From IMG/VR virus record IMGVR_UViG_3300025151_000020, positions 29,311-93,310 of that record: a stretch of DNA of 64,000 nt; one strand, 5' to 3'. The position numbers and the translations under genes are program-made. Positions 1 to 64,000 of this stretch are shown piece by piece; positions within the stretch are counted from its first letter, which is position 1; each line of letters begins with the position of its first letter. The notes under the pieces are model-generated. The model made no database searches. It worked only from the letters and a program-made list of their open reading frames with translations, and was not told the DNA's origin. The DNA is from a virus.

Positions 1-850
1 TTGGTATAGTGATGGCAGGAACAGAGGTATAGCCACTACCTCCACTTGTAATAGTAACCGCAGTTAGGCTTCTCGTAGTGGCATGACCTGTATTGATGGT
101 AGCAGTTACCGTAGCGTTACCGCTTGCAACAGTTACTGATGGAACACTCGTATATCCATCGCCATCATTAGTTATTACCGCATATGCAAGACTACCATTG
201 TTAGTCAATATGATATCGTTATTGGCATTTGTTTGATCTTGACTTGAGTTCATTGTAATTGGATTGCCGTTAGTCTGTTGAAGGAGTTGAAAGGTGGGGC
301 TATCCTCGGATGTGTAACCGACTCCTTGTGTTACAGTACCATAACTTGTAATGAATCCATTGGAATCGGTAGTGGCATTCACTCCCGATAGAGTAGTGGT
401 AGGATTTACAGTTACATCTCCTGGTACGGTAGTCCAATTAAATGTGGCATTAACGGCATTGGTTCTTACTTGTGCAGGAGTATCCATAGTGGCATTCTTT
501 GAGCGATAAGCAACTCCTGTGGCGGCATCGCTATTGTTGTGAGATGCCTGTGGTGAGGCTATGGTTAGTGCTATCGTATCCCCTGATCCTGTGCCGTAGT
601 TGTTGTTAGTTCCCCCTATCGTAAGTGCAGACAATGGTTTTCCATCTGCGGAGAGAGTGTATGTTCCTGTTGCATTACCTGCAATCGTTACCGTATATGA
701 TGCAGTTGTTGTTCCTGTATATTGTTGAGCACCACCACTTACACTCGCACTTGCTACACTTGTGGTTGTGGTGTATGTACCGGAGAATCCTGTACCTCCT
801 CCGCCTCCTGAAAAGCCCAATGTGCCACTTGGATATGTATATCCCGTTCC
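1..850 (-). repeat. GxGYTxxP Ig-like repeat units in the giant tail protein
   Basis: Within the partial tail gene, units such as GSGYTSVP (near bases 5-40), GDGYTSVP (near 130-165), GVGYTSED (near 300-340) and GTGYTYPS (near 815-850) recur, each followed by alternating hydrophobic/Thr residues. Spacing is irregular. They are protein-level repeats rather than exact DNA repeats. The array continues beyond the left edge. Confidence 0.6.
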
Positions 851-3800
851 TGCATTAGATATTGAAAGAGCAGATACGGCAGCTCCTCCATCTCCTTTAT
901 CATCCTTTGAATCAGGACTCCATGTTGGCAAGGTGTATGGATTGGATATGGTTTGAGAATCTGCACTACTTGGATCAAGCGTCATGTTCTCCGTTGTAAA
1001 TCTAGTATTGACTGACCAGGAAGGCAATACGGGGAAGTGTTGCCCTACAATCAGATCGCTATGTAACGATGCCGCTTTGGTTGATAGGACTGAATATTGA
1101 ATGCTCTTATTGTCTATTCTTTCACTTTCTGTTTCAATAACGAATCCTAATCTTGGCTCGGTTCTCGCCTGGACTTGCCTATGATCACTTATCTCGGACA
1201 GAGGAATGGGAGTAAGACTGTTGATTGTGGCATTTGAATGAGTTGCTAATCCCCAACCTGTGGTGGGATAATGAACATAAGATGTGTTTGAGTGATCTAT
1301 TGCAGATGCGTTTGTATGAAGGGCATTTCCTCTAAGGTGATGGAATCCGCCACTCACTCCAAACTGTGTGGAACTAACGGCAGAGGGTGAATTGGATTGA
1401 CTATATGTGTTTGACCCTGTATATTGAACCAAATCAACAAACGGGTCTGAACCCTTATTCATAGGTACGGCTTTCAACGGTAGATTGGAGTTTGTGTTAT
1501 TTGGGTCTAATTTAGATTCCCAATTACCTGCGGGCAAAGCAGTAGGATCAACAAGACCTGCTGATTCCATTCCAAGTGTCAAACCGAATCCAATAGGTTG
1601 CTCTGATGCGAGTGGTTTTGAGTTGCTTCTTCGAACAACGCTTGTGAAAGGAGTGGCCTCTGCCGTATGTGCAGTTAGGATTGCTCCGATTGGCATTGTC
1701 CTCTCAACACCATTGTAGTCTGAGGGGAATACCCATGAATCGCCATATGTTGTGGCATTGGGTAGTTTATTCATGGAGTCGTGGATACCGCCATCAAATC
1801 GGCCTTTCCCATATATTGGTTGATTAGCAGATTGATTCTCATTTGGATCACCTGCGAGCATATCCAAAGCATCAGAACTTGTTCTAAAGCCCCATGCTCT
1901 AACGGGCAACCTTCTGCTCAAATCATATGCGACCATACTATCTAATATGGACACATATTTTGTGAAGGACACGCCATCTGTATCGGTATCATAAGATATG
2001 GTCACTCCTGTTCTTTCTGGATTCAACCCATCGCCTATACCTTCTCCTCTAGTATGTCGTATATTCTCAAACTCTTTTGGTAATCGGAGAGTACCATGTG
2101 CCTCTCTCACAGTAGTATGACCCATAAGAACAGAGTTGGCAGACTTGAGTCCGACTATATTCCCATGCCCTCCCGCATTCAATCCGTTGTATCCATAGTT
2201 CTGTAACCATTGTGTGACATATATTCTTTCAAAGGGTAATGCATTCTCTGCTTGTGCAGTAGTGGTTGGGTTAGAGTGATTGCGTAGGTACAATCCTCTA
2301 GTGGGTGGGTAGTTTAGTGATCTCGGACCACCTGCTTCTCTGTATCGGAAGGTCATGTAGTGTTCTCGACTCGTTCCGAGGATGGCAGGATGGCTATACT
2401 CAGCCAACCAATGACATAGGAATGCGTCTGGAACGCACCCTGTACCTGTGTTGGCCTTGTCTAGTAGTGCAAAGTCACCGTTTGTAGCCGTTATACCACC
2501 ACTACCTCCTGGTGTAAGGGCAGCTAGATTGAGATATTCGGGGTCGTGGCACAAGAGAGGAGGCACAGTAGCCAATTCAGTACCAGAACGGGGTACTGCG
2601 ACCCCTTCTTCAAGTCCAATCATGAAGTAAGCAGACGATCCAACATCAATTACAGGGGCGATTGGGCGACCTCCTGAGAGTGAATAGTCGCCAATCATAA
2701 ATCCATTCGTTATGATTTCAGAACTCGTGTTATATCGGCTTCCCCCACTCAAAGCATTGGCAAAAGTGAGCCTAGTTGCACCCGAATTAGTGCTAGTTGT
2801 ACGGCTTGGAGATGCCCTTCTGACGAGATGACCTGCTCCTATCGTTGCAGTTTGTTCCTGTCCAGGGGCTACGAGGTAGTCAATGTCCGTTCTCGGAGTC
2901 ACACCAGAATAAACTGCTTTCACATCTGGTAGCCTAAATCCGCTTAATTCACTCATTGGGATACCGTCTGAGGAAAATGAGCCATTTGCTCGATATCCAC
3001 TTTCATCTTTGACTTCTAATGTGTCCAATTCAAAGACAGTTGAAGAATTAGTGGATCTAGCAGAACCAAAGCCATGATGCTTGTGTTCTGTTTCTGCCTC
3101 AAACAACAAAGAATAGGAAGAACCGTGAGAACGGTGCAATTGTCGCCTCATAGAGGCAGGAGTACCCCTCTGGGTCATAGGAGTCACGAAAGAGTGTCCT
3201 TGCCTTGCAAAGCGTATTCTATGGTGTGGAAACGGGTATCCTGTGGATGTGCCGTTGTTAGTTTGAGTAAGCACAGAACCTCGCTCTGCGTGGTCAGTAA
3301 TTCTGTGAGCTGCAAATAAGCGTGTTGTACCGCTTGGAACTGCACCAGCAGTAGTGTGGGGGGTTAGACCCTGTTTCGTGGCCATATCGGGATGCAGAAG
3401 CCTCTGTACATGGAAAATTAACATCCTGTCGTGAGTATCAAACTGAGATGCACCTCCTGACGCTTCTGCAACGCCTGGTTTGCGAGGATCAGGAGCAGTT
3501 AGCCCTCCCAACCCCCAAGTCATGTTTGAGTAGGCTTGAATGCGGTCATGGCTACTTCTAACAAATACCTCTCCAGGTATCTCTGATGGATCAGGAAGTT
3601 GAATCTGCATATTTGGAGTCAATCTTCCATCCGTTGTGGATGGTCCTGTAATCTCTTCTCCCGTTGTTGGATCTATTCGGGTATTCTGTATTGAGTAGTC
3701 TTTGATTACAACTCCCAATGGCGATTTACCGAAAAGAGTCAGCCTGTTACCCTGGTCGTCTGTTGTGATAATATCTTCAAACACTTTTTCTTCATTACTG

Positions 3801-5188
3801 ATTTGAAGTCCTGTGACTCTTGTTGAGTTAATCGTCTTTGATGAGAATATGGGGCGAGGCACATTTACACTATCATCTCCATCAATTCCAGCAGTTTCAA
3901 AATTGCCAACATATGTGATGTTAGTCAAATTGTCACGAGAATCGGAGAGCATATTATTGGAATTGCTTGTTGCCGTTGCCCTATATCCGTTACTTAGGTG
4001 GAACATATCTCCCGATGTGGCAGGAAAGTCAGTACCATATTCCATTTCTGCTAATTTTATGTTGCTTGATCCCGTAGTATCTGAATCAACTTTGGTAATA
4101 TGGGCAAGCGATGGTTTTGTCACCGCATAATCGGGTGGAGGTATCTCTGGAAGGTTGCAAGAATTGAGTCCTTCTATACTAAAACGAACATAACCATGAC
4201 CGGAACTGTGAGCCACCGCAGTTGAACCTCTTGAGTCGTAATTAGGAGCAGGGATACCCATGTTGCCTCCATCCATCGGTTTTGCAGTTAGATACCAAGT
4301 AGGTACTGATGCTCCTAAGCCTTGAATTACAGGTCCTGCATTTGCCGCCGCCCAATATCCACCTGCTGAGTTAGGTGTTGTAGCCTCCCATGTGAGAACA
4401 ACGGTATGTTTTGCAGGTTCAGCAGGAATAGTAACCGTTGCAGTTGAAGCATTCAATTCTTCGGGATAAGAACCTGTATTCACTTGACTTATTTGAGATT
4501 CTAGCGTTCCTCCACTTATTGTGAAATCAACAAAGGACTCAGAAGTAACGGGTAGTCCATTCAATCTTTTTGGGCCGTATCTAAATGTGTTAATGGCGGT
4601 GTATGATAAGGAAAGACCTGTGTGATCCCCATCCGTGTAAGATATTGTTCCTGACTGAGGTAAATCAGAAGGGTATCCATTTTTGAAAGTACCATTCAAC
4701 GCAACCCTCAGAGTTTGAGCTGCCTTTGCCAAAGTAGCCGTTCCCGTGTATTCCGGCCTTCCCGACATCCTAACATACCTTGCTCGAAGATAACGAGTCT
4801 TGCTATGCTCTCCGATTTGCTTGACCCTTCTGCTATTTATTTTGGCCGCTATGAGTCTAGTCGCTTCCTCTGTTCCTAGATTGTAGGTCTTGCTATTGGT
4901 ATCATCTGTTGCGGCTTGTTTGAGATCCACTATGATGACGTTCTTAGCCTCAGACGGAGCAGATGCGGTTGCTAATGGTGTTCTTATGATTACAGTCAAA
5001 CCCTGCCCCCATTGGTCGCCTGTGTTCGTTCCATACTCCCAATCGGTTACGGCATCACCGTATTCAGTATCGGGGTATGTGATGTGCATAGCAAAGAATC
5101 CACTTGCAGGATAACCTACCGTGCTTGATGCGTCTTCACCCATTGGAACTACCTTAGCAGGGTATATCTGCTTCGTATAACGAGTCAT
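1..5188 (-). CDS. Giant distal tail / baseplate protein (partial, C-terminus outside window)
   Basis: The reading frame starts at the ATG at 5188, which shares a base with the TAA of the upstream gene (TAATG), and stays open to base 1, giving at least 1728 residues. It is missing its C-terminus. The N-terminal 1300 or so residues are a mixed beta-rich sequence without a family I recognise. From about residue 1400 onward it becomes Gly/Ser/Thr-rich, with repeated units around the core GxGYTxxP followed by a short beta strand, a pattern typical of Ig-like repeats in tail and adhesion proteins of marine phages. It follows another giant tail protein in the same operon, which supports a baseplate, tail-tip or fibre role at the virion surface. 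Function is inferred from context and composition. Confidence 0.75.
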   Translation of the reverse strand, partial: MTRYTKQIYPAKVVPMGEDASSTVGYPASGFFAMHITYPDTEYGDAVTDWEYGTNTGDQWGQGLTVIIRTPLATASAPSEAKNVIIVDLKQAATDDTNSKTYNLGTEEATRLIAAKINSRRVKQIGEHSKTRYLRARYVRMSGRPEYTGTATLAKAAQTLRVALNGTFKNGYPSDLPQSGTISYTDGDHTGLSLSYTAINTFRYGPKRLNGLPVTSESFVDFTISGGTLESQISQVNTGSYPEELNASTATVTIPAEPAKHTVVLTWEATTPNSAGGYWAAANAGPVIQGLGASVPTWYLTAKPMDGGNMGIPAPNYDSRGSTAVAHSSGHGYVRFSIEGLNSCNLPEIPPPDYAVTKPSLAHITKVDSDTTGSSNIKLAEMEYGTDFPATSGDMFHLSNGYRATATSNSNNMLSDSRDNLTNITYVGNFETAGIDGDDSVNVPRPIFSSKTINSTRVTGLQISNEEKVFEDIITTDDQGNRLTLFGKSPLGVVIKDYSIQNTRIDPTTGEEITGPSTTDGRLTPNMQIQLPDPSEIPGEVFVRSSHDRIQAYSNMTWGLGGLTAPDPRKPGVAEASGGASQFDTHDRMLIFHVQRLLHPDMATKQGLTPHTTAGAVPSGTTRLFAAHRITDHAERGSVLTQTNNGTSTGYPFPHHRIRFARQGHSFVTPMTQRGTPASMRRQLHRSHGSSYSLLFEAETEHKHHGFGSARSTNSSTVFELDTLEVKDESGYRANGSFSSDGIPMSELSGFRLPDVKAVYSGVTPRTDIDYLVAPGQEQTATIGAGHLVRRASPSRTTSTNSGATRLTFANALSGGSRYNTSSEIITNGFMIGDYSLSGGRPIAPVIDVGSSAYFMIGLEEGVAVPRSGTELATVPPLLCHDPEYLNLAALTPGGSGGITATNGDFALLDKANTGTGCVPDAFLCHWLAEYSHPAILGTSREHYMTFRYREAGGPRSLNYPPTRGLYLRNHSNPTTTAQAENALPFERIYVTQWLQNYGYNGLNAGGHGNIVGLKSANSVLMGHTTVREAHGTLRLPKEFENIRHTRGEGIGDGLNPERTGVTISYDTDTDGVSFTKYVSILDSMVAYDLSRRLPVRAWGFRTSSDALDMLAGDPNENQSANQPIYGKGRFDGGIHDSMNKLPNATTYGDSWVFPSDYNGVERTMPIGAILTAHTAEATPFTSVVRRSNSKPLASEQPIGFGLTLGMESAGLVDPTALPAGNWESKLDPNNTNSNLPLKAVPMNKGSDPFVDLVQYTGSNTYSQSNSPSAVSSTQFGVSGGFHHLRGNALHTNASAIDHSNTSYVHYPTTGWGLATHSNATINSLTPIPLSEISDHRQVQARTEPRLGFVIETESERIDNKSIQYSVLSTKAASLHSDLIVGQHFPVLPSWSVNTRFTTENMTLDPSSADSQTISNPYTLPTWSPDSKDDKGDGGAAVSALSISNAGTGYTYPSGTLGFSGGGGGTGFSGTYTTTTSVASASVSGGAQQYTGTTTASYTVTIAGNATGTYTLSADGKPLSALTIGGTNNNYGTGSGDTIALTIASPQASHNNSDAATGVAYRSKNATMDTPAQVRTNAVNATFNWTTVPGDVTVNPTTTLSGVNATTDSNGFITSYGTVTQGVGYTSEDSPTFQLLQQTNGNPITMNSSQDQTNANNDIILTNNGSLAYAVITNDGDGYTSVPSVTVASGNATVTATINTGHATTRSLTAVTITSGGSGYTSVPAITIP

Positions 5189-8100
5189 TACCACACCGCC
5201 CTCGCTGCAAACATCTCTTGGACATCTGCCAAACTGAATACATAATCAAAGACTCCAATCTCACCCATCGTCATGTTCCATGCCCAAATCTGGTCATTGT
5301 TCGTGTTAGTTGTGGTGTATGCAGTTGCTCCATCCGTGCAACCACAGGCCATGTTGTATGTTGAGCCATTGATTGTATAGATTGACATCGGACCGTTGGT
5401 GGCCGTTGGTGCTTGGTCAATAGCACCTGCCGCAGATAAGCCAATGAAACACATACCTGTCTGTGTTAGATCTCCGAGATACTTAGGCAGTTTCCCCTGG
5501 ATTGGTGTGCCTGTGCCACCTACTAATGTATTTACTGACGATGATGTGAATGTGTGAGTGGTGTCTATCTTCTGCGTACTGCCTACATAGAACTCTTCAC
5601 CACTAAGTCTGAAAGTCACATTCGTTCCTGATTTAGACATCGTGAGGTTATGCCATTTGCCCCTATGGATTCTAACTCCGTCTGCTTGAGCTGCATTTGT
5701 CACCGACCTTATGTTTGAGCCATCATGGAAAAGGAAGAAGAAGCAAGCCTGTTGGTAATTATTTCCTGTACCATCTCCCGTCACCGAGTTTTGCCCTGCT
5801 AGGTACAATCCCCAATACCTTCCGGCGGCATCACGACCTGTGATCAACGGACCGGATGCCGCTTCCACATTCGCATTGCCAAAGTTAGAACCAAAGTTCG
5901 GTTTGAACCAGACGCTTATTGTGTAATCTCCTGTGCAATCAAAATCTCCCATCGGCCCGTACTCTTTATTCACGGCAGAGCCTGTCCAATAGTGGGTTGC
6001 CACAGTTTGCAAACCATGAAAGTCAAGCCCTTTAGATGTAGTATCAACTGAGTAAGCAGGACCATTCTGCACATCCATTGTTGCGTGAGCACCTGTTTTT
6101 ATTGATGCCACCTCAACACCTGCATCAACTGCCGCTAATCCACTTACACCCGTCAAAGTGTGAGGACTACCGCCTGTACTCTTTCCTGTGTATGTGAAGA
6201 AATCTCCACCTGCAATTGCATTGTTCGTGCCACTTGATTCAAAGTCAGTAGCATCAACAACATTGAGTGTGCTTCCACTTGAGTAATTACTTTGCACAGT
6301 CGTTGCGGCCTTCCCTCTTGATACTCTTAGAGGAGAGGCATAAATCGCTTCCGTCAGATCCTGTCCTTGATTGTATGATGCGTTGGCATAACCAACCTCC
6401 TGATCCAATCTAGCATACAGAAGACATCTTTTGAGAGAATTGCCTTCCTCCTTCAAACGATGATGTATTCCTTGCAATGTATCCTCATTGATGGTGTCGT
6501 TGTTCGTTATATCTGTGAAGTCCAATACCGCAGAAGCCGTGCTTACCTCATGTAGGTTTTGAAAGCCGGAGAACCCTGTTGGCCCTTTGGAATAGTGATG
6601 AAGGAAATCATCGCTATAATCATTTGATGTTCCATCGCTTATGTCAAAGGTGACTCCTGTGTGTCCTCCTCCAAAATACACAATGCCCTCCTCTTCTGTG
6701 CCAGGATATAACAATTCAACTTCTATTCCGTCTATTGCGTTACCATCCGAATCATAGAACAACTCAATGAAATCAGTAAGACTACCATATGGCACTATAC
6801 TCCTAATCATAAAAGCATTAGTCACTACATCTGACGATAAGGTAGTTCTCTGTTGGTCTATTCCTTGAAACGATGCTAATGCACCCTTGACTCTAAGCAC
6901 ACCCTGCATCAATGGACCAGGAGTCTTTGTAATACGCTTGAGGTAATCAGTTGCCGTGATGCTAACTGCAAGGTGATTTATGTCTGTATCACTTGAGGGG
7001 TTAAATGCTGACAGGGTAGGAGATGTCATATCTGGAGCAGTTGCACTTGCACCAAGCAATGTTTCTGCGGTAGGGCTTGATACTGTCGTAACCGTAAATG
7101 ATCCGCCTAGTCCGTTATAAGACCTCAAATTATTAGCAGAATCAAGGGTACTGCCCGCAACAGCTCCTTTGAATGTACTAATTGGAACAAATGTTTCTCC
7201 GTCTGCACCGATTGGCATAGGAGCTGCGAATGAGTTGGTCTGATACAACCTACTGTTAGTGGTTATAGGAGCACCGTATCCTACTACCTGTGCGGGCTTG
7301 TAGGCATATGGTGTTCTATTGCTAAGTCTAACATTGAAATTACGCCCCGATGCACCAGGGATTGTGCTATGGATCACTATTGAGATTCCCGATTCACCAT
7401 CTCTGCTTTCAGTAGCAGTTCCTACGAATGCTCGGACATAACCCATGTGCGTTCCTGTATTCGTGTCAGTTGCAGATACAGGGAATATCGCAGGAGGGTC
7501 AAAGGCACTACCTCCTGTACTATTCTTCGCTTGAGGATGACCAGCCATGTTGATTCTCCTTATGACCTCCTCTACACAGACATTGAAATCAGAGGTGGTA
7601 TTTGCTATTGAGTTGAAATCAATATCCAACGGCCTAACATATTCTAGTGCAGAACCATCGGATTTCTTTCCCTTCAATGAAAGATAACTTGTCTGACAGA
7701 GTATGGGATGCAAGGATTGCCTGTCATTTGCCGACTCGTGTGCCGATTGTACATCCCACTCAAAAGCCTCCATGTTCGGTCCGTCTAGGATTAGTATTCT
7801 CGCACTATTATTCGGATCTGCATGAACTGCATCTGCATTCAATCCTATGATAGCCTTTACAGACTCCCCCAATGCTTCGGCTACAAGTATTCGATCTGAT
7901 AGTCCTAAAGGCGTTTCACCCGAAATTATTCCTGGTATATCCACTACTGACAATATGATCGGAGAAGAGTCATTGGCAACGGTAGTATTGGTATCCACCA
8001 CTATGAATCCGCCAAGCGTTACAGTCATACCTGCATCTATGTTTCCTAGATTGCTACTTTCATTGCTTGATGTATCAAGTGGATTCCAGGTTTCAGAAGT

Positions 8101-11100
8101 TGTGATGGTCAGAGAAGTTCCGTTGTTGTATGCGGCTTTGGCGACAATACCATATCCACTATTCAAGACACCTTCTCCTATTGTGACATAGAAGTTGGTA
8201 GCACAATTGGCTTGAAGCCCTCTTTCTCCTGTGCTATTCAAGAATGCAGAGGCATCATCCACATTCAATGTACCACTACTGTACGAAGTGACTACTGCTT
8301 GAACGGATGGTCTTTGACACCTTATGAGTGTCCTAGACGCAGCTAGCCAATCATACAGTTGGTCTGTAACCTCAAGGGATGCTATGGGGCTATGTTGCCC
8401 CCAATCAACCGCAAACCTAGATTCGTTCTCTCTCATCTCTGGTCGGTTTATCGCCATTGTACAATCAATACTCATCTTGAATGATTTGTCTGATGGTATT
8501 GGCGTTCTCGCATCGTTATCAGAAGCCAACAAACTATCCACATCATAGAACATAGAAGGGAATAATGGCAATTCAGTCAAGGCTCTAGTGGATGCGTAGT
8601 AAGTTGAAGTCTGCTTATCATTACGGACAGACGCATTTCCTGATCCTACAATCTTGTCCTTCCAACCAGGCATGAAAGGATGCTCCGCAAAGACGGGTTG
8701 GATATCCACTCCTCCTTGACCCAAGCCTCCCAAAGTCATTGTAACTGTGGGAGTTCCAAGATCGCCAATCTCTTTCACAGGTGTTCCTTGACCTAAATTA
8801 AAATCCCTTGTAGAGCGATGGTCTATGATATCCATCAAAAGAGAACGGCCTTTGATAGATACCTTTGATTCATCTTCACCGCCTAATTGAGGAGTTATCT
8901 CTTCGACCCTGCCTCTCATCAATACTTTCTCAACAGTTGCTTGGAGAACATCAAGAGGGGAGTTTGAAGAATGCGACACATCATCAAGCATAGCAAAACT
9001 TGTTCTCTTTGCTGGATGAACTAAAACGAAGTTGGCATTCCCCGTCAGCTCATTGTCAATGACATCCATAAATGAAAGATTGGATCGTCTAAATGATGAG
9101 GGAGTAACTTTGTCATCAGTATGCGTCTTCCTATTACTGCCACCCCCTCCTACTATGTGCATGATGTGGTAATCAGAGTTGCTTGTATCATCAGGAGTGT
9201 TTGTGCTTGGTATCGCCTTTGGTATGGAATATCCTCCTATTCCTGTGCCTAAACCATATACTGTGTCCTCAATATTGATGAAGGGAGAAGGAGTGATGTC
9301 ACCTGTTGGATTGGATGACAGGGTGTGTGATGCAGGTTTATCGTTGAAACTGCTTGTAGGAAGGCTCACAAGACCTCCAGGTGCAGTTACTGTGAGAGTT
9401 ATAGCAGAGGCATCTGTCTGATTGCCCGAATAAGGCCGTCTAAGCCAATCTGAGAGTGTTCGGCCACCAAAGACGGCACTACCACAAGGAACGGTCTTAG
9501 ACACGACTAGATAGGCCGCATTTCCCGTAGCATGATCAGGTTGGAACTTAGTGCTAACATCTGCCGTTGCTAGGCTTGTACCTGCGACCACTTCTCCTGT
9601 CAAGTCTATCGCATTGTAATGAACTTGAACCTGCCTCGGACCACCTGCACTAATCAATACAGAAGGGGAGTCAATTATGGCAATTCTGCTAGTGTCTTCG
9701 GGAGTTAGGTGTCTAATGTAATTATCATTTGTTGGCGAGCCATTTACGAAATCAGCAGTATGGTCTGTATCCAAACCTTTCAACATGAATGGTTTTACAT
9801 TGCTAACTGCAATAGCGACTATCTCATCCCTTGTTGAGGCATACACATTCTGACTGAGTGAATTGTCATAGAAACCAACGCCCGCCTCAGTCACTATTCG
9901 ATTGAATACGTTTGAGCTACTACTGCCCGAATCAGTTGCACCGATTGTTGATGCTTTGTTGATTACCTTTGATATCTCTCCATGAAATACCGATTCTGTG
10001 ACTTTTACTCTTTCATTCTCTGTGATAAGAGTATGGATATTTACATCCTCATTAACATAATCAAAGGTGTTTGCGATCCCCTGCACCGTTTGTTTTACCA
10101 CTTGTTCATCGGGTATGGGTAGCATTTTCAAAAAGAAATCTCCTTCAATCAAGTTGTATGCAGTTACCGCCCCCATGCCACCGTATGTTTCGCTTGGAGC
10201 ATACAATGTGTCAGCATCCGTTGAATCTGTGCTACGACTTTTGGTTGAGAAAAAGAATGCATCATTTGAAAATCCAGAACTGTCTTCAAATCTTTGACCC
10301 TGTGTATAATGTGCTAGAGTGAATGTATCTCTCTTTCTCTTTCTTTGTCCTGTGACTGAATCAGAAACTTCTTTGTTGCCTGGATCAATGAATAAGTCTG
10401 CCCTTCCAATTGTAAAATAAACAGGGGTGTTGTCTGTATGTGCAAATATATGTCCTTGTGTCGTTGGCAGATTATCCACCGTTCCATTTGCCGCATCGTT
10501 AGCCAAATGTACAGATGTACAATTTAGACGACTATTAGCAAAATCAATTCCGGTTATTCTAATTCGTTCTATACGATTGATAGATGGATTAAGGGTTGAT
10601 GTGCTTGAAGTGGAGAGTACAGAATTATCTGAAAACCTCACATTCTGCGAATCTGGGGGCGTTATAACGCCTGTGGAGGGGCTTGTTCCTGCTTGATTGA
10701 TTACCGCATTAAGCACCGTTGATTTCACACTTGAGAAATACGCTTGGTCTGTTAAGTCAAGAGTTGAAGAATACCAGGATTGGTCTTTCACCTCTTCCAA
10801 AGGTATGCCTTGAGTCAGAGATGCTAGTTTCTCTAAAGCAGAATACCTGTCAGTAACTCCCCCTGGATTTGCAGGGTAATCTCTAATCTTGAAGTGAGTG
10901 GTGCTGAAACTATGCCCTATTGCCACCATAGGTATATCCAACAATCCATCAAGTCTGTCCGTTCCATCTCTGCCTTGATTGGTAGCTCCTGATCTTGCAT
11001 GGTCAAAGAAATACACTTCGGGAATATCATAATCATCGTCAAATCTCCACAAGCCAAAGGTGTTCTGCATCTTCGTCAAGGGTTCTATTTTTGGATCAAC

Positions 11101-11751
11101 AATTCCTTGAGTGATACGAATGCTCTCAATAGCACCTCGAAACTCTCCTCCTCTCCCTCCAATAAATATGTCAGATGATGATTCTTGCAGTAATCCTCCT
11201 TCCCCTCCAAGATTGAGTTCGGCTACTATATCTCCATTGATGAAACACTTAATTTCAGATTGAGTGTATTGTGCAGTTACTAGAACTAATCCTTGTTGCC
11301 CGAATGTCAAATCTTGAGGGCGATGGGCATTTGATGAAGATGAATAGACTCCCGAATTGCTTACAGTATGAACAGGAGCATTGAATGAGGTGGATAGAGT
11401 ATAGGGTCTATCGGCAGTATATACTTCAAACAGTAGTTTGCCATTAGCGAAAGGTTCTCCATACTTCAATCTAAACGATCCTGGTTTCTCAACAATCACT
11501 CCTCCATAATCAGGAACAATATATGCATCTATTGTGAAAGAGCCTCTGAGTGCGTTCAATGGATTTGATTGTGAATCAATATGTTTTCTTCCAACTTTAG
11601 TTGCATGGCTCTTTGTTGATTTGACTGTTCCTGAGAATTGCTTTGGTCTAAGGTCTATTCCCGATTCTCTATTTCTCCCCGTAGGAACAACCAACCCATC
11701 GGTGAAACCGTTTAGACGAAGTGCTTTGCCATGAAATCTTACAATGCCCAT
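5188..11751 (-). CDS. Giant tail protein with LamG/concanavalin-like domains
   Basis: This gene encodes 2187 residues. The N-terminal 240 residues have the look of a laminin-G/concanavalin A-like jelly roll: beta strands around SFTIDAYIVPD, then FINGDIVAELNLGG and FIGGRGGEFRGAIESIRI. The C-terminal 200 residues repeat the theme (YTISVWFKPNF, GKWHNLTMSKSGTNVTFRL, GEIGVFDYVFSLADVQEMF), so there is probably one such domain at each end. These domains usually bind glycans or proteins. The middle is a long beta-rich region with short basic patches (for example GQRKRKRDTF). The start follows the upstream stop by 1 base and the end overlaps the next gene by 1 base. Position after the tape measure and a distal-tail candidate suggests a baseplate hub or receptor-binding protein. 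Confidence 0.75.
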   Translation of the reverse strand: MGIVRFHGKALRLNGFTDGLVVPTGRNRESGIDLRPKQFSGTVKSTKSHATKVGRKHIDSQSNPLNALRGSFTIDAYIVPDYGGVIVEKPGSFRLKYGEPFANGKLLFEVYTADRPYTLSTSFNAPVHTVSNSGVYSSSSNAHRPQDLTFGQQGLVLVTAQYTQSEIKCFINGDIVAELNLGGEGGLLQESSSDIFIGGRGGEFRGAIESIRITQGIVDPKIEPLTKMQNTFGLWRFDDDYDIPEVYFFDHARSGATNQGRDGTDRLDGLLDIPMVAIGHSFSTTHFKIRDYPANPGGVTDRYSALEKLASLTQGIPLEEVKDQSWYSSTLDLTDQAYFSSVKSTVLNAVINQAGTSPSTGVITPPDSQNVRFSDNSVLSTSSTSTLNPSINRIERIRITGIDFANSRLNCTSVHLANDAANGTVDNLPTTQGHIFAHTDNTPVYFTIGRADLFIDPGNKEVSDSVTGQRKRKRDTFTLAHYTQGQRFEDSSGFSNDAFFFSTKSRSTDSTDADTLYAPSETYGGMGAVTAYNLIEGDFFLKMLPIPDEQVVKQTVQGIANTFDYVNEDVNIHTLITENERVKVTESVFHGEISKVINKASTIGATDSGSSSSNVFNRIVTEAGVGFYDNSLSQNVYASTRDEIVAIAVSNVKPFMLKGLDTDHTADFVNGSPTNDNYIRHLTPEDTSRIAIIDSPSVLISAGGPRQVQVHYNAIDLTGEVVAGTSLATADVSTKFQPDHATGNAAYLVVSKTVPCGSAVFGGRTLSDWLRRPYSGNQTDASAITLTVTAPGGLVSLPTSSFNDKPASHTLSSNPTGDITPSPFINIEDTVYGLGTGIGGYSIPKAIPSTNTPDDTSNSDYHIMHIVGGGGSNRKTHTDDKVTPSSFRRSNLSFMDVIDNELTGNANFVLVHPAKRTSFAMLDDVSHSSNSPLDVLQATVEKVLMRGRVEEITPQLGGEDESKVSIKGRSLLMDIIDHRSTRDFNLGQGTPVKEIGDLGTPTVTMTLGGLGQGGVDIQPVFAEHPFMPGWKDKIVGSGNASVRNDKQTSTYYASTRALTELPLFPSMFYDVDSLLASDNDARTPIPSDKSFKMSIDCTMAINRPEMRENESRFAVDWGQHSPIASLEVTDQLYDWLAASRTLIRCQRPSVQAVVTSYSSGTLNVDDASAFLNSTGERGLQANCATNFYVTIGEGVLNSGYGIVAKAAYNNGTSLTITTSETWNPLDTSSNESSNLGNIDAGMTVTLGGFIVVDTNTTVANDSSPIILSVVDIPGIISGETPLGLSDRILVAEALGESVKAIIGLNADAVHADPNNSARILILDGPNMEAFEWDVQSAHESANDRQSLHPILCQTSYLSLKGKKSDGSALEYVRPLDIDFNSIANTTSDFNVCVEEVIRRINMAGHPQAKNSTGGSAFDPPAIFPVSATDTNTGTHMGYVRAFVGTATESRDGESGISIVIHSTIPGASGRNFNVRLSNRTPYAYKPAQVVGYGAPITTNSRLYQTNSFAAPMPIGADGETFVPISTFKGAVAGSTLDSANNLRSYNGLGGSFTVTTVSSPTAETLLGASATAPDMTSPTLSAFNPSSDTDINHLAVSITATDYLKRITKTPGPLMQGVLRVKGALASFQGIDQQRTTLSSDVVTNAFMIRSIVPYGSLTDFIELFYDSDGNAIDGIEVELLYPGTEEEGIVYFGGGHTGVTFDISDGTSNDYSDDFLHHYSKGPTGFSGFQNLHEVSTASAVLDFTDITNNDTINEDTLQGIHHRLKEEGNSLKRCLLYARLDQEVGYANASYNQGQDLTEAIYASPLRVSRGKAATTVQSNYSSGSTLNVVDATDFESSGTNNAIAGGDFFTYTGKSTGGSPHTLTGVSGLAAVDAGVEVASIKTGAHATMDVQNGPAYSVDTTSKGLDFHGLQTVATHYWTGSAVNKEYGPMGDFDCTGDYTISVWFKPNFGSNFGNANVEAASGPLITGRDAAGRYWGLYLAGQNSVTGDGTGNNYQQACFFFLFHDGSNIRSVTNAAQADGVRIHRGKWHNLTMSKSGTNVTFRLSGEEFYVGSTQKIDTTHTFTSSSVNTLVGGTGTPIQGKLPKYLGDLTQTGMCFIGLSAAGAIDQAPTATNGPMSIYTINGSTYNMACGCTDGATAYTTTNTNNDQIWAWNMTMGEIGVFDYVFSLADVQEMFAARAVW

Positions 11752-11752
11752 A

Positions 11753-12982
11753 TCATATACCCACCAATTGCTCCACCGCAGTAAAGGTCATCTCATATGA
11801 CCAAAAGCCATCACCTGCACTATATGATGGGCTAAACATTGTCAGAACAACAGGTATTGCGACACCTTGTTCCAGGTATGGATTTGGCCTAATGGTTTCA
11901 TTATTTACTACTATTGTTGGATCGAAAGACTTTGTATTTTGATCGGAGGAGAAGTCTGTTCCTATTCCTGATGGTATGAGATATTGCCTCAATACCTTGT
12001 TGCCATCTGTGGATGAGGCCAATGACTCATATGGAACACGAAGCCCTACGATATACTTCTTGACGACATTTGCATTATCCACTCTAAGGAATCTTGAGGC
12101 ATCTAAGGAAGCAACCCCTTCTGGTATATCCACAACTGAACCGCCTAATGCATTTGGCGAAATCAATGCCCCTCCTGCACTCATATTTGATAGATTCAAC
12201 AAATCCTGTACCTTATCTTCCATAGTCAGTTGAGTAGCTGCAACTCCTCCTACTGCATTTGTCACAAGGAATTGCTTTGTCCAATCCTGTCCTGCATTAT
12301 CTTTTGATACGGTTACTGTGTGGTTGCCCGCAGAACCTACGGTCTTGTTTGTAATAGTGATTTTCTCTCCGTTGAATCCTGATCCACTCTGAGAATCTTG
12401 AGAGAGGGTTTCAAGTTGGCCGGATGATTGGGATGTGGTGAATATGTCTGAGAAGTTAGTAGTAGTTGTATCCACTTTGACTTGAGCACTTCCTAATGCA
12501 GTTGCTATTGTGTCGGAAAGGCTATCGCTACTTGTGGTTGAAGATATATTCACCACGATGATACTGTTCGTTGCAACTGTGGATGAACCGCTACCATTCT
12601 TCAACTGTATTGTAATGTCTTCTCCTAATCCTGCGTTGATTTGACCAATGCTCTTGAAGTTAATTTCAACTCCGTCTAATTCAGTTTTGACAGTATTCCA
12701 ACTACTAAACAATTCATACCAAGTTGCTTCTAATGATTGGCTACCGTTGATTGATGTGTCAATGGTGAATGCTGAACCAACACCTGGAGTCTGTTGGTCA
12801 TCGTCTGTAAATATGCCTTGAAGAGTTATGCCAATCTGTGTTTGATTGAGATCAAGTGCAACACGAGTATTGAGTATTGGAAGGGGATAAGCAGTAATTA
12901 TCCTGGTCAAATCAAATGTTATACTGTCTGCATCTAATTCCATGATGCTACTATCTCTTCGAATGAGTTGTATTCTTGGCAT
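11753..12982 (-). CDS. Putative distal tail / baseplate protein
   Basis: 409 residues, directly downstream of the tape measure gene and overlapping it by one base. The first 60 and last 90 residues are compact (IQLIRRDSS, TFDLTRIITAYPLPIL; then YSAGDGFWSYEMTFTAVEQ), with a Ser/Thr/Asn-rich beta insertion between them. In siphovirus-like operons this place is taken by the distal tail protein, which joins the tail tube to the baseplate. The sequence alone does not prove that family. A general tail structural protein is the alternative. Confidence 0.6.
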   Translation of the reverse strand: MPRIQLIRRDSSIMELDADSITFDLTRIITAYPLPILNTRVALDLNQTQIGITLQGIFTDDDQQTPGVGSAFTIDTSINGSQSLEATWYELFSSWNTVKTELDGVEINFKSIGQINAGLGEDITIQLKNGSGSSTVATNSIIVVNISSTTSSDSLSDTIATALGSAQVKVDTTTTNFSDIFTTSQSSGQLETLSQDSQSGSGFNGEKITITNKTVGSAGNHTVTVSKDNAGQDWTKQFLVTNAVGGVAATQLTMEDKVQDLLNLSNMSAGGALISPNALGGSVVDIPEGVASLDASRFLRVDNANVVKKYIVGLRVPYESLASSTDGNKVLRQYLIPSGIGTDFSSDQNTKSFDPTIVVNNETIRPNPYLEQGVAIPVVLTMFSPSYSAGDGFWSYEMTFTAVEQLVGI

Positions 12983-14589
12983 CAGATTCCTCTCCCATAT
13001 CCACCTGATCTTGACCGTGATTTGAATACACGCTGAACTTCTTTGCTAACCGCCTTTGCAATATCTTGAGGATTGCCATTCGCACCACTAACTGTGATAT
13101 TGACTGTGTTTTCATTTAGGGTGTTATCGTTGGTTATGTTTGTAGTGCCTCCACCACCCATTCCTTCTCCTTGTATTGCAACAGGTATGCTCCTGCCATC
13201 GGGGAGTGGCACTACTGCCTCAGTACCGTGTAATATGGCAGGAAAACCACTTGATGGTCCTGATACTACTCCTCCCTTTGAGAAGCCGAGAGCACCACCA
13301 ATAGATCCTCCAATAGAACCTACGAAATCAGATACGCCTCCTATTACATCTCCAAAGTCAGGAATCATGTCAAATATTTCTTGTACGGTATCAAGAAAGC
13401 CTTCAAAGATACCTACTATTCCATCAATCGCCCATTGAATTGCATCCCCTGCTCCGTCTAACATAGTAGAGAAAGCATCGCCAACTGCCTCAATTGGAGG
13501 TGTTATGAACTCAAATATTGCATCTTTAATGCCTATCATTTTATTTATTATCCAATCAACTTTGTTGCCCGCTACTTCGGCCAATGCGTCAAATGGATTC
13601 TCTGCCGTGAATATGTAAAGGAGATCGTTTAGGAATGTATTTATCCAGGAAAGAAGTCCTGTAAAGATACTAAAGATGCCTGTTATAACCCACTCTATTA
13701 AGCCTAAGAATGTCATGAAAGCACCTCCTGCACCCGCATCTCCTAAAGCCCCGCCAATCTCCACCGCAAGCCAAACGACTAACTCAATCAATTTGCCGAA
13801 TATGACACCTGCTACTTCAAACAACAGACCGAGAGTTTCTATGAATAGCACTATGAAATCAACTATTCCACTATCAACTAAGAAACTTCCAAACCTGTTG
13901 AATGCAGAGGTTAGACCGGATGTCACACTACCTCCTGTTATACCTAAATCTTCAAACGCCTTTTGGAATGAACCAAATATTGCACTTATACCTGCCCAGA
14001 TGCCCATAAATACCGCAAGCAATGCATGGAAAACTCCGTGATCGTACATTGCTTCAACCACACTCAACCATGTTGATATCCACCAAGTAATTATTTCCAC
14101 CATCAAAGTGACTACTGATACGAAGAATGTTCCAAACTCGGTAAGAACCGACTTCGCCATTTCAATAGCTGGTCCGAAATCAAAAGCCATTATCTGTTGA
14201 ATGACTCCTATGAGGATGTCTTTCAAACCGCTTAAAGCGGATATCAATTCGCCTGTACCACCACCTGCCGAACCAACAGATGAAGTGAGATATGCAAAGA
14301 CGGATATTACTGTGAATAATATTCCAATCATCCCTAGAAAGGACATTCTTATGCCATCAACTGTCTTCTCCATAATTCCTAAAGGAACTAACAGACCCTT
14401 CATCGGAGCGAGAACTGCTCCAATTCCTGTTTTTAGTTTGAGCCATAGATTGTAAAACGGGCCAAGAAGTTTATTGAAGATTACAACTTTAGTATAGGAT
14501 TTTGTCATGGCTTTGCCAAAGTCTTTGTCCAAAGCCATACCTGCGGCAGAAACTTGTTTTGTCCAATCCGCTAAGTTTGTATCAGCCAT
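12982..14589 (-). CDS. Tape measure protein
   Basis: 535 residues dominated by long hydrophobic and amphipathic helices separated by Gly-rich turns (for example FLGMIGILFTVISVFAYL and further segments to about residue 430). The C-terminal tail is Asn/Thr-rich with a basic end (KSRSRSGGYGRGI). Composition, and position after the G/GT chaperone pair, fit a tape measure, which sets tail length and is threaded through the tail tube. At the usual 1.5 angstrom per residue it would predict a tail of about 80 nm, short for this class. It contains the tail-fibre-like phrase FSKGGVVSGPSSGFPAILHGTEAVVPLPDG, common near the C-termini of tape measures. The ATG overlaps the stop of the T segment by 8 bases. 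Confidence 0.85.
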   Translation of the reverse strand: MADTNLADWTKQVSAAGMALDKDFGKAMTKSYTKVVIFNKLLGPFYNLWLKLKTGIGAVLAPMKGLLVPLGIMEKTVDGIRMSFLGMIGILFTVISVFAYLTSSVGSAGGGTGELISALSGLKDILIGVIQQIMAFDFGPAIEMAKSVLTEFGTFFVSVVTLMVEIITWWISTWLSVVEAMYDHGVFHALLAVFMGIWAGISAIFGSFQKAFEDLGITGGSVTSGLTSAFNRFGSFLVDSGIVDFIVLFIETLGLLFEVAGVIFGKLIELVVWLAVEIGGALGDAGAGGAFMTFLGLIEWVITGIFSIFTGLLSWINTFLNDLLYIFTAENPFDALAEVAGNKVDWIINKMIGIKDAIFEFITPPIEAVGDAFSTMLDGAGDAIQWAIDGIVGIFEGFLDTVQEIFDMIPDFGDVIGGVSDFVGSIGGSIGGALGFSKGGVVSGPSSGFPAILHGTEAVVPLPDGRSIPVAIQGEGMGGGGTTNITNDNTLNENTVNITVSGANGNPQDIAKAVSKEVQRVFKSRSRSGGYGRGI

Positions 14590-14947
14590 CCTGCTCCCTC
14601 AATTTCTGGTTCATCAGATCGAAACTATCTTGTAGGGTGGCACTATCACTTGTTGTCCGTATATGCCTCCCTTTATTTTGATTTCCTTGAGCGTTATAAC
14701 GAGATCTTTGTTTTTCAAGCCGTTTTGACTCCTCTGCTTGCTTTTCTTGATGTGCCCGAACAAAGTTATACAGAAAATATACACGCTCAGGTGGTTGGTC
14801 ATCCCAAGAGTGTGGAGGGCAATTAAAATGACTACCCAATACATAGGTTATAGCCTGGTAAGAGAGCATGATGCTCTGTTTAGGAGTGAAGTGACCTACC
14901 CTGCCATCTGAATTGAGAAACCTTCGGAGTTCAGGGTAGGTTATTCC
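14582..14947 (-). CDS. Tail assembly chaperone T segment (read by -1 frameshift from G)
   Basis: This 121-residue segment is open in the -1 frame from the slippery site to the stop at 14582. The first ATG inside it is at 14869, which would give only 95 residues, and that ATG has no clear ribosome site. The upstream extension (GITYPELRRFLNSDGRVGHF) is plausible coding sequence without stops and overlaps the end of the G gene. The C-terminal half is Lys/Glu/Gln/Arg-rich (QEKQAEESKRLEKQ). In lambda-like viruses the T segment exists only as a GT fusion, made by frameshifting, that bridges tape measure and tail tube during assembly. Position directly before the tape measure supports this. Confidence 0.7.
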   Translation of the reverse strand, partial: GITYPELRRFLNSDGRVGHFTPKQSIMLSYQAITYVLGSHFNCPPHSWDDQPPERVYFLYNFVRAHQEKQAEESKRLEKQRSRYNAQGNQNKGRHIRTTSDSATLQDSFDLMNQKLREQDG

Positions 14948-15300
14948 AAAGGGGCTTGCTCACCGCCAGCGAATGCTTCCATCAAAGATTCAAGTGATGG
15001 CAATACCTTGATTAGTTCCTTGCCCACTTCAGGACTTAATTTTAGAATGTCTTTCTTGGATATTGCAGGATCGGTTTTCTCTATGCAATTTGTAAGAACA
15101 TACGAATAGTATCCTCCAAAATCAATTGAAGGAGCAGGTTCGCCATCAACCATTTGGAAATCAACAAACCTGGATATCGCTTCTTGTTGCTGAATCCAAG
15201 TGAGTGGTTTTACGAAAACCACTAGAACGCCTTTTTCTGTTTCAACCTCGTGCCTAACCGAACTTGATACGGTTAGAAAATCATTCGCCTTCAACGCCAT
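14941..15300 (-). CDS. Tail assembly chaperone G-like protein
   Basis: 119 residues. I choose the ATG at 15300 (MALKANDFL), inside the end of the SAP protein gene, rather than an in-frame ATG three codons upstream. The protein is small, acidic and mostly alpha-helical (TWIQQQEAISRFVDF, KKDILKLSPEVGKELIKVLPSLESLMEAF), which fits the G family. G chaperones coat the tape measure while the tail tube polymerises. The final codons carry a canonical -1 slippery site, so a minority of ribosomes should make a GT fusion of about 240 residues. Confidence 0.7.
   Translation of the reverse strand: MALKANDFLTVSSSVRHEVETEKGVLVVFVKPLTWIQQQEAISRFVDFQMVDGEPAPSIDFGGYYSYVLTNCIEKTDPAISKKDILKLSPEVGKELIKVLPSLESLMEAFAGGEQAPLE
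14947..14953 (-). promoter_or_regulatory. Slippery heptamer CCCTTTG for -1 ribosomal frameshift
   Basis: On the minus strand the last codons of G read GCC CCT TTG GAA TAA. The heptamer C-CCT-TTG is a perfect X-XXY-YYZ site in the G frame, two codons before the stop. Slipping back one base gives CCC TTT and continues as GGA ATA ACC into the open T frame. Gene order (tail tube, G, T, tape measure) is the classical context for this recoding. Confidence 0.7.
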
Positions 15301-15688
15301 CTGTTTCATCTCCTTCTGTTAGAGGCGTTTCGTCTGTGGCACTTGCCTCTGTTGCGGTATCTGCTTCAACTAGGGTTTCAACCTGGTCTGAGCTAGTTGT
15401 GGAATTGGTGGCATCCCATGCCCTCAATCTATCGATCAACTGTTGTTTGTTTCCATAGATTGGCTCTCCCGCCTGTTGTAATAAGACCTTTAATTCGGTG
15501 ACAGACATCTCTTCGTAACCATCTGTATAGACAATTTCTTCTTCTTCCTGTACTAATGGCGTGTAAGCACCTTCAACTGCTATTTCACTTGAAGATAGCC
15601 CTGGTCCATCAGTTATCTCATCGCCATTGATTGTCCAATCAATCCTTGCTCTTGTGCCATTGACCGAAACGAATCCCGTTAGCCTCAT
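15281..15688 (-). CDS. Small tail protein with SAP domain
   Basis: 135 residues in three parts. Residues 1-45 form a beta-rich start (TGFVSVNGTRARIDWTI). Residues 58-92 match the SAP fold: MSVTELKVLLQQAGEP, then a Gly-containing turn, then QQLIDRLRAW. The C-terminus is a Thr/Glu/Asp-rich tail. SAP domains are two-helix modules best known for binding AT-rich DNA, but they also occur in tail proteins, where their role is unclear. The gene sits between the tail tube and the G chaperone. A second SAP-like module occurs in the protein at 32149-32628. Confidence 0.65.
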   Translation of the reverse strand: MRLTGFVSVNGTRARIDWTINGDEITDGPGLSSSEIAVEGAYTPLVQEEEEIVYTDGYEEMSVTELKVLLQQAGEPIYGNKQQLIDRLRAWDATNSTTSSDQVETLVEADTATEASATDETPLTEGDETDGVEGE

Positions 15689-15727
15689 TATAACTCCCTC
15701 ATGTTCAATGGTTATTCAAGCATTCCC

Positions 15728-17899
15728 TCATAATATGAAATATGGATTGTTTTCTGTCACCTTCATGTGGCGAACCACCAACTCAACATCAGCGAATATT
15801 GGCCCCTTGTCTGATGGTATCTGATGATCCGCTTTTGTGATGGTGTAATCCTCCAAAGTTATAGTAGCGGTTTGCCGAGTAGTTGCACTACCTGCTTTGG
15901 TCATTGTGAATGTAATGTCGTTTGTGTTCTGGTGATGCCTTCGAGTTCTGACTTCATCCCATAGTCTATCATCCTCAACTAAAGCCTTGAATGAGAATGT
16001 GTATTCCCTCACTCCTTCTGTGATATCCAATGGAGTCTGCGTTGCTCCGTGTTGAACCTGATCTGTATCGGATGTTGCACCTTCAAAGCCTCTAATGTAC
16101 CATCTAGCCGTGTTAGTGTTTGCTAGTCCTAGACTAAACTCTGTTGCTCTAAGCACAGGTCTTCCAAATATCTGTATGCTTATATCTTGGAATAGATATG
16201 GTTTTTCACCATCAACCGCTATACCGCTAACCTTTCTGTTCGCTGCGGTGTTTGCAGTATTGTCAAACATTCGGTGCGGGGAGAACATATCGCCTGTATC
16301 AGTATAGTGTCTTGCAGCTTGATACTCACAACTAATCTTCAATTCTCCCTCAGTATCTGCTGATATATTTGCAGATCCAACCTTGCAACCGCTATACAAT
16401 CTAAGCAGTTGTTCTCCACCAGGAGTAGTATCGCTATTCCTAAACGATTGCTCAACGGTGAAAGAGGGTACAACATTGTGTCCGAAGAGTGTATGTGTGA
16501 CTCCATTTTGAAGTTCTTTTGTTGATGCTACAATGTTTGGACTACCTTTTGATGCATCAGATGTGTATCTCAATCTATCAACACCACAAGAAGCAACTGC
16601 GTGAGCAAAGGTAAATGGTTCTTCAACATGAACATGATCTCCACCAACTGCAATTACTCTCCTGATCTCATGCTTGAATATTGTGGGTGGCGTTCCATCT
16701 TGACCTGGAATCTGGTGTGTGTCTTTGTCAATAATCTGAATGTAATCTCCCACCGTGAACATTGCACGGACTGTCGCCCCCACATCCACTCTTGTATCTC
16801 CAATGGATACTGCACCTGCAAGTGGTGGCATGAGAACAACACACTTGTTAGAAGCAAGAGCCAATGTAGCTGCACCAGAATCAATGTCTGCTATGCCTTG
16901 AACATCATTGGAAGATATTGATGCGTATGATGCGTATTTCGTAGTGCCACTATCATTCACTTTGAGGACACCTGCGGCAGTTCCGCTTGTAACTTTGAAG
17001 ACGGCTTTTGAAGTCAGAGTAACATCATCGCTACTTGTTGATGCTACCTTAGCACCAATCATGAAGTTAGTTCCTGTTGTAGTTGAGAGGCTATCTAAGC
17101 CCGTAAGAACAGTTCCTGATGATGCTATTGCAGTATAATCGCCCGCAGTTCCAGAAGCCGATTGTAATTCTGCTCTACCCGTTACGGTTGCATCATCGCC
17201 TAAATTGAATAATTTCTCAGAAATAGTGTTACTCCCGCTTGCTAGGGTGGCTAGAGAACCGTTGCTCTTTGCGGTATGACCTCCTAATGCGTACTTCAAC
17301 CACCTCATACTGTGAGCATTTACCTCTATTGAACCCCCTTCTAAGGTTTCACGCCCACTTGTAATTACATTGACATCCCTGCCCATGCCAATAACGTGTT
17401 GTTGCCTAACATCAATTGATGGCTCAGGCAGAGCAAACTCGTTTAGTAATCCTAGAAATTGATCGGTTCGTACTTTTTGACTGTTGGTTGCATCACTCAT
17501 AGATGAATCAAAAGTGGGGCAACGGTATGCCTCTATCACTAAACTATCTGATGAACCTGCCGCTTGGCTTGCAGATGTAGCCAAAGCGGGTTGAACGGTA
17601 ATTGTTCCAGCAGTTGTGTCATTTGCCGTTATGTAGTATGTTCTTCTAGTTGAAGCGTAATCATCAGAAGCGAAATTAGTGCCTCCTGTAATCTTAACAA
17701 CACAACCGACCAATATATTATCAGGGATTTCAACATCAGTTCCTGATCCTGTGTGCCAATAAGCTCCTGTTCCTACTGTAATTAGACTCGTACTATTGGT
17801 GCTTGAAGTGAGTGTCCAGGTAGCACCATCACACCGTAGCCCTGTTTCTTTACCGAATGATACTTCGGCCAAATCTCCTTTGTATAGTGCATTCGCCAT
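15728..17899 (-). CDS. Major tail (tube) protein, large
   Basis: 723 residues, much longer than the 150-300 typical for tube proteins. The N-terminus (MANALYKGDLAEVSFGKETG) and the C-terminus (REYTFSFKALVEDDRLWDEVRTRRHHQNTNDITFTM, TATITLEDYTITKADHQIPSD) have the beta-sandwich look of siphoviral tube proteins. The middle is a Thr/Ser-rich insertion that could form external Ig-like domains. Its place upstream of the SAP protein, G/GT chaperones and tape measure fits the tube protein. The alternative is a tail-sheath-like or other structural protein, but there are no sheath motifs. Confidence 0.7.
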   Translation of the reverse strand: MANALYKGDLAEVSFGKETGLRCDGATWTLTSSTNSTSLITVGTGAYWHTGSGTDVEIPDNILVGCVVKITGGTNFASDDYASTRRTYYITANDTTAGTITVQPALATSASQAAGSSDSLVIEAYRCPTFDSSMSDATNSQKVRTDQFLGLLNEFALPEPSIDVRQQHVIGMGRDVNVITSGRETLEGGSIEVNAHSMRWLKYALGGHTAKSNGSLATLASGSNTISEKLFNLGDDATVTGRAELQSASGTAGDYTAIASSGTVLTGLDSLSTTTGTNFMIGAKVASTSSDDVTLTSKAVFKVTSGTAAGVLKVNDSGTTKYASYASISSNDVQGIADIDSGAATLALASNKCVVLMPPLAGAVSIGDTRVDVGATVRAMFTVGDYIQIIDKDTHQIPGQDGTPPTIFKHEIRRVIAVGGDHVHVEEPFTFAHAVASCGVDRLRYTSDASKGSPNIVASTKELQNGVTHTLFGHNVVPSFTVEQSFRNSDTTPGGEQLLRLYSGCKVGSANISADTEGELKISCEYQAARHYTDTGDMFSPHRMFDNTANTAANRKVSGIAVDGEKPYLFQDISIQIFGRPVLRATEFSLGLANTNTARWYIRGFEGATSDTDQVQHGATQTPLDITEGVREYTFSFKALVEDDRLWDEVRTRRHHQNTNDITFTMTKAGSATTRQTATITLEDYTITKADHQIPSDKGPIFADVELVVRHMKVTENNPYFIL

Positions 17900-17943
17900 G
17901 TTCTATCAAAGGTCGCTAAACGGTCAATGCTATTTAGCAACTA

Positions 17944-18225
17944 TCACTCAGAATCCGTATCTGCGTCTTTTGACTTAGTTTTGGACTTGGTTTCCTCTTT
18001 AGGAGGCGTTATAATGGCTTGAGATTGCCTTTGTGCCCTTATTTTCTGAGCCTCTGCAACTTCTGCTAGATCTCTTGAAAGTTGAGCAGTTCTCTGATTG
18101 ATGTAATTAACGATGTCTTGAGTGCAAGCCTGGTGTAGCCTGAATAAAACCAATCGATCTGCTGATTGTTCTTGTAAGGCTAGTAGTGCTTGTTCTGGGG
18201 TAAGAGTCACTTCTTCGGAGGTCAT
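17944..18225 (-). CDS. Small helical tail-region protein, unknown function
   Basis: 93 residues. The first 65 are predicted alpha-helical (TPEQALLALQEQSADRLVLFRLHQACTQDIVNYI, then RTAQLSRDLAEVAEAQKIRAQ). The tail is rich in Lys, Ser, Thr and acidic residues and probably disordered. It has an ATG with GAGGAAG upstream (GAGGAAGCATA before ATG). It sits between a methyltransferase-like gene and the tail tube gene. I do not recognise a family. Confidence 0.6.
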   Translation of the reverse strand: MTSEEVTLTPEQALLALQEQSADRLVLFRLHQACTQDIVNYINQRTAQLSRDLAEVAEAQKIRAQRQSQAIITPPKEETKSKTKSKDADTDSE

Positions 18226-18275
18226 TATGCTTCCTCAGATGTATCTGGTTCATAAAGTTGTCAATTCTGTTAGGT

Positions 18276-18845
18276 TTATTCTGTCCAATTCCAACCACCT
18301 ATATCTGTTACGATAGATCCATATTTTTCCTGTATTAGATTCTTGTAGGCTTCAATTCCTATTATGTTTCCATCCTCATCGTAATCTGTTGTGAGCCATG
18401 TGTCAAACCACCCCACATCCCAAGTTCTATCGGGAGTCCAGGTGTGAATATCAGCATGGACAATTGTAAATCTGTCATCCTTAGCACAGTTATCCCATAC
18501 CAAATCTATGACATCTTGCTCACTTTCAACTACTGTTACGCTAGTCACATCGTCTGACTCAAGCAATGGAATGTGGATCACACCTAAACCAAGACCTGCA
18601 ATTAGGATATCACCGGACATACGAGGCATGAGCCATTGATGTTCAACATACTCTTGTTCCGTGTCCTGCATGATATTAAGCCATGATTCACCAAACTTTC
18701 TATACAGTACAGTATAATCCCCCTCTGCTATGTTTCTATAATTGACATAGTTTAACCAAGATGGTTCTCCGGTGGTAGCGGTGCATCGCTCAACCTTGTA
18801 GTCGCCACTCTCCCCATCAGGTATCCCTGTCACTTCCCATCTCAT
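18276..18845 (-). CDS. Class I SAM methyltransferase-like (spermidine-synthase-like fold) protein
   Basis: 189 residues. Residues 78-90 (GDILIAGLGLGVIHI) look like the glycine-rich motif I of class I methyltransferases. They are followed by VTVVESEQDVIDLV (motif II, acidic residue at the end of strand 2), FTIVHADIHTW (motif III) and a strand WDVGWFDTWL in the motif IV position. The N-terminal 70 residues are an added beta domain. The fold prediction is fair. The substrate is unknown and the motif IV acidic residue is displaced, so activity is unproved. The start overlaps the stop of the upstream gene (ATGA). Its position inside the tail module suggests a virion-associated or assembly-linked role. 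Confidence 0.6.
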   Translation of the reverse strand: MRWEVTGIPDGESGDYKVERCTATTGEPSWLNYVNYRNIAEGDYTVLYRKFGESWLNIMQDTEQEYVEHQWLMPRMSGDILIAGLGLGVIHIPLLESDDVTSVTVVESEQDVIDLVWDNCAKDDRFTIVHADIHTWTPDRTWDVGWFDTWLTTDYDEDGNIIGIEAYKNLIQEKYGSIVTDIGGWNWTE

Positions 18846-19438
18846 GGTATCAATATCCTCGGTGTTACTGTTGGAGATGACGAAGTAGTGCCATTAGAAT
18901 TGGAAGCCTCACAATTTACATCCCAACTGAATCCATCGCCAGAAGCAGAAAGTAATAGATATCCTCTTCCGCCCGAATTGTGTGTTATTTTCACCTCAAT
19001 TCCAATGTCATTAGAAGTACAGTCTTGGTTAGTTGAACCCGAACCGCTTTTGGCAACGCTAGATACTGCACCAAAGGTGTCTTGCACTTCCTGCACATTG
19101 CCTAAGCCCCATGAGAAGGATGTTGCTGATGTCGCTCTGCAATATCCATAGGTTTCGAATGTAAGGGTCCCGCTATTGAGGTTCACCGCATTAGAGTAAT
19201 TAATGCCATAAATCAACTCAATATCTCCTGTGCCACTACTGAATGTATTACCTGCATTTGCAGGTATTACTCCTGATCCCGATGTACAATCAACTATCAC
19301 GGCATCGTCAAAGTTGCCACTAGATGTAGTAGCCACGCTAACATTGGATGGTGCAGAACTACCACCACCACCGCCACCGCCACCACTACCTGCTTGTCCT
19401 TGTTGTGCGACTGTTCCTAAAACGGCTGGCATTGGCAT
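18842..19438 (-). CDS. Gly-rich, beta-structured tail protein, unknown
   Basis: 198 residues. The start is MPMPAVLGTVAQ, followed by a run of eight glycines near residues 19-26 that looks like a flexible hinge. A beta-rich, Ser/Thr/Asn-rich domain with several Cys residues follows (VDCTSGSG, NQDCTSND, WDVNCEAS). The layout of a short anchor, glycine linker and compact C-terminal domain resembles small tail-fibre or tip proteins. GGGTGATTTT precedes the ATG as a ribosome site. It follows the giant fibre gene by 4 bases. Confidence 0.6.
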   Translation of the reverse strand: MPMPAVLGTVAQQGQAGSGGGGGGGGSSAPSNVSVATTSSGNFDDAVIVDCTSGSGVIPANAGNTFSSGTGDIELIYGINYSNAVNLNSGTLTFETYGYCRATSATSFSWGLGNVQEVQDTFGAVSSVAKSGSGSTNQDCTSNDIGIEVKITHNSGGRGYLLLSASGDGFSWDVNCEASNSNGTTSSSPTVTPRILIP

Positions 19439-19442
19439 AAAA

Positions 19443-22400
19443 TCACCCTAATACTATCCACTCGCTACTATCAACTGCAATGAAGGTCTTCGCTTCGTAT
19501 CTTGTAGTGATTGTTTGGTTGCTAGTTGAACCATTCATTGTATCCGATCCGTTTGCTGAGATAGTCACAGTTCCTGTTGTGTTGCTAATGATGACATACT
19601 GTTCGCCTCTGTTTGGAGAAGCAGGTAGGGTAAATGTCATTGCACTTGTTGCTACTAAATACAATCCGGCATAGTCGTCATAGTCTAATGTTTGGTTGCT
19701 TGAGAATGTTCGCATCTGCCCTGCCTTTGCCGCAACACCCGCAGCAGGAGTGTCACCATGAGCGAACTTATTGACACCTACTGACAGAATCTCTCTTTGA
19801 CTATCATTGACCATAATCCTGAATCGCATCTCTCCATCTGCATTGCCACTTGTTTGATCACGAATTGTCATTATGATATTTCCATAATCTCTGTAATCGT
19901 GTATCGCTTCTACACTACCTACATCCAACATACTTGAGTCTGCACCTGTAAATCTGATATTTCCAATATCGTCATCATCAGAAACGTCACCTTGATCAAT
20001 GTATCTGATAAGATGCATTATTGGTCCTCTTGCAGTTGTAGTATCATCGTTAGTGAATACGAAATGCCCTAACCCCTTCGTCTTGAATGACAACCCAACG
20101 TCTGTTTCATCCCCTGTTGCCTCAAGTCCTGGTCCGGTTATGCGACCTGCTGAAGTTGTGTTGTTTGAGTTATGGACTACATCTGTTCCAAACAGAGTAC
20201 CAGCAGTAGTATCAGAGATACCATTCCATATCTTGATGTACGAGTTTGCACTTGTTGTCTTACCAAACAGTAGTTGCTCGTTGCTAGAATCATCAAGAAT
20301 ACCATGATTATCATCAATTATGATGTTTTGACTGTTAGTATCCAAGTTTCCTCCGATTGTGACTCCTGCATTGAAAGTGGCAGCTCCCGCTTCTGAACCA
20401 TCTAAAATGAGGGCATTGACATTGGAGTTGTTGTCCTTGACCATGAAATACATATCTGCATCATTTACAACTGCTTTAATCTTGAAATGACCGCTATCAT
20501 GTGCAAGGTTTGCATAAGTCGTTCCAGCATCTTTGAGTCTTATATCTGCACCATCAGCATCAAGAGATATATCTCCCGAAGAATCTATTGTGAAGTTACC
20601 GACAACGAGTGTGTCAAGGCTCGATATAGTCAAATCCCCACTTGAGTATGTGACATCCGATAGATCGTTGAGTGCAGAAGCACCACCACCACCTGCATTT
20701 GCATCCACATATGCCTTGATGGATTGCTGAGTTGCTAGAGCAGTATCGGAGTCAGAAGCCATGTTATCCTCATCTAGGATTGTGGTGACTCTACTGTTAG
20801 CACCGCCTAATCTGACACCGCTATCGCTTATGTCCAAGCGTGATGAACCGCCCGTTTCGAATGTCTGTGTATCTGTGCCGAATGCTATTGAGTTGTTCGT
20901 ATCGTTCGAATGCCTAATCTCACCAGGGATTGTTAGATTGCCACTAAATATTGCCTCACCTGCATTAGATGCGTCAAATCGCAAGAAGTCAGTAGTGACA
21001 CCACCATCAATCCCTCTGAGATAGAGGTCTTTGTCGTCAGTTGTGTTCTGCAAGACAATATCGCCCGAAGATATCATTGCGATACGGAAGTATTCTGTTC
21101 CTGCCGATTTGAATCTCCAGGTGGGGCTACCTGCATCAAAGGATATGTCGCCTGATCCATCAATGGTGAAATTGCCTGTAACATCAATCTCTGGTGTGGA
21201 ATCTAAGTTGAATTGGAATCTCGTAGTTCCATCGTCTTTGAAGTATATCTGATCTCCGGCGGCATCAAATGTGAGATCACCAGACGAATCTATTGTGAAG
21301 CCACCGACAACGAGCGTGTCTAAACTGCTAATTGTTAGATCACCACTTGAATAAGTCACATCGGATAAGTCGCCAAGAGCAGAAGCACCACCTGCATTGT
21401 TATCCACATAATCCTTGACGGCGGCAGAAGTAGGCAAAGTGGTGTCGTTGTCATTTGAACCGATGCCTTCTGATTCTGTGACTACTGCTGATGCAGCTAA
21501 GTCTGATACTGTTAGGTCTGCAATATCGCTTGTGTATGCAAGAGTAGAGGCAGTTCCCCAATCCGTATCATCTTGGTCTGCTCGGTAGTGATAGATTCTC
21601 TTTGTACTGTTCTTAGCGAATGCCAATAAGTTTGCATCTCCACCTGTATGTCCTGTGAATGTGTCCAATACCAAAACATCAACATAATCAGATGCGTTAG
21701 TAGTAGAGCCATCTTCCAAACCTGTCTTTGTTGAGAATCTTCCTGATATTTCTCTAAGCGTATTTGCCAAGTCTTCAGGAGCAAAATCCCTATCATCATC
21801 TGTTTTCAAGTATGGAGCGTGTATAGTTCTGAAGTCTAAGTCAAACGGATCTGCGTCTGATCCAGGGGAAATATCGGAGTAGTTGATGTCTATACTCGTA
21901 TCTCCACTAAGGAACTTGATTTCTTCCGAGTTGGAGATAGATACTTCTGTTCCATCATCATCCTCAATTACGAAGGTCATGCCCGTAGTATATCCGTATG
22001 ATAGAATCTTATCCTCAATAGCGGCAGAAGTCATTATCGATGTGTCATCGTTAGAGAAGGATTCGCTACTCAATTGAATACTACCTGCGGCTATTTCAGA
22101 TACAGTCAAACCGCCTACATTGAGGGTATCTCCGCTAAGACTAATCCCTGTTCCAGCAACTAAATTGGTATCGTCACTAATATCTATTTCACCGAGCGTA
22201 ATCGCTTGGTTTGATATGCTAAGGTAATCGTGACTAGAAGTAACCAATGTTACATCCGTTGAGTTATCCGTACCTGCCGCATCAACACCGAGATTGCTTC
22301 TTGCAGTTGCTGCATTGGCCAAGTCGGACAAATTGCTAGACTTGGCTAGTTTAGTGCCTATGCTAGTAGTAATTGTTGTTGAGAATGAGGCATCATCACC

Positions 22401-25400
22401 TAATGCGGCTGCCAATTCATTCAATGTGTTCAAAGCCGCAGGTGCGGAATCAACAATTCCTGCAACTTCCGCATCCACATATGCCTTGATTGACTGTTGC
22501 GATGCAGCAGCGGTGGCACTATTGGAACTCATATCATCTTGATCTAACAGAGTCAATTGTGTGTTGGTATCCGTTGAAGCAATGGTTACTGCTCCTCCTG
22601 ATTCAGTTATTGTTATGTTACTACCTGCGGTAAATGCAAGAGTTTCGCTTGATCCTAATGTGTTGCCTCCCGCAGTTACTGTTCTGAATGTGTTAGTATC
22701 GGTTTGATTTTCCCAAGTTACTGTTCCACTACCATTTGTTCTCAATACTTGATTTGCTGAACCGTCTGCGGTTGGGAATGTAAATGCGTCATTAAATGTA
22801 ACTGCACCTGTTTCCAAAACTTTGAATATCTGAGTATGACTACCTGCATGACTTGTTTTTCCATTTTTGGTTATAGCAAAGAAAGTATTATCGCTATTGT
22901 TATTGTTAGAATCTAATTGCATATAGATTTCTTCGGGTGCTTTAATTAGAATAGAATAGTTTTCCTCAAACATACCTAAGTCTTGTCTATCTCTAAATTG
23001 ATAGCCGTCATAGGGTGGTGTGTTGTCATTAGCCCCACTTACGCCAGGAATATTTAGCCCGCCTGTGAATGTTGCTATATTGTCGCTTTGCGTTCCTATG
23101 GTAAAATTACCACCTAAGTCAGCGTTAAGAGCAGTTTTAACATCAGCAGTAGTTGTAGTGTTAGTATCGGTAGCAGCGAGTGTCAAAGTTCCTGCGGCAT
23201 CATCATAAGTCTTAGTGATGTTAGACCCTGCCGTAATTACTCCTGCTACAAAGTCTTCAACCTGCTCTTGTGATAATTGTGTATTGGTGTCTGTTGAGGC
23301 AATAGTAACTGCTCCACCTGATTCTGATATGCTGACATTGCTTCCTGCCGTGAAAGCAAGAGTTTCACCTGATCCAAGAGTATTGCCACCAGCAGTTACG
23401 GTTCTAAATGTGTTAGTATCGGTTGATGCAAATGTAATCGTGTCATTACTTGCATTCGTTGTAATGGTAACATTTGACCCCTCGGCAAAGGTTAGCGTGT
23501 CTGCGGCGGCATCGGCTACAACATCAGATTGACCGCTAACTGAAATAGTCTTGAATGCCTCTCCTGCCCCACCCGATGCAGTAGTGTCAATGGAATCCTG
23601 CAAGTTATCAAGAGTCATGTACTTCCAGGAGGAAGCAGACTCATCCCAAAGCAGAATCTTATCATCAGTAGCATCCGTGCTTTCATTCAACTCAGACAAG
23701 TTTGCAGGGTCGTCTAACTTGAGGCCACTTGCCTCTTGAGCCAAACCATTACCTGCCGCAACGCTGAAAGTGGTAGAGGATAGGGCTATACCACTACCTG
23801 CTGAATACTCGGTGTTAGTATCGGTTGATGCAATAGTCACCGCACCGCCACTTTCTGTAATGGTGACATTACTACCTGCCGTAAATGCGAGAGTTTCACC
23901 ACTTGCTAATGTATTTCCGCCAGCAGTAACCGATCTAACGGCAGTAATGTATGAACCGAGATCACTAATTTGTGACTCCGTAATTGATAGTGCTGCTTGA
24001 TGCTGAGTTACGCTTCCCTCAGATATTCTTCCATTGGCAAAAGTTCCGCTTGTAATCTTCGAAGTTGCCAAAGAGGGTATGTCTGATGCAGATAAACCAC
24101 CGTCTAGTATGTTTATCTCCGCTAATGATGCAGTTATACCTAGATTCGTAAGGGCGTTTCCTTGTTGTGTTGAGTTCAATCCCTGGTTGCTAACATCAAC
24201 TCTCAACCTGTTGCCCAATGATGTTGCGGTTGTTGTTGAGAATGACGCATCATCTCCAAGAGCTGCAGCGAGTTCGTTTAGAGTATTCAATGCACCAGGA
24301 GCAGAATCAACAAGACCCGATACTTCTGCATCAACATATGCTTTGATGGATTGCTGAGAGGCGGCCGCAGTAGCACTATTGGAAGCAAAGTTGTCCTCAT
24401 CAAGAAGAGATAATTGTGTATTAGTGTCGGTGGATGCAATAGTTACTGCACCTCCACTCTCCGTTATCGTCACATTAGATCCCGCAGTAAAGGCAAGAGT
24501 TTCAGTTGAAGCAAGAGTGTTGCCACCTGCGGTTATGGTTCTAGGAGTCATGTCATCCACTACCAAATCAATAGTGCCGTCACCATCCTCATAGGTAGCA
24601 GATATTCTCGTTTCGGTATTTCCAGAGAACATTCCGCCTACTATGTCTTGAACCTGTTCGGTGGAGAGTTGTGTGTTAGTGTCGGTGGAAGCAATGGTAA
24701 CGGTATCGCTAGATGCATTAGTCGTAAGTGTCACATTAGAACCCGCTGCAAATGTTAGCGTATCGGTTGTTCCATCTGCAACTACATCGCTTTGCCCAGA
24801 TACTGATACGGTGCTGAAAGCGTTCTGATTGTTCTCTCCACCTGCACCTGCGGCAATCCAGGTAAATCCACCACTAGCCGAGTCGTAACTCAAAATGTAG
24901 TTATCAACAGGGGAGTTCGTTGCATTGAGGTGCGATTCATCAACTGCACCGTCTTTCAATTCAGAACTATCAACTGCATTTGCATCAATCTGTCCTGCGG
25001 CAACTGAGTCAAGAGTAGCCAATGCACCAAGAGCCGTGCCGTTCAATGTGATAGCATCTGCTTCCACCGTACCATCAAAGTAAGCATTCTTGAATTGTAG
25101 CGATGCCGTTCCAAGATCTATGTCGTTATTCGTCACGGGTTGTATTGCACCATTGGCGAAATCAACCTGGTCCTCACCATCAACAACGACTCGTAATACA
25201 TCAGCACTACTTACTTGTGAGAATCGCAAGCCTATATCGGTATTACCATGAAATGAGTAGGCAGGGAAGGTGTTTGAACCGCTACCAACTCGTACTATTT
25301 CTCCTACTTTCAAAATCTCATTAGCCGAATCAAAGGTAAAATTAGCATCGCCCGCTATGTTCGTGCTATTGCCAAACGCTACTTGTGTATCGGCTATGCT

Positions 25401-28400
25401 TCCTCCAATACCTCCCGCAGCTCCTGTGATAGTTACTGCACCTCCGCTTTCTGTAATCGTGATATTACTACCTGCGGTGAATGCAAGCGTTTCACCGTTG
25501 GCTAATGTATTGCCACCTGCGGTGACTGTTCTAGGTGCAGTAATGTACGATCCAAGATCACTAATTTGTGATTCTGTTATGGAAAGGGCGGCTTGGTGTT
25601 GAGTTACGCTTCCTTGAGATATTCTAGCATTGGCGAATGTACCAGATGTGATTTTGCTCGTTCCTAAACTAGGTATGTCGGATGCGGATAATCCGCCATC
25701 AAGAATATTGATTTCTGCTAAGGATGCAGTAATACCCAAGTTGGTCAGACCTTGTGCTTGTTGTGTGCTATTGAGGGATTGATTGTCATCAATTCTCAAT
25801 CTGTTGCCCAAAGAGGTAGCAGTTGTTGTTGAGAAACTAGCATCATCGTTCAGAGCCGCAGCCAACTCATTCAGAGTATCTAGGGCGGCAGGAGCAGAAT
25901 CAACTATGGATGCGGTTTTACTGTCTATGTATGCCTTGATTGATTGTTGTGTTGCTAAGTTAGTGGCCGAGTTAGAGGCCATGTTGTCTTCATCCAATAC
26001 AGGAACAACGAAGTCTATGTTGCCATCAGTATCATCATAACTTACAGAAATGAATGTTTCAGTACCATCAAGCATACCTCCAACGAAATCCTCCACTTGC
26101 TCTTGTGTTAGTTGAGTGTTAGTATCGGTAGAAGCAAGCGTTAGTGTTCCTGCCGCATCATCGTAAGTAGCGGTAACATTTGTACCACCTACAATAAGAC
26201 CATTGACATAATCTTCAACTTGTTCTTGAGTTAGTTGGGTATTAGTATCGGTTGATACGAAGTTCAACTTGCCTCCTGTATCATCATAGGTTACTGCAAT
26301 GTTGGTTTCTGTTCCTCCATCCACCATCGCCCCTACTATGTCTTGGACTTGTTCAGTTGTTAGTTGCGTATCTGTATTGGTAGTAAATGTCAGATTGCTT
26401 TGCAGGTAACTCTGCAACACAGATGTATCCATTCTTTTGAGATTGCCACCATCATTTATGACGAACTCATCTGTTGATGCAAGCCCGCTTGTTAGAGCCG
26501 TTTGCCCTGTGATATCTCCTATTACAAAGTTAGATGCTCCTGAAGTAGCAAAGTTTTGAGCTGCAATGTAATCAAATACGGCATTACCCGTTACCAAATC
26601 GCCTTCGCCATCAGCAACACCACCCGAACCATCGGTAGCAACGCCCTTTACTGCCGCAGCCCCTAATCCCAAGTTTGTTCGAGCAGTTCCTGCATTGGCT
26701 AGATCTGAAAGATTGCTTGCCTTTGCAAGTTTAGTTCCTATGCTTGTGGTAATGGTTGTTGAGAAACTAGCATCATCTCCTAATGCTTCCGCTAACTCAT
26801 TCAATGTATTCAATGTACCAGGGGCTGAATCCACCAACCCTGCAACTTCTGCATCCACATATGCTTTGATGGATTGTTGGCTTGCCGCAGCAGTAGCACT
26901 ATTTGATGACATATCATCCTGATCGAGCAGGGTCAATTGCGTGTTAGTATCTGTTGAAACAAAGTCTAGTTTTCCATTGGTGTCATCATATGTAACTGCA
27001 ATATTTGTTTCAGTATTACCGGAAACCATCGCTCCGATTATGTCCTGGACTTGTTCAGTTGTTAGTTGAGTATTCGTATCCGTTGAGGCAAGAGTTAGAG
27101 TACCTGCGGCATCATCATATGTCTTCGTTATGTTACTGCCCGCTACTACTAAACTAGCCACGATATCTTCTATTTCTTCTTGCGTCTTCCCGCTAGATGA
27201 AATTGTCACCGCACCTCCCGATTCAGAGATAGTGACATTTGTTCCTGCGGTAAAGGCAAGAGTTTCGCTATTTGCTAGGGTGTTGCCTCCTGCGGTAATT
27301 GTTCTAGGAGCAGTAATGTATGAACCAAGATCGCTAATTTGTGATTCAGTTATTGACAATGATGCTTGATGTTGTGTGATATTTGATGCAGCAATCCGTG
27401 CATCTGCAAAAGTACCAGATGTTATCTTTGAAGTTGCTAGGTTGGGTATGTCTGATGCACTTAGGTTCGCACTAATTGTATCTCCCGATAATGCAAGTCC
27501 TGATCCTACGGATAGATTAGTATCGTCACTAATGTCTATTGTACCCAATGTGATTGCTTGGCCGGATATTGAGAGGTAATCGTGGCTAGTGGTGACGAGA
27601 GTGACATCGGTTGAGTTGTCAGTTCCTGCTGCATCTACTCCTAGATTGCTTCTTGCAGTTGCGGCATTTGCCAAATCGGATAGGTTACTTGCCTTTGCAA
27701 GTTTAGTTCCAATGTTAGTAGCAATGGTCGTGGAAAACGAAGCATCATCGTTTATTGCTGCAGCTAATTCATTCAAAGTGTCTAACGCACCAGGGGCAGA
27801 ATCAACTAATGCAGAAACCTCTGAATCAACATAGGCTTTGACGGATTGTTGTGATGCTGCATGAGTAGCGGAATTAGATGCCATGTCGTCTTCATCTTTC
27901 AGATCAAGATTCAATGTAGCCGCACCGCTTGTTGCCCCACCGGATAGCCCTGTTCCTGCTACTACTGATGTGATATCTCCTGTGTTTGTAGTGTAGCCAT
28001 ACGAGAGTATCTTATCCTCAATTGCTGCCGATGTCATCAGAGATGTATCGTTATTTGCAAACGATTCACTACTGATTTGCAAACTGTCTGCTGCTAATTC
28101 AGATACTGTAATCCCGCTAACATTCAATGTAACCGTTCCACTTGCACCTCCTCCTGACAATCCTGTTCCTGCGGTAACTCCTGTGATATCGCCCGTATCA
28201 GTTGTGTATCCATAAGAAAGAATCTTGTCTTCAATTGCGGCTGAAGTCATCAAGGAAGTATCATTGTCAGTAAATGATTCTGCACTCGTTTGAATACTGC
28301 TACCTGCAAACTCAGAGATGGTTAAACCACCTACATTCAGAGTAACTGCACCTTCTGTTGCACTTCCTGTTATCCCCGTTCCGGCAGTTATGCTTGAAAC

Positions 28401-29081
28401 TAAACCAGAAATACCCGATAGTGATCCTCCTGTGATGCTAACATTGTCTGATGCTTGAGTGGCCATAGTGCCTAAACCAAGCGATGCTCTTGCCGTTGCT
28501 CCACTCTCAGATACCCATGTGCCTCCATCTCCGACAATAAATGCACTATCAGAGGGAGTAAGATTGGCCAAAGCCGTCAAATCACCATCAAGTGTTTGAT
28601 ATACATTAGAGCCAACAACTGAACCATCTGCCGGATTTACAACAGGGTCGTCTGCTCCTGCTACCAAACTGAATGTAATTACCTCAACCTGGATGGTGTA
28701 TCTGAATAGTTTCTTAGAGCGATCTGAAAGGTCGGTCCTAGTCTTGTAAATCAAACGGTCAAAGTTGTTGTTGTCACCTTTTCTGAATGCCTGTACAATC
28801 CTTCTAACCTCATTACGCATCTCAGACAGTCTTTCTCGACTCTGTACTGTTCTGCAATCTATGGTGATATTGACGTGTTCATTAACGAAATCATAGACAA
28901 GTTCTGGTTGAGCCTCGTTGTGTGCCGTTTCAAATATACGGATAACATCGGTATCAAGTAGTCTGACTCTTTTTGCATCCCCCTTATCCACATCTGCAAT
29001 ATCCTCTATGGATGGTGCAGGTGGCTTAGACCAATTTGTTGCGAGAATATCCCGTAATGCACCTATTGCATCTTTAGCCAT
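19443..29081 (-). CDS. Giant tail fibre with N-terminal tail-terminator-like domain
   Basis: 3212 residues. Residues 1-140 form a compact non-repetitive domain (DTDVIRIFETAHNEAQPELV, NEVRRIVQAFRKGDNNNFDR, KKLFRYTIQVEVITFS) that resembles tail completion/terminator proteins and sits where that gene is expected. From about residue 150 the protein is a long array of fibre repeats: TVTAGGNTLASGETLAFTAGSN with TITESGGAVTIASTDTNTQ, EQVQDIVGAMV with TYDDTGGKL, and SNSATAAASQQSIKAYVDAEV with DSAPGALNTLNELAAAL. The C-terminus (FTLPASPNRGEQYVII, FIAVDSSEWIVLG) is a typical marine-phage fibre end. It probably attaches to the neck or tail and reaches out to the host surface. The frame is intact throughout, with no frameshift seen. 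Confidence 0.8.
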   Translation of the reverse strand: MAKDAIGALRDILATNWSKPPAPSIEDIADVDKGDAKRVRLLDTDVIRIFETAHNEAQPELVYDFVNEHVNITIDCRTVQSRERLSEMRNEVRRIVQAFRKGDNNNFDRLIYKTRTDLSDRSKKLFRYTIQVEVITFSLVAGADDPVVNPADGSVVGSNVYQTLDGDLTALANLTPSDSAFIVGDGGTWVSESGATARASLGLGTMATQASDNVSITGGSLSGISGLVSSITAGTGITGSATEGAVTLNVGGLTISEFAGSSIQTSAESFTDNDTSLMTSAAIEDKILSYGYTTDTGDITGVTAGTGLSGGGASGTVTLNVSGITVSELAADSLQISSESFANNDTSLMTSAAIEDKILSYGYTTNTGDITSVVAGTGLSGGATSGAATLNLDLKDEDDMASNSATHAASQQSVKAYVDSEVSALVDSAPGALDTLNELAAAINDDASFSTTIATNIGTKLAKASNLSDLANAATARSNLGVDAAGTDNSTDVTLVTTSHDYLSISGQAITLGTIDISDDTNLSVGSGLALSGDTISANLSASDIPNLATSKITSGTFADARIAASNITQHQASLSITESQISDLGSYITAPRTITAGGNTLANSETLAFTAGTNVTISESGGAVTISSSGKTQEEIEDIVASLVVAGSNITKTYDDAAGTLTLASTDTNTQLTTEQVQDIIGAMVSGNTETNIAVTYDDTNGKLDFVSTDTNTQLTLLDQDDMSSNSATAAASQQSIKAYVDAEVAGLVDSAPGTLNTLNELAEALGDDASFSTTITTSIGTKLAKASNLSDLANAGTARTNLGLGAAAVKGVATDGSGGVADGEGDLVTGNAVFDYIAAQNFATSGASNFVIGDITGQTALTSGLASTDEFVINDGGNLKRMDTSVLQSYLQSNLTFTTNTDTQLTTEQVQDIVGAMVDGGTETNIAVTYDDTGGKLNFVSTDTNTQLTQEQVEDYVNGLIVGGTNVTATYDDAAGTLTLASTDTNTQLTQEQVEDFVGGMLDGTETFISVSYDDTDGNIDFVVPVLDEDNMASNSATNLATQQSIKAYIDSKTASIVDSAPAALDTLNELAAALNDDASFSTTTATSLGNRLRIDDNQSLNSTQQAQGLTNLGITASLAEINILDGGLSASDIPSLGTSKITSGTFANARISQGSVTQHQAALSITESQISDLGSYITAPRTVTAGGNTLANGETLAFTAGSNITITESGGAVTITGAAGGIGGSIADTQVAFGNSTNIAGDANFTFDSANEILKVGEIVRVGSGSNTFPAYSFHGNTDIGLRFSQVSSADVLRVVVDGEDQVDFANGAIQPVTNNDIDLGTASLQFKNAYFDGTVEADAITLNGTALGALATLDSVAAGQIDANAVDSSELKDGAVDESHLNATNSPVDNYILSYDSASGGFTWIAAGAGGENNQNAFSTVSVSGQSDVVADGTTDTLTFAAGSNVTLTTNASSDTVTIASTDTNTQLSTEQVQDIVGGMFSGNTETRISATYEDGDGTIDLVVDDMTPRTITAGGNTLASTETLAFTAGSNVTITESGGAVTIASTDTNTQLSLLDEDNFASNSATAAASQQSIKAYVDAEVSGLVDSAPGALNTLNELAAALGDDASFSTTTATSLGNRLRVDVSNQGLNSTQQGNALTNLGITASLAEINILDGGLSASDIPSLATSKITSGTFANGRISEGSVTQHQAALSITESQISDLGSYITAVRSVTAGGNTLASGETLAFTAGSNVTITESGGAVTIASTDTNTEYSAGSGIALSSTTFSVAAGNGLAQEASGLKLDDPANLSELNESTDATDDKILLWDESASSWKYMTLDNLQDSIDTTASGGAGEAFKTISVSGQSDVVADAAADTLTFAEGSNVTITTNASNDTITFASTDTNTFRTVTAGGNTLGSGETLAFTAGSNVSISESGGAVTIASTDTNTQLSQEQVEDFVAGVITAGSNITKTYDDAAGTLTLAATDTNTTTTADVKTALNADLGGNFTIGTQSDNIATFTGGLNIPGVSGANDNTPPYDGYQFRDRQDLGMFEENYSILIKAPEEIYMQLDSNNNNSDNTFFAITKNGKTSHAGSHTQIFKVLETGAVTFNDAFTFPTADGSANQVLRTNGSGTVTWENQTDTNTFRTVTAGGNTLGSSETLAFTAGSNITITESGGAVTIASTDTNTQLTLLDQDDMSSNSATAAASQQSIKAYVDAEVAGIVDSAPAALNTLNELAAALGDDASFSTTITTSIGTKLAKSSNLSDLANAATARSNLGVDAAGTDNSTDVTLVTSSHDYLSISNQAITLGEIDISDDTNLVAGTGISLSGDTLNVGGLTVSEIAAGSIQLSSESFSNDDTSIMTSAAIEDKILSYGYTTGMTFVIEDDDGTEVSISNSEEIKFLSGDTSIDINYSDISPGSDADPFDLDFRTIHAPYLKTDDDRDFAPEDLANTLREISGRFSTKTGLEDGSTTNASDYVDVLVLDTFTGHTGGDANLLAFAKNSTKRIYHYRADQDDTDWGTASTLAYTSDIADLTVSDLAASAVVTESEGIGSNDNDTTLPTSAAVKDYVDNNAGGASALGDLSDVTYSSGDLTISSLDTLVVGGFTIDSSGDLTFDAAGDQIYFKDDGTTRFQFNLDSTPEIDVTGNFTIDGSGDISFDAGSPTWRFKSAGTEYFRIAMISSGDIVLQNTTDDKDLYLRGIDGGVTTDFLRFDASNAGEAIFSGNLTIPGEIRHSNDTNNSIAFGTDTQTFETGGSSRLDISDSGVRLGGANSRVTTILDEDNMASDSDTALATQQSIKAYVDANAGGGGASALNDLSDVTYSSGDLTISSLDTLVVGNFTIDSSGDISLDADGADIRLKDAGTTYANLAHDSGHFKIKAVVNDADMYFMVKDNNSNVNALILDGSEAGAATFNAGVTIGGNLDTNSQNIIIDDNHGILDDSSNEQLLFGKTTSANSYIKIWNGISDTTAGTLFGTDVVHNSNNTTSAGRITGPGLEATGDETDVGLSFKTKGLGHFVFTNDDTTTARGPIMHLIRYIDQGDVSDDDDIGNIRFTGADSSMLDVGSVEAIHDYRDYGNIIMTIRDQTSGNADGEMRFRIMVNDSQREILSVGVNKFAHGDTPAAGVAAKAGQMRTFSSNQTLDYDDYAGLYLVATSAMTFTLPASPNRGEQYVIISNTTGTVTISANGSDTMNGSTSNQTITTRYEAKTFIAVDSSEWIVLG
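22280..27900 (-). repeat. Five diverged copies of an about 85-residue fibre module
   Basis: A module containing [DE]D[ND]M[AS]SNSAT, then ASQQSIKAYVD, LNTLNELA[AE]AL and DDASFSTT recurs in the fibre gene near 22290-22540, 24200-24400, 25780-26000, 26690-26940 and 27640-27900. Some copies continue with SNLSDLANA-TARSNLG. DNA identity between copies is only partial, with synonymous changes throughout, which fits old protein-level duplications rather than recent copies. A shortened copy lies near 20690-20780. Confidence 0.65.
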
Positions 29082-29340
29082 TCATCAACACCTCCGAAAA
29101 ATTGTCTTTTGCGGCCTTCAAAGCCACCCTGAAGGCATTATTTTCAATTTGTTTCATTACATTTGCTTCTATTTCTTCATCTGTGAAGCCAAGTCCATCT
29201 GCGGTAGCCATTTGCCTTTCTTGGGATAAGAGCATCTTATACATGGCTGGCTCGTTTTGCTCAACGGCCTTCAAAGCCCTTGACACTTGCCTCTCTGCGT
29301 CTTGCAGGGATTTCAAATACTTCACTAAATCTGAAACCAC
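29074..29340 (-). CDS. Small helical connector-region protein, unknown
   Basis: 88 residues, starting at GTG (VSDLVKYLKSLQDAERQV) and overlapping the fibre gene by 8 bases. It is fully alpha-helical by appearance, with heptad-like Leu/Val/Ala spacing (LVKYLKSLQDAERQVSRAL), and has no Cys. Its location between a neck adaptor and the tail-terminator-like domain suggests a small head-tail joining or neck protein. No recognisable family motif. Confidence 0.55.
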   Translation of the reverse strand: MVSDLVKYLKSLQDAERQVSRALKAVEQNEPAMYKMLLSQERQMATADGLGFTDEEIEANVMKQIENNAFRVALKAAKDNFSEVLMNG

Positions 29341-29343
29341 AGC

Positions 29344-30939
29344 TCAACCACCCATACCTGCGACTATTATTCCTTCTTGGTATGGGATCAGGATTCTCTT
29401 TACTTCTTCTTCTAACTTTTGAATCTTAGAAGGGAGATCCACATTCTGCGTACCTTCTGGAAACATAGCAGTATAATCGTCAGTCATCATGATGTCCAAA
29501 GCAACTAACTTGGTACAAGCATCTTCTATTGCCTTGTCAAGATATCTTTCGCCATAAATATAGCATATCTTGAGGCTATGATTCTCAAAGAATGGATATT
29601 GATTGTTGAACATGATTGCACCATTGTCTTCCATTGACCACCAATCCTTTTGCCTTTGTTCATCGGTAGCATCACTATCAAACCTGGTTTGATATACTTC
29701 GGTGCTTGCAGATATGTTTGCTACGAAATCAGATGTCAAATCATCTGCAACCGTTATTGTGTTGCCACTTCTAGTGCATCTTGCCACTCGGATGGTAGTT
29801 CCTGTACCGTAGTAGTATAGACCATTTCCTTGAACAAACGCAGAGGCATCATCCAACACAAAACTACTGCCATTTACTGATGAAACTGTGGCATTTATTG
29901 TATTTGATAATCCAAATGTGAATGTACTGAGATTAGTAACTGCTATTGTTGTATCCTCTCCTTCATCGGTTGATCTCATACTACTGATTAGTACAACCCC
30001 ATCGCCCTCATCGCTATTAGCGGTAGCCAAGAACTCATGACTAACATTGAGGGCTTTGCTATCTTCAGTCATAGTTCCTATCTGAATAGCAGTTTTTCCT
30101 GTTGCATCGTCTTCATTGATTAGATTGCCAATTTGACTTGCAATAGTTTTGACTCCGAAATCCTTTGCCCATGTGGTAGCAGTAGTTCCACTTGTCAAAG
30201 TTGCAGTATGTCCTATGTTTGGACATAGGAATATTTTGTCTGTATTGTTGAATAGATGAGGATCACTAACAGTTAGTTCCACACGGGATGAGGCTAACTC
30301 ACGATAGTGATCCCCCTGCCATACACCCATTCGCAATATCCTTTGGATTGAACGGTTTCTAAGATATACTGCTCCAACATAATCAGTATAGTATCTTCTT
30401 CGGTATGGCTTGAATGTAGTAAAGTTTTGATATTCATCGGTGACAAGTCTTGGCCTCCATGCCATTCTAGTAATCTTGTCAATGTAATCCTGCCTTCTTT
30501 GGATTAGTAATTCAACTTGTGATTTGCTTATCCCTCTCTGCGAGGAGTTGGAAAGTATGGAACTAGGTTGAACATACGCACTATTGGATTTGGTATATGC
30601 CGTTCCAGGGTCAGTAGCTTTGAGGACAACACCTCCACTTGATCCTAACGATGCAACTCCTGTGAGAGTCAATGTACTGCCCAATGCATCCACATCATCA
30701 TAGACAGTAACCGAATCTCCACTTGCGAATCCCCATCTTCTGTAATCAGCTCCTGCTATTGGTATCTTGATTATAGTGACACCACTTTCAGTTGCCGTGC
30801 TAGTATCAGCAATGAGTTCTGTTGGTTTAGCATCGGGTAGTTGTAGGTAAGATTCAACCTTTGCAACAGTAGTATATACTAATTCGGAAGGATACAGAGG
30901 TTGGTCGGGTCTATGCCCTGGTGTGAATACTCGTGGCAT
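29344..30939 (-). CDS. Putative head-tail adaptor / neck protein
   Basis: 531 residues. The outer parts are adaptor-like: SKSQVELLIQRRQDYIDKIT near residue 135, then the end EDACTKLVALDIMM and SKIQKLEEEVKRILIPYQEG. These resemble gp6/gp15-type connector proteins, which are helical bundles bound under the portal. Beta-rich Ser/Thr insertions around residues 40-115 and 215-410 explain the unusual size (typical adaptors are 100-200 residues). A ribosome site GGGAGGATG lies just before the ATG at 30939. The gene lies between capsid decoration genes and the tail, as expected for an adaptor. Confidence 0.6.
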   Translation of the reverse strand: MPRVFTPGHRPDQPLYPSELVYTTVAKVESYLQLPDAKPTELIADTSTATESGVTIIKIPIAGADYRRWGFASGDSVTVYDDVDALGSTLTLTGVASLGSSGGVVLKATDPGTAYTKSNSAYVQPSSILSNSSQRGISKSQVELLIQRRQDYIDKITRMAWRPRLVTDEYQNFTTFKPYRRRYYTDYVGAVYLRNRSIQRILRMGVWQGDHYRELASSRVELTVSDPHLFNNTDKIFLCPNIGHTATLTSGTTATTWAKDFGVKTIASQIGNLINEDDATGKTAIQIGTMTEDSKALNVSHEFLATANSDEGDGVVLISSMRSTDEGEDTTIAVTNLSTFTFGLSNTINATVSSVNGSSFVLDDASAFVQGNGLYYYGTGTTIRVARCTRSGNTITVADDLTSDFVANISASTEVYQTRFDSDATDEQRQKDWWSMEDNGAIMFNNQYPFFENHSLKICYIYGERYLDKAIEDACTKLVALDIMMTDDYTAMFPEGTQNVDLPSKIQKLEEEVKRILIPYQEGIIVAGMGG

Positions 30940-30954
30940 TGCTATTCATCCTCC

Positions 30955-31257
30955 CTATCTCCCTAAATTGTAATCCATATCACACCCGCATCCCGCACAA
31001 CTTGGTGTCCAACAGAAATGGAGCAGACCGCACTCTTTGCATCGTGTGCCTGATCCAATGTTTTGAATGTCATATCTTTCTCTACCTCGAATCTTCACAC
31101 GGATAGTTTCGGCTTTGGCCAGGTTCTCCTTACTAAACGGAGAATCGTCTGTTTTTATTGACCCTTCGTTTGTAGCAATCTCTGCCATCCGTGTTTTACG
31201 GCGGCGTTCTATCGCATGGGCTTCTTCAAAGCAAATCTCGTCAAGTTCTAAGGCCAC
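30955..31257 (-). CDS. Small zinc-ribbon protein of the head-tail region
   Basis: 100 residues with a GTG start. Residues 1-60 are charged and helical (EEAHAIERRRKTRMAEIATNE). Residues 73-95 hold a Cys cluster with CKECG, then HFCW, then CAGCGC, a likely zinc ribbon. It lies between decoration genes and the adaptor. The specific role is unknown. Small zinc proteins are unusually common in this virus. Confidence 0.6.
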   Translation of the reverse strand: MALELDEICFEEAHAIERRRKTRMAEIATNEGSIKTDDSPFSKENLAKAETIRVKIRGRERYDIQNIGSGTRCKECGLLHFCWTPSCAGCGCDMDYNLGR

Positions 31258-31272
31258 ACGGCAAGCCCCCTA

Positions 31273-31584
31273 TCAGGCTCGCCCACCTGTAACTGTGACA
31301 TATGTTACGGTTGAAGAAAGGTTAGTTGCATTTGCGACCTCATCTAATGCCGCACTATCCGCTCCTGCTTCATACGCCAAAACCTTCTTGTTGGATCTAT
31401 CGTATTGGAATACATATCCTCCACTTACTTCAATCCCAACGGTTTCTATGTTTGATACATATGTCGTCAAGTCAAGTGCTTCTCCACCCGTTGGATACGA
31501 GCTATCAAATGTGATCTTCAGAGCAACAGTCAAGCGGTTGCCTGTTACGTTTGTTCTTCCCAATTGCTCTACTGTCAATGCCAT
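31273..31584 (-). CDS. Small structural protein, unknown
   Basis: 103 residues, with ATG and upstream GGGGAG. Beta-rich sequence (TGNRLTVALKITFDSS, VSGGYVFQYDRSNKKVLAYEAG, SSTVTYVTVTGGRA) of the type seen in capsid decoration or head-fibre proteins of marine phages. It sits downstream of the major capsid gene in a run of four similar small beta proteins. Decoration is the best guess, from context. Confidence 0.6.
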   Translation of the reverse strand: MALTVEQLGRTNVTGNRLTVALKITFDSSYPTGGEALDLTTYVSNIETVGIEVSGGYVFQYDRSNKKVLAYEAGADSAALDEVANATNLSSTVTYVTVTGGRA

Positions 31585-31624
31585 ACTGAACTCCCCTTTG
31601 GTTCAATCCTATTTAACTACTATT

Positions 31625-32152
31625 TTACTCATGAAGTATGACTATGCGGGCAGTTCCGCCCGAAAAAGTGCCATTAGAGGTCGCTAGGGTGAATCTTACC
31701 CTCCCACAGACCAATCCGTTCCATGCAGCGGGTTCGTCAATTGTTACGCCACCGACAGTAGCACTCGCAGGTGCGGTTACTGTGAAATGAAGACCACTCG
31801 TATTACCCCCATCTGCATTCATGTTCCCACCTTCTGATGTTTGGAAATTGTAAGGAACAGTTACTGCGGTCCTAACATCAAAGTTTGCAAGGGTGTCGCA
31901 GTAAGGATACTCAACTCCTTCGCTATCTTCAACATCCATAGTAATCTTCAATGAACCTGTTGTACCTGCATTTGCATTGCAAGTTAGCCTGGAACAATCT
32001 AATACGAGTCTTCCTATCTTGCCATTAAGATCCAAAGTTCCACTCAATGAGTTGGTGCTATCAGCAGTTAGAGTTAGCACTCTGCGGTTTGCACGAACAC
32101 GGCTCGCATATCGGCCTGATCCATCGTCAATGTCTGCGAATGAATCAGTCAA
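31625..32152 (-). CDS. Beta-rich structural protein (decoration or head fibre), unknown
   Basis: 175 residues. There is no ATG near the N-terminus, so the frame probably starts with the TTG at 32152, which overlaps the upstream stop (TTGA). The sequence is Thr/Ser/Gly-rich and beta-structured (TADSTNSLSGTLDLNGKIGRLVLDC, RVRFTLATSNGTFSGGTARIVIL), with three Cys in the core. The non-ATG start with overlap suggests translational coupling. It probably sits on the capsid surface. Confidence 0.55.
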   Translation of the reverse strand: MTDSFADIDDGSGRYASRVRANRRVLTLTADSTNSLSGTLDLNGKIGRLVLDCSRLTCNANAGTTGSLKITMDVEDSEGVEYPYCDTLANFDVRTAVTVPYNFQTSEGGNMNADGGNTSGLHFTVTAPASATVGGVTIDEPAAWNGLVCGRVRFTLATSNGTFSGGTARIVILHE

Positions 32153-32628
32153 GCACTAGCCCCCGTGATGTACTCACGGGCTAGGTCAGTCATGGATGCT
32201 TTGGTTGATCTGTTATTCACAGGCAATCCTTTCTCTGAACACCATGCCATCATTTGTGCCCGTGTTAATTGACTATCGAATCCGGCTGCAGCTAAGAGAA
32301 TATCCACATCAACTTCCTGGTCAGTTACGGCAGGAGTTGGTTCGGGTTCTTCTTCAACCACAGGTTCGGGTTCGGGTTCTGGTTCAACTACAACAGGTTC
32401 AGGCTCAGGAGTTATTGCTTTGAGCATCTTCTCTGCTTGGACATCATCGCTTCCGATAACTTTCCAGGCAGTTCCTCCATTCTCGATCAGGGGTATGATT
32501 TTGTTACGGATTATGTCTTGTGGAACGTCATCCCTAACCATGCCTCTTGAGAACCCAAGAACCTGGTGTCTGCCTACTGTGATCTCACAGTAAGGTCTTG
32601 CCCCAATGTATTGAAGGCTAAGAGCCAC
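32149..32628 (-). CDS. Capsid-region protein with Pro/Glu linker and SAP-like C-terminus
   Basis: 159 residues with a GTG start. It has three parts: a compact N-domain (residues 1-70, ARPYCEITVGRHQVLGFSRG), a rigid acidic linker of alternating Pro-Glu and Val (about residues 74-100), and a helical end at 110-155 (LTRAQMMAWCSEKGLPV, then ASMTDLAREY) with the helix-turn-helix spacing of a SAP-like module. Pro-Glu linkers hold domains apart, so this may project a C-terminal module from the capsid or act inside it. Confidence 0.6.
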   Translation of the reverse strand: MALSLQYIGARPYCEITVGRHQVLGFSRGMVRDDVPQDIIRNKIIPLIENGGTAWKVIGSDDVQAEKMLKAITPEPEPVVVEPEPEPEPVVEEEPEPTPAVTDQEVDVDILLAAAGFDSQLTRAQMMAWCSEKGLPVNNRSTKASMTDLAREYITGASA

Positions 32629-32641
32629 TTAAGCCACCGCC

Positions 32642-33019
32642 TCACCGATACAAGAATGTAATCCTAACCGTGTCGCCATCCTGACCAGCAGATGCTGGTG
32701 TCAGTTTTAGCAGGGTGTTGGTGGATACATTACCTGCAACCGTGAAAGCATTCCCGCCCGCAGTTGTTATGTTGTGTGCGGATAGAATACCGATCAATGC
32801 TGATCCTGTCACGGCATTTGATTCTAGGGCTAAGTCGTATGCGAAAGCTGCATCTCCATCTGTCACTACAACATCAACAGTTGCCATGCTGATTGTTCCT
32901 GTAACCGAATTGCTTCCCACAGGGCTTTGTAGCCATGATGTGTCCGACTCTCCAACACCACCCCATAGGCGGGAGTTGAAGACTACTGTTCCGTTTCCTG
33001 TTAGATTTGTGTTTGCCAT
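32642..33019 (-). CDS. Capsid decoration-like protein
   Basis: 125 residues immediately downstream of the major capsid gene, with AAGGTGA as ribosome site before the ATG. The protein is small, neutral and beta-rich (TGTISMATVDVVVTDGDAAFAY, NTLLKLTPASAGQDGDTVRITF). Size, composition and position match head decoration (stabilisation) proteins such as those of lambda-type phages. The similarity is architectural only. Confidence 0.6.
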   Translation of the reverse strand: MANTNLTGNGTVVFNSRLWGGVGESDTSWLQSPVGSNSVTGTISMATVDVVVTDGDAAFAYDLALESNAVTGSALIGILSAHNITTAGGNAFTVAGNVSTNTLLKLTPASAGQDGDTVRITFLYR

Positions 33020-33062
33020 ATCTTTGTCACCTTACCTTTTTTCTCCATTATTCTCCGTGCAT

Positions 33063-34220
33063 CTAAGCAGCGATATCCCTCACTTTCCCGTGTGCTCGGT
33101 AGAATAGTTGCCATAGTTCGCCCATTGTGTGGAACATACCCATCTGTCCTAGCCTGTTGATACCGAATGGATCTCCGGTTTCGATACCAGACTCGTGGTA
33201 TAGGGTTGGTTTTGCGGTGCAGAAGTAAATGTAATCGGAGTCTATGAAGTACATTCTTGATAGTTCTCCTGAATCTGCCTTAACATCCTTAGATGGAATG
33301 AGAGGTACGCCATTGTATGTTGCGACAACGAATCCGGCTTCCATACCTGGAACACCCTTAACGCCATTCACACCAGGAACAACTCTCTTCATCTCTGTAA
33401 ATCTCTGTTGTGGTTGCAATAGTTGCTGAACCTTCTCAAGAGTATCGTAGCCTGTTAGGATTACCTTTGGCTGACCTCCCTTCTCCCATACGCTTCTGAA
33501 CATTCCGTCAATGACATTCAGACTGAGAGCACGAGCTGCCCCTGCCGAACCTGCATCAACATTAGCATCATACCATTGTTGTGCTGACCCAACACTTCTT
33601 GTGATGTTGTACTGATTGTGATCTGCTGCTGCTGATACGAAATCAGTTGCAGTTTCAACGAAGGAAGAAGATAGACACCTGTCAAGGGATTCGAAATCAT
33701 TCCCTGCGGTAGTATCAACATCTTCTAAGAGCATGACGTTGATGTGCTCTGCGTGGTGCTTTGCCATCTCCATCTTCATTACTGCCCTTGCATCTCCAAG
33801 ACCGTCATCTTTGTCGGCTAGGAACATTGCAGTTTCGCTGAGATCAAATGTGTGAGCCACAGTCTTTGGCTTTGTGCTGACCTCTGCGAAAGTAGGCTTG
33901 GTAGTTTCTGGTAGAGTTCCGTTCTCAGGAAGACCGCCACCCTTTGTCCTGTCCGGCTTATCGGTGACGACTCTCCAACCACTCTTCTCCCAGGGTTTCT
34001 TTGGCAGAATTGAGAAGGCGTTGAACTCCTGGTTGAGTTGCGACCACACCTTTCGGCCAAATATTGCCTGATAAGTTCCGGTTGTACTGCTAACCAAAGG
34101 CGAATCGGCCTTTAGCAAGTCAGTTCCAGAGTATGCCCATGCGTTAGCACCAGCACCTGCACCGTAGTACAGTCTTTCCATGTCTTCAATTGTTCTAATG
34201 TATCCTTTTGATCCACTCAT
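33063..34220 (-). CDS. HK97-fold major capsid protein
   Basis: 385 residues, directly after the protease-scaffold gene. Features consistent with HK97 capsid proteins are the helical start (RTIEDMERLYYG), the spine region with PETTKPTFAEVSTKPKTVAHTFDLSETAM, the P-domain and A-loop part VILTGYDTLEKVQQLLQPQQRF, and GVPLIPSKDV followed by YFIDSDYIYFCTAKP near the end. It makes the icosahedral shell. The N-terminus is short, with no delta domain, because the scaffold function is fused to the protease. A ribosome site AAGGAAGTGA precedes the ATG. Confidence 0.88.
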   Translation of the reverse strand: MSGSKGYIRTIEDMERLYYGAGAGANAWAYSGTDLLKADSPLVSSTTGTYQAIFGRKVWSQLNQEFNAFSILPKKPWEKSGWRVVTDKPDRTKGGGLPENGTLPETTKPTFAEVSTKPKTVAHTFDLSETAMFLADKDDGLGDARAVMKMEMAKHHAEHINVMLLEDVDTTAGNDFESLDRCLSSSFVETATDFVSAAADHNQYNITRSVGSAQQWYDANVDAGSAGAARALSLNVIDGMFRSVWEKGGQPKVILTGYDTLEKVQQLLQPQQRFTEMKRVVPGVNGVKGVPGMEAGFVVATYNGVPLIPSKDVKADSGELSRMYFIDSDYIYFCTAKPTLYHESGIETGDPFGINRLGQMGMFHTMGELWQLFYRAHGKVRDIAA

Positions 34221-34257
34221 TTTTTCACTTCCTTTATCTCCATGTCACCCAAGACGA

Positions 34258-35640
34258 TTACTCGCCTGTTAGTGCCCTCCTTGCTAGTTGCTCGGTAGCC
34301 CTCCAGGACTCAAGGTCGCTGCCCATAGCTGCGAACTCTTCATTGGTTGGTACACGAATATCTGTTGTTGGAACTGCGGATGCAGATTTCTGAATCTCTG
34401 TGTTCTCAGAGCGTAGTCCTGCAATCTCTGCTTGTAGTGCAGCGATTTGGCCACCGAAATCATTAGCCTTGTTAATCTCAAGAGCCTTAGCGGTTTCTGC
34501 CTCGTAGCGGGCTTCCCACTCTGCCTTTACGAGAGCCTTCATGCCTTCCTCATCTCTAAGGGATGCGTATGCTCTGTATCCACGCTCTAGTCCTTCAGGA
34601 GTAATCGATCCAGGGGATTTGATGACATTTTTGTTGCCGGATGGCTCGTTGTATGCCATGTTGCCAACTCCTGGTTGCTTGATAACATACTTGTTACCGC
34701 CAGGTGCAGCTAGTGCAGGGTATGTGACTTCCGTTGCATCTTCTCCTGCACCGATCTCGTCACCCATTCCTCTGTGAGAGTATCCACCCTGTCCATCTAC
34801 ACCGACCATGTAAGCCTTCTCAAGACCGAAGTGAGTTCGTAGTCCATCCAAATCCACACCTGCTTCGTGTGCGAACTTCTCAAGAGTATCTATGTATTGT
34901 AGAGCATCAGAGGTGGATTTCTCCATCTCTTTGTCTTCATTGTACATTTTCTCATCATCGGCTTTCATATCGCCTTTCATGTCGCCTTTCTCGTCTTTCT
35001 TATCAATAGCTTTCAGTATTCCGCTTAGGCTATCTCTTATCTCTTCCAATGCTTCGCTGTTGGTCATTTTTGTCACTTCCGTTTCATCCATTTTGAGGAT
35101 TGTATATCCCGCCTCTGGGTTGATGCCCTTCTTACAAAGGGTAATTTCATGCAACTCAAGGTCGGTAATCTCACGGTGGTTGCCATGCTCAGGGGTGTGT
35201 TTGCTTACCCTGAACAATGCTTGTCCACCTATTGAAAAGGCACGAAGATCTCCATCTCGTACCTGCTTTTGCACTTCTCGTGCCTTCTGTATGTCACTTC
35301 TTATTTTACATACAACAAAGAGGCCGTGATCATCCACTTCGGATTTCCACAATCGGCCTTGTGAATCTGAGTAGGAATCAACTACTTCTCCTACCTGGAT
35401 ACCGCTATGTGCTAACTGAACATTTCGGTATGCTTTGTTTTCCATGAACTTGCCAAACGCTTTCTTTAGTGCGGCAGTTGGGATTCTATCTCCTTGCTTA
35501 TCCACCATATCCACGCTTGCATATCCTGCAACATAGAGATCACTACCTATGTCTTCTTTGATTAGGAAATCTGAGCCAAAGGCTGACCATCCTATCGAAG
35601 GTTGTAGCATCTCTGCGTTTGCCATTGTCCTATACAACAT
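34258..35640 (-). CDS. Prohead protease fused to scaffold
   Basis: 460 residues. Residues 30-190 form an S78/U35-type prohead protease: VQLAHSGIQVGEV carries the catalytic His (78), DLRAFSIGG the Ser (136), and LELHEITLCKKGINPEA follows with the acidic residue of the triad. Residues 195-460 are highly charged and helical (EALEEIRDSLSGILKAIDKKDEK, ALQAEIAGLRSENTEIQKS), matching a scaffold. The scaffold guides shell assembly and is then digested. The ATG at 35640 (MLYRTM) is used here. A second ATG at 35625 (MANAEML) is possible and is spaced well from a TATA-like box. Confidence 0.85.
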   Translation of the reverse strand: MLYRTMANAEMLQPSIGWSAFGSDFLIKEDIGSDLYVAGYASVDMVDKQGDRIPTAALKKAFGKFMENKAYRNVQLAHSGIQVGEVVDSYSDSQGRLWKSEVDDHGLFVVCKIRSDIQKAREVQKQVRDGDLRAFSIGGQALFRVSKHTPEHGNHREITDLELHEITLCKKGINPEAGYTILKMDETEVTKMTNSEALEEIRDSLSGILKAIDKKDEKGDMKGDMKADDEKMYNEDKEMEKSTSDALQYIDTLEKFAHEAGVDLDGLRTHFGLEKAYMVGVDGQGGYSHRGMGDEIGAGEDATEVTYPALAAPGGNKYVIKQPGVGNMAYNEPSGNKNVIKSPGSITPEGLERGYRAYASLRDEEGMKALVKAEWEARYEAETAKALEINKANDFGGQIAALQAEIAGLRSENTEIQKSASAVPTTDIRVPTNEEFAAMGSDLESWRATEQLARRALTGE

Positions 35641-35650
35641 TCAACAATAG

Positions 35651-35656
35651 TATATG
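35651..35656 (-). promoter_or_regulatory. TATA-like element before the protease-capsid genes
   Basis: The minus strand reads TTCATATACTATTG here, in a 44-base intergenic gap. Its distance of about 27 bases to the ATG at 35625 would suit an archaeal leaderless transcript. This is a single weak match, useful only as a hint. Confidence 0.25.
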
Positions 35657-35658
35657 AA

Positions 35659-35680
35659 TGACAACATGACAGGGCTGACA
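35659..35680 (+). promoter_or_regulatory. Triple TGACA array (candidate operator)
   Basis: Read on the plus strand, TGACA occurs at 35659, 35667 and 35676. The last two are separated as TGACAgggcTGACA, the same TGACA-N4-TGACA spacing found on the minus strand at 56044-56066 and 57675-57697. It fills the gap before the protease-scaffold and capsid genes. The orientation relative to the gene is opposite to the other two sites, which lowers certainty. Confidence 0.4.
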
Positions 35681-35684
35681 GGAT

Positions 35685-38600
35685 TTAGAGAGCGTCATCA
35701 TGACGAAGGGCTGGCAGTACATCGTTTTCCTCTTCTTCGTGATTTTTATCTTTCTTGGGGAAGCGTACAACCGCCCTACCATCTTGAATGTCCAATGTAG
35801 CCTCTCCATTCTCAGTATCAAAAATCATACTCATTGGTCTGAATCCACCGCTTGGATCGGGTTCAATGTTCTTTCTTTTTGGATTGCCAAAGGTAGTATT
35901 CTCTTCATCAGTAATTTCAGTAGGTCCTGTTGGTGCGGTGATATCTGCTTGCATACCAGACCATGCCCCTCCATCTGAGGATGCTTGATTCATTCGAGGA
36001 AACGCAAACTTCTCTGCTATATCATCGTCAATTGCCTCATTGAGTGTCCATTTTCCATCATCTGTTCGCTCAATGCCATATTCTTCTGCATACTTGTCAA
36101 GAAGTTTTTCAGTCATGCCATCCACACTAGCAATTAGTTCCTTACTATTCATTGACACTTCTTTGTTCATGATTACCTTTCTAGCCCTACGCATGATGCT
36201 AGTTATGCTATCCTCATCGTTTCTTTCTTCTGTTGTATTTACTTCTGGTGCTTTATCCAACGATTTTCTAAAGATTGGTCTTTTACGGTAAGAAGGTATA
36301 GCCTGATCGGGTAATCCAATGTACTGTGCAGCTACCGGACTCCATATCTCAAATTGAGTTTCTGCCTGTTTAACCAAATGAGGAAGCCCCTCATAACCTG
36401 CAACATAAACTCCCTTTTCATCAGAGTCTAGTTTTACGATGACGGGATTGTATATGCCAGGATATTCCAACACTATGTTTGAGTTTCTTGTACTCATTTC
36501 GGGGAGAGGGGGCAATGGTATATTCTTGCTGATGGTGTCTTGAGGGTACAATATCCATTTCGGATGAACTTCTTTACCTTTGATGAATGTGGATTTTGAA
36601 TCTCTGATAAGCAAATCAGTCCTATCTAAGTTAGCGATTGCCTTTGCCAAACCATCCATATCTGCATTTACGCATGAATTAGGAGCAGGGAACTCAACAT
36701 GATCGGTTGTAGTGTATAGAGTCCTCAATGCATCAACCCTATCTGAAAGCGGTTCTTGACTCATATCAACATCTTTGTGCAGTAGCAAATCAACAACTGT
36801 AAGCACCTTGCCTTTGATGTATCCATCAAACACAACATCTCCAGGTACGGTATCCTTGAGTGACTTCTTTACTTCTCCTGGAAGACTCAATGGCTCAACA
36901 CTCTTGCCTTTCTTCTTGACTAACACTCTCTTGCCTTTGGGTTTTTTCTGCACAATCCAATCACCGCTAAATCCTTTGAGTGTGTCCATGTGATCCAAAT
37001 CTCTTATCACATGGGCAGGTTCAATCATGCTTTCAAAAACACCCGTTGGTTCGTAATCTTCTGATTTGTGCAAATAAGATGTCATGTGTCTGAATCCTTG
37101 CCTATTGCTAGAAAGTGCGTTTATCTCTCTGTTCTTTGGAAGGATTTGCTTGTTTGCAAAACTTGGGTCTATTGCACTAACTAATCCTGCATGAGGAGTT
37201 CTCTGTAAGATATTGAATGGAGTTTCTTTGTTATCGAAAACTATACTGTTATTTGCATCATCCCATTTGTAAGTCAGAGTAGCGGGCATTTCATGACCCC
37301 ATGCATCTGTATTGCCCGAATTGAATAAAGGAGCAATTACAGATTCCGATTTTGGAGATACAGGACCAAAGCCACCAATCTTAGATGTTATACGACCAGA
37401 TGTTGCATCGGGGATCATATATTCATTTTGAATTACATTCTCTCCTCTCATCAATAAGTGATTTGCCGCAGATGCAAGTTGCCCGATATTGCCTCTTGCA
37501 ATTGTGTTAGCATTTACATCTCCATTCACAGGAGTAAATATCTCTGGTCCGAATTGTTGGATTGCCTGTCCTGCCAACATGGACATTGCCGTTTTCATTG
37601 CATCGTCACTATGATTGGCATGGCGATTGTGCAAATCATAGTATGTACGATTAGAATTAGGGTGTTGTTCTCGCAATCTACCCACCTTTGGATTGCCCAA
37701 TTCTGTAACCTTCATCAAATCGTCACCGAACCTACTCATGAGTAATGCTTCAGTAGGAATTACCATTCTTGCAGTTGCTTCATTGATTTCCGATGGATGC
37801 AGGTGATTGTGCATAGAAGCGTGTGTCCAATTGGATCTCCTTCTTTCATAATCCATATCTCCTGTTGAAAGCGAAGATAATGCAGATGCAAGATGTGGTG
37901 CGTCATTGTTTGCTTTGGGGAAGTGAGAACCTGCTAACATATGAGGTCCGTCTATCTGTACTCCATCCAACAAGAAGTCAGATAGCCATCCGTTGTTGAA
38001 AACATTCGGATATGTTTGATTCATTATGGATTTCAATGAGTTAGAGCTACGACCAACACCTCCATGAAATTGGTATGGTTTCCACCAATGATAGTTATGA
38101 CCAGGCTCATCATTGAGATATGGGCTGATAAGTTGAGCATTTGGCATATCCATAGGTGCAGAAACAGTAGGTCCTGATCTATCACTTGGCCTTTGCCACC
38201 ATGCAGACAACGGAGTGAATCTATCTCTCCAATTCCTTAGATATCTATCCCATCTAACTCCTGTCTTTTCTTGAAACTTGTTTAGAAGCGTTTTTGCTTC
38301 GGGGCTATCGTATGCAGGAGTGGTGCTTAATTCCTGTAATATGTTATAGAATCTTTCAGCCTCTCCTTCACTATGCCATTCTAATCCAAACAAAAAGGGA
38401 AGCAAACCAAATTGATTAGCGAGATATTCTCTTTTCTTTGATTCCCAATCTTCATCTGCCCCATAATCTCTGTTTAGGTCTTTGTTGTACAAATCAAGCA
38501 TAGATGTCTTTGGATCTCCGTATAGCATTGCATCTTCCTTTGAAAGACGCATCGCCCTCTCTCCATCCTTATGTGTTTGAGCGTAATTCTTGACATAATC

Positions 38601-38990
38601 AAATAAGTGATCAACATAATGAGGATCACCATGAGCTGCATTGTGAAGCAATGGGCAACAGTTTGAGTTCATGCCGAATGGATGATGTTCTCCAAAGTCG
38701 TTATCTTCATTTGCCATAGGCCAATCTTTCAAAGCAGATGTGGAAATCTTAGTGTGACCTGCTAGATATGATTGATAGTCATCTGGTATGACCATCTTGG
38801 AAGGAGGTAAAGCAGATCCTAAATCACGCATTGAATAAATGGGCGGGCTTGCATTCATGGCCATAACTGCCATATCTTCCTTTGCAAGTACATTACCATC
38901 TAATGATTCAATGTACTCATCTATTGGAGGCTCTAGCCCCATGATTGAAGATAAGACCACATCAGTTCTCAATTTGACATAATCAACCAT
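35685..38990 (-). CDS. Large head-associated protein with degenerate ligase-like domain
   Basis: 1101 residues. I choose the ATG at 38990 (MVDYVKLRT), which follows a strong GAGGTGG site, over an upstream TTG. The first 600 residues are His/Asn/Trp-rich without a known family. Residues about 670-820 resemble the nucleotidyltransferase core of ATP-dependent ligases: DWIVQKKPKGKRV recalls motif I (K-x-x-G-x-R) and GDVVFDGYIKGKVLTVVDLLL recalls motif III, but with Tyr where the usual DGE has Glu. A further charged helical part (residues 900-1000) and an acidic tail follow. Activity is doubtful and it may be a structural relic. Position between the small head genes and the protease suggests a virion or maturation protein. 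Confidence 0.65.
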   Translation of the reverse strand: MVDYVKLRTDVVLSSIMGLEPPIDEYIESLDGNVLAKEDMAVMAMNASPPIYSMRDLGSALPPSKMVIPDDYQSYLAGHTKISTSALKDWPMANEDNDFGEHHPFGMNSNCCPLLHNAAHGDPHYVDHLFDYVKNYAQTHKDGERAMRLSKEDAMLYGDPKTSMLDLYNKDLNRDYGADEDWESKKREYLANQFGLLPFLFGLEWHSEGEAERFYNILQELSTTPAYDSPEAKTLLNKFQEKTGVRWDRYLRNWRDRFTPLSAWWQRPSDRSGPTVSAPMDMPNAQLISPYLNDEPGHNYHWWKPYQFHGGVGRSSNSLKSIMNQTYPNVFNNGWLSDFLLDGVQIDGPHMLAGSHFPKANNDAPHLASALSSLSTGDMDYERRRSNWTHASMHNHLHPSEINEATARMVIPTEALLMSRFGDDLMKVTELGNPKVGRLREQHPNSNRTYYDLHNRHANHSDDAMKTAMSMLAGQAIQQFGPEIFTPVNGDVNANTIARGNIGQLASAANHLLMRGENVIQNEYMIPDATSGRITSKIGGFGPVSPKSESVIAPLFNSGNTDAWGHEMPATLTYKWDDANNSIVFDNKETPFNILQRTPHAGLVSAIDPSFANKQILPKNREINALSSNRQGFRHMTSYLHKSEDYEPTGVFESMIEPAHVIRDLDHMDTLKGFSGDWIVQKKPKGKRVLVKKKGKSVEPLSLPGEVKKSLKDTVPGDVVFDGYIKGKVLTVVDLLLHKDVDMSQEPLSDRVDALRTLYTTTDHVEFPAPNSCVNADMDGLAKAIANLDRTDLLIRDSKSTFIKGKEVHPKWILYPQDTISKNIPLPPLPEMSTRNSNIVLEYPGIYNPVIVKLDSDEKGVYVAGYEGLPHLVKQAETQFEIWSPVAAQYIGLPDQAIPSYRKRPIFRKSLDKAPEVNTTEERNDEDSITSIMRRARKVIMNKEVSMNSKELIASVDGMTEKLLDKYAEEYGIERTDDGKWTLNEAIDDDIAEKFAFPRMNQASSDGGAWSGMQADITAPTGPTEITDEENTTFGNPKRKNIEPDPSGGFRPMSMIFDTENGEATLDIQDGRAVVRFPKKDKNHEEEENDVLPALRHDDAL

Positions 38991-39000
38991 ACTTCCCACC

Positions 39001-39654
39001 TCATAGGCGGGAATAGATATTTTCAATTAGCCCCGCAATTTCACTAACTACGCCTTGTTGCCCAACGGTTGCTTCTTTCTTTATCGTGGCTAATGCTTCC
39101 TCAACCTTGTCACGATACATAGAACCGCCTGTTCCTCCATCGTTTAGTTTCAGATGTAGCCCTGATCCATCAAGGCCATATCCTGTCTTTGCGAAAGCGG
39201 GCATCTTGTATTTCTCACTCACAATAGATTTCTTTGGCCCGTCTTCCATGTATGGTATAACCTGGTTGTAGTTTGGTCCATGAGCAGGTATTTCTGTACT
39301 TCCTGATATTTCCACATATCGAGGTTTGACATTCTCAACATTAGGTTCTTGGACATACTTCTTGAGTTCCTTCTTGCCTTTCTTCTGCCTAAGAGCATCT
39401 TTCATAGGTTCTTCCTTGTTACCATCGCCATCAAAGTCTAGGTAATCCGGCTTGGATGCTTTCTTCATTCGATCTTTACGCCCAGGACCCGTAGGATTAG
39501 GGTCTTTGTAACATTCATCGCAAACACCTTTTTCTGAGGATTTACAACCCATGCACTCAGTATTTTTCTCAATACCAAGTTGCTTCTCAATATCTCTTAC
39601 GATACTCAGTAGTTTGCCTTCTGGTGTGTCTTCCATAGGATCAACGAATCTCAT
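39001..39654 (-). CDS. Head-region protein with zinc and calcium-like motifs
   Basis: 217 residues from the ATG at 39654, which overlaps the upstream stop (ATGA). Near residues 34-47 it has CMGCKSSEKGVCDEC, a possible zinc knuckle. Near residues 70-85 it has DYLDFDGDGNKEEPMKDA, an EF-hand-like acidic loop often seen in marine phage head proteins. Helical ends frame a Gly/Pro-rich middle (GYGLDGSGLHLKL). The role is unknown. A metal-stabilised structural or assembly protein is plausible. Confidence 0.55.
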   Translation of the reverse strand: MRFVDPMEDTPEGKLLSIVRDIEKQLGIEKNTECMGCKSSEKGVCDECYKDPNPTGPGRKDRMKKASKPDYLDFDGDGNKEEPMKDALRQKKGKKELKKYVQEPNVENVKPRYVEISGSTEIPAHGPNYNQVIPYMEDGPKKSIVSEKYKMPAFAKTGYGLDGSGLHLKLNDGGTGGSMYRDKVEEALATIKKEATVGQQGVVSEIAGLIENIYSRL

Positions 39655-39980
39655 CTTCTCATCTCCCTCTCTGCATCTTGCCATTCACGAAGTTCCTCAT
39701 GCCTGGATTGACTCTTTGCAATTAGACTACCACTACCTGTGAATGGTCCGCTAAATGATTGCTCATCTCCTCCGTTTCTATTCAATGGGTCAAAGGTTTC
39801 TTCTGCATGAGGTGTAACATACCTCTGCCAACCGTGAGCCTTCATCATCTCGGTTGGGTCTTCAACTGCATTTCTCAATTCTGCATTTTCCATCTTTACG
39901 ATTTCCAACTCTTCTTTGAGAGCCTTTGCTTCTTCAATAGCTGCCTTTGCTATATCCATAGCATCTTCTTTCTCTGCCAT
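39651..39980 (-). CDS. Coiled-coil head-region protein, unknown
   Basis: 109 residues. The N-terminal 45 are a strong coiled coil (AKAAIEEAKALKEELEIVKMENAELRNAV), followed by a less ordered part with HGWQRYVTPHAEETFDPLN. It has an ATG with one-base overlap to the gene upstream (TAATG). Such small coiled-coil proteins often serve as scaffold partners or head assembly factors. No family is recognised. Confidence 0.55.
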   Translation of the reverse strand: MAEKEDAMDIAKAAIEEAKALKEELEIVKMENAELRNAVEDPTEMMKAHGWQRYVTPHAEETFDPLNRNGGDEQSFSGPFTGSGSLIAKSQSRHEELREWQDAEREMRR

Positions 39981-40477
39981 TACATTCCCCCTCCTGTCAT
40001 GGCGGCCAAGTTTCCATTGGTTTGGTCGTTAGCCATCTGCGTTGGGTCATGAACGCTGAGAGCCTTATGCTTCTCTCTCAACGCTCTAATTATTGTTTTG
40101 AGTTCTCCCACCTTTGCCCTAACTTGCAGAAAGTCGCTATCCAACTCGTTTGAGTAATTCATGTCTATATTAGCACCAGCGTATGTACTTGCGATTCTTT
40201 CACCCTGGCCAATCATATCAAGAAGTGAATTGCATCCTTGCTCATCCATCTGAGTCCATATCTCTCCAAGAGCAGAAACATTTCCTGCTCCCATCATATG
40301 TTGAGGAGCACCATTAGGACCAGGTACATTTTGAACACCTGCTTCCATCATGCCCATTGGATCTGCTTCTTGTTTTGCAAATGACTTGTAAAGCATATTG
40401 CTTTGCCTTTTTGTGGCTTGGCGTAATCGCAATGCAGAAAGTCGGTCTTGTATTGAACCGTCTGATTTCCATGCCAT
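39980..40477 (-). CDS. Head-region helical protein, unknown
   Basis: 165 residues from the ATG at 40477 (MAWKSDGSIQDRLS), which has GAGGGAAATTGT upstream. The longer frame from an upstream start overlaps the previous gene and is less likely. A helical N-terminus (RLSALRLRQATKRQSNML) is followed by a Met/Gly/Pro-rich stretch (PMGMMEAG, APQHMMGAG) and a second helical part (VRAKVGELKTIIRALREKHKAL). It shares the phrase VHDPTQMA with RHDPTQVG in the neighbouring gene at 40488, hinting at related or interacting proteins. Confidence 0.55.
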   Translation of the reverse strand: MAWKSDGSIQDRLSALRLRQATKRQSNMLYKSFAKQEADPMGMMEAGVQNVPGPNGAPQHMMGAGNVSALGEIWTQMDEQGCNSLLDMIGQGERIASTYAGANIDMNYSNELDSDFLQVRAKVGELKTIIRALREKHKALSVHDPTQMANDQTNGNLAAMTGGGM

Positions 40478-40487
40478 ACAATTTCCC

Positions 40488-40841
40488 TCAATATACCTCG
40501 TGTGGCCTGAACACTTTGTCGGTTCTGCCCGCACGGACTACACCGAGAGCAATAGCACCGTCATTCGGACTTAGGTCGCCTTCGGTGTTGTCGAACTTTC
40601 TGATAACCCCTACTTGAGTTGGATCATGTCTTACATTATTGGAAAGAGCCTTTACAAGACTGTCATGAAGGCTCAAATCCTCTTTCAAACTACTAAGAGC
40701 ATTTGTTGCATTATTGAGGTGTTTTTCAATATCTTCCCTGTTATTGTGATCAATTGCCTTTAGCATTGCTTCCATTGAAGCCAATGCTCTGCGAGCCATT
40801 GGGTCCATCTTTTTCAGTCCAAATAATTCGCCTTCGCTCAT
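40488..40841 (-). CDS. Small helical head-region protein, unknown
   Basis: 117 residues from the ATG at 40841 (MSEGELFGLKKM), preceded by GGTGAGCGAG as ribosome site. Residues 10-70 form helices with regular Leu/Ala spacing (ARRALASMEAMLKAI, IEKHLNNATNALSSLKEDL). The C-terminus carries RHDPTQVG and a beta-like segment (GAIALGVVRAGRTDKVFRPHE). Its neighbours are head genes. The function is unknown. Confidence 0.55.
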   Translation of the reverse strand: MSEGELFGLKKMDPMARRALASMEAMLKAIDHNNREDIEKHLNNATNALSSLKEDLSLHDSLVKALSNNVRHDPTQVGVIRKFDNTEGDLSPNDGAIALGVVRAGRTDKVFRPHEVY

Positions 40842-40886
40842 CTCGCTCACCAACTTCTAATCTTACCATCGTTAATGATTGTTATC

Positions 40887-41351
40887 CTATCGTTGCCCCT
40901 TCGCACCTGCGTTTCTAAGTTTCGCATTTACATTGGATTCTGCCTGTGTTTCTTTGAAATCTGTTGAGTTTCCTCGTGTTGAAGATGATGCATGAGCTCC
41001 ATCAACTCTTTTAATATTCACAGGAGATTTGCCGCCTGATCTCTTTGTGCTAATCTTTCTTTGACTTCTACCTAAAGTTTTCAATGAAGGCAATTCTGTA
41101 TTTCTTGTCATAGCCTCTGATTCCTTGATTGGCATTTGACCGTAATCCTTGCCATCTTCTTTGACCATATGCCAAACCATGTCAAATGATTTCTTCAAAT
41201 CATCTGGGTGTTTGCCTTCCTTTTTGAGATCCTTGTAACATTGACACATAGGCTCTTTAGCGGAGCATTTCATAATTCCTTTTTTCATACAAGCACAAGG
41301 ATTGCTCTCTGTTGCTCCACAACAACAACTTTTTCTTTTCAACTCAGCCAT
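40887..41351 (-). CDS. Cys-rich basic protein carrying the F-D-x-x-W packaging-like tag
   Basis: 154 residues from the ATG at 41351, which overlaps the upstream stop (TGATG). The N-terminus has a dense Cys set (KSCCCGATESNPCACMKKG, then KCSAKEPMCQCYK), probably a zinc cluster. At residues 56-64 lies SFDMVWHMVKEDG, one of nine copies of the recurrent tag described in the findings (bases 41160-41186). The C-terminal 80 residues are Lys/Arg/Ser-rich and probably disordered. It looks like a small DNA-binding or condensing protein that could be packed in the capsid. Confidence 0.6.
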   Translation of the reverse strand: MAELKRKSCCCGATESNPCACMKKGIMKCSAKEPMCQCYKDLKKEGKHPDDLKKSFDMVWHMVKEDGKDYGQMPIKESEAMTRNTELPSLKTLGRSQRKISTKRSGGKSPVNIKRVDGAHASSSTRGNSTDFKETQAESNVNAKLRNAGAKGQR

Positions 41352-41977
41352 CAGCAATTCCACCTTTTCAGAGCTGCACCCTTTGGAGTTAGTTTGCCAC
41401 CTTTACTTGTTGGTCCTTTCACTCCACCCATACGAGCACAGAAGGACTTGCGTCTTTTCGCTTTCTTACTTCCAGGTTTCAATTTAGATGGTTTTGTGGT
41501 AACAGGAGGTTTGAGGTTTGCACCTTCCTCACGCTTGAACTTGGCACGACCCTTTGCATTCAAACCGCCTTTACGACTATGTTTGTTTGGATTATAACCA
41601 TGAAACGGCTTGTCTTTCTTCTTGCCTTTGATTAGCATGGCCTTTACAAGAACATTGCAAGTAGGACAATCACATGATTTTACCATTGTTGGCTTTCCTC
41701 CTACTCCTTGTGGTTTGCTTCTCTTTCTCTTTGTAGCGGCCTTCTTTTCCTTAGCACTCATTGATCCTGCCGTTTTTGGTGTTTTCTCGCTGACCTTCTT
41801 TGAAGGGCGGCATTTCGGATAGCCTCTTTTCGATTTGTCAGCATCATCCCTACCGCATGGCGGGTGTTTGCCATCCTTGTCTTTGCGTGAAACATCAACC
41901 CATTTTTCTTTGAACCAATCTCTGAGGTCTTTTTCCTCTTTGAGGAGTTTAGAGAAAGGAAGTGCCTCGGCATTCAT
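41351..41977 (-). CDS. Basic DUF5872/DUF6321-like protein
   Basis: 208 residues from the ATG at 41977 (MNAEALPFSKLL), overlapping the upstream stop. Near the start, LRDWFKEKWVDVSRKDKDG, then CGRDDADKSKRGYPKC and SMSAKEKKAATKRKR match the DUF5872-type domain of marine phages. The end (GRAKFKREEGANLKPPV, KSFCARMGGVKGP, ALKRWNC) matches the DUF6321-type pattern. CDCPTC in the middle may bind zinc. The protein is strongly basic. Neither domain has a known function, and they commonly lie near portal and capsid genes. Confidence 0.7.
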   Translation of the reverse strand: MNAEALPFSKLLKEEKDLRDWFKEKWVDVSRKDKDGKHPPCGRDDADKSKRGYPKCRPSKKVSEKTPKTAGSMSAKEKKAATKRKRSKPQGVGGKPTMVKSCDCPTCNVLVKAMLIKGKKKDKPFHGYNPNKHSRKGGLNAKGRAKFKREEGANLKPPVTTKPSKLKPGSKKAKRRKSFCARMGGVKGPTSKGGKLTPKGAALKRWNC

Positions 41978-42180
41978 TTCTTCCCCTTCTTTTTCCAACC
42001 GCCACCTGCTTTCTTGTATTCCTTAGCCGCCCATGCGTTTGCATATGCAGAAGGATACACATCAAACTTGGACTTAGCCCTAGATTTCATTTTTGACCAT
42101 AGACCAGGGTTAGTGGGTGCATTATCGCCCTTTTCTTCACCCTTTACTATTGACCAGCCTACTTCGAAAGCGTCTGCCAT
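41974..42180 (-). CDS. Small tagged basic protein
   Basis: 68 residues from the ATG at 42180, with the tag MADAFEVGWSIVKGEEKGD at the very N-terminus (bases 42142-42168). This is nearly the same opening as that of the adenine methyltransferase 20 kb away (MADAFDQAWGVAK). The rest is a compact basic module (SKFDVYPSAYANAWAAKEYK, GGGWKKKGKK) of a kind I associate with small DUF5872-neighbour proteins in marine phages. The clean tag-plus-module layout makes it a good candidate for capsid cargo. Confidence 0.65.
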   Translation of the reverse strand: MADAFEVGWSIVKGEEKGDNAPTNPGLWSKMKSRAKSKFDVYPSAYANAWAAKEYKKAGGGWKKKGKK

Positions 42181-42213
42181 GAAGGACAATGAAAGTTCAA
42201 TCGTTTATCTGAT

Positions 42214-43680
42214 TTACTGCGGAGGAGGAGGAGGTTGTTCTCCTCCCTGTTGAGCTGCAGCCGCCTGTTGCTCTGCGGCAACTTCCTGTGGATCAGGTTC
42301 TTGATAGTCAAACTCAAGGAACTTATCATCAATTTGATCTCTCAATTGTGCTTTGTATCCTGCTTGCTTCATCTGCATCATGTTACGGATAGCCATCTCA
42401 TCTCTGCGGAATCGCATGATTTCATCTTCTTCCTCGTGTGGGTTGAGTGTAATTGTCCATTCATCCACGCCAAATGCTTCTAGCAATAATGGGAATAGTT
42501 GCCTGTTGTATATTGATTGAGCATATGCCAAAGCCCTGTTTGTAACAACAATCTGCATACCTTCGTTGTTTAACCCACCACCAGATACATCATTCATGAA
42601 TACATTTGATACACCATAGTATGCAGATATGCGTTGTCTAATGTCATCTTTGATAGGTATGTATTGCAGTTCCTCCAAAGTATCCATCATACGAACATAC
42701 TCAAGACCGCCCCTGCCTGATTCAGTTTCAACGCCAATCGTTGGAACATAATTTGGATCACGCTCAAGATGTTCTTGGATATTACGAGCAGTTCTCTCAA
42801 CAGTTTCCATGTTAGATGATTTAATCACCATGACACCACGAGGCATTCTCCTCTTCTGATATGCAGAATAAACATAGTTATCCATAGCAATGAGCGTATT
42901 TACCTGCCTCCACATAGTAGCAACAGGACTACGACCATACAGTTTGGATGGCGACCATTTGCTGATGTGTATGACTTCTCCCTCAGTATATACCTGGCCA
43001 TTCCCAACACCTGCTAAGTTGATGTAATGAATAGGAACAACAGGCATACCAGACACAGGACATACTGCATCGGGGTCGCTTGTTCTGAATGAACGGTCAA
43101 TCAAACTCGTATATTGTGATCCTCCTCTTATCCCCCTCTTGTCAGACAATATCCTCATGAATATGGGGTCTGCCCTGGATACTTCTCTTATTCTGAAGAA
43201 CATAGGTTGCTTAGTAGCGGGGTCAATGAAATACTCCTTTGTCAGAACAAGATATGCATCATCAACAATATTGAGATCCATTTCTATCTCTCTAAGAACT
43301 TCAATGAAGTTTTGTGTCATCCTGTTGCCACCCTTTAGAACCGCATCGGCATACTCGATCTGCGATTTGTCGGCTTTGCGTACCTCTCCTCCGCATTCCT
43401 TGCAAGCATCAACTTCTTGGTGATACTCACTTTCACACTCTCTGCATTTGCATACAAACTTGGATTTCCATTCCCATCCCTTTCTGAATGTTTCAACGCA
43501 TAAATGATTGAGGATGGATCTTAGAACCATGCACTCATATGCCGCAGCGTATAATGCAGGTATGGTAATTCCTTGCAATAAAGGCGGTTCTTGGACACCA
43601 TCGGTAAATAGGGGCATGGATGGAATAGGAGTATTATGCCTCTCCATATCCATGCCAATAGCTGCAAACATTCTTTCCAT
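42214..43680 (-). CDS. Portal protein with inserted zinc ribbon
   Basis: 488 residues. I prefer the ATG at 43680 (MERMFAAIGMDM) with GGTTGAT upstream over a TTG six codons earlier. Typical portal elements are the helical start, VIHISKWSPSKLYGRSPV, then MWRQVNTLIAMDNYVYSAYQKRRMPRGVMVI (stem and wing), and GGGLNNEGMQIVVTNRALAYAQ near the crown. An uncommon feature is CKCRECESEYHQ with CKECGGEV at about residues 77-99, a complete zinc ribbon inside the wing region. The C-terminus is Gln/Ala/Pro-rich. The portal forms the dodecameric DNA gate that docks the terminase. Confidence 0.87.
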   Translation of the reverse strand: MERMFAAIGMDMERHNTPIPSMPLFTDGVQEPPLLQGITIPALYAAAYECMVLRSILNHLCVETFRKGWEWKSKFVCKCRECESEYHQEVDACKECGGEVRKADKSQIEYADAVLKGGNRMTQNFIEVLREIEMDLNIVDDAYLVLTKEYFIDPATKQPMFFRIREVSRADPIFMRILSDKRGIRGGSQYTSLIDRSFRTSDPDAVCPVSGMPVVPIHYINLAGVGNGQVYTEGEVIHISKWSPSKLYGRSPVATMWRQVNTLIAMDNYVYSAYQKRRMPRGVMVIKSSNMETVERTARNIQEHLERDPNYVPTIGVETESGRGGLEYVRMMDTLEELQYIPIKDDIRQRISAYYGVSNVFMNDVSGGGLNNEGMQIVVTNRALAYAQSIYNRQLFPLLLEAFGVDEWTITLNPHEEEDEIMRFRRDEMAIRNMMQMKQAGYKAQLRDQIDDKFLEFDYQEPDPQEVAAEQQAAAAQQGGEQPPPPPQ

Positions 43681-43690
43681 TTTTTTGCTA

Positions 43691-45067
43691 TCAACCAAGT
43701 GTCATCACCTCCTCTTTCATCTTGTCGAAGTCATCCACACTTATTTTGTGTTTCCTTAGCAATTTTGACCTTTCGGACATATCTAACGATTCATATGCCA
43801 TTACCATGAGTGTAGGTTTATCGCCTCTCATAGCCTTCAACATAGTCAATGCCGAGGGGAATGTATCTTTTGATTTACCGTTGAAATGAGGTTCTGCTAA
43901 CTCAAGTGCTTTCATTACAGTATCTTCGCCTTGCATAACCAATCCGATACCTCTTGCTTCCACACCAGGTAAGCCCATCTTCTGTAAGGCACTTGCATAC
44001 CAGGGTGCAGTTGGTGCTTTGAAACTAATTTCCAATCTTGGGTATAATCTTGAGTCAAACTTGAATCTGCCACCGTTTTCAATCAAACCTGCCAAGAATC
44101 TGTCTGCGTCTTTGAGAACTATATCTCCCCTTCTAATGTCGTAAAACAATCCCCTTCCTTGAGATTTGCTCAATTGACCTATTGCAATTATATCAAACAA
44201 GAAACCATGAGATTTGATTAAAGAAGATATTTCAGCAGGGCTTGCTTGTACTCCATATGTCTTCAATGTCTGAGCGTTCAATGCCCCTCTATCCAATAAG
44301 ACCTGTCTGCAATTCTTCAAAATTGCTCTTTCACGGTGCGACATTCGCTCAGACTTGTCAATGGTCATCCTCCAAATCCTTTCTGCATCCTTTCTGCCAT
44401 CTTCAGTAGGATCACTAACCCATGTCTTCACAAATCTTCTAAATGGCAAATCCAAACGATTCTTGTTGTTATTCAAAGAGTCAAAATCAAGATCCGTCAG
44501 AGGTAAAGACTCATACAAATTAGGATTGACACCCGTAAATTGAGCAAGAATTGATTGCTTTTCTAACTTAAGCAATGGTTGTATTGCATCAAGAACCTTG
44601 TTTTCTCTAGCCTTGACCAATATCTCTGTTACCTCTCTTCCTGTCATTCCAAAGTTTTCTGGAAACCAATTCTTCATTTTAGCAAGAGGCACAGGAGGAG
44701 GTGCTTCCGAGTCAAGTTCAGTTCCAGGTTGGTCTGTGGGAGGAGTGCTATTGTCATTCTTCATTCCCGTAATCTCAGTACCCTCTCCTTCTTGAGTGGA
44801 GGGTTGGTCTTTTACCGCTTGTTCTTGTTCTGCATTTTTCTTCTCTGCTTCTGCTAATTCTGTTTCGGCCTGTGCTACTTCTTTCTGTTTGGCTTGTAGT
44901 TTATTCTTGATAGCATCAACACCCATTGATGCCGCAGCTCCGATTGCCTTTTTACCCGCAGGAGATGAAGCAATTGCTCCGGCTGCACGAAAAACGGCAG
45001 GTGCAATCTTCTCAACAGAATCAGTCAAATCATTTACCCCATGTACGGGTTCGAGGTATTTACGCAT
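43691..45067 (-). CDS. Head-associated protein between terminase and portal, unknown
   Basis: 458 residues from the ATG at 45067, which overlaps the TerL stop (ATGCGTAA). An Ala-rich helix (APAVFRAAGAIASSPAGKK) and a coiled coil (QKEVAQAETELAEAEKKNAEQEQAV) are followed by a disordered Pro/Thr/Glu linker. From about residue 130 comes a large folded domain (WFPENFGMTGREVTEIL, RRFVKTWVSDPTEDGRKDAERIW, SHRERAILKNCRQVLLDRG). I recognise no family. The position between large terminase and portal suggests a packaging or early assembly function. Confidence 0.6.
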   Translation of the reverse strand: MRKYLEPVHGVNDLTDSVEKIAPAVFRAAGAIASSPAGKKAIGAAASMGVDAIKNKLQAKQKEVAQAETELAEAEKKNAEQEQAVKDQPSTQEGEGTEITGMKNDNSTPPTDQPGTELDSEAPPPVPLAKMKNWFPENFGMTGREVTEILVKARENKVLDAIQPLLKLEKQSILAQFTGVNPNLYESLPLTDLDFDSLNNNKNRLDLPFRRFVKTWVSDPTEDGRKDAERIWRMTIDKSERMSHRERAILKNCRQVLLDRGALNAQTLKTYGVQASPAEISSLIKSHGFLFDIIAIGQLSKSQGRGLFYDIRRGDIVLKDADRFLAGLIENGGRFKFDSRLYPRLEISFKAPTAPWYASALQKMGLPGVEARGIGLVMQGEDTVMKALELAEPHFNGKSKDTFPSALTMLKAMRGDKPTLMVMAYESLDMSERSKLLRKHKISVDDFDKMKEEVMTLG

Positions 45068-46478
45068 CCGCCCACCCCAACCTGTTACGCCACATCTCAC
45101 CGTCTAGGATAATTATGTTTTCCCGATATTCCTTAGTCGCTTGTACCGAAAGTGCAAGGGCAATCACCATGTCGTCATGTGATCCAAGACTTTCCATCCT
45201 ACCATTATCAAGCATGGTGAACATGGATAATTCATTCAACAAGGTATTCATATGCCTCTTTGTTGCACCTTCATCTTTGTAAGGTACGGCTAGATGTTTT
45301 CTTTCAAAGTGCAATTGCAATGTATGAATCAATGCCTCCTTTTTCATACGACTCATATTGAATGGTTTGATAGGCAGATCGCCAATCTCTTGAAGGACTT
45401 GATTGAAAGCCATAGCAAAATTGTTAGTTTCTAATTCAATTATAACGGGGTTGAACCTAGCATTCAATTCTATTATCTTGTCAATCTGTTGATTGAAATC
45501 CATGTTTTTCTCGTGATGAACATGGACTATCCTCTTGTGCCTATTCTCATCCATGCCAATTACCATCATACAAGTGTAATCCGCACTTCTGTTTGCACTT
45601 ATTGCAGGGTCCCAACCAATGTAGTAGTTCAATTCCTCAGTTGGATCAGGATAGTAAGATAATGCAAGAGAATCATCTTTTACTCCTTCAAGCATTTCTT
45701 CTGGGAATAAACTCGCTTCACTTGCTATTGGCTTACATAGGTACTCACGAGTAAATGCAATAGATGTCATTTCACCCCTTCTAGTATTCAATGCCTCAAG
45801 ATTCCACCTCTCCGGCCACAATGGTTCGCCTGTTGCTTCATTGATTGCAGGATATTCTTTCACACAATACCCGTCTAATCCTTTCAATTCAGAATATAGA
45901 TCGGTATATGAGAACGGTGTTCCGACTACACACATTTGAGCCGTGTGGTGGAGAACGGGCAAAAGAGCAGTATAGAACCATGTAGATATGGATTTCAATT
46001 GAGTATCTGCTTCACTTGACAATATGTCATCCAGAACTACTATATCTGGGTGAGCACCACGAACCGCCTTTCCTATGGACATAGCTCGTATTGATGATTT
46101 ATTTGTCATCTTGAATAATTGCTTTGCCCAACCTCTCTTTGGCTTAAGATGTGCAAGTGCAGGAGTTGTCATAATCAATTCATCCATCTTTGCCATATGG
46201 TCTATGGATTGGTGCTGACTGTGGCTAAAGAACAAAACTTCCGTACCAGGATTATATGCCATCTTCCATAGAAGATATACTCTAAAGAACACGGATTTGC
46301 CGTGATCTCTGCTTGCTATGACGCATACTTTGTTGTGTTTCTCTGCATTCTCATACCACTCTTTATGAAAATGTGCTAATTGAAATTGACATATGTCCTC
46401 AAAGAAGAAACGGAAATCTCTCCTTCCCATTTCCCAATCAACTTTGCTCGTTAATTCGAGCATTGCGTCATTAGTCAC
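45060..46478 (-). CDS. terL: Terminase large subunit
   Basis: 472 residues. The ATPase domain has the Walker A-like ASRDHGKS (residues 55-62) and Walker B DIVVLDD (145-151). The nuclease domain begins at about 285 with GWDPAISANRSADYTCMMVIG, holding the first metal-binding Asp, and ends with SLGSHDDMVIALALS, holding the last acidic pair. TerL docks on the portal, pumps DNA into the prohead and cuts it. The frame starts with a GTG overlapping the upstream stop (GTGACTAA). An ATG at 46463 is a possible alternative. Confidence 0.92.
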   Translation of the reverse strand: MTNDAMLELTSKVDWEMGRRDFRFFFEDICQFQLAHFHKEWYENAEKHNKVCVIASRDHGKSVFFRVYLLWKMAYNPGTEVLFFSHSQHQSIDHMAKMDELIMTTPALAHLKPKRGWAKQLFKMTNKSSIRAMSIGKAVRGAHPDIVVLDDILSSEADTQLKSISTWFYTALLPVLHHTAQMCVVGTPFSYTDLYSELKGLDGYCVKEYPAINEATGEPLWPERWNLEALNTRRGEMTSIAFTREYLCKPIASEASLFPEEMLEGVKDDSLALSYYPDPTEELNYYIGWDPAISANRSADYTCMMVIGMDENRHKRIVHVHHEKNMDFNQQIDKIIELNARFNPVIIELETNNFAMAFNQVLQEIGDLPIKPFNMSRMKKEALIHTLQLHFERKHLAVPYKDEGATKRHMNTLLNELSMFTMLDNGRMESLGSHDDMVIALALSVQATKEYRENIIILDGEMWRNRLGWADA

Positions 46479-47763
46479 TCTTCCACCCCGATGGTAACAA
46501 ACTCATGTCGTCACCACCTGGAGCATTCTTTGCGAACAAAGAAGCAGGTAGTAATGACAAGTCATCTCCTTCAACTACATCAAAACCAAGATCCGGCTTG
46601 CTTTCTTCTTGTGGTGGCTGGCTTTTGATGATTGGTGACATAGGCTCACTTACATTACGCCTTACCTTTACGGTTTCAAGATAGTTGGGATTGTGGAATG
46701 GGTTTGCAAACGGATCTTTGAGAACAAATTGCTTTCCAAATATATCGTCATACCTTTCTGCGGCAGAGGGAAAGTGATCCTCTAAATCTCCCATGCTATT
46801 GTAAAGGTGTACTCTTGCGGTTTCATCCCCCTCTTCGGCCAAATCCAACAATTCTGTTATCAAACTTGAATCAGTCATAGGAGTGATGTTTGGCAAATCA
46901 TAAATGTCCTTTGGTATTTCTTCTATTTCAATATCTTCATCATTAGGTTCTGCTTCTTTGGGTAGTGTAGGGAGTTCTCCCCCTGTTTGCTCTAGTAAAG
47001 CCGCCAAAGCCTGTTGGTAGGTTTTATTTTCTTTCATGGCTCTATGTACTGCCCTATCCATTTCTTTAGTGCCTCCTCTTTCAAAATCTTTAGGGCCAAG
47101 CACAGAAACTCCAAACGCATCTCTATACAAATTAACAAAGTGACCTGGAACTATGTTCTCATCATAAAGTTCCCCTGTTAATTGCTTGATTCGTGCCTTT
47201 GGTTTTCGGTTTCTTGCAAACCCCGCAATCGCATCCTGGTTTGCTTGAACCGCATCGCTCTTAGGAGCAGGAATCTCTACCTTCTCTTTCTGGGGTTTCT
47301 TTGTTGCCGTTGCCTTAGCCTTAGCCTTTGGTTTAGGTTCTGGTTTAACCTCATTCTTTTTTTTTGGCGGTTTGGATACTAGATCGGTTGCTGATGCTTC
47401 TCTTACGGCATCAGCATCGGGTTCGGGAATAGTTGCCTTCATTCGTTCTTCCTCCTGTTCGGGTGTTTCTTCGGTTTGAGGAGGGTCTTCTGGTGGCGGA
47501 GAATCATCGGAAGTTGAGGTTGCAGCTTGTTCCTCCGATGATTCAGATGATTCTTCTTCTTGTACAGGAGCAGGAGGCGTTGTTGGCATTGGCCTACCAT
47601 ATTTCAGTTGAAAAGTTAGATTCTCTCCTCTCATCCTATCCGCTGCTCTCTCAGCAGCGATTCTCTGTTGGCGGTTTCTTGCCCAATCTCTTATGATTCC
47701 CTTGAACAGGTCATCATCGTCTATTGCTTCCCATGCCGTGTCAAACGAATCATCTGAAGGCAT
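46471..47763 (-). CDS. Tagged acidic/linker-rich head protein, unknown
   Basis: 430 residues from the ATG at 47763 (MPSDDSFDTAWEAIDD), overlapping the upstream gene by 14 bases. The N-terminus is a divergent form of the recurrent tag, in which the final Lys is replaced by Asp (bases 47719-47745). Next come a charged helical part, acidic and Pro-rich segments, and a Lys/Pro/Ala linker (KPKAKAKATATKKPQK). A small helical module follows (KEMDRAVHRAMKENKTYQQALAALLEQ), then a long acidic C-terminal half. It directly precedes terL. It might be a terminase partner or capsid interior protein. Confidence 0.6.
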   Translation of the reverse strand: MPSDDSFDTAWEAIDDDDLFKGIIRDWARNRQQRIAAERAADRMRGENLTFQLKYGRPMPTTPPAPVQEEESSESSEEQAATSTSDDSPPPEDPPQTEETPEQEEERMKATIPEPDADAVREASATDLVSKPPKKKNEVKPEPKPKAKAKATATKKPQKEKVEIPAPKSDAVQANQDAIAGFARNRKPKARIKQLTGELYDENIVPGHFVNLYRDAFGVSVLGPKDFERGGTKEMDRAVHRAMKENKTYQQALAALLEQTGGELPTLPKEAEPNDEDIEIEEIPKDIYDLPNITPMTDSSLITELLDLAEEGDETARVHLYNSMGDLEDHFPSAAERYDDIFGKQFVLKDPFANPFHNPNYLETVKVRRNVSEPMSPIIKSQPPQEESKPDLGFDVVEGDDLSLLPASLFAKNAPGGDDMSLLPSGWKSD

Positions 47764-49378
47764 TTCGAATTGCCTCCGTTGTGTGCTTATCTCGGAATAC
47801 CACTCTCTGCTTTTGCAAATCCCAATAGTCTGCAATCGGATCATCAAACGATGCCGTAAAGTCACCTGCCGCCATTGACCTCAATCTGTTTTGACCCTGC
47901 CTTCTTTGGGATGCGTTATACGCTCCTCTTGCAAGACCCGAAAGACCAAATGTTGCTACATTTGAAAGTAAGCCTGTTCCTATTCCTCCTTTAGTTCGTG
48001 CTTGTTGGCTTGCTTGATCGACTAATCGCTCTTGAGCATAAGTTGCTCCGTCTTGCTGACTAGCAGAACCCGTTGAAGCAGTTGATGGAGCAGACCCTGT
48101 TGCTTGTGCCGTCTGATTTCTTGTATCTGTTCCGGCTCTTGATCTCTCCTGCGTTCTTTCGGGTAAAGCGGCATTCTCTCCTGTTGTTGCGGGTAATGCC
48201 GTGTTAGTAGCTGCTCTTTGTTCGGGAGTCTGATAACCCATCTGCTCTGCAAATGCAGGTGGCAATCTTCCATACCTTTCTTGAAGGCGAGCGTTATTCA
48301 CATTTTGTCTAATCTGCTTCTGACCTTCCCTGTCCATAGCAGGTGCTCCTTCACCACCATATACTCGTTGATTCCTTGCCTCTATTGCATTCATAGCACC
48401 TTGACCGGATACTGCTCCTCTAAGTGCCGCCGCACCTTGACCGACTAAATTGCCCATGCCAGGCATAATCAAACCAGATGCATCTCTGCCTGATCTATCT
48501 GAACCATACATCGCAGTTCCTGCGGCAGAAGAAACTCCTCTTCCTACTGCGGATGCTCCACGACCTGTTGCACGACCTGCCGCCATTGCACCACGACCTG
48601 CGGCTCTAGCACCTGTGCCAATCGCTTGACCTGCGGCACGAGCTGCACCTCCTAGTGATGAGAATGCATTACGAGCCATTCCAGGTGTAGCGGAAGCAAC
48701 GGCAGAAGCACCCTGCCCTATCTTCTCGGCAGCACCCCTCATTCCTGCACCAACTGCACCTGCGGCAGAAGATGCTCCTCTGCCAACTGCACCTGCGGCA
48801 GAAGATCCTGCTCTGCTCATTGCACCTGCGGCATCTTGTGCTACATTGCCAAGAGATGAGAAAGCATTCTGAACCATGCCTGGTTGCCCTGCACTATGCC
48901 TGTTTGCCTCTGAAACAGGTGATCCTTCTCTATTGGTCAAACGACTCAATCTCTGATCAAACTCGTCACCAGGAGTACCCACAAGTGATTCTTTTGCACG
49001 AGAAGCACCTTGACCTATCTTCTCAGCCGCACCTCTCATTCCCGCACTAACCGAACCTACGGCAGAACCTGCTGATTCTTTTGCACGACCTGCTATATTT
49101 TTAGCGGCATCCATCATGCCTCCGCCTTCTCTTGGATTGGTAGCATCTGCTCTGAATCCTTCGCCCGCAAAGAAATTACTTATGCGTGGTGCAAACTCAT
49201 GGTCGCCCGTTTCTGGATTAACATATTTCTGATGTCTTTTGTATCCGGCATTTTTCATTTCATCATAGCCTTCTTCTCCTGGTAATTTTCTATAACCTGG
49301 ATTGCGAATGATTTTCTTTTCAAGACTCCATGATTGAACCGCTTTTCGGATTTCATCGTCATGTGCAAAACTAAGCAT
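47750..49378 (-). CDS. Ala/Gly-rich repetitive virion-like protein
   Basis: 542 residues. The ATG overlaps the previous stop (ATGCTTAG). A charged N-domain of 90 residues is followed by about 220 residues of low-complexity repeats built on GAAxKIGQGASxA, GRGASSAAGAVG and NAFSSLGxAA. A Gln/Thr/Ser linker and a basic C-terminal part follow (QRRQGQNRLRSMAAGDF). Such amphipathic Ala/Gly helices occur in ejection or membrane-channel proteins and in DNA-compacting proteins. Context favours a head or ejection protein. No family is recognised. Confidence 0.6.
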   Translation of the reverse strand: MLSFAHDDEIRKAVQSWSLEKKIIRNPGYRKLPGEEGYDEMKNAGYKRHQKYVNPETGDHEFAPRISNFFAGEGFRADATNPREGGGMMDAAKNIAGRAKESAGSAVGSVSAGMRGAAEKIGQGASRAKESLVGTPGDEFDQRLSRLTNREGSPVSEANRHSAGQPGMVQNAFSSLGNVAQDAAGAMSRAGSSAAGAVGRGASSAAGAVGAGMRGAAEKIGQGASAVASATPGMARNAFSSLGGAARAAGQAIGTGARAAGRGAMAAGRATGRGASAVGRGVSSAAGTAMYGSDRSGRDASGLIMPGMGNLVGQGAAALRGAVSGQGAMNAIEARNQRVYGGEGAPAMDREGQKQIRQNVNNARLQERYGRLPPAFAEQMGYQTPEQRAATNTALPATTGENAALPERTQERSRAGTDTRNQTAQATGSAPSTASTGSASQQDGATYAQERLVDQASQQARTKGGIGTGLLSNVATFGLSGLARGAYNASQRRQGQNRLRSMAAGDFTASFDDPIADYWDLQKQRVVFRDKHTTEAIRNAFR

Positions 49379-51194
49379 ATAGAGCCACCTTCACCATCTG
49401 CACATTCTCATGAGGAACATTGAACGCCTTTGCGATCTGTCGCCAATCTCCTCTTGTATGGAATATAGATACAACATCTGTTGTTCCCATCTGAACCTTG
49501 CTTGAAAGCAAAGCAACATCAATTGGAGAATCAACAGACAATTTACCTAAGTGAGTTGTGTCGTCTATGGTGGCTTTTGCTAATGCCAACTGAACTTCTT
49601 CTATGTATTCTTCAAAGTCATTTCTATATGTTTCAGAACGCAGTATAATGTCATCAACAGACATCTTTCCTAACAACCCTGCCAACCTTGACAATAAACC
49701 TCGCCCCTGCCCTGAAACATCACTCGATTGAGCCATTGGTATATCGCTATTCCCCTGCGTTATACGGAACATAGGTGGAACATACGATGGTCCGGTAGGT
49801 GGCGGAGTAACGGCATTGGGGCTTGGATTCGGCCTTTCTGGTAGTGGTTGTCTTGGAATACTGCTTGGTGGCTCACGAATAGTGGGATCAGGTTCTTCTC
49901 CCGTTATAGTGGCTTCTTCTTGAGGCACTTCAACTGAAGGACCGCCATACCATGAGGGTGGTCTTCCTCCTGTTTCTTTCATGTGAGCATCGTATAAACC
50001 GTTGAGTTTTCGTTGTCTAGCACTTCTTCCTCTAATTTTACCTGCATATGCATCATCAAATATGCGTTGGACTACTTCTTCATCAAGTTCATGAGCATCA
50101 GCAATTGCTCTGACCATGCTCTTATTCCCTTTGTATGACCCCTTGCCGAGATTCTTAATCCAATTTGCATCTCTAAGTTCTGGATGTATGATGTCTTCTG
50201 AAACTCTATTTTCAACCGCACTCGGTAAAACTTGTGAAGGGTCTTCCTCTTGTTCGGGAGGCATGAGATCCCCACTTCTTATCTCAGCAGCTTGTTGTGC
50301 CTTTCTTCCAATTCTACCATGTGTTGAATCAAAATTATGATGACCATGATGTGTTCCGTGATATACTAACTTGTCATTCATGAAGTTCTGCTTGACATAT
50401 TCATATGCTTGCTCAGGATTCATGCCTTGTGATGTGGCTTGTGCTTGCAAGTCTTTTACTAATCTTCCAAGATTATCCCTCATCGGCCTGTCGTTGATTG
50501 TAATTACATTGCGATGAACATACTGTGCAGGTATGATATATCTATTCCTGCTATCCTTTCTCCCCGTTTTTCGATTATATTGATGGCCAATAAATCCTAA
50601 ATCCTTTGCGGCTTCTTCATACCATCTTGCATATCCCTCTGTGTTGCCATTATGACCACTAATGATATGAGTAACTAATTTTCCATTTTGAGTATGGAAT
50701 GGATTGAAAGAACCGTCTTTATTTTTCTGGGCTTGAACTAAAGCCGCATTCTCCGACTTATGACTTGCGTTGATTGACCATTTAGCAGGGTCTGCACCTG
50801 TTTTGTCAAAAGGTAAAGGAACGGCAGAAATGCCTCTTTGCTGATTTAGAACATTCTGCCTTTCAGCAGCTTGATTCAACATCGGCCTTCCAATCCTCAA
50901 ACCTTCTTGTAACGCTAACTCGTAAGCAGGATCTTCTGGTCCTGCATGGTATGCTTTTGCATAATAGTCTAACAACTGACCTGTTCGTATTGCCATCTCC
51001 ATAGCATCTGCATCATATGGATTGAGTAGCATTTCTTCTATATCTTCTAAATTATGATGAAGGTTCGGGGTAATCAACCCCATAGCCTCAGAGTTGATTT
51101 CACCTTCATGCCCCATAACGGCACTTATGAATTGGTCTATATCTGAAACCACATAGGATTTGGAGATATAGAAATCATCAAAGTTCCATCCCAA
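49371..51194 (-). CDS. Large head-region protein, possible internal/ejection protein
   Basis: 607 residues. The opening MGWNFDDFYISKSYVV is reminiscent of the recurrent tag but shorter and degenerate (F-D-D-F-Y-I-S-K), so I do not count it. The first 400 residues form a mostly helical domain with His-rich parts (VYHGTHHGHHNFDSTHGRIG, YARWYEEAAKDLGFIGHQYN). The stretch LVYHGTHHGHHNFD faintly recalls the start of ADP-ribosyltransferase-like proteins, but the remaining signature is not visible. A Pro-rich linker (about residues 435-490) leads to a C-terminal helical domain with an HTH-like end (DWRQIAKAFNVPHENVQMVKVAL). Confidence 0.55.
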   Translation of the reverse strand: MGWNFDDFYISKSYVVSDIDQFISAVMGHEGEINSEAMGLITPNLHHNLEDIEEMLLNPYDADAMEMAIRTGQLLDYYAKAYHAGPEDPAYELALQEGLRIGRPMLNQAAERQNVLNQQRGISAVPLPFDKTGADPAKWSINASHKSENAALVQAQKNKDGSFNPFHTQNGKLVTHIISGHNGNTEGYARWYEEAAKDLGFIGHQYNRKTGRKDSRNRYIIPAQYVHRNVITINDRPMRDNLGRLVKDLQAQATSQGMNPEQAYEYVKQNFMNDKLVYHGTHHGHHNFDSTHGRIGRKAQQAAEIRSGDLMPPEQEEDPSQVLPSAVENRVSEDIIHPELRDANWIKNLGKGSYKGNKSMVRAIADAHELDEEVVQRIFDDAYAGKIRGRSARQRKLNGLYDAHMKETGGRPPSWYGGPSVEVPQEEATITGEEPDPTIREPPSSIPRQPLPERPNPSPNAVTPPPTGPSYVPPMFRITQGNSDIPMAQSSDVSGQGRGLLSRLAGLLGKMSVDDIILRSETYRNDFEEYIEEVQLALAKATIDDTTHLGKLSVDSPIDVALLSSKVQMGTTDVVSIFHTRGDWRQIAKAFNVPHENVQMVKVALYA

Positions 51195-51200
51195 TGAAAA

Positions 51201-52550
51201 TCACCTACCATGCCCAACAACACCCGCTTCAACCAATACGGATGTATCGCCAAAGCGGTATGCGGCCTGATCTTCAATCCTCCCTGGTCCGTCTTCGTAA
51301 TGCTTTGAACTTGGATCTGATGACCTTTCTGGGCTTGCTTGCCCTCCCCTCTTTGCATTATCTCCTAGTTCAGGAGTGGCTTTTGTTAGTTTATTCAACT
51401 GCCTCAATATAGCCTCAACTTTCTTTTTGAGATGTAATATCTCGGTTCGGGATAATGCCGTTTTCTTTGATATGGAATCATCTGAACGCCTAATGTAATC
51501 TTCTGTTCCTAACGGGTCGCCATATCCTGGTTGAACCTTGATTGCATTTTTAGGGTTAGTTCCAAGTTGTGGAGATGACGGCATTTTTGTTCCTCTGCCC
51601 GAATCAACGGGATTTCCTAGAACAACTCCTCTAGTTCCTGTTTGGCTGATACCTGTTCCGCCTGTTCCATAATGATGAGTAAATTGTCGTGGTTGTGATC
51701 CTCTCGCCCTATACATTCTATTCTGAGCCTTCTTTCTTTCCCATGCTACGGGATCACGAAGCCTCAAAGGAATGGTTCTATCTCTTGTTGAACCAAGATT
51801 TCTCAATGGAAGACTTCTCGCATTGGGTGCGAATGATTGTCTTCGAGAATAAAGGTTGAGTTGCCTCTTAGCCCTACCCGCTTCCCTCTTGCTTTGCGAC
51901 TTCGGTTGCCTTCCGCCTGTGGCTTTGATTCTTCCACCGACTTTCCTGCCTCTTCTTCCTCTCCCTTTTCGTCTTCGTTTGGCTTTGGACTTTCTTCTTT
52001 CTTCGTCACTATCTTCATCCTCCTCGTATTTTCTTCCTTTGTATTTTCTTTTACCTTTGCTAATTGACCATGCATCCTCAAATGATTCGTCACTTGACAA
52101 AGTAATTGCTCTAGTGCCTCCTCGTGAAGGATGGCCGTATGTCACATTTGGCGTTGTGCTTCTAACTGTTCCTCTGTTTGCACCTGCTGACAATGACAAA
52201 CCATTAGCCCCAAGATCCACGCCAAGACCTGTTTCAAGCAATTCGTTCTCCTGCTCCATCATAGGACTCCTCTCCATTGCCTCATCCATTTCTTCGGGTT
52301 TGACGCTAATGTGTTGCAGACCAGGCATGAGTTCTCTCAATGCCTTGTCCTTACGCTTCTGAGGATTGGTTTGATCTCTGCTTTCACCATCTTCTGGTGT
52401 GGTTCTCGTGTGATGTGCAAGCCCCTCTGCATTTTCATTTGGATTGACATCAAGATCACCATAATTGCCCATTTCACGGGGTTTATGCCCGCCCATGAAC
52501 TCGGCTACTCTTGGTTTCCAACCTTGATATGAGTCACGAGGATTGCCCAT
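51201..52550 (-). CDS. Highly basic, disordered protein with internal tag
   Basis: 449 residues from the ATG at 52550. The recurrent tag appears internally as ESFEDAWSISKGKRK (bases 52056-52082, about residue 157), at once followed by a very basic stretch of Lys/Arg clusters (RRKSKAKRRRKGRGRRGRK and more) of about 100 residues. The rest is mostly disordered, with a short helical region (TEILHLKKKVEAILRQLNKL). It could neutralise packaged DNA, like protamine-type internal proteins. Placing the tag right before the basic module suggests a cleavable or separately delivered unit. Confidence 0.6.
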   Translation of the reverse strand: MGNPRDSYQGWKPRVAEFMGGHKPREMGNYGDLDVNPNENAEGLAHHTRTTPEDGESRDQTNPQKRKDKALRELMPGLQHISVKPEEMDEAMERSPMMEQENELLETGLGVDLGANGLSLSAGANRGTVRSTTPNVTYGHPSRGGTRAITLSSDESFEDAWSISKGKRKYKGRKYEEDEDSDEERRKSKAKRRRKGRGRRGRKVGGRIKATGGRQPKSQSKREAGRAKRQLNLYSRRQSFAPNARSLPLRNLGSTRDRTIPLRLRDPVAWERKKAQNRMYRARGSQPRQFTHHYGTGGTGISQTGTRGVVLGNPVDSGRGTKMPSSPQLGTNPKNAIKVQPGYGDPLGTEDYIRRSDDSISKKTALSRTEILHLKKKVEAILRQLNKLTKATPELGDNAKRGGQASPERSSDPSSKHYEDGPGRIEDQAAYRFGDTSVLVEAGVVGHGR

Positions 52551-52552
52551 TG

Positions 52553-53047
52553 TCACTTGTGAATCGCCCCCTCATCGTATGGAGGATAGGTAGAACCTCC
52601 ATATTTATTTTGATTATTCACTCTAATGGCGTGAACGGATTTGAAGCCCGCTTGGATTCTTATTGGCAAATTAAGATACCACTTTGCGAGAATCTTTGTT
52701 TGAGCATATGACTTGGATAATGCCATGAATGCTTGCTTGAGATGCCTTATTGTTTTCAAAACTTCAAGATACTGAATATCATCTGTTAGATCAGGACATT
52801 CTTCTTCGGCAGTTAGATAGCTGATGATTGCAAAGCGACACTCCATTATTGCCATATACACAGAAGTCGCTATCTCATCTGCATTATCTATCTCAAAGCC
52901 TTCCATTGACTCTAACCATGCTTTTACTACGAAATCAAGACCATCCAGGCAACGAATCAATTCATCCTCACAGATAGGCCAACCATCTTCATGGAGTATA
53001 TCTTCATACTCCGTGCCTTTCAACATCAAATCCCACAATGATTTCAT
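52553..53047 (-). CDS. Helical protein next to small terminase candidate, unknown
   Basis: 164 residues from the ATG at 53047 (MKSLWDLMLKGTEYED), overlapping the upstream stop (ATGA). The longer frame overlaps the upstream gene by 50 bases and is unlikely. It is almost entirely alpha-helical, with conserved-looking aromatic positions (LDFVVKAWLESMEGFEI, AIMECRFAIISYLTAEEE, LKTIRHLKQAFMALSKSYAQTKIL). It could be a packaging or head assembly factor. No family recognised. Confidence 0.6.
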   Translation of the reverse strand: MKSLWDLMLKGTEYEDILHEDGWPICEDELIRCLDGLDFVVKAWLESMEGFEIDNADEIATSVYMAIMECRFAIISYLTAEEECPDLTDDIQYLEVLKTIRHLKQAFMALSKSYAQTKILAKWYLNLPIRIQAGFKSVHAIRVNNQNKYGGSTYPPYDEGAIHK

Positions 53048-53757
53048 CCTTCCAACACTCCTGCTTCTGCCAAAGCGTTGCGAAGTACACGCCATTCATC
53101 AGGTGATTTTTCTGCAAAATGGGCTTGTATCACGGTAATCACATTCACAGATTGGCTCTTGTCTAAGGATTCCATTGTTTCCGACCATTTGGCAAGATCG
53201 TTCAGCGTTTCCCTAACCTCACGGTGCAACTGAACTGCAAGGCTTATGTCCTTTGGGGAGATAATGTCTGGTGTTTCAATGAATTGTGACTCTAACCTGT
53301 CTATCTGCATACCAAAAATCTGATCCAAACGATTCATGTTTGTCTGAATCCTTTGCAATGCAGCTCTAGTATCGCCAATTACAGTAGGCATCATTTCCAA
53401 TGTTGCTTGCTTCTGTACGAGAGGAGCAGTATGTGTATCCAAGTGATGACTGATAATTGAAGCATCAACTCCTAATTCATATGAAAAATCATCAATGGAT
53501 GCTCTACCATCCATGATTGCAGATTCAATCTCGGCTCTTTCGGGGTGTGTGCATATCGCACAGTCATGATTGCTATTGTTGTAGTATTCATCACCAGAAT
53601 GTCTTTTCATATGTCTATGACTTGTACCACTTGCCCATCCTTGTTCTCTGTCAATTGCCTCTGGTGTAGTAATGCCTGTGCGTATCTGATGTTCAAACTC
53701 ATCACGCTCTGGATGGTTACAGAAGGGGCAATTCTTGCGTGTCTTCCGACCAGGCAT
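53044..53757 (-). CDS. Zinc/HTH repeat protein, small terminase candidate
   Basis: 237 residues. Two tandem modules are clear. The first has CPFCNHPERDEFEHQIRTG and, further on, SHRHMKRH (residues 10-53). The second has CAICTHPERAEIESAIMDG and later ISHHLDTH (66-109). Each combines a CxxC...HxxxH zinc site with a helix-turn-helix. Similar modules occur in DNA-recognition proteins encoded beside terminases. The C-terminal half is helical (LQRIQTNMNRLDQIFG, REVRETLNDLAKWSETME), as in oligomerising small terminases. The gene lies upstream of terL but separated by five genes, so the assignment is an inference. Confidence 0.55.
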   Translation of the reverse strand: MPGRKTRKNCPFCNHPERDEFEHQIRTGITTPEAIDREQGWASGTSHRHMKRHSGDEYYNNSNHDCAICTHPERAEIESAIMDGRASIDDFSYELGVDASIISHHLDTHTAPLVQKQATLEMMPTVIGDTRAALQRIQTNMNRLDQIFGMQIDRLESQFIETPDIISPKDISLAVQLHREVRETLNDLAKWSETMESLDKSQSVNVITVIQAHFAEKSPDEWRVLRNALAEAGVLEG

Positions 53758-53780
53758 GATAGTGCATCGTCATACCATCA

Positions 53781-54131
53781 TTATTGGGTCTTTTCATGCT
53801 TCTTCATGTGGATGCCACAATATCCATCCTTTGATTCAGACGAGATACGCCTTTTGCACCTTGATCCAGAAGCAACTGTCGCCTTGCATAATTTATGCTC
53901 AGGAGGGTTTCGATAACACTCAACACATAGACCTGTTCCATACTTTGACTTCTTCTTCAAAGGCTTGCCACAGTCCTGGCATTGTTTGACTTTTCTTCGC
54001 TTGATGAGTGCCTTCGCATCCTCAATATTTACCTCGCCATCTTGGTTGATGTCCATGATGGAATCTGCCGCATCATGCAATGCCGTAAAATCCTGATCTT
54101 GTATTGGATTGTTATACGCAACATACATCAT
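53781..54131 (-). CDS. Small protein with calcium loop and two zinc motifs
   Basis: About 116 residues from the ATG at 54131 (MMYVAYNNPIQD). The open frame extends upstream to a TTG at 54206 that overlaps the previous gene, so the start is uncertain. Its parts are: a dockerin/EF-hand-like loop DINQDGEVNIEDAKALIK; a zinc ribbon CQDCGKPL with later CVEC; and a third motif CKATVASGSRCKRR with YCGIH, like the short Cys/His motif seen in phage and plant small proteins. No direct function can be given. It is one of several small metal-binding proteins here. Confidence 0.6.
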   Translation of the reverse strand: MMYVAYNNPIQDQDFTALHDAADSIMDINQDGEVNIEDAKALIKRRKVKQCQDCGKPLKKKSKYGTGLCVECYRNPPEHKLCKATVASGSRCKRRISSESKDGYCGIHMKKHEKTQ

Positions 54132-54174
54132 GGGTTGGGAGGTAAATCCTCCGCCCCTACTAATTCTAGGGGCA

Positions 54175-54435
54175 CTACCGAAAGGAAGCGTACTGTCTTC
54201 CTGCAATTAAGAAAGTTGCAAAGAGAAGAAGAAGTGCCATCATAGATTCCATAGGTTGCATCTCTGGTCCCTTGAATGCTAGAATTACTATGTCCATCAA
54301 CATGAATGATATGATAAATATCATAGTTGCACTTTCAACGAGTATTTTCTTTGGGCTAAACATAGCCAAAGTTGTAGTCATTGGATTTATGCCAAGATTG
54401 TTTTCATAATCGTCATACTGTCCTGTTCTTTCCAT
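54175..54435 (-). CDS. Small two-pass membrane protein
   Basis: 86 residues from the ATG at 54435 (a GTG three codons upstream is possible). Two hydrophobic segments are clear: LVESATMIFIISFMLMDIVI (about 30-52) and ESMMALLLLFATFLIAG (about 63-80), separated by a short polar loop with Pro. The acidic N-terminus probably faces the cytoplasm. It lies in the same operon as two other small membrane proteins and an Arf-like GTPase, which suggests a joint membrane function. Confidence 0.6.
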   Translation of the reverse strand: MERTGQYDDYENNLGINPMTTTLAMFSPKKILVESATMIFIISFMLMDIVILAFKGPEMQPMESMMALLLLFATFLIAGRQYASFR

Positions 54436-54440
54436 AACAA

Positions 54441-55061
54441 TCACACCAACGCTGCTGCTCCCATTGCACCCATACTTGGCATTCCTTGTTGTTGCATATG
54501 AGTTCCAACTAACCCTCCAAGCAAACTACCAAAGAATCCAGGTTGATTTTGACCAGATAATAGAGGGTTGTGAGCTGCAAGTAACATCTGTATCTGTTGC
54601 TGATTCATTTGAGTCTGTTGCATACAAGCAGATTGGAGGCTCTGCAAAGTCAATCTTAGATTCTCAGATGACATTGAAACTAACCCTGTGGGCAAAGAAT
54701 TAGCGTCAATTGTCAATTTTCCATCTGCATCTGGGGTAAATGTTACAGTTGTAAAGAAGTCTTTGAGTGAAAGTGTAATCACTTCTCCGATTAAATCTAA
54801 CAACACTCCCATTTGATTAGATTGTATGAAAGCCGCAATTGGGTCTTGATACTGTAACAATCTCGCAGTTGCTTGTATTGGATCATTAGCCATTTGTTGC
54901 ATTAGCGGATTCTGTTGCATCATCTGCATCTGCATCGGGTCCATTCCACCTCCCATCATCCCATTTTGCATTCCATATCCCATACCCGACATTCCTGCAC
55001 CCATGCTTGGTGCTCCGAATTGTTGAGTAGGTGCTTCACTACTTCTTGAAAACCAGCCCAT
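54441..55061 (-). CDS. Met/Gln/Gly-rich protein, unknown
   Basis: 206 residues. The N-terminus (MGWFSRSSEAPTQQFG) is followed by a low-complexity Met/Gly/Gln run (residues 18-55) and a folded helical core (IQATARLLQYQDPIAAFIQSN, VLLDLIGEVITLSLKDFF) with a beta piece (TVTFTPDADGKLTIDANSL). The end is Gly/Met-rich and hydrophobic (FFGSLLGGLVGTHM). Low-complexity ends with amphipathic helices suggest membrane or virion contact. The gene overlaps the membrane protein gene downstream by a few bases if that gene starts at its GTG. Confidence 0.55.
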   Translation of the reverse strand: MGWFSRSSEAPTQQFGAPSMGAGMSGMGYGMQNGMMGGGMDPMQMQMMQQNPLMQQMANDPIQATARLLQYQDPIAAFIQSNQMGVLLDLIGEVITLSLKDFFTTVTFTPDADGKLTIDANSLPTGLVSMSSENLRLTLQSLQSACMQQTQMNQQQIQMLLAAHNPLLSGQNQPGFFGSLLGGLVGTHMQQQGMPSMGAMGAAALV

Positions 55062-55074
55062 TTTTATTCCTCCA

Positions 55075-56034
55075 TTAACTTCCCGCTACCTGTTGTTGTG
55101 TGGGAATCGTATTAGCAGTTGCTTGTGGTGTTTGCGGTGCTCCACCACGACTATCGGGTATAAACTGCGGCACTCCTATCATGCCATTTTGTTTCATTGC
55201 ATCTTGTATTTGCAATGCCCGCAAATCAAAAGTTACGGTTACTAAGTCTGCAACGCCACTTATTGGATTTGGGTGTTGAACCATTGTGATCCCCTTTTGA
55301 TGTTGGACATCTTGTTGAATCATTTTGAAAAACGGTTCGTACTTTAGTAGAGATTCTGTTGTGGATCGATTCTTCTGTTTCGTTGAGCCTCCGGTCAATG
55401 CAGACATACCAGGCACTTTGAGAAACTTAGTTCCCAAACTCGCAGGTCTTGATAACCCATCACTTTCAAGCATTTCCTCCTGTGTCAATTTCTTTAGAGT
55501 GTGATATATGTGTAAGTGAGCAGGGCAAAGCGTACTGTTCAATTGATCGCCAATATCTCCATATGTCCTTGCATGGGGTTTGCGAGGTTGTCCTGTATCT
55601 TCATCAAACCAATATATGTCTGCTAATGATAATCTGGTATCTTCATCAATAATATGGGCATAGGCATTATCAGAACCTTCTATGAATCTGCGGATATCTG
55701 CACCACAACAAGCACATTCATGAGCTGCATTGTAACGATATATGCTAAATATTCCAAACCAATATCTTGGGGGTTTCAATGCCTTACGAAGCATTTTGAT
55801 ATTCTTTTTTCTAGCCTTCCTCGGATTCTTTGCATTGGTATGCAATTTGATTTCAACAGTAGGAACAAAACTCTCATCATCACCTGGAAGGTTTTGTCCT
55901 GTGCTTGCCATCTCAGCCCTTTGTTGTGACTTCAACATAGGATATGCAATGCCCGTATTTTTTGATAATTGCATCAATTCCTCATCGCTAAGTCCGGCTA
56001 AACGAATGCCTTGATTCCACAGTCCGAGATTCAT
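55075..56034 (-). CDS. Protein with zinc-finger-like Cys/His site, linked to GTPase operon
   Basis: 319 residues. A helical N-terminus (NQGIRLAGLSDEELMQLSKNTGIAY) is followed by a basic segment (NPRKARKKNIKMLRKAL) and a metal-site-like stretch with CACCGADI near residue 108 and CPAHLHIYH near 168. The C-terminus has beta strands (VADLVTVTFDLRALQIQD) and a Gln/Pro/Thr-rich tail. The gene is preceded by the 23-base operator-like repeat 9 bases from its ATG, so transcription of this and the following genes may be separately controlled. Function unknown. No family recognised. Confidence 0.6.
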   Translation of the reverse strand: MNLGLWNQGIRLAGLSDEELMQLSKNTGIAYPMLKSQQRAEMASTGQNLPGDDESFVPTVEIKLHTNAKNPRKARKKNIKMLRKALKPPRYWFGIFSIYRYNAAHECACCGADIRRFIEGSDNAYAHIIDEDTRLSLADIYWFDEDTGQPRKPHARTYGDIGDQLNSTLCPAHLHIYHTLKKLTQEEMLESDGLSRPASLGTKFLKVPGMSALTGGSTKQKNRSTTESLLKYEPFFKMIQQDVQHQKGITMVQHPNPISGVADLVTVTFDLRALQIQDAMKQNGMIGVPQFIPDSRGGAPQTPQATANTIPTQQQVAGS

Positions 56035-56043
56035 CTTCGTGTA

Positions 56044-56066
56044 AATGTCAGTCGTGTCAGGTTAAT
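56044..56066 (-). promoter_or_regulatory. Operator-like 23-bp repeat (copy 2)
   Basis: These 23 bases are identical to 57675-57697. The core on the plus strand is TGTCAGTCGTGTCAG, two TGTCA boxes 9 bases apart. The copy lies 9 bases upstream of the ATG of the gene at 55075-56034. Next to it is an 11-base near-palindrome, ATTAGGCTAAT, at 56065-56075. Confidence 0.55.
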
Positions 56067-56082
56067 TAGGCTAATCCATTTA

Positions 56083-56814
56083 TCATAGAGATTCAATCAT
56101 TTTTATCATGACCTTTTCTATATTCAATCCATGTTGTGCAGATATGGCTTCAACTTCGGCATGAATGCCCGCTTTTCTCAATCTTCTAAGTTCATTTCTA
56201 AAGGGATAAACAATCGGATGTTCTCTCTGCAAACCGTGATCCCACAAATATTGAGATTGAGGACTCCACCAAAGATCCATTTTGTTAATTAGAAAACAAA
56301 CCATATCTGGTCTATACCCCTTTCTTGCATTTTTCCTAGCCTTCTTGCTAAGTGTTTTGCATCTGTCATGGCCTGTGATGTTGTCAATCAGATATTTCAA
56401 AGAAGCAACTGATTCTCTCGTATGTTGGGGATATTTGATTATCCTATCATCAATCATGAAGAATATTATGTGCGGTTTTCGAATGAATATATCCTCTGCC
56501 CATAAACTCCAAAATTGAGATTGGCCACCAATATCCACACTAGAAACGGGATGTCTTTCTTTCTTCCATTTGATTTGATGGCGATGGGCAGTTGGTAACT
56601 CATATTTTCCATTCATTTGCCTGTGTGATGTTCTAAACTCTAATGGAATCGGTTCTATGTCACCAGGAACTGTAAGATATTGGTCAAGAGTCGTCTTTCC
56701 GGTCATCGTTGGACCGTAAATGCCTATTCTATGTGGCTTCAAAGTACGATACACTTTTTTGATCGCATTGAAAGATGCCAATATGACGTGACCTGCTAAT
56801 AACGTGGAACTCAC
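56083..56814 (-). CDS. Arf-like small GTPase
   Basis: 243 residues with a GTG start preceded by GGGAGTGATC. All main G motifs can be seen: G1 GPTMTGKT (34-41), G3 DIGGQ (94-98), G4 NKMD (167-170) and G5 SAQ (215-217). The DxGGQ form of G3 is the hallmark of Arf/SR-beta type GTPases rather than of Era or Ras types. A basic insertion (KKARKNARKGYR, about 147-158) sits before G4. There is no myristoylation-type Gly2. GTPases of this type switch on membranes, and the gene is flanked by two small membrane proteins upstream. Such a gene is not part of the known tailed-virus core. A function in virion assembly or host membrane control is inferred. Confidence 0.75.
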   Translation of the reverse strand: MSSTLLAGHVILASFNAIKKVYRTLKPHRIGIYGPTMTGKTTLDQYLTVPGDIEPIPLEFRTSHRQMNGKYELPTAHRHQIKWKKERHPVSSVDIGGQSQFWSLWAEDIFIRKPHIIFFMIDDRIIKYPQHTRESVASLKYLIDNITGHDRCKTLSKKARKNARKGYRPDMVCFLINKMDLWWSPQSQYLWDHGLQREHPIVYPFRNELRRLRKAGIHAEVEAISAQHGLNIEKVMIKMIESL

Positions 56815-56821
56815 GGGAAGA

Positions 56822-57049
56822 TCACTCCCTGTTCGTTATCCACTCCCAAACTTCCACAGGTCGCATTTCCCCAAAGTTGTCTAACAGAAATAAAGTGAAA
56901 AATGTTAGAGCAATTCCTCCGAACAACGCCACTACGGTTCGCACCCATCCAGCCAGCCGTTCCATCCTTCGTTCATAGGCATTTTCAGCAAGGATCTGTG
57001 ACATTGCTTCTGTTTGCCTTTCCTGTTTGGTGCTAAACGGCCACACCAA
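56822..57049 (-). CDS. Single-pass small membrane protein
   Basis: About 75 residues. The frame opens with TTG/GTG (start uncertain, after GGGGGGAAG). The first ATG is at 57004. A charged N-terminal helix (RQTEAMSQILAENAYERRMERL) precedes one membrane segment (VVALFGGIALTFFTLFLL, about residues 40-57), and a short C-terminus has Trp residues. It lies 7 bases before the Arf-like GTPase gene and could serve as its membrane anchor. A holin is another option by size, but most holins have more than one membrane segment or a basic tail. Confidence 0.55.
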   Translation of the reverse strand: MVWPFSTKQERQTEAMSQILAENAYERRMERLAGWVRTVVALFGGIALTFFTLFLLDNFGEMRPVEVWEWITNRE

Positions 57050-57060
57050 CTCTTCCCCCC

Positions 57061-57534
57061 TTATTGCTTGTCATCTTCGTTACTACCATCATTGGGGATT
57101 CCAAATAATTGTTGTCCTGTGGATTGAGTGAATTGATTGCCCCATTCAGCTCGCATTTGTTCCTTCTGAAACCTCCTGGACTGTAATTGCATCTGTTGCC
57201 TAAACCACTTGTCATATCGTGCTTCTTGCGAAAACTCTGCTCGCATGGCTAGACTATCTCTAATCCCACCAACTTGGAACAGAACCATTGCCAAGCAAAG
57301 GAATCCGAAAGCAATTAGCCCATACTGTAATCCCATCTCTCCAGGAGATGCGTTGGGGAGATACCAATCAAGATGCGATATACAAACCGCAGTTCCTGTT
57401 AGTAGTGATTGCCATAGCAACATGGCTATCAGATTTACATCAATTCTTTGGCTATCGTTTATTCCAAAGGGAGGAGCTGCTATTCCTCTCATTGGTGTTC
57501 CTGGCTTAGGGGGTTGCATTACCATCTTAATCAT
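57061..57534 (-). CDS. Two-pass membrane protein with coiled-coil C-terminus
   Basis: 157 residues. The ATG overlaps the stop of the ribbon-helix-helix gene (ATGA). Membrane segments are at about residues 32-52 (NLIAMLLWQSLLTGTAVCIS) and 71-91 (GLIAFGFLCLAMVLFQVGG). The C-terminal 60 residues are charged and Gln-rich (DKWFRQQMQLQSRRFQKEQMRAEW), probably a cytoplasmic coiled coil. It is the second gene after the regulator and lies in the operon of the Arf-like GTPase. It may bind the GTPase at the membrane. Confidence 0.6.
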   Translation of the reverse strand: MIKMVMQPPKPGTPMRGIAAPPFGINDSQRIDVNLIAMLLWQSLLTGTAVCISHLDWYLPNASPGEMGLQYGLIAFGFLCLAMVLFQVGGIRDSLAMRAEFSQEARYDKWFRQQMQLQSRRFQKEQMRAEWGNQFTQSTGQQLFGIPNDGSNEDDKQ

Positions 57535-57668
57535 CCTTCATTTTCTAATGCACGAAATCCTTTTTCGATCAACATATTACAAAATGCTGACTTGGATGCA
57601 AGTCCTCTTTTTGCTTCTAACAAATGATAGAGGTCTTCCCTCAGAATTACAGATACGTGCTTTCCCAT
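57531..57668 (-). CDS. Ribbon-helix-helix transcription regulator
   Basis: 45 residues. It starts at the ATG at 57668 (MGKHVSVILREDLYHLL). A beta strand with alternating side chains (HVSVIL) is followed by two helices (EDLYHLLEAKRG and KSAFCNMLIEKGFRALE) joined by a short turn with Ser. This is the size and layout of CopG/Arc-type ribbon-helix-helix dimers, which bind tandem short DNA boxes. The 6-base spacing from a TGACA-N4-TGACA repeat right upstream suggests autoregulation. It overlaps the next gene by 4 bases. It is too short for most automatic calls. Confidence 0.7.
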   Translation of the reverse strand: MGKHVSVILREDLYHLLEAKRGLASKSAFCNMLIEKGFRALENEG

Positions 57669-57674
57669 TGCAAG

Positions 57675-57697
57675 AATGTCAGTCGTGTCAGGTTAAT
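57675..57697 (-). promoter_or_regulatory. Operator-like 23-bp repeat (copy 1)
   Basis: This sequence directly precedes the ribbon-helix-helix gene and is identical over 23 bases to 56044-56066. The core, minus strand, is CTGACACGACTGACA: two TGACA boxes with a 9-base period, as expected for a tandem ribbon-helix-helix operator. A promoter cannot be told apart from an operator by sequence. Confidence 0.55.
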
Positions 57698-57714
57698 GAG
57701 TGTTCGGAGTAAAA

Positions 57715-58977
57715 TCACGGAAGAAACGCAGATAAATCGGGTTCTCCTTCTAACGGACTCATTAGACTTAGACGCTTCTCTTCCAATTGTTGTTGCACCC
57801 ACCATTGTTGTGCCATTGCCAAGTTCTTTTGTTCTTCATCTAAACTGTGATGAAAAGTCTTTGATCCATGACCTGTGTAATCTATCGCCTTTACATTAGG
57901 GTCCCAACAAGCATCGCAATTGTGCGTTTCACACCTGTTTTGTTCTCCTGTCTTACCTGCGGCAGGGCAAGCCCATACTGCTCCGTGATCATACCTATGA
58001 CTCGCATTGACTGAACTGCCCGTGATATTAGGATGTGATGCCATGAGTCTTTTCATTTGTTCCGAATGATGCACAGGAGCGTGTTGTTTGTGCTGAGAAA
58101 CCCTTATTGTGAGATTGGGAGGAATCTGCCCCCCTGCCTGTATAAACTCTCTCAGATGTTCATGCTCTCTTGTTGATAGCCAAAACTTCTTGTCAGGGTG
58201 TGCTCTTGCAACATCTGAATGGATTGCGAAGTGATGAGGGCTTTGCATATCTCCCGAAGCATTCAATCTAATTCTATCATGTCCTGCTTCCCCTATCTGC
58301 CAAGAAAGAGCTGCGGCATACATCTGGGGATTTGCTAAACCTAGAAGATTCCTAGTTTGATGTGCTTGAACGCTATCTGATTTCAGATGCATGACATTAT
58401 CAACATAGCAACCATCGCAAACCGTATCCTGATCGCTCTCTCTAAGTTTTGACCCCATGTTGCACCCCCAAGTAGGCAAATCTTCACTTGGACCCCACAT
58501 TTTATCCATATTACTCATACCATGCGTATCTTTGGTAGTGTGTCCTTTGATGTCATTGTCTTTGATAAACTTGCCAATAGCACGAGATGAATGTGCTCTG
58601 CTTGCAGGTATTGAACCTGTTTGATTTCTCCATATGTGTTCCATCATGTGAGTGCCGTCATCTGCTCTAAGATTGACACCTCCTTGTATTGGATAGTTGG
58701 ACAAACCCTCTCTGACTTGCTCTAATGCCTTAACATGAACCGGATCTATCTCTTTTCTCCTGATCCTTGTCAATGACCCTTCGCCCTGGAAGTTTTCCTC
58801 GCCTCTTGCAGCCGCCCAAAATTGACTACCTGTATTCAATTGGTTTCGTATCTCTTCAATACTTTTGGTGATTACATCCTGTATTGGCTCTTGATGTAGC
58901 GGATCTCTGCACACTTGGCAGTACAGATGAGAGTTATCATCATGGAGGAGTGCATTGTGAGGTATAGCTACCGCCAT
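57715..58977 (-). CDS. Gp88-like Cys-rich phage protein
   Basis: 420 residues. A short N-terminal zinc-like pair (CQVCRDPLH) is followed by a core that resembles the phage Gp88 family: GCNMGSKLRESDQDTVCDGC, then AHQTRNLLGLANPQMYAAAL, RIRLNASGDMQSPHHFAI, KKFWLSTREHEHLREF and ANLTIRVSQ-like NLTIRVSQHKQH. It ends with CPAAGKTGEQNRCETHNCDACW. Members have a barrel-like core with several conserved Cys, but their function is not established. The C-terminus adds a charged helix. The gene is followed after 46 bases by the ribbon-helix-helix gene. Confidence 0.6.
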   Translation of the reverse strand: MAVAIPHNALLHDDNSHLYCQVCRDPLHQEPIQDVITKSIEEIRNQLNTGSQFWAAARGEENFQGEGSLTRIRRKEIDPVHVKALEQVREGLSNYPIQGGVNLRADDGTHMMEHIWRNQTGSIPASRAHSSRAIGKFIKDNDIKGHTTKDTHGMSNMDKMWGPSEDLPTWGCNMGSKLRESDQDTVCDGCYVDNVMHLKSDSVQAHQTRNLLGLANPQMYAAALSWQIGEAGHDRIRLNASGDMQSPHHFAIHSDVARAHPDKKFWLSTREHEHLREFIQAGGQIPPNLTIRVSQHKQHAPVHHSEQMKRLMASHPNITGSSVNASHRYDHGAVWACPAAGKTGEQNRCETHNCDACWDPNVKAIDYTGHGSKTFHHSLDEEQKNLAMAQQWWVQQQLEEKRLSLMSPLEGEPDLSAFLP

Positions 58978-59137
58978 ATGTTCGCCCTAGAATTACCATT
59001 CATCAAAACTGTTGTGATGTGCAGAGGAGGTGGAACAAGGAGATGAAAAATCCGAATAGTAAGAAACGCATCAAGTGCCACCAGAGCGTTTAGTACCTCC
59101 CCTGCGAAATGAAGTAAAACGGACAATTGTTAATGAA

Positions 59138-59545
59138 TTATCCCGCAGTTATTATTCCATTGCAAGTGCTACAAACCGTGTATGAGTATGGGCCTTCTTC
59201 ATCCTCATCCTCTATGAGCAAAGCCCCATCCTTCCAATCTTGTATCTGTTGAGGACTAGCGGGTACTTGATTTCCAAACCTGTCATGTGCCATCCCATTG
59301 TATTCAGGGCAACTGCACCAATCATCCTCTGAATCCTTCTGTGCTATCAAATCCTCAGAAGTCGTTTGGCCTGTTCCATTACAGGAAGGACAAGTGACGA
59401 AATTGACGTTGATTGGGTTTCCTTGAGGATCATTCTCAGTAACTTGAACCTGGCCTCTGCCTTCGCATTGTGGGCATGAGTGCATACCGCCCTCTGTGTA
59501 TCTGACTTCTTTGACTATGTTCCAAGCCTTGTCAAAAGAAGTCAT
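59138..59545 (-). CDS. Tagged protein with DnaJ-type zinc repeats
   Basis: 135 residues from the ATG at 59545 (MTSFDKAWNIVKEV), so the recurrent tag is the very N-terminus (bases 59510-59536). After a short linker come CPQCEGRGQV and CPSCNGTGQT, the CxxCxGxG repeats of the DnaJ zinc finger, then CSCPEY and CSTCNG. DnaJ-type zinc fingers bind unfolded proteins, but there is no J-domain here. The role is unknown. The clean tag-plus-domain layout resembles the other tagged proteins. Confidence 0.65.
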   Translation of the reverse strand: MTSFDKAWNIVKEVRYTEGGMHSCPQCEGRGQVQVTENDPQGNPINVNFVTCPSCNGTGQTTSEDLIAQKDSEDDWCSCPEYNGMAHDRFGNQVPASPQQIQDWKDGALLIEDEDEEGPYSYTVCSTCNGIITAG

Positions 59546-59550
59546 CCTAA

Positions 59551-60063
59551 TCACTCAGTTATATGGACTTCTTCTCCACAAGCAAAACATTTGACTCCTG
59601 CTTCATTACTAAATCTAAATGGGCTGAAAGATGTCTGATTGCTTGAGTATTCTTGATTTTCTTCTCCGCAAAACGGACACATCCAAGTGTATTCTCCATC
59701 GGGATGGTCTTCAGGCACTTCACGGTGTCTTACCTTAACGGGTCTTTCTTGTTTAACAATGGGGTCTGGGTGACATCTGCAACTCGCCCAGGGCGATCTT
59801 TCTCCTTCTGTTCTAACCTTGACTTGCTCACCACAATCGGGGCATTTGGGTAATGGCACATCGCCATGATCAACGGCTCTATCTAACTGAGAGAAAAAAT
59901 CGTCTTTTTTTGCGAAATCCCATGCCTTTTCAAAAGGATCAGGATCTCCACGATTTGCTTTTAATCTATCACCACAACATTTGCCCGCAGCTTCCCCCGA
60001 ACCACAAGCACAAGGAGAACAAGTACAACTTTTAGGGCTACATTCAGGGCAATCTCTAGCCAT
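59551..60063 (-). CDS. Tagged SEC-C and zinc-ribbon protein
   Basis: 170 residues from the ATG at 60063 (MARDCPECSPKSC). First comes a Cys-rich head with CACGSGEAAGKCCG, which matches the SEC-C type zinc motif (CPCGSGKxxKxCC). Then follow the recurrent tag DPFEKAWDFAKKDDF (bases 59908-59934, about residue 44), the ribbon CPDCGEQVKV with CRC, and a last ribbon CPFCGEEN with CFACGEEV. In total there are three or four metal sites. A role in protein or nucleic-acid contact is likely. The exact function is unknown. Confidence 0.65.
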   Translation of the reverse strand: MARDCPECSPKSCTCSPCACGSGEAAGKCCGDRLKANRGDPDPFEKAWDFAKKDDFFSQLDRAVDHGDVPLPKCPDCGEQVKVRTEGERSPWASCRCHPDPIVKQERPVKVRHREVPEDHPDGEYTWMCPFCGEENQEYSSNQTSFSPFRFSNEAGVKCFACGEEVHITE

Positions 60064-60064
60064 C

Positions 60065-60265
60065 TCAATCACCCGTCATAGGCAACTCTTGAATCTGGTC
60101 CATAGCTCTTTCAAGTTCTGCCCTAATAGATGGTTCAATAAAACTTGATTGCATATCCATCGCCAATGTTTCCATAATAACATTGTACGCTGACATTGGC
60201 ATCCTAAGAGTAACCATGCCTTCCTCTTTAACAACATCAAAAGCCCTGTCAAACGTGTCCGTCAT
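60065..60265 (-). CDS. Small tagged protein, unknown
   Basis: 66 residues from the ATG at 60265 (MTDTFDRAFDVVKEEG), chosen because the tag then lies at the N-terminus, as in its neighbours. An ATG at 60286 is the alternative. The tag copy has Phe instead of Trp (bases 60227-60253). The remainder is helical (AYNVIMETLAMDMQSSF, IRAELERAMDQIQEL). It overlaps neither neighbour and sits in a row of four tagged genes. Confidence 0.55.
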   Translation of the reverse strand: MTDTFDRAFDVVKEEGMVTLRMPMSAYNVIMETLAMDMQSSFIEPSIRAELERAMDQIQELPMTGD

Positions 60266-60292
60266 GGTAATGGCCAAATAGCCCATTGTTGA

Positions 60293-60391
60293 TTAACACT
60301 CTTGTTCTGTCAAGCAAGTGCAACCATCATGGTCTATACCATCCCAACCACAATAACAGACTTCATGCGGCTCAACCTTTGGGTATGTCAT
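60293..60391 (-). CDS. Tiny Cys-rich protein
   Basis: 32 residues (MTYPKVEPHEVCYCGW and so on), with Cys at VCYCG, GCTC and the last residue, which could form one zinc knuckle. It starts at the ATG at 60391 with AGAGATCTC just upstream, and ends 7 bases before the next gene's upstream ATG. Density of Cys and position in a series of small zinc proteins support it. The short length keeps confidence moderate. Confidence 0.4.
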   Translation of the reverse strand: MTYPKVEPHEVCYCGWDGIDHDGCTCLTEQEC

Positions 60392-60429
60392 GAGATCTCT
60401 GACCTTCCATTGGTTAATTAGATCTTACA

Positions 60430-62274
60430 TCAATCACGCTGACCAAATGCGGTCTGCCGATAGAATCCTCTCATTGGCAGCTCGGAGTCCGGCCAAGTCT
60501 GCATTTCATTGACTTTCTCTTGACTCATGCCTGGTATGTTGGCCATTCCTACAACTTCCATGACTTCTCTTCCTTTACCCTGTATCCCTTTTTCTGTACG
60601 AGGAAGAACTTGATATCCGGTCAAACCGCCTGTATCCCATAGATGTCTTGGCATACGGGCAGAATTGAATGCAATTGTTGGAACTCCTGCATCAACTATG
60701 GGGCGAATAGCAGACATCAGCCTATGTGTGAATCCTCCAGGTTCTCCCTTATCACTTGCAATCAATTTATGTTCTCCAGGTTCTTGATAGTAAGGAGGGT
60801 CAGAAAGGAGGAATGATTTGTATTCAGGGTCTGCATAAGGGGCAACCGCTTCTAAGAACGGAACATGATCTCCCTCATGGAAGTGGTATTCCTTATCTCT
60901 CATCTCTCTTGACCAGGGTTCGTAACTGTATGGCACATCCACATCTCTGCCTCTTTTATCCACTCTTTGAGGTATGTATGGCAAAGTCGTATTGAGCGAT
61001 AATGATTTCGAACCCCCTCCTGCATGAATCAAATCCAACAATTCTTGTGATCTGCCATATGCATTAGGATATTTTGTTCGTACAAGTTCTTTCTGTTGCT
61101 TTGACGGACCACGAGGAGCGATATTCAATGAGTGCGTTGCTTCATCCCCTATGCGGAAATGCCCCCCAATCATCTGAGGCAACAGTATTCCCGTCAAACG
61201 AGCCATCTCTGCTGATTTATCGGGATTGGTTCGCCACTTGCCCTCATTCATCAATTCATTCATTTTCCTTCGCAACTCAAAGAATCTAAGATTAGATGCA
61301 TACATTTGGTCTGAGTCTAAACCCGCACCTCCTGTAATGTCATGAAAATCTCTAACCTCCTGTGCAGTAACGGAAGGCAAGTCAATTATCGGAGAACCTG
61401 GCATCAATCCAGGGAGTGTTCTCGGATCACCAACTCGGTATGTGTATTCTTCAGAGGGCTTCCACTCCAATAAATTGGGATTATCTCTAACATTCCTAAA
61501 GAAGTTCGGAATGAATCTGTTGTAATCGTTGCCTATGTACGCAACATGAGGTCTAACTGCAAACACACCGCCTCCACCACCGATATTCGGCTCAATCATC
61601 TCTTCTGATCCTGTTCTACCAAAAGCATCAGTCAGAAACTTCTGGTAATGCCGTTTTGACTTGTTGCCCGAAAGCCCTGGAATCAAAGAGGGCATTGAGT
61701 CGCCTGACTCAAATCTCTCCCACGCTTGCTTAATGCCTGGTTGGAACTTGGTTACTGCCCATGAATCCTCAAACACATCGTTGGAGGTCGTCATCAAGTC
61801 ACCCCCACCCATAGACACGGGTTCTCCCTCTCTTTCTATGGCAGCTCTTGCACGATTGTCCTCGCATTCATCCCATGCAGCAAGACATTGACGGGCAAAG
61901 TTTCGTTCAGACGCTGCCCATTCCATATCTCCAAAATCCCTATACAATGCCACATCTCCATTTTGATACCCGTAATAGTTCAAAACGCCTTTCAATTCTT
62001 CACAAGACATATTCAAATGACTTTCATACACTTCTTGTTCTCTCATTGAATCTCCCTCCGAGTCATCAAACTGTCGAAGCAGGGCTATTACTCCGTCAGC
62101 GTACATTTGCCTAATATTCTGACAACAAACATCTCCCTCTTCAAGTGGGGGTTCAAGACTTGTATCCGGCATGGCCACTTCTTCTTGTTGTTGTTGTTGA
62201 ACAGTTCTTGCCATCTCCGCCCTTTGCTCATCAAACTTAGCAACGCCCCAAGCCTGATCGAAAGCATCCGCCAT
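60430..62274 (-). CDS. DNA adenine methyltransferase (Dam/D12 class) with two tags
   Basis: 614 residues from the ATG at 62274 (MADAFDQAWGVAK). The N-terminus is a tag copy (bases 62236-62262). A 140-residue Cys-containing helical domain follows, then a second tag (VFEDSWAVTKF, bases 61747-61773) and the methyltransferase. EPNIGGGGGVF (about residue 229) is motif I of D12 enzymes, with GNDYN downstream, and SDPPY (about 491-495) is motif IV, both needed for N6-adenine methylation. It may protect viral DNA from host nucleases. It starts 3 bases after the HMG-CoA lyase-like gene. An internal start may make the methyltransferase alone. Confidence 0.8.
   Translation of the reverse strand: MADAFDQAWGVAKFDEQRAEMARTVQQQQQEEVAMPDTSLEPPLEEGDVCCQNIRQMYADGVIALLRQFDDSEGDSMREQEVYESHLNMSCEELKGVLNYYGYQNGDVALYRDFGDMEWAASERNFARQCLAAWDECEDNRARAAIEREGEPVSMGGGDLMTTSNDVFEDSWAVTKFQPGIKQAWERFESGDSMPSLIPGLSGNKSKRHYQKFLTDAFGRTGSEEMIEPNIGGGGGVFAVRPHVAYIGNDYNRFIPNFFRNVRDNPNLLEWKPSEEYTYRVGDPRTLPGLMPGSPIIDLPSVTAQEVRDFHDITGGAGLDSDQMYASNLRFFELRRKMNELMNEGKWRTNPDKSAEMARLTGILLPQMIGGHFRIGDEATHSLNIAPRGPSKQQKELVRTKYPNAYGRSQELLDLIHAGGGSKSLSLNTTLPYIPQRVDKRGRDVDVPYSYEPWSREMRDKEYHFHEGDHVPFLEAVAPYADPEYKSFLLSDPPYYQEPGEHKLIASDKGEPGGFTHRLMSAIRPIVDAGVPTIAFNSARMPRHLWDTGGLTGYQVLPRTEKGIQGKGREVMEVVGMANIPGMSQEKVNEMQTWPDSELPMRGFYRQTAFGQRD
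61792..61806 (-). promoter_or_regulatory. Possible internal ribosome site and ATG for methyltransferase-only product
   Basis: The minus strand reads GGGGGTGACTTGATG: a GGTGA-type site four bases before an in-frame ATG at 61794. The product would begin MTTSNDVFEDSWAVTKF, placing the second tag at residues 8-16 just as in the other tagged proteins. The glycine codons of the linker explain part of the G-rich stretch, so this remains a proposal. Confidence 0.4.
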
Positions 62275-62276
62275 TG

Positions 62277-63185
62277 TCAAACAGAAATCTGCAATGCTTC
62301 TTTTGCTTTCCTAATGTGACTATTGACAAAAGATATGGCTGAATCAAGGCGTTCTCTATCCACATTAGATCTCAGTCCTCTCTTTTCTGCCCAATCAACC
62401 AAATCCTCAGTCGCTAAATTGCCATGTGAGCCTTCAACAAACGGACACCCCCCTAAACCAGACAAAGATGAGTCAAACTCTCTAACGCCCATGTCGTAAG
62501 CTGCATCCAATTTACTATGCATAGAGCATATGTCATCTCCATGATGTAAATGCAAGGCAATCTTAGAGGATATACCGATATTTCTAGTCAATTGAATAAG
62601 TGACTTAATTGATTCTGGTGTTGCTCTACCTGCCGTGTCAGATAGGACAATGGTATTTCCAAACCCCTCTGCCCACTCTAATGACTGAATTAAGTCGTTT
62701 TGGCTGATGTTTCCACTCATAGGACAACCAAACACGCAACTCAGATACACTCGAACATCTGATTTTGAAATATTTGACAAGGAATCCTTGTACTTCGCAT
62801 AGACACCATATGTTGTGTCATTATGGTTGTTGTTGTTGAATCCCTCACTTGGCGACATGAATATGTTGATTTTCTCTGCCCCTATGCTTCTCGCTCTTTT
62901 CAATCCCTTCTTATTCGGCACAAGAACACCAAACTCGCAATTCTTATGCTTCTTGGCCGAATGAGTGAATATTTCAGATGAATCAGCCATATTTGGAACT
63001 AATTTGGGATGTACAAACGAGCCGACCTCTATTCGCCTCAACCCTGCATCAACCAAATGGTCAATCAATGCTAACTTCACCGATGTTGAGATTTGACGAT
63101 CCAGGTTCTGCAAACCATCTCTCGGACTCACCTCATAGATTTCAAGATCCGTCAGATTAGCATTCCTATCTTTTTGAATACCCAT
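62277..63185 (-). CDS. HMG-CoA lyase-like enzyme
   Basis: 302 residues, the usual size for the family. HMG-CoA lyase cleaves 3-hydroxy-3-methylglutaryl-CoA to acetyl-CoA and acetoacetate. Catalytic and metal residues of the human enzyme have clear counterparts at the same spacing: Arg22-Asp23 in SPRDGLQN, Glu53 in RIEVGSFVHP, His212 and His214 in LHLHH, Cys247 in GLGGCPF and Asn256 in GNLATEDL. The signature SGLGGCPF-GNLATED separates it from isopropylmalate and citramalate synthases. It ends 2 bases before the methyltransferase ATG, with viral genes on both sides, so it is probably a viral metabolic gene rather than flanking host DNA. Substrate specificity is not proved. Confidence 0.8.
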   Translation of the reverse strand: MGIQKDRNANLTDLEIYEVSPRDGLQNLDRQISTSVKLALIDHLVDAGLRRIEVGSFVHPKLVPNMADSSEIFTHSAKKHKNCEFGVLVPNKKGLKRARSIGAEKINIFMSPSEGFNNNNHNDTTYGVYAKYKDSLSNISKSDVRVYLSCVFGCPMSGNISQNDLIQSLEWAEGFGNTIVLSDTAGRATPESIKSLIQLTRNIGISSKIALHLHHGDDICSMHSKLDAAYDMGVREFDSSLSGLGGCPFVEGSHGNLATEDLVDWAEKRGLRSNVDRERLDSAISFVNSHIRKAKEALQISV

Positions 63186-63225
63186 GTTAGAAATCTTCCA
63201 TATTCCAAATCACCAAAATCATCGC

Positions 63226-63303
63226 TCATACGTCTTCTAGTCCTTCTAACATCTCATCTATGCATCTGACAAACATTTTGCAGGTAGAGTAGGATCTGCT
63301 CAT
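63226..63303 (-). CDS. Possible tiny ORF between accessory genes
   Basis: 25 residues (MSRSYSTCKMFVRCIDEM and so on) starting at 63303, one base after the upstream stop (TGAAATGA), and ending at TATGAGC, where another 25-codon frame begins (63152-63229, overlapping the lyase start). Tight stop-start spacing is the only support. It may be untranslated spacer. Confidence 0.2.
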   Translation of the reverse strand: MSRSYSTCKMFVRCIDEMLEGLEDV

Positions 63304-63304
63304 T

Positions 63305-63619
63305 TCAAAACCCTCTTTCCATCTTGTTTGGCTTCTTCATCTCACGAATCTGTTGAGCTGCAAACCGAATCTTCTGTGTGCTATGTAATGACCAAAACGA
63401 ATCCTTTGGAACTTTGAACTCCTTCTCTATGAGTTGGCACAATTCGTACCGTGATGAAGTCTGTAAATCCTCATCTATTGACAATCCGAGGACTTCTCTG
63501 ACTTCTTCTTTGGAGTATTCAACACGCCTGTCCAACCAAACATAAGCATAGCCCATTAAGGACATCAACTTACGAGCGAACCACCGGAACAACCCCATGT
63601 GGTGTAAAAAGGAAACCAT
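63305..63619 (-). CDS. Small protein, unknown
   Basis: 104 residues. An amphipathic, partly hydrophobic N-terminus (FRWFARKLMSLMGYAYVWL) is followed by charged helices (SKEEVREVLGLSIDEDL, YELCQLIEKEF, STQKIRFAAQQIREM). It starts with ATG, 12 bases after the upstream stop. It may be a membrane-associated or DNA-contact protein. No family is recognised. Confidence 0.55.
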   Translation of the reverse strand: MVSFLHHMGLFRWFARKLMSLMGYAYVWLDRRVEYSKEEVREVLGLSIDEDLQTSSRYELCQLIEKEFKVPKDSFWSLHSTQKIRFAAQQIREMKKPNKMERGF

Positions 63620-63631
63620 TGTTTATCTTTG

Positions 63632-64000
63632 TTATGTTTCACCATAACCATATATGCCACCATAGATATCATCAATCCTACCTGAGAACAATAAATCAAG
63701 CAAGCGATCCGTTCTTGAAGTTCCTTTGTGCTTTGTCGGTTCGCCACTCATATCAGTAAGAACAGGAGCAGATTCTTCATCTCCTATGTGCCAAACTGTC
63801 TTGTAAGGGTATTCGTAGCCAAACCTTTCAAGTATATCTCTATTTAATTGGGCTACTTTTGGGTCAATCCCCAAGCCATCACTAGGAACTTTGCGTGTAA
63901 ATCGATTGAAGACGGGAGGATTCATTTCAGAGGAGGCTACTTCATTGTGACGGACATAATCGTAACCCGCATTCCGCATCATCTCATTAAATCGTCTTTG
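63632..64000 (-). CDS. Unknown protein, 5' end outside window
   Basis: The frame is open to the right edge, so the start may lie beyond base 64000. The first visible ATG is at 63982 (MMRNAGYDYVRHNEVASSEM). The visible part has 122 codons, with a helical portion (DPKVAQLNRDILERFGYEYPYK), an acidic segment and a Gly/Tyr-rich end (DDIYGGIYGYGET). No family is recognised. Confidence 0.55.
   Translation of the reverse strand, partial: QRRFNEMMRNAGYDYVRHNEVASSEMNPPVFNRFTRKVPSDGLGIDPKVAQLNRDILERFGYEYPYKTVWHIGDEESAPVLTDMSGEPTKHKGTSRTDRLLDLLFSGRIDDIYGGIYGYGET

Follow-up and report, generated by a model that had tools for sequence, protein, structure and literature searches.

What could a peptide of about ten residues contribute to eight late viral proteins that otherwise have nothing in common? 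The question arises in a 64,000-nucleotide stretch of viral DNA (positions 29,311 to 93,310 of IMG/VR record IMGVR_UViG_3300025151_000020; hereafter, the window), in which a sequence-only reading had picked out nine copies of a short motif, proposed that they direct cargo proteins into the capsid, and suggested that a cleavage region might follow the final lysine. All nine peptides are present exactly as reported, all on the minus strand, and the tag has a consensus of ~11 residues, M-T-A-F-D-x-A-W-x-L-V-K. They are listed here, with residue positions counted from the longest open reading frame starts, alongside two further tags of the same virus that lie outside the window:

62236..62265, minus strand: AFDQAWGVAK (residue 6), N-terminus of a D12-type methyltransferase-like protein
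61747..61776, minus strand: VFEDSWAVTK (residue 169 of 616), second, internal copy in the same D12-type protein
60227..60256, minus strand: TFDRAFDVVK (residue 11), 73-aa protein; F replaces W
59908..59937, minus strand: PFEKAWDFAK (residue 46), 173-aa zinc-ribbon-like protein, tag following a Cys-rich segment
59510..59539, minus strand: SFDKAWNIVK (residue 6), 138-aa protein tagged at its N-terminus, with a DnaJ-type zinc finger (below the Pfam cut-off)
52056..52085, minus strand: SFEDAWSISK (residue 158), internal in a 451-aa late protein
47719..47748, minus strand: SFDTAWEAID (residue 40), degenerate, in the low-complexity protein adjoining the terminase large subunit (TerL) gene
42142..42171, minus strand: AFEVGWSIVK (residue 7), N-terminus of a 71-aa DUF5872-related protein
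41160..41189, minus strand: SFDMVWHMVK (residue 59), directly upstream of a detached portal C-terminal domain
Record 24124-24396, outside the window: MSIFEIAWTLAK
Record 25989-26717, outside the window: MIFEKAWDLVK

The last two belong to the distal end of the late module, so tags are not, as had been claimed, confined to the neighborhood of the head genes. That the carriers are alike only in the tag was borne out: with the tags masked, there is no convincing similarity among the eight, the best pair being a 43-residue match at E = 0.016. Because orthologous TerL-neighbor genes bear canonical tags (e.g., MPSDDIFDQAWDLAK in relative G007), SFDTAWEAID, earlier described as divergent, is a true degenerate copy. 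Three of the carrier genes and the head genes are as follows:

60430..62280, minus strand: 616-aa adenine methyltransferase-like protein with two tags (weak match to DpnII methyltransferase chain 2dpm, E = 0.03)
46471..47865, minus strand: 464-aa low-complexity protein by TerL, with a degenerate tag and C-terminal SLLP-type motifs (from sequence)
45060..46478, minus strand: terminase large subunit, untagged (phrog_38, 3.8e-75)
42214..43698, minus strand: portal protein, short form, 494 aa (PF04860, 6e-11; phrog_18178, 2.2e-53)
40887..41363, minus strand: 158-aa protein with a Cys-rich N-terminus, tag and portal C-terminal-domain homologue at residues 60-158 (portC, E = 1e-15)
34258..35640, minus strand: head maturation protease, 460 aa, untagged (phrog_23555, 2.1e-16)
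33063..34220, minus strand: major capsid protein, untagged (phrog_24667, 1.1e-52)

In our weighing of a cargo address, the presence of a head maturation protease and a capsid protein was counted in favor; the occurrence of the tag on proteins of unassigned site, such as the low-complexity one adjoining TerL, and the lack of a visible protease site were counted against.

Distribution of the tag among related viruses

The late-strand proteins of this virus contain 10 regex matches, whereas 500 residue shuffles gave 0.066 on average and never more than 1. As the pattern was fitted to this virus's own data, the real test lies in its relatives. Across 13 near-complete related genomes, 131 of 802 late-strand genes are tagged, compared to 1 of 616 on the opposite strand (Fisher P = 1.7e-33), with 138 tags on the late strand and a single one on the other, which sits in an inverted block that also contains a late-type gene. 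Reversed or shuffled proteins from these 13 genomes yielded no tags. A set of 80 related loci gave 102 coding-strand matches and 2 on the other strand, with about 0.6 expected per shuffle.

The viral DNA analyzed contains 448 tagged proteins in all; removal of the tag leaves 186 families, which have only the tag in common. Up to 18 carriers occur in one genome, and they are accessory, variable and often enzyme-like proteins. The tag is gained or lost between orthologues: the 73-aa carrier belongs to an orthologous cluster that spans six genomes and is tagged in three of them, and the 451-aa carrier is conserved in relatives, where most orthologues lack the tag. It is absent from core virion and replication proteins; terminase (0 of 15 TerL orthologues), portal core, protease and capsid protein carry none among 13-15 orthologues each.

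The tag is also virus-specific. A scan of 257 Gb of cellular genomes returned 43 single matches, a near-chance number, and a cellular origin was rejected on this ground. The sole cellular-genome match with strong viral homology is a 106-kb virus contig from the Poseidoniales single cell AG-422-I20, whose TerL is 99.6% identical to that of the tagged relative G004. Magrovirales are characterized by genomes of 90-110 kb, replication and morphogenesis modules in opposite directions, and a Druskaviridae-related head (PMC12999244). The 93,310-base record agrees in size; its plus strand encodes a UvrD-type helicase, a chaperonin and a DNA methylase, its minus strand encodes the head genes, and the nearest named relatives of its major capsid protein are those of the Druskaviridae of haloarchaea (32-33% identity to HVTV-1/HCTV-1). 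With the Poseidoniales host indicated by G004's near-identical TerL in AG-422-I20, these features identify the tag-bearing viruses, as judged from their genomes, as magroviruses, tailed viruses of the abundant ocean archaea Poseidoniales.

The detached portal domain and the probable role of the tag

The portal provides the best clue to function, with two reservations: just two independent events underlie it, and a tag is in any case present on ~16% of late genes. The 494-aa window portal lacks a C-terminal domain that is present in relatives' 576-613-aa portals; a homologue is encoded instead by the separate 158-aa gene, which matches the stand-alone copy of relative G002 at E = 4e-40. Where this domain is a separate gene, it is tagged in 34 of 34 cases, the window's own included, whereas it is tagged in 0 of 28 cases where it is fused to the portal. 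A tree of the fused and detached states needs two supported changes, that is, two independent events. In T4, the portal crown, wing and stem lie inside the capsid (PMC9958956). Because the portal C-terminus is normally inside, the detached domain appears to be held within the capsid by its tag instead of by covalent tethering.

The swap thus joins restriction to the late module, virus specificity, absence from core proteins and the rotation of unrelated enzymes in lending good, if indirect, support to the packaging idea, which is the best-supported reading. We consider it probable that the tag is a portable virion-cargo address across magroviruses. A short amphipathic helix, usually beginning just past the initiator methionine and connected to its cargo by a variable linker, would dock accessory proteins late in infection to a partner within the nascent head, presumably the portal, a scaffold or another conserved head protein. 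The docked proteins would be enclosed in the capsid interior with, or near, the portal and DNA, and delivered to the next host cell, where they may be ejected and act on the host, for instance, against restriction.

The nature of the carriers would suit such a role, as they look like effectors or DNA-acting enzymes in profile and fold comparisons. A tagged ART-fold family matches KptA (profile, 7.5e-4; Foldseek, 1.7e-4) and ADP-ribosylating toxins (about 1e-3), and GNAT (acetyltransferase) fold, DNA methyltransferase, D12-family and NUDIX proteins also occur. Pfam, PHROG, NCBIfam and PADLOC gave few matches for carriers, with strong names not found for most. One family is putatively kinase-like from a Gly-rich N-terminal pattern only, with no PDB match by profile search.

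A broader proposal, which we hold to be about as likely as not, is that throughout the magroviruses the portal, or else another conserved protein inside the head, reads one short helical address by which a large, fast-changing enzyme set is loaded into each particle for injection into Poseidoniales, and that the tag can stand in for covalent fusion to the portal. This set would include ADP-ribosyltransferases, acetyltransferases, kinase-like proteins, methyltransferases and zinc proteins. If true, the tag would be a general-purpose delivery code into Poseidoniales.

The best-placed tagged protein, the detached portal domain, is itself a structural element, and another recurrent one is encoded beside TerL; both would also fit a tag that recruits assembly factors for the head or portal, which act inside the infected cell and are neither carried out nor ejected. 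We find this unlikely, since most of the 186 families, unlike conserved assembly factors, are variable and accessory, and several are enzyme-like without an assembly role. We assign a similarly low probability to docking at another late hub, such as a virus factory, the tail (tube or tape measure) or the thermosome chaperonin that these viruses encode. The chaperonin gene is present in 13 of 13 near-complete tagged genomes, and chaperonins typically take amphipathic helices as clients; however, core structural and early proteins, which should need folding as well, lack the tag, and the portal swap favors the head.

Few marine viruses are as abundant as magroviruses, and almost none of their accessory genes are annotated. 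The tag would mark which of these proteins probably travel in the particle, so that the cargo of an uncultured virus group could be read from its sequences, and it would offer a loading signal that can be tested in an archaeal capsid.

Conservation and position of the peptide

In relatives, 355 non-redundant tags have a start codon no more than 12 residues upstream, most often an ATG that precedes the F by exactly three residues, and 187 of 222 ATG-start tags begin with ATGA, an overlap typical of tightly packed genes. Such starts would suit a non-functional gene-start cassette (Shine-Dalgarno, ATGA overlap and first codons) that is disseminated as gene 5' ends recombine. Upstream DNA, however, shows nothing conserved beyond the Shine-Dalgarno, the entropy of third codon positions is close to its maximum wherever synonymous codons are available, and some copies are internal or C-terminal. 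These observations point to conservation as a peptide, not as a DNA element; a nucleotide-level element was rejected, and the cassette, which we regard as very improbable, is largely refuted as the sole cause. Chance similarity or an ordinary helix-start sequence, suggested by the shortness of the motif and its normal helix N-cap, is dismissed with near certainty by the shuffled and reversed controls, the strand bias and the cellular scan: the motif is real.

The expectation that hits in relatives would cluster at the N-termini of head-module genes held for the late strand and for most placements (213 N-terminal), but 27 tags are internal, 5 are C-terminal, and they extend beyond the head neighborhood. 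The claim that most tags fall within residues 4-16 is also corrected: with the longest open reading frame starts, tags in the window occur at positions 40, 46, 59, 158 and 169 too. In two structure models (mean pLDDT 71 and 62, moderate confidence), the tag is predicted as a helix at residues 3-11 preceding an enzyme fold.

Information content is confined to positions -3 to +11 and drops to background within 2-3 residues past the Lys. No enrichment of [LI]xE or another protease-like motif is seen over the 36 residues that follow ([LI].E, 103 observed versus 109.5 expected), and a cleavage site following the tag was rejected. The internal and C-terminal copies also speak against it. The original proposal is supported in part, in its packaging half but not in its cleavage half.

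Comparison with known systems

The T4 capsid targeting sequence (CTS) on internal proteins IPI-IPIII and Alt is sufficient for head entry; one T4 cargo protein, Alt, is an ADP-ribosyltransferase, and another acts against restriction (PMC3012670, PMC9026906). Like the CTS, which directs proteins into the head, the magrovirus tag is about ten residues long, N-terminal, and found on diverse, otherwise unrelated accessory proteins made with the head genes, in a virus that encodes a head maturation protease (34258-35640); a like role in head entry has indirect support from the portal swap. Unlike the CTS, it has a different consensus and archaeal hosts, is also found internally and at C-termini, lacks a conserved protease site after it, and has up to 18 carriers per genome rather than T4's handful.

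The tag also resembles in form the encapsulation peptide of bacterial microcompartments, a short helix fused to cargo via a linker, although a microcompartment is a metabolic organelle and not a virion. Encapsulation peptides are amphipathic and may also sit at C-termini or between domains. In microcompartment cargo, the linker that joins the short helix to the cargo is disordered (PMC12339742).

Druskaviridae (HVTV-1, HCTV-1), with a homologous capsid protein, likewise have accessory domains in the head module, but these are fused into ~1,000-1,300-residue proteins with a different repeated module (KEWVSDPTEQAPNRWTN.TGEHRYQETKPG). The FDxAW tag is absent from HVTV-1 (100 of 102 kb covered) and from the half of HCTV-1 covered, and the same tag in these relatives was rejected for the stretches covered. 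We found no published report of such a tag in a search of papers free of subscription, which cover only part of the primary magrovirus literature. In phage P1, a sequence in the packaged protein DarB, of the Dar anti-restriction system, sends a reporter to the capsid (PMC9024508); one short consensus over many cargo proteins, as in magroviruses, is not described there for P1. The magrovirus tag would take the concept of capsid targeting sequences beyond a few model phages and into archaeal viruses, where it would form a systematic code.

Anatomy and distribution of the tag

All nine peptides that the sequence-only reading had picked out as copies of a recurrent tag are present at the places given, each on the minus strand. 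Across 355 non-redundant N-terminal tags, the consensus is M-[TSN]-[AP]-F-[DE]-x-A-W-x-[LIV]-[LVA]-K, with information confined to positions -3 through about +11. As F, [DE], [AGS], W and K are imposed by the tag search, the informative parts are the remaining columns and the choice of third codon base. That base is free to vary (0.97 bits for F, 1.00 for K and 1.47 for A), and the constraint therefore acts on the peptide. The DNA upstream carries only a Shine-Dalgarno sequence. S/T-x-x-[DE] is a helix-capping pattern, and both AlphaFold models predict the tag as helix 3-11 preceding the enzyme fold. Among 245 tags scored across all genomes, 213 are N-terminal and 27 internal, often preceded by a linker, as had been described; the remaining five are C-terminal, a placement the description lacked, and at least one protein (G005, a related genome, 15907-16350) has a copy at each end.

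Related genomes were searched for the proposed clustering of tags in the head module. In 13 near-complete genomes, 131 of 802 late-strand genes were tagged versus 1 of 616 on the other strand (Fisher P = 1.7e-33, for genomes that are related and hence not independent of each other), while reversed and shuffled proteins from these genomes yielded zero tags at the same score threshold. Related loci gave 102 coding-strand matches versus 2 on the other strand. The genomes are metagenomic and of uncertain completeness, and individual gene starts are approximate because gene calling simply took the longest ORF. The single opposite-strand tag (G028, 86616-86900) lies inside an inverted block, adjoining a gene that resembles a late gene of the window's virus. 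Tags are not confined between the portal and the accessory block, as had been thought: the late module's other end, beyond the window, holds two more.

The expected rarity of the motif outside viruses was borne out. When 257 Gb of cellular genomes were scanned with a start-codon-anchored DNA pattern, 43 single matches resulted, the sole true tag being on a virus contig within the single-cell genome AG-422-I20; in a viral collection the pattern gave up to 11 matches per stretch among the matches listed. The more distant genomes G020, G021, G027 and G029 are also tagged, some with I or M replacing F, and they have a homologous capsid protein, protease and TerL (terminase large subunit).

The virus and its host

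The full record comprises 93,310 bases, of which the window is 29311-93310. Its first 24 kb hold a plus-strand, early-type module (UvrD-type helicase, TCP-1/cpn60 chaperonin, C5 DNA methylase) in which no tags were found. The chaperonin is a magrovirus trait. The late module, on the minus strand, encodes the terminase, portal, head maturation protease and capsid protein, along with probable tail genes. Its features include:

Late module, minus strand: terminase (phrog_38, 3.8e-75)
62277-63185, late strand: HMGL-like (pyruvate carboxyltransferase-type) enzyme (PF00682, 5.1e-32), adjoining the tagged methyltransferase; a metabolic gene unusual in a virus
19443-29081 and 5188-11751: huge late ORFs of 3,212 and 2,187 aa, respectively, probably tail or fibre proteins
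47750-49378: Ala/Gly-rich 542-aa protein upstream of TerL, weakly matching a tape-measure family (phrog_305, 5.7e-4) and carrying FTASFDDPIADYW close to its C-terminus
46471-47865: TerL-adjacent low-complexity protein that, like its orthologues, has SLLP motifs at its end (GDDLSLLPASLF, DDMSLLPSGW) and a DPFANPFHNP motif

The SLLP and DPFANPFHNP motifs are kept between otherwise diverged orthologues and are candidates for further docking motifs.

The capsid protein is nearest to those of haloarchaeal Druskaviridae (32-33% identity). TerL relatives were taken from 80 viral contigs, and a 106-kb contig of the Poseidoniales single-cell genome AG-422-I20 encodes a TerL 99.6% identical to that of a tagged relative (G004); sequence identity thus indicates Poseidoniales as the host. 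The virus matches the published description of Magrovirales (PMC12999244) in its size, its opposed modules and its Druskaviridae-like head, and the chaperonin suits that group as well.

Carriers of the tag and the portal swap

Once the tag is removed, 448 tagged proteins fall into 186 families, in keeping with the claim that carriers share nothing else. Most families have no known domain; recognisable carriers include D12 methyltransferase, NUDIX, GP88, DUF6321, DUF5872 and zinc ribbons. In one family, marked by a YHGT motif, both profile and fold comparisons point to the ADP-ribosyltransferase superfamily (KptA, toxin catalytic domains); another has a GNAT R-x-x-G-x-A motif, its top profile and fold matches all being to acetyltransferases, weakly. 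No tags were found on the terminase, portal core, protease or capsid protein (13-15 orthologues each). Seventeen families mix tagged and untagged orthologues; the tag is therefore a removable module.

At the C-terminus of full-length portals (576-613 aa) lies a domain about 85-110 residues long. The portal of the window's virus is only 494 aa, and this domain is a separate gene:

40887-41363, minus strand: detached portal C-terminal domain, directly preceded by the tag SFDMVWHMVK

Searching the loci with a profile built from sequences trimmed to leave out the tag, we found 28 distinct detached domains, all tagged, and 21 fused domains, none tagged; with loci and genomes combined, 34/34 detached versus 0/28 fused domains were tagged. 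The portal tree requires two fused/detached changes, each on a supported branch. Two swap events alone carry little statistical weight (chance roughly 0.03 at about 16% background tagging); the tag is kept in all 34 diverged detached domains. The crown, wing and stem of the T4 portal lie within the capsid (PMC9958956), and by analogy the magrovirus portal parts would likewise be inside. Read most simply, the tag acts in trans as the counterpart of covalent portal fusion in cis.

Proposed mechanism and known systems

We propose a mechanism whose observed steps are the tag, its specificity, its portability and the portal swap, and from which we infer a place in the capsid interior, a receptor, ejection and action on the host. 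Tagged late proteins would bind an internal head partner via the tag helix as the procapsid assembles, become enclosed in the head once docked, and leave the particle together with the DNA. Candidate receptors include proteins conserved in tagged genomes: the portal, protease, capsid protein, a 1,113-aa protein and several unnamed late proteins. The chaperonin, conserved there too, is a rival candidate.

Of the 64 six-base palindromes, 22-48 do not occur at all in each of the whole genomes of 76-116 kb (G000, the window's virus, and its relatives G001, G002, G005-G007, G012, G020, G021, G027-G029 and G032), where composition predicts about 0 such absences; HVTV-1 lacks 14. Across 21 viruses, CCWGG and CCSGG almost exclude each other: CCWGG is missing from most, and CCSGG from four (including the window's virus, with 204 CCWGG); G001 alone combines many copies of one with some of its counterpart. 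Palindrome avoidance also leaves GCC nearly unused ahead of TGG in the tag. The avoided palindromes are of restriction type, and avoidance this extreme suggests strong restriction pressure. T4 IPI and the P1 Dar proteins act under such pressure, and we speculate that it is tied to the tag here.

T-even internal proteins are described as diverse defence proteins whose only common part is the capsid targeting sequence (PMC3012670), of which ten residues are enough (PMC9026906), and P1 has a similar signal (PMC9024508). By analogy, the magrovirus tag may work like these signals. However, the T4 type has a cleavage site and a strict N-terminal place, and the magrovirus tag shows neither; the residues after the final Lys, once proposed as a cleavage region, failed a T4-type cleavage-site test. 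We therefore do not class the tag as a T4-type member. Large head-region proteins of the haloarchaeal relatives (HVTV-1, L385, 14229-22563; HCTV-1, L387, 11573-21303) carry a repeated module, about KEWVSDPTEQAPNRWTN.TGEHRYQETKPG, that is unlike the magrovirus tag but possibly an analogous device. The closest structural analogues of the tag are the encapsulation peptides of microcompartments (PMC12339742).
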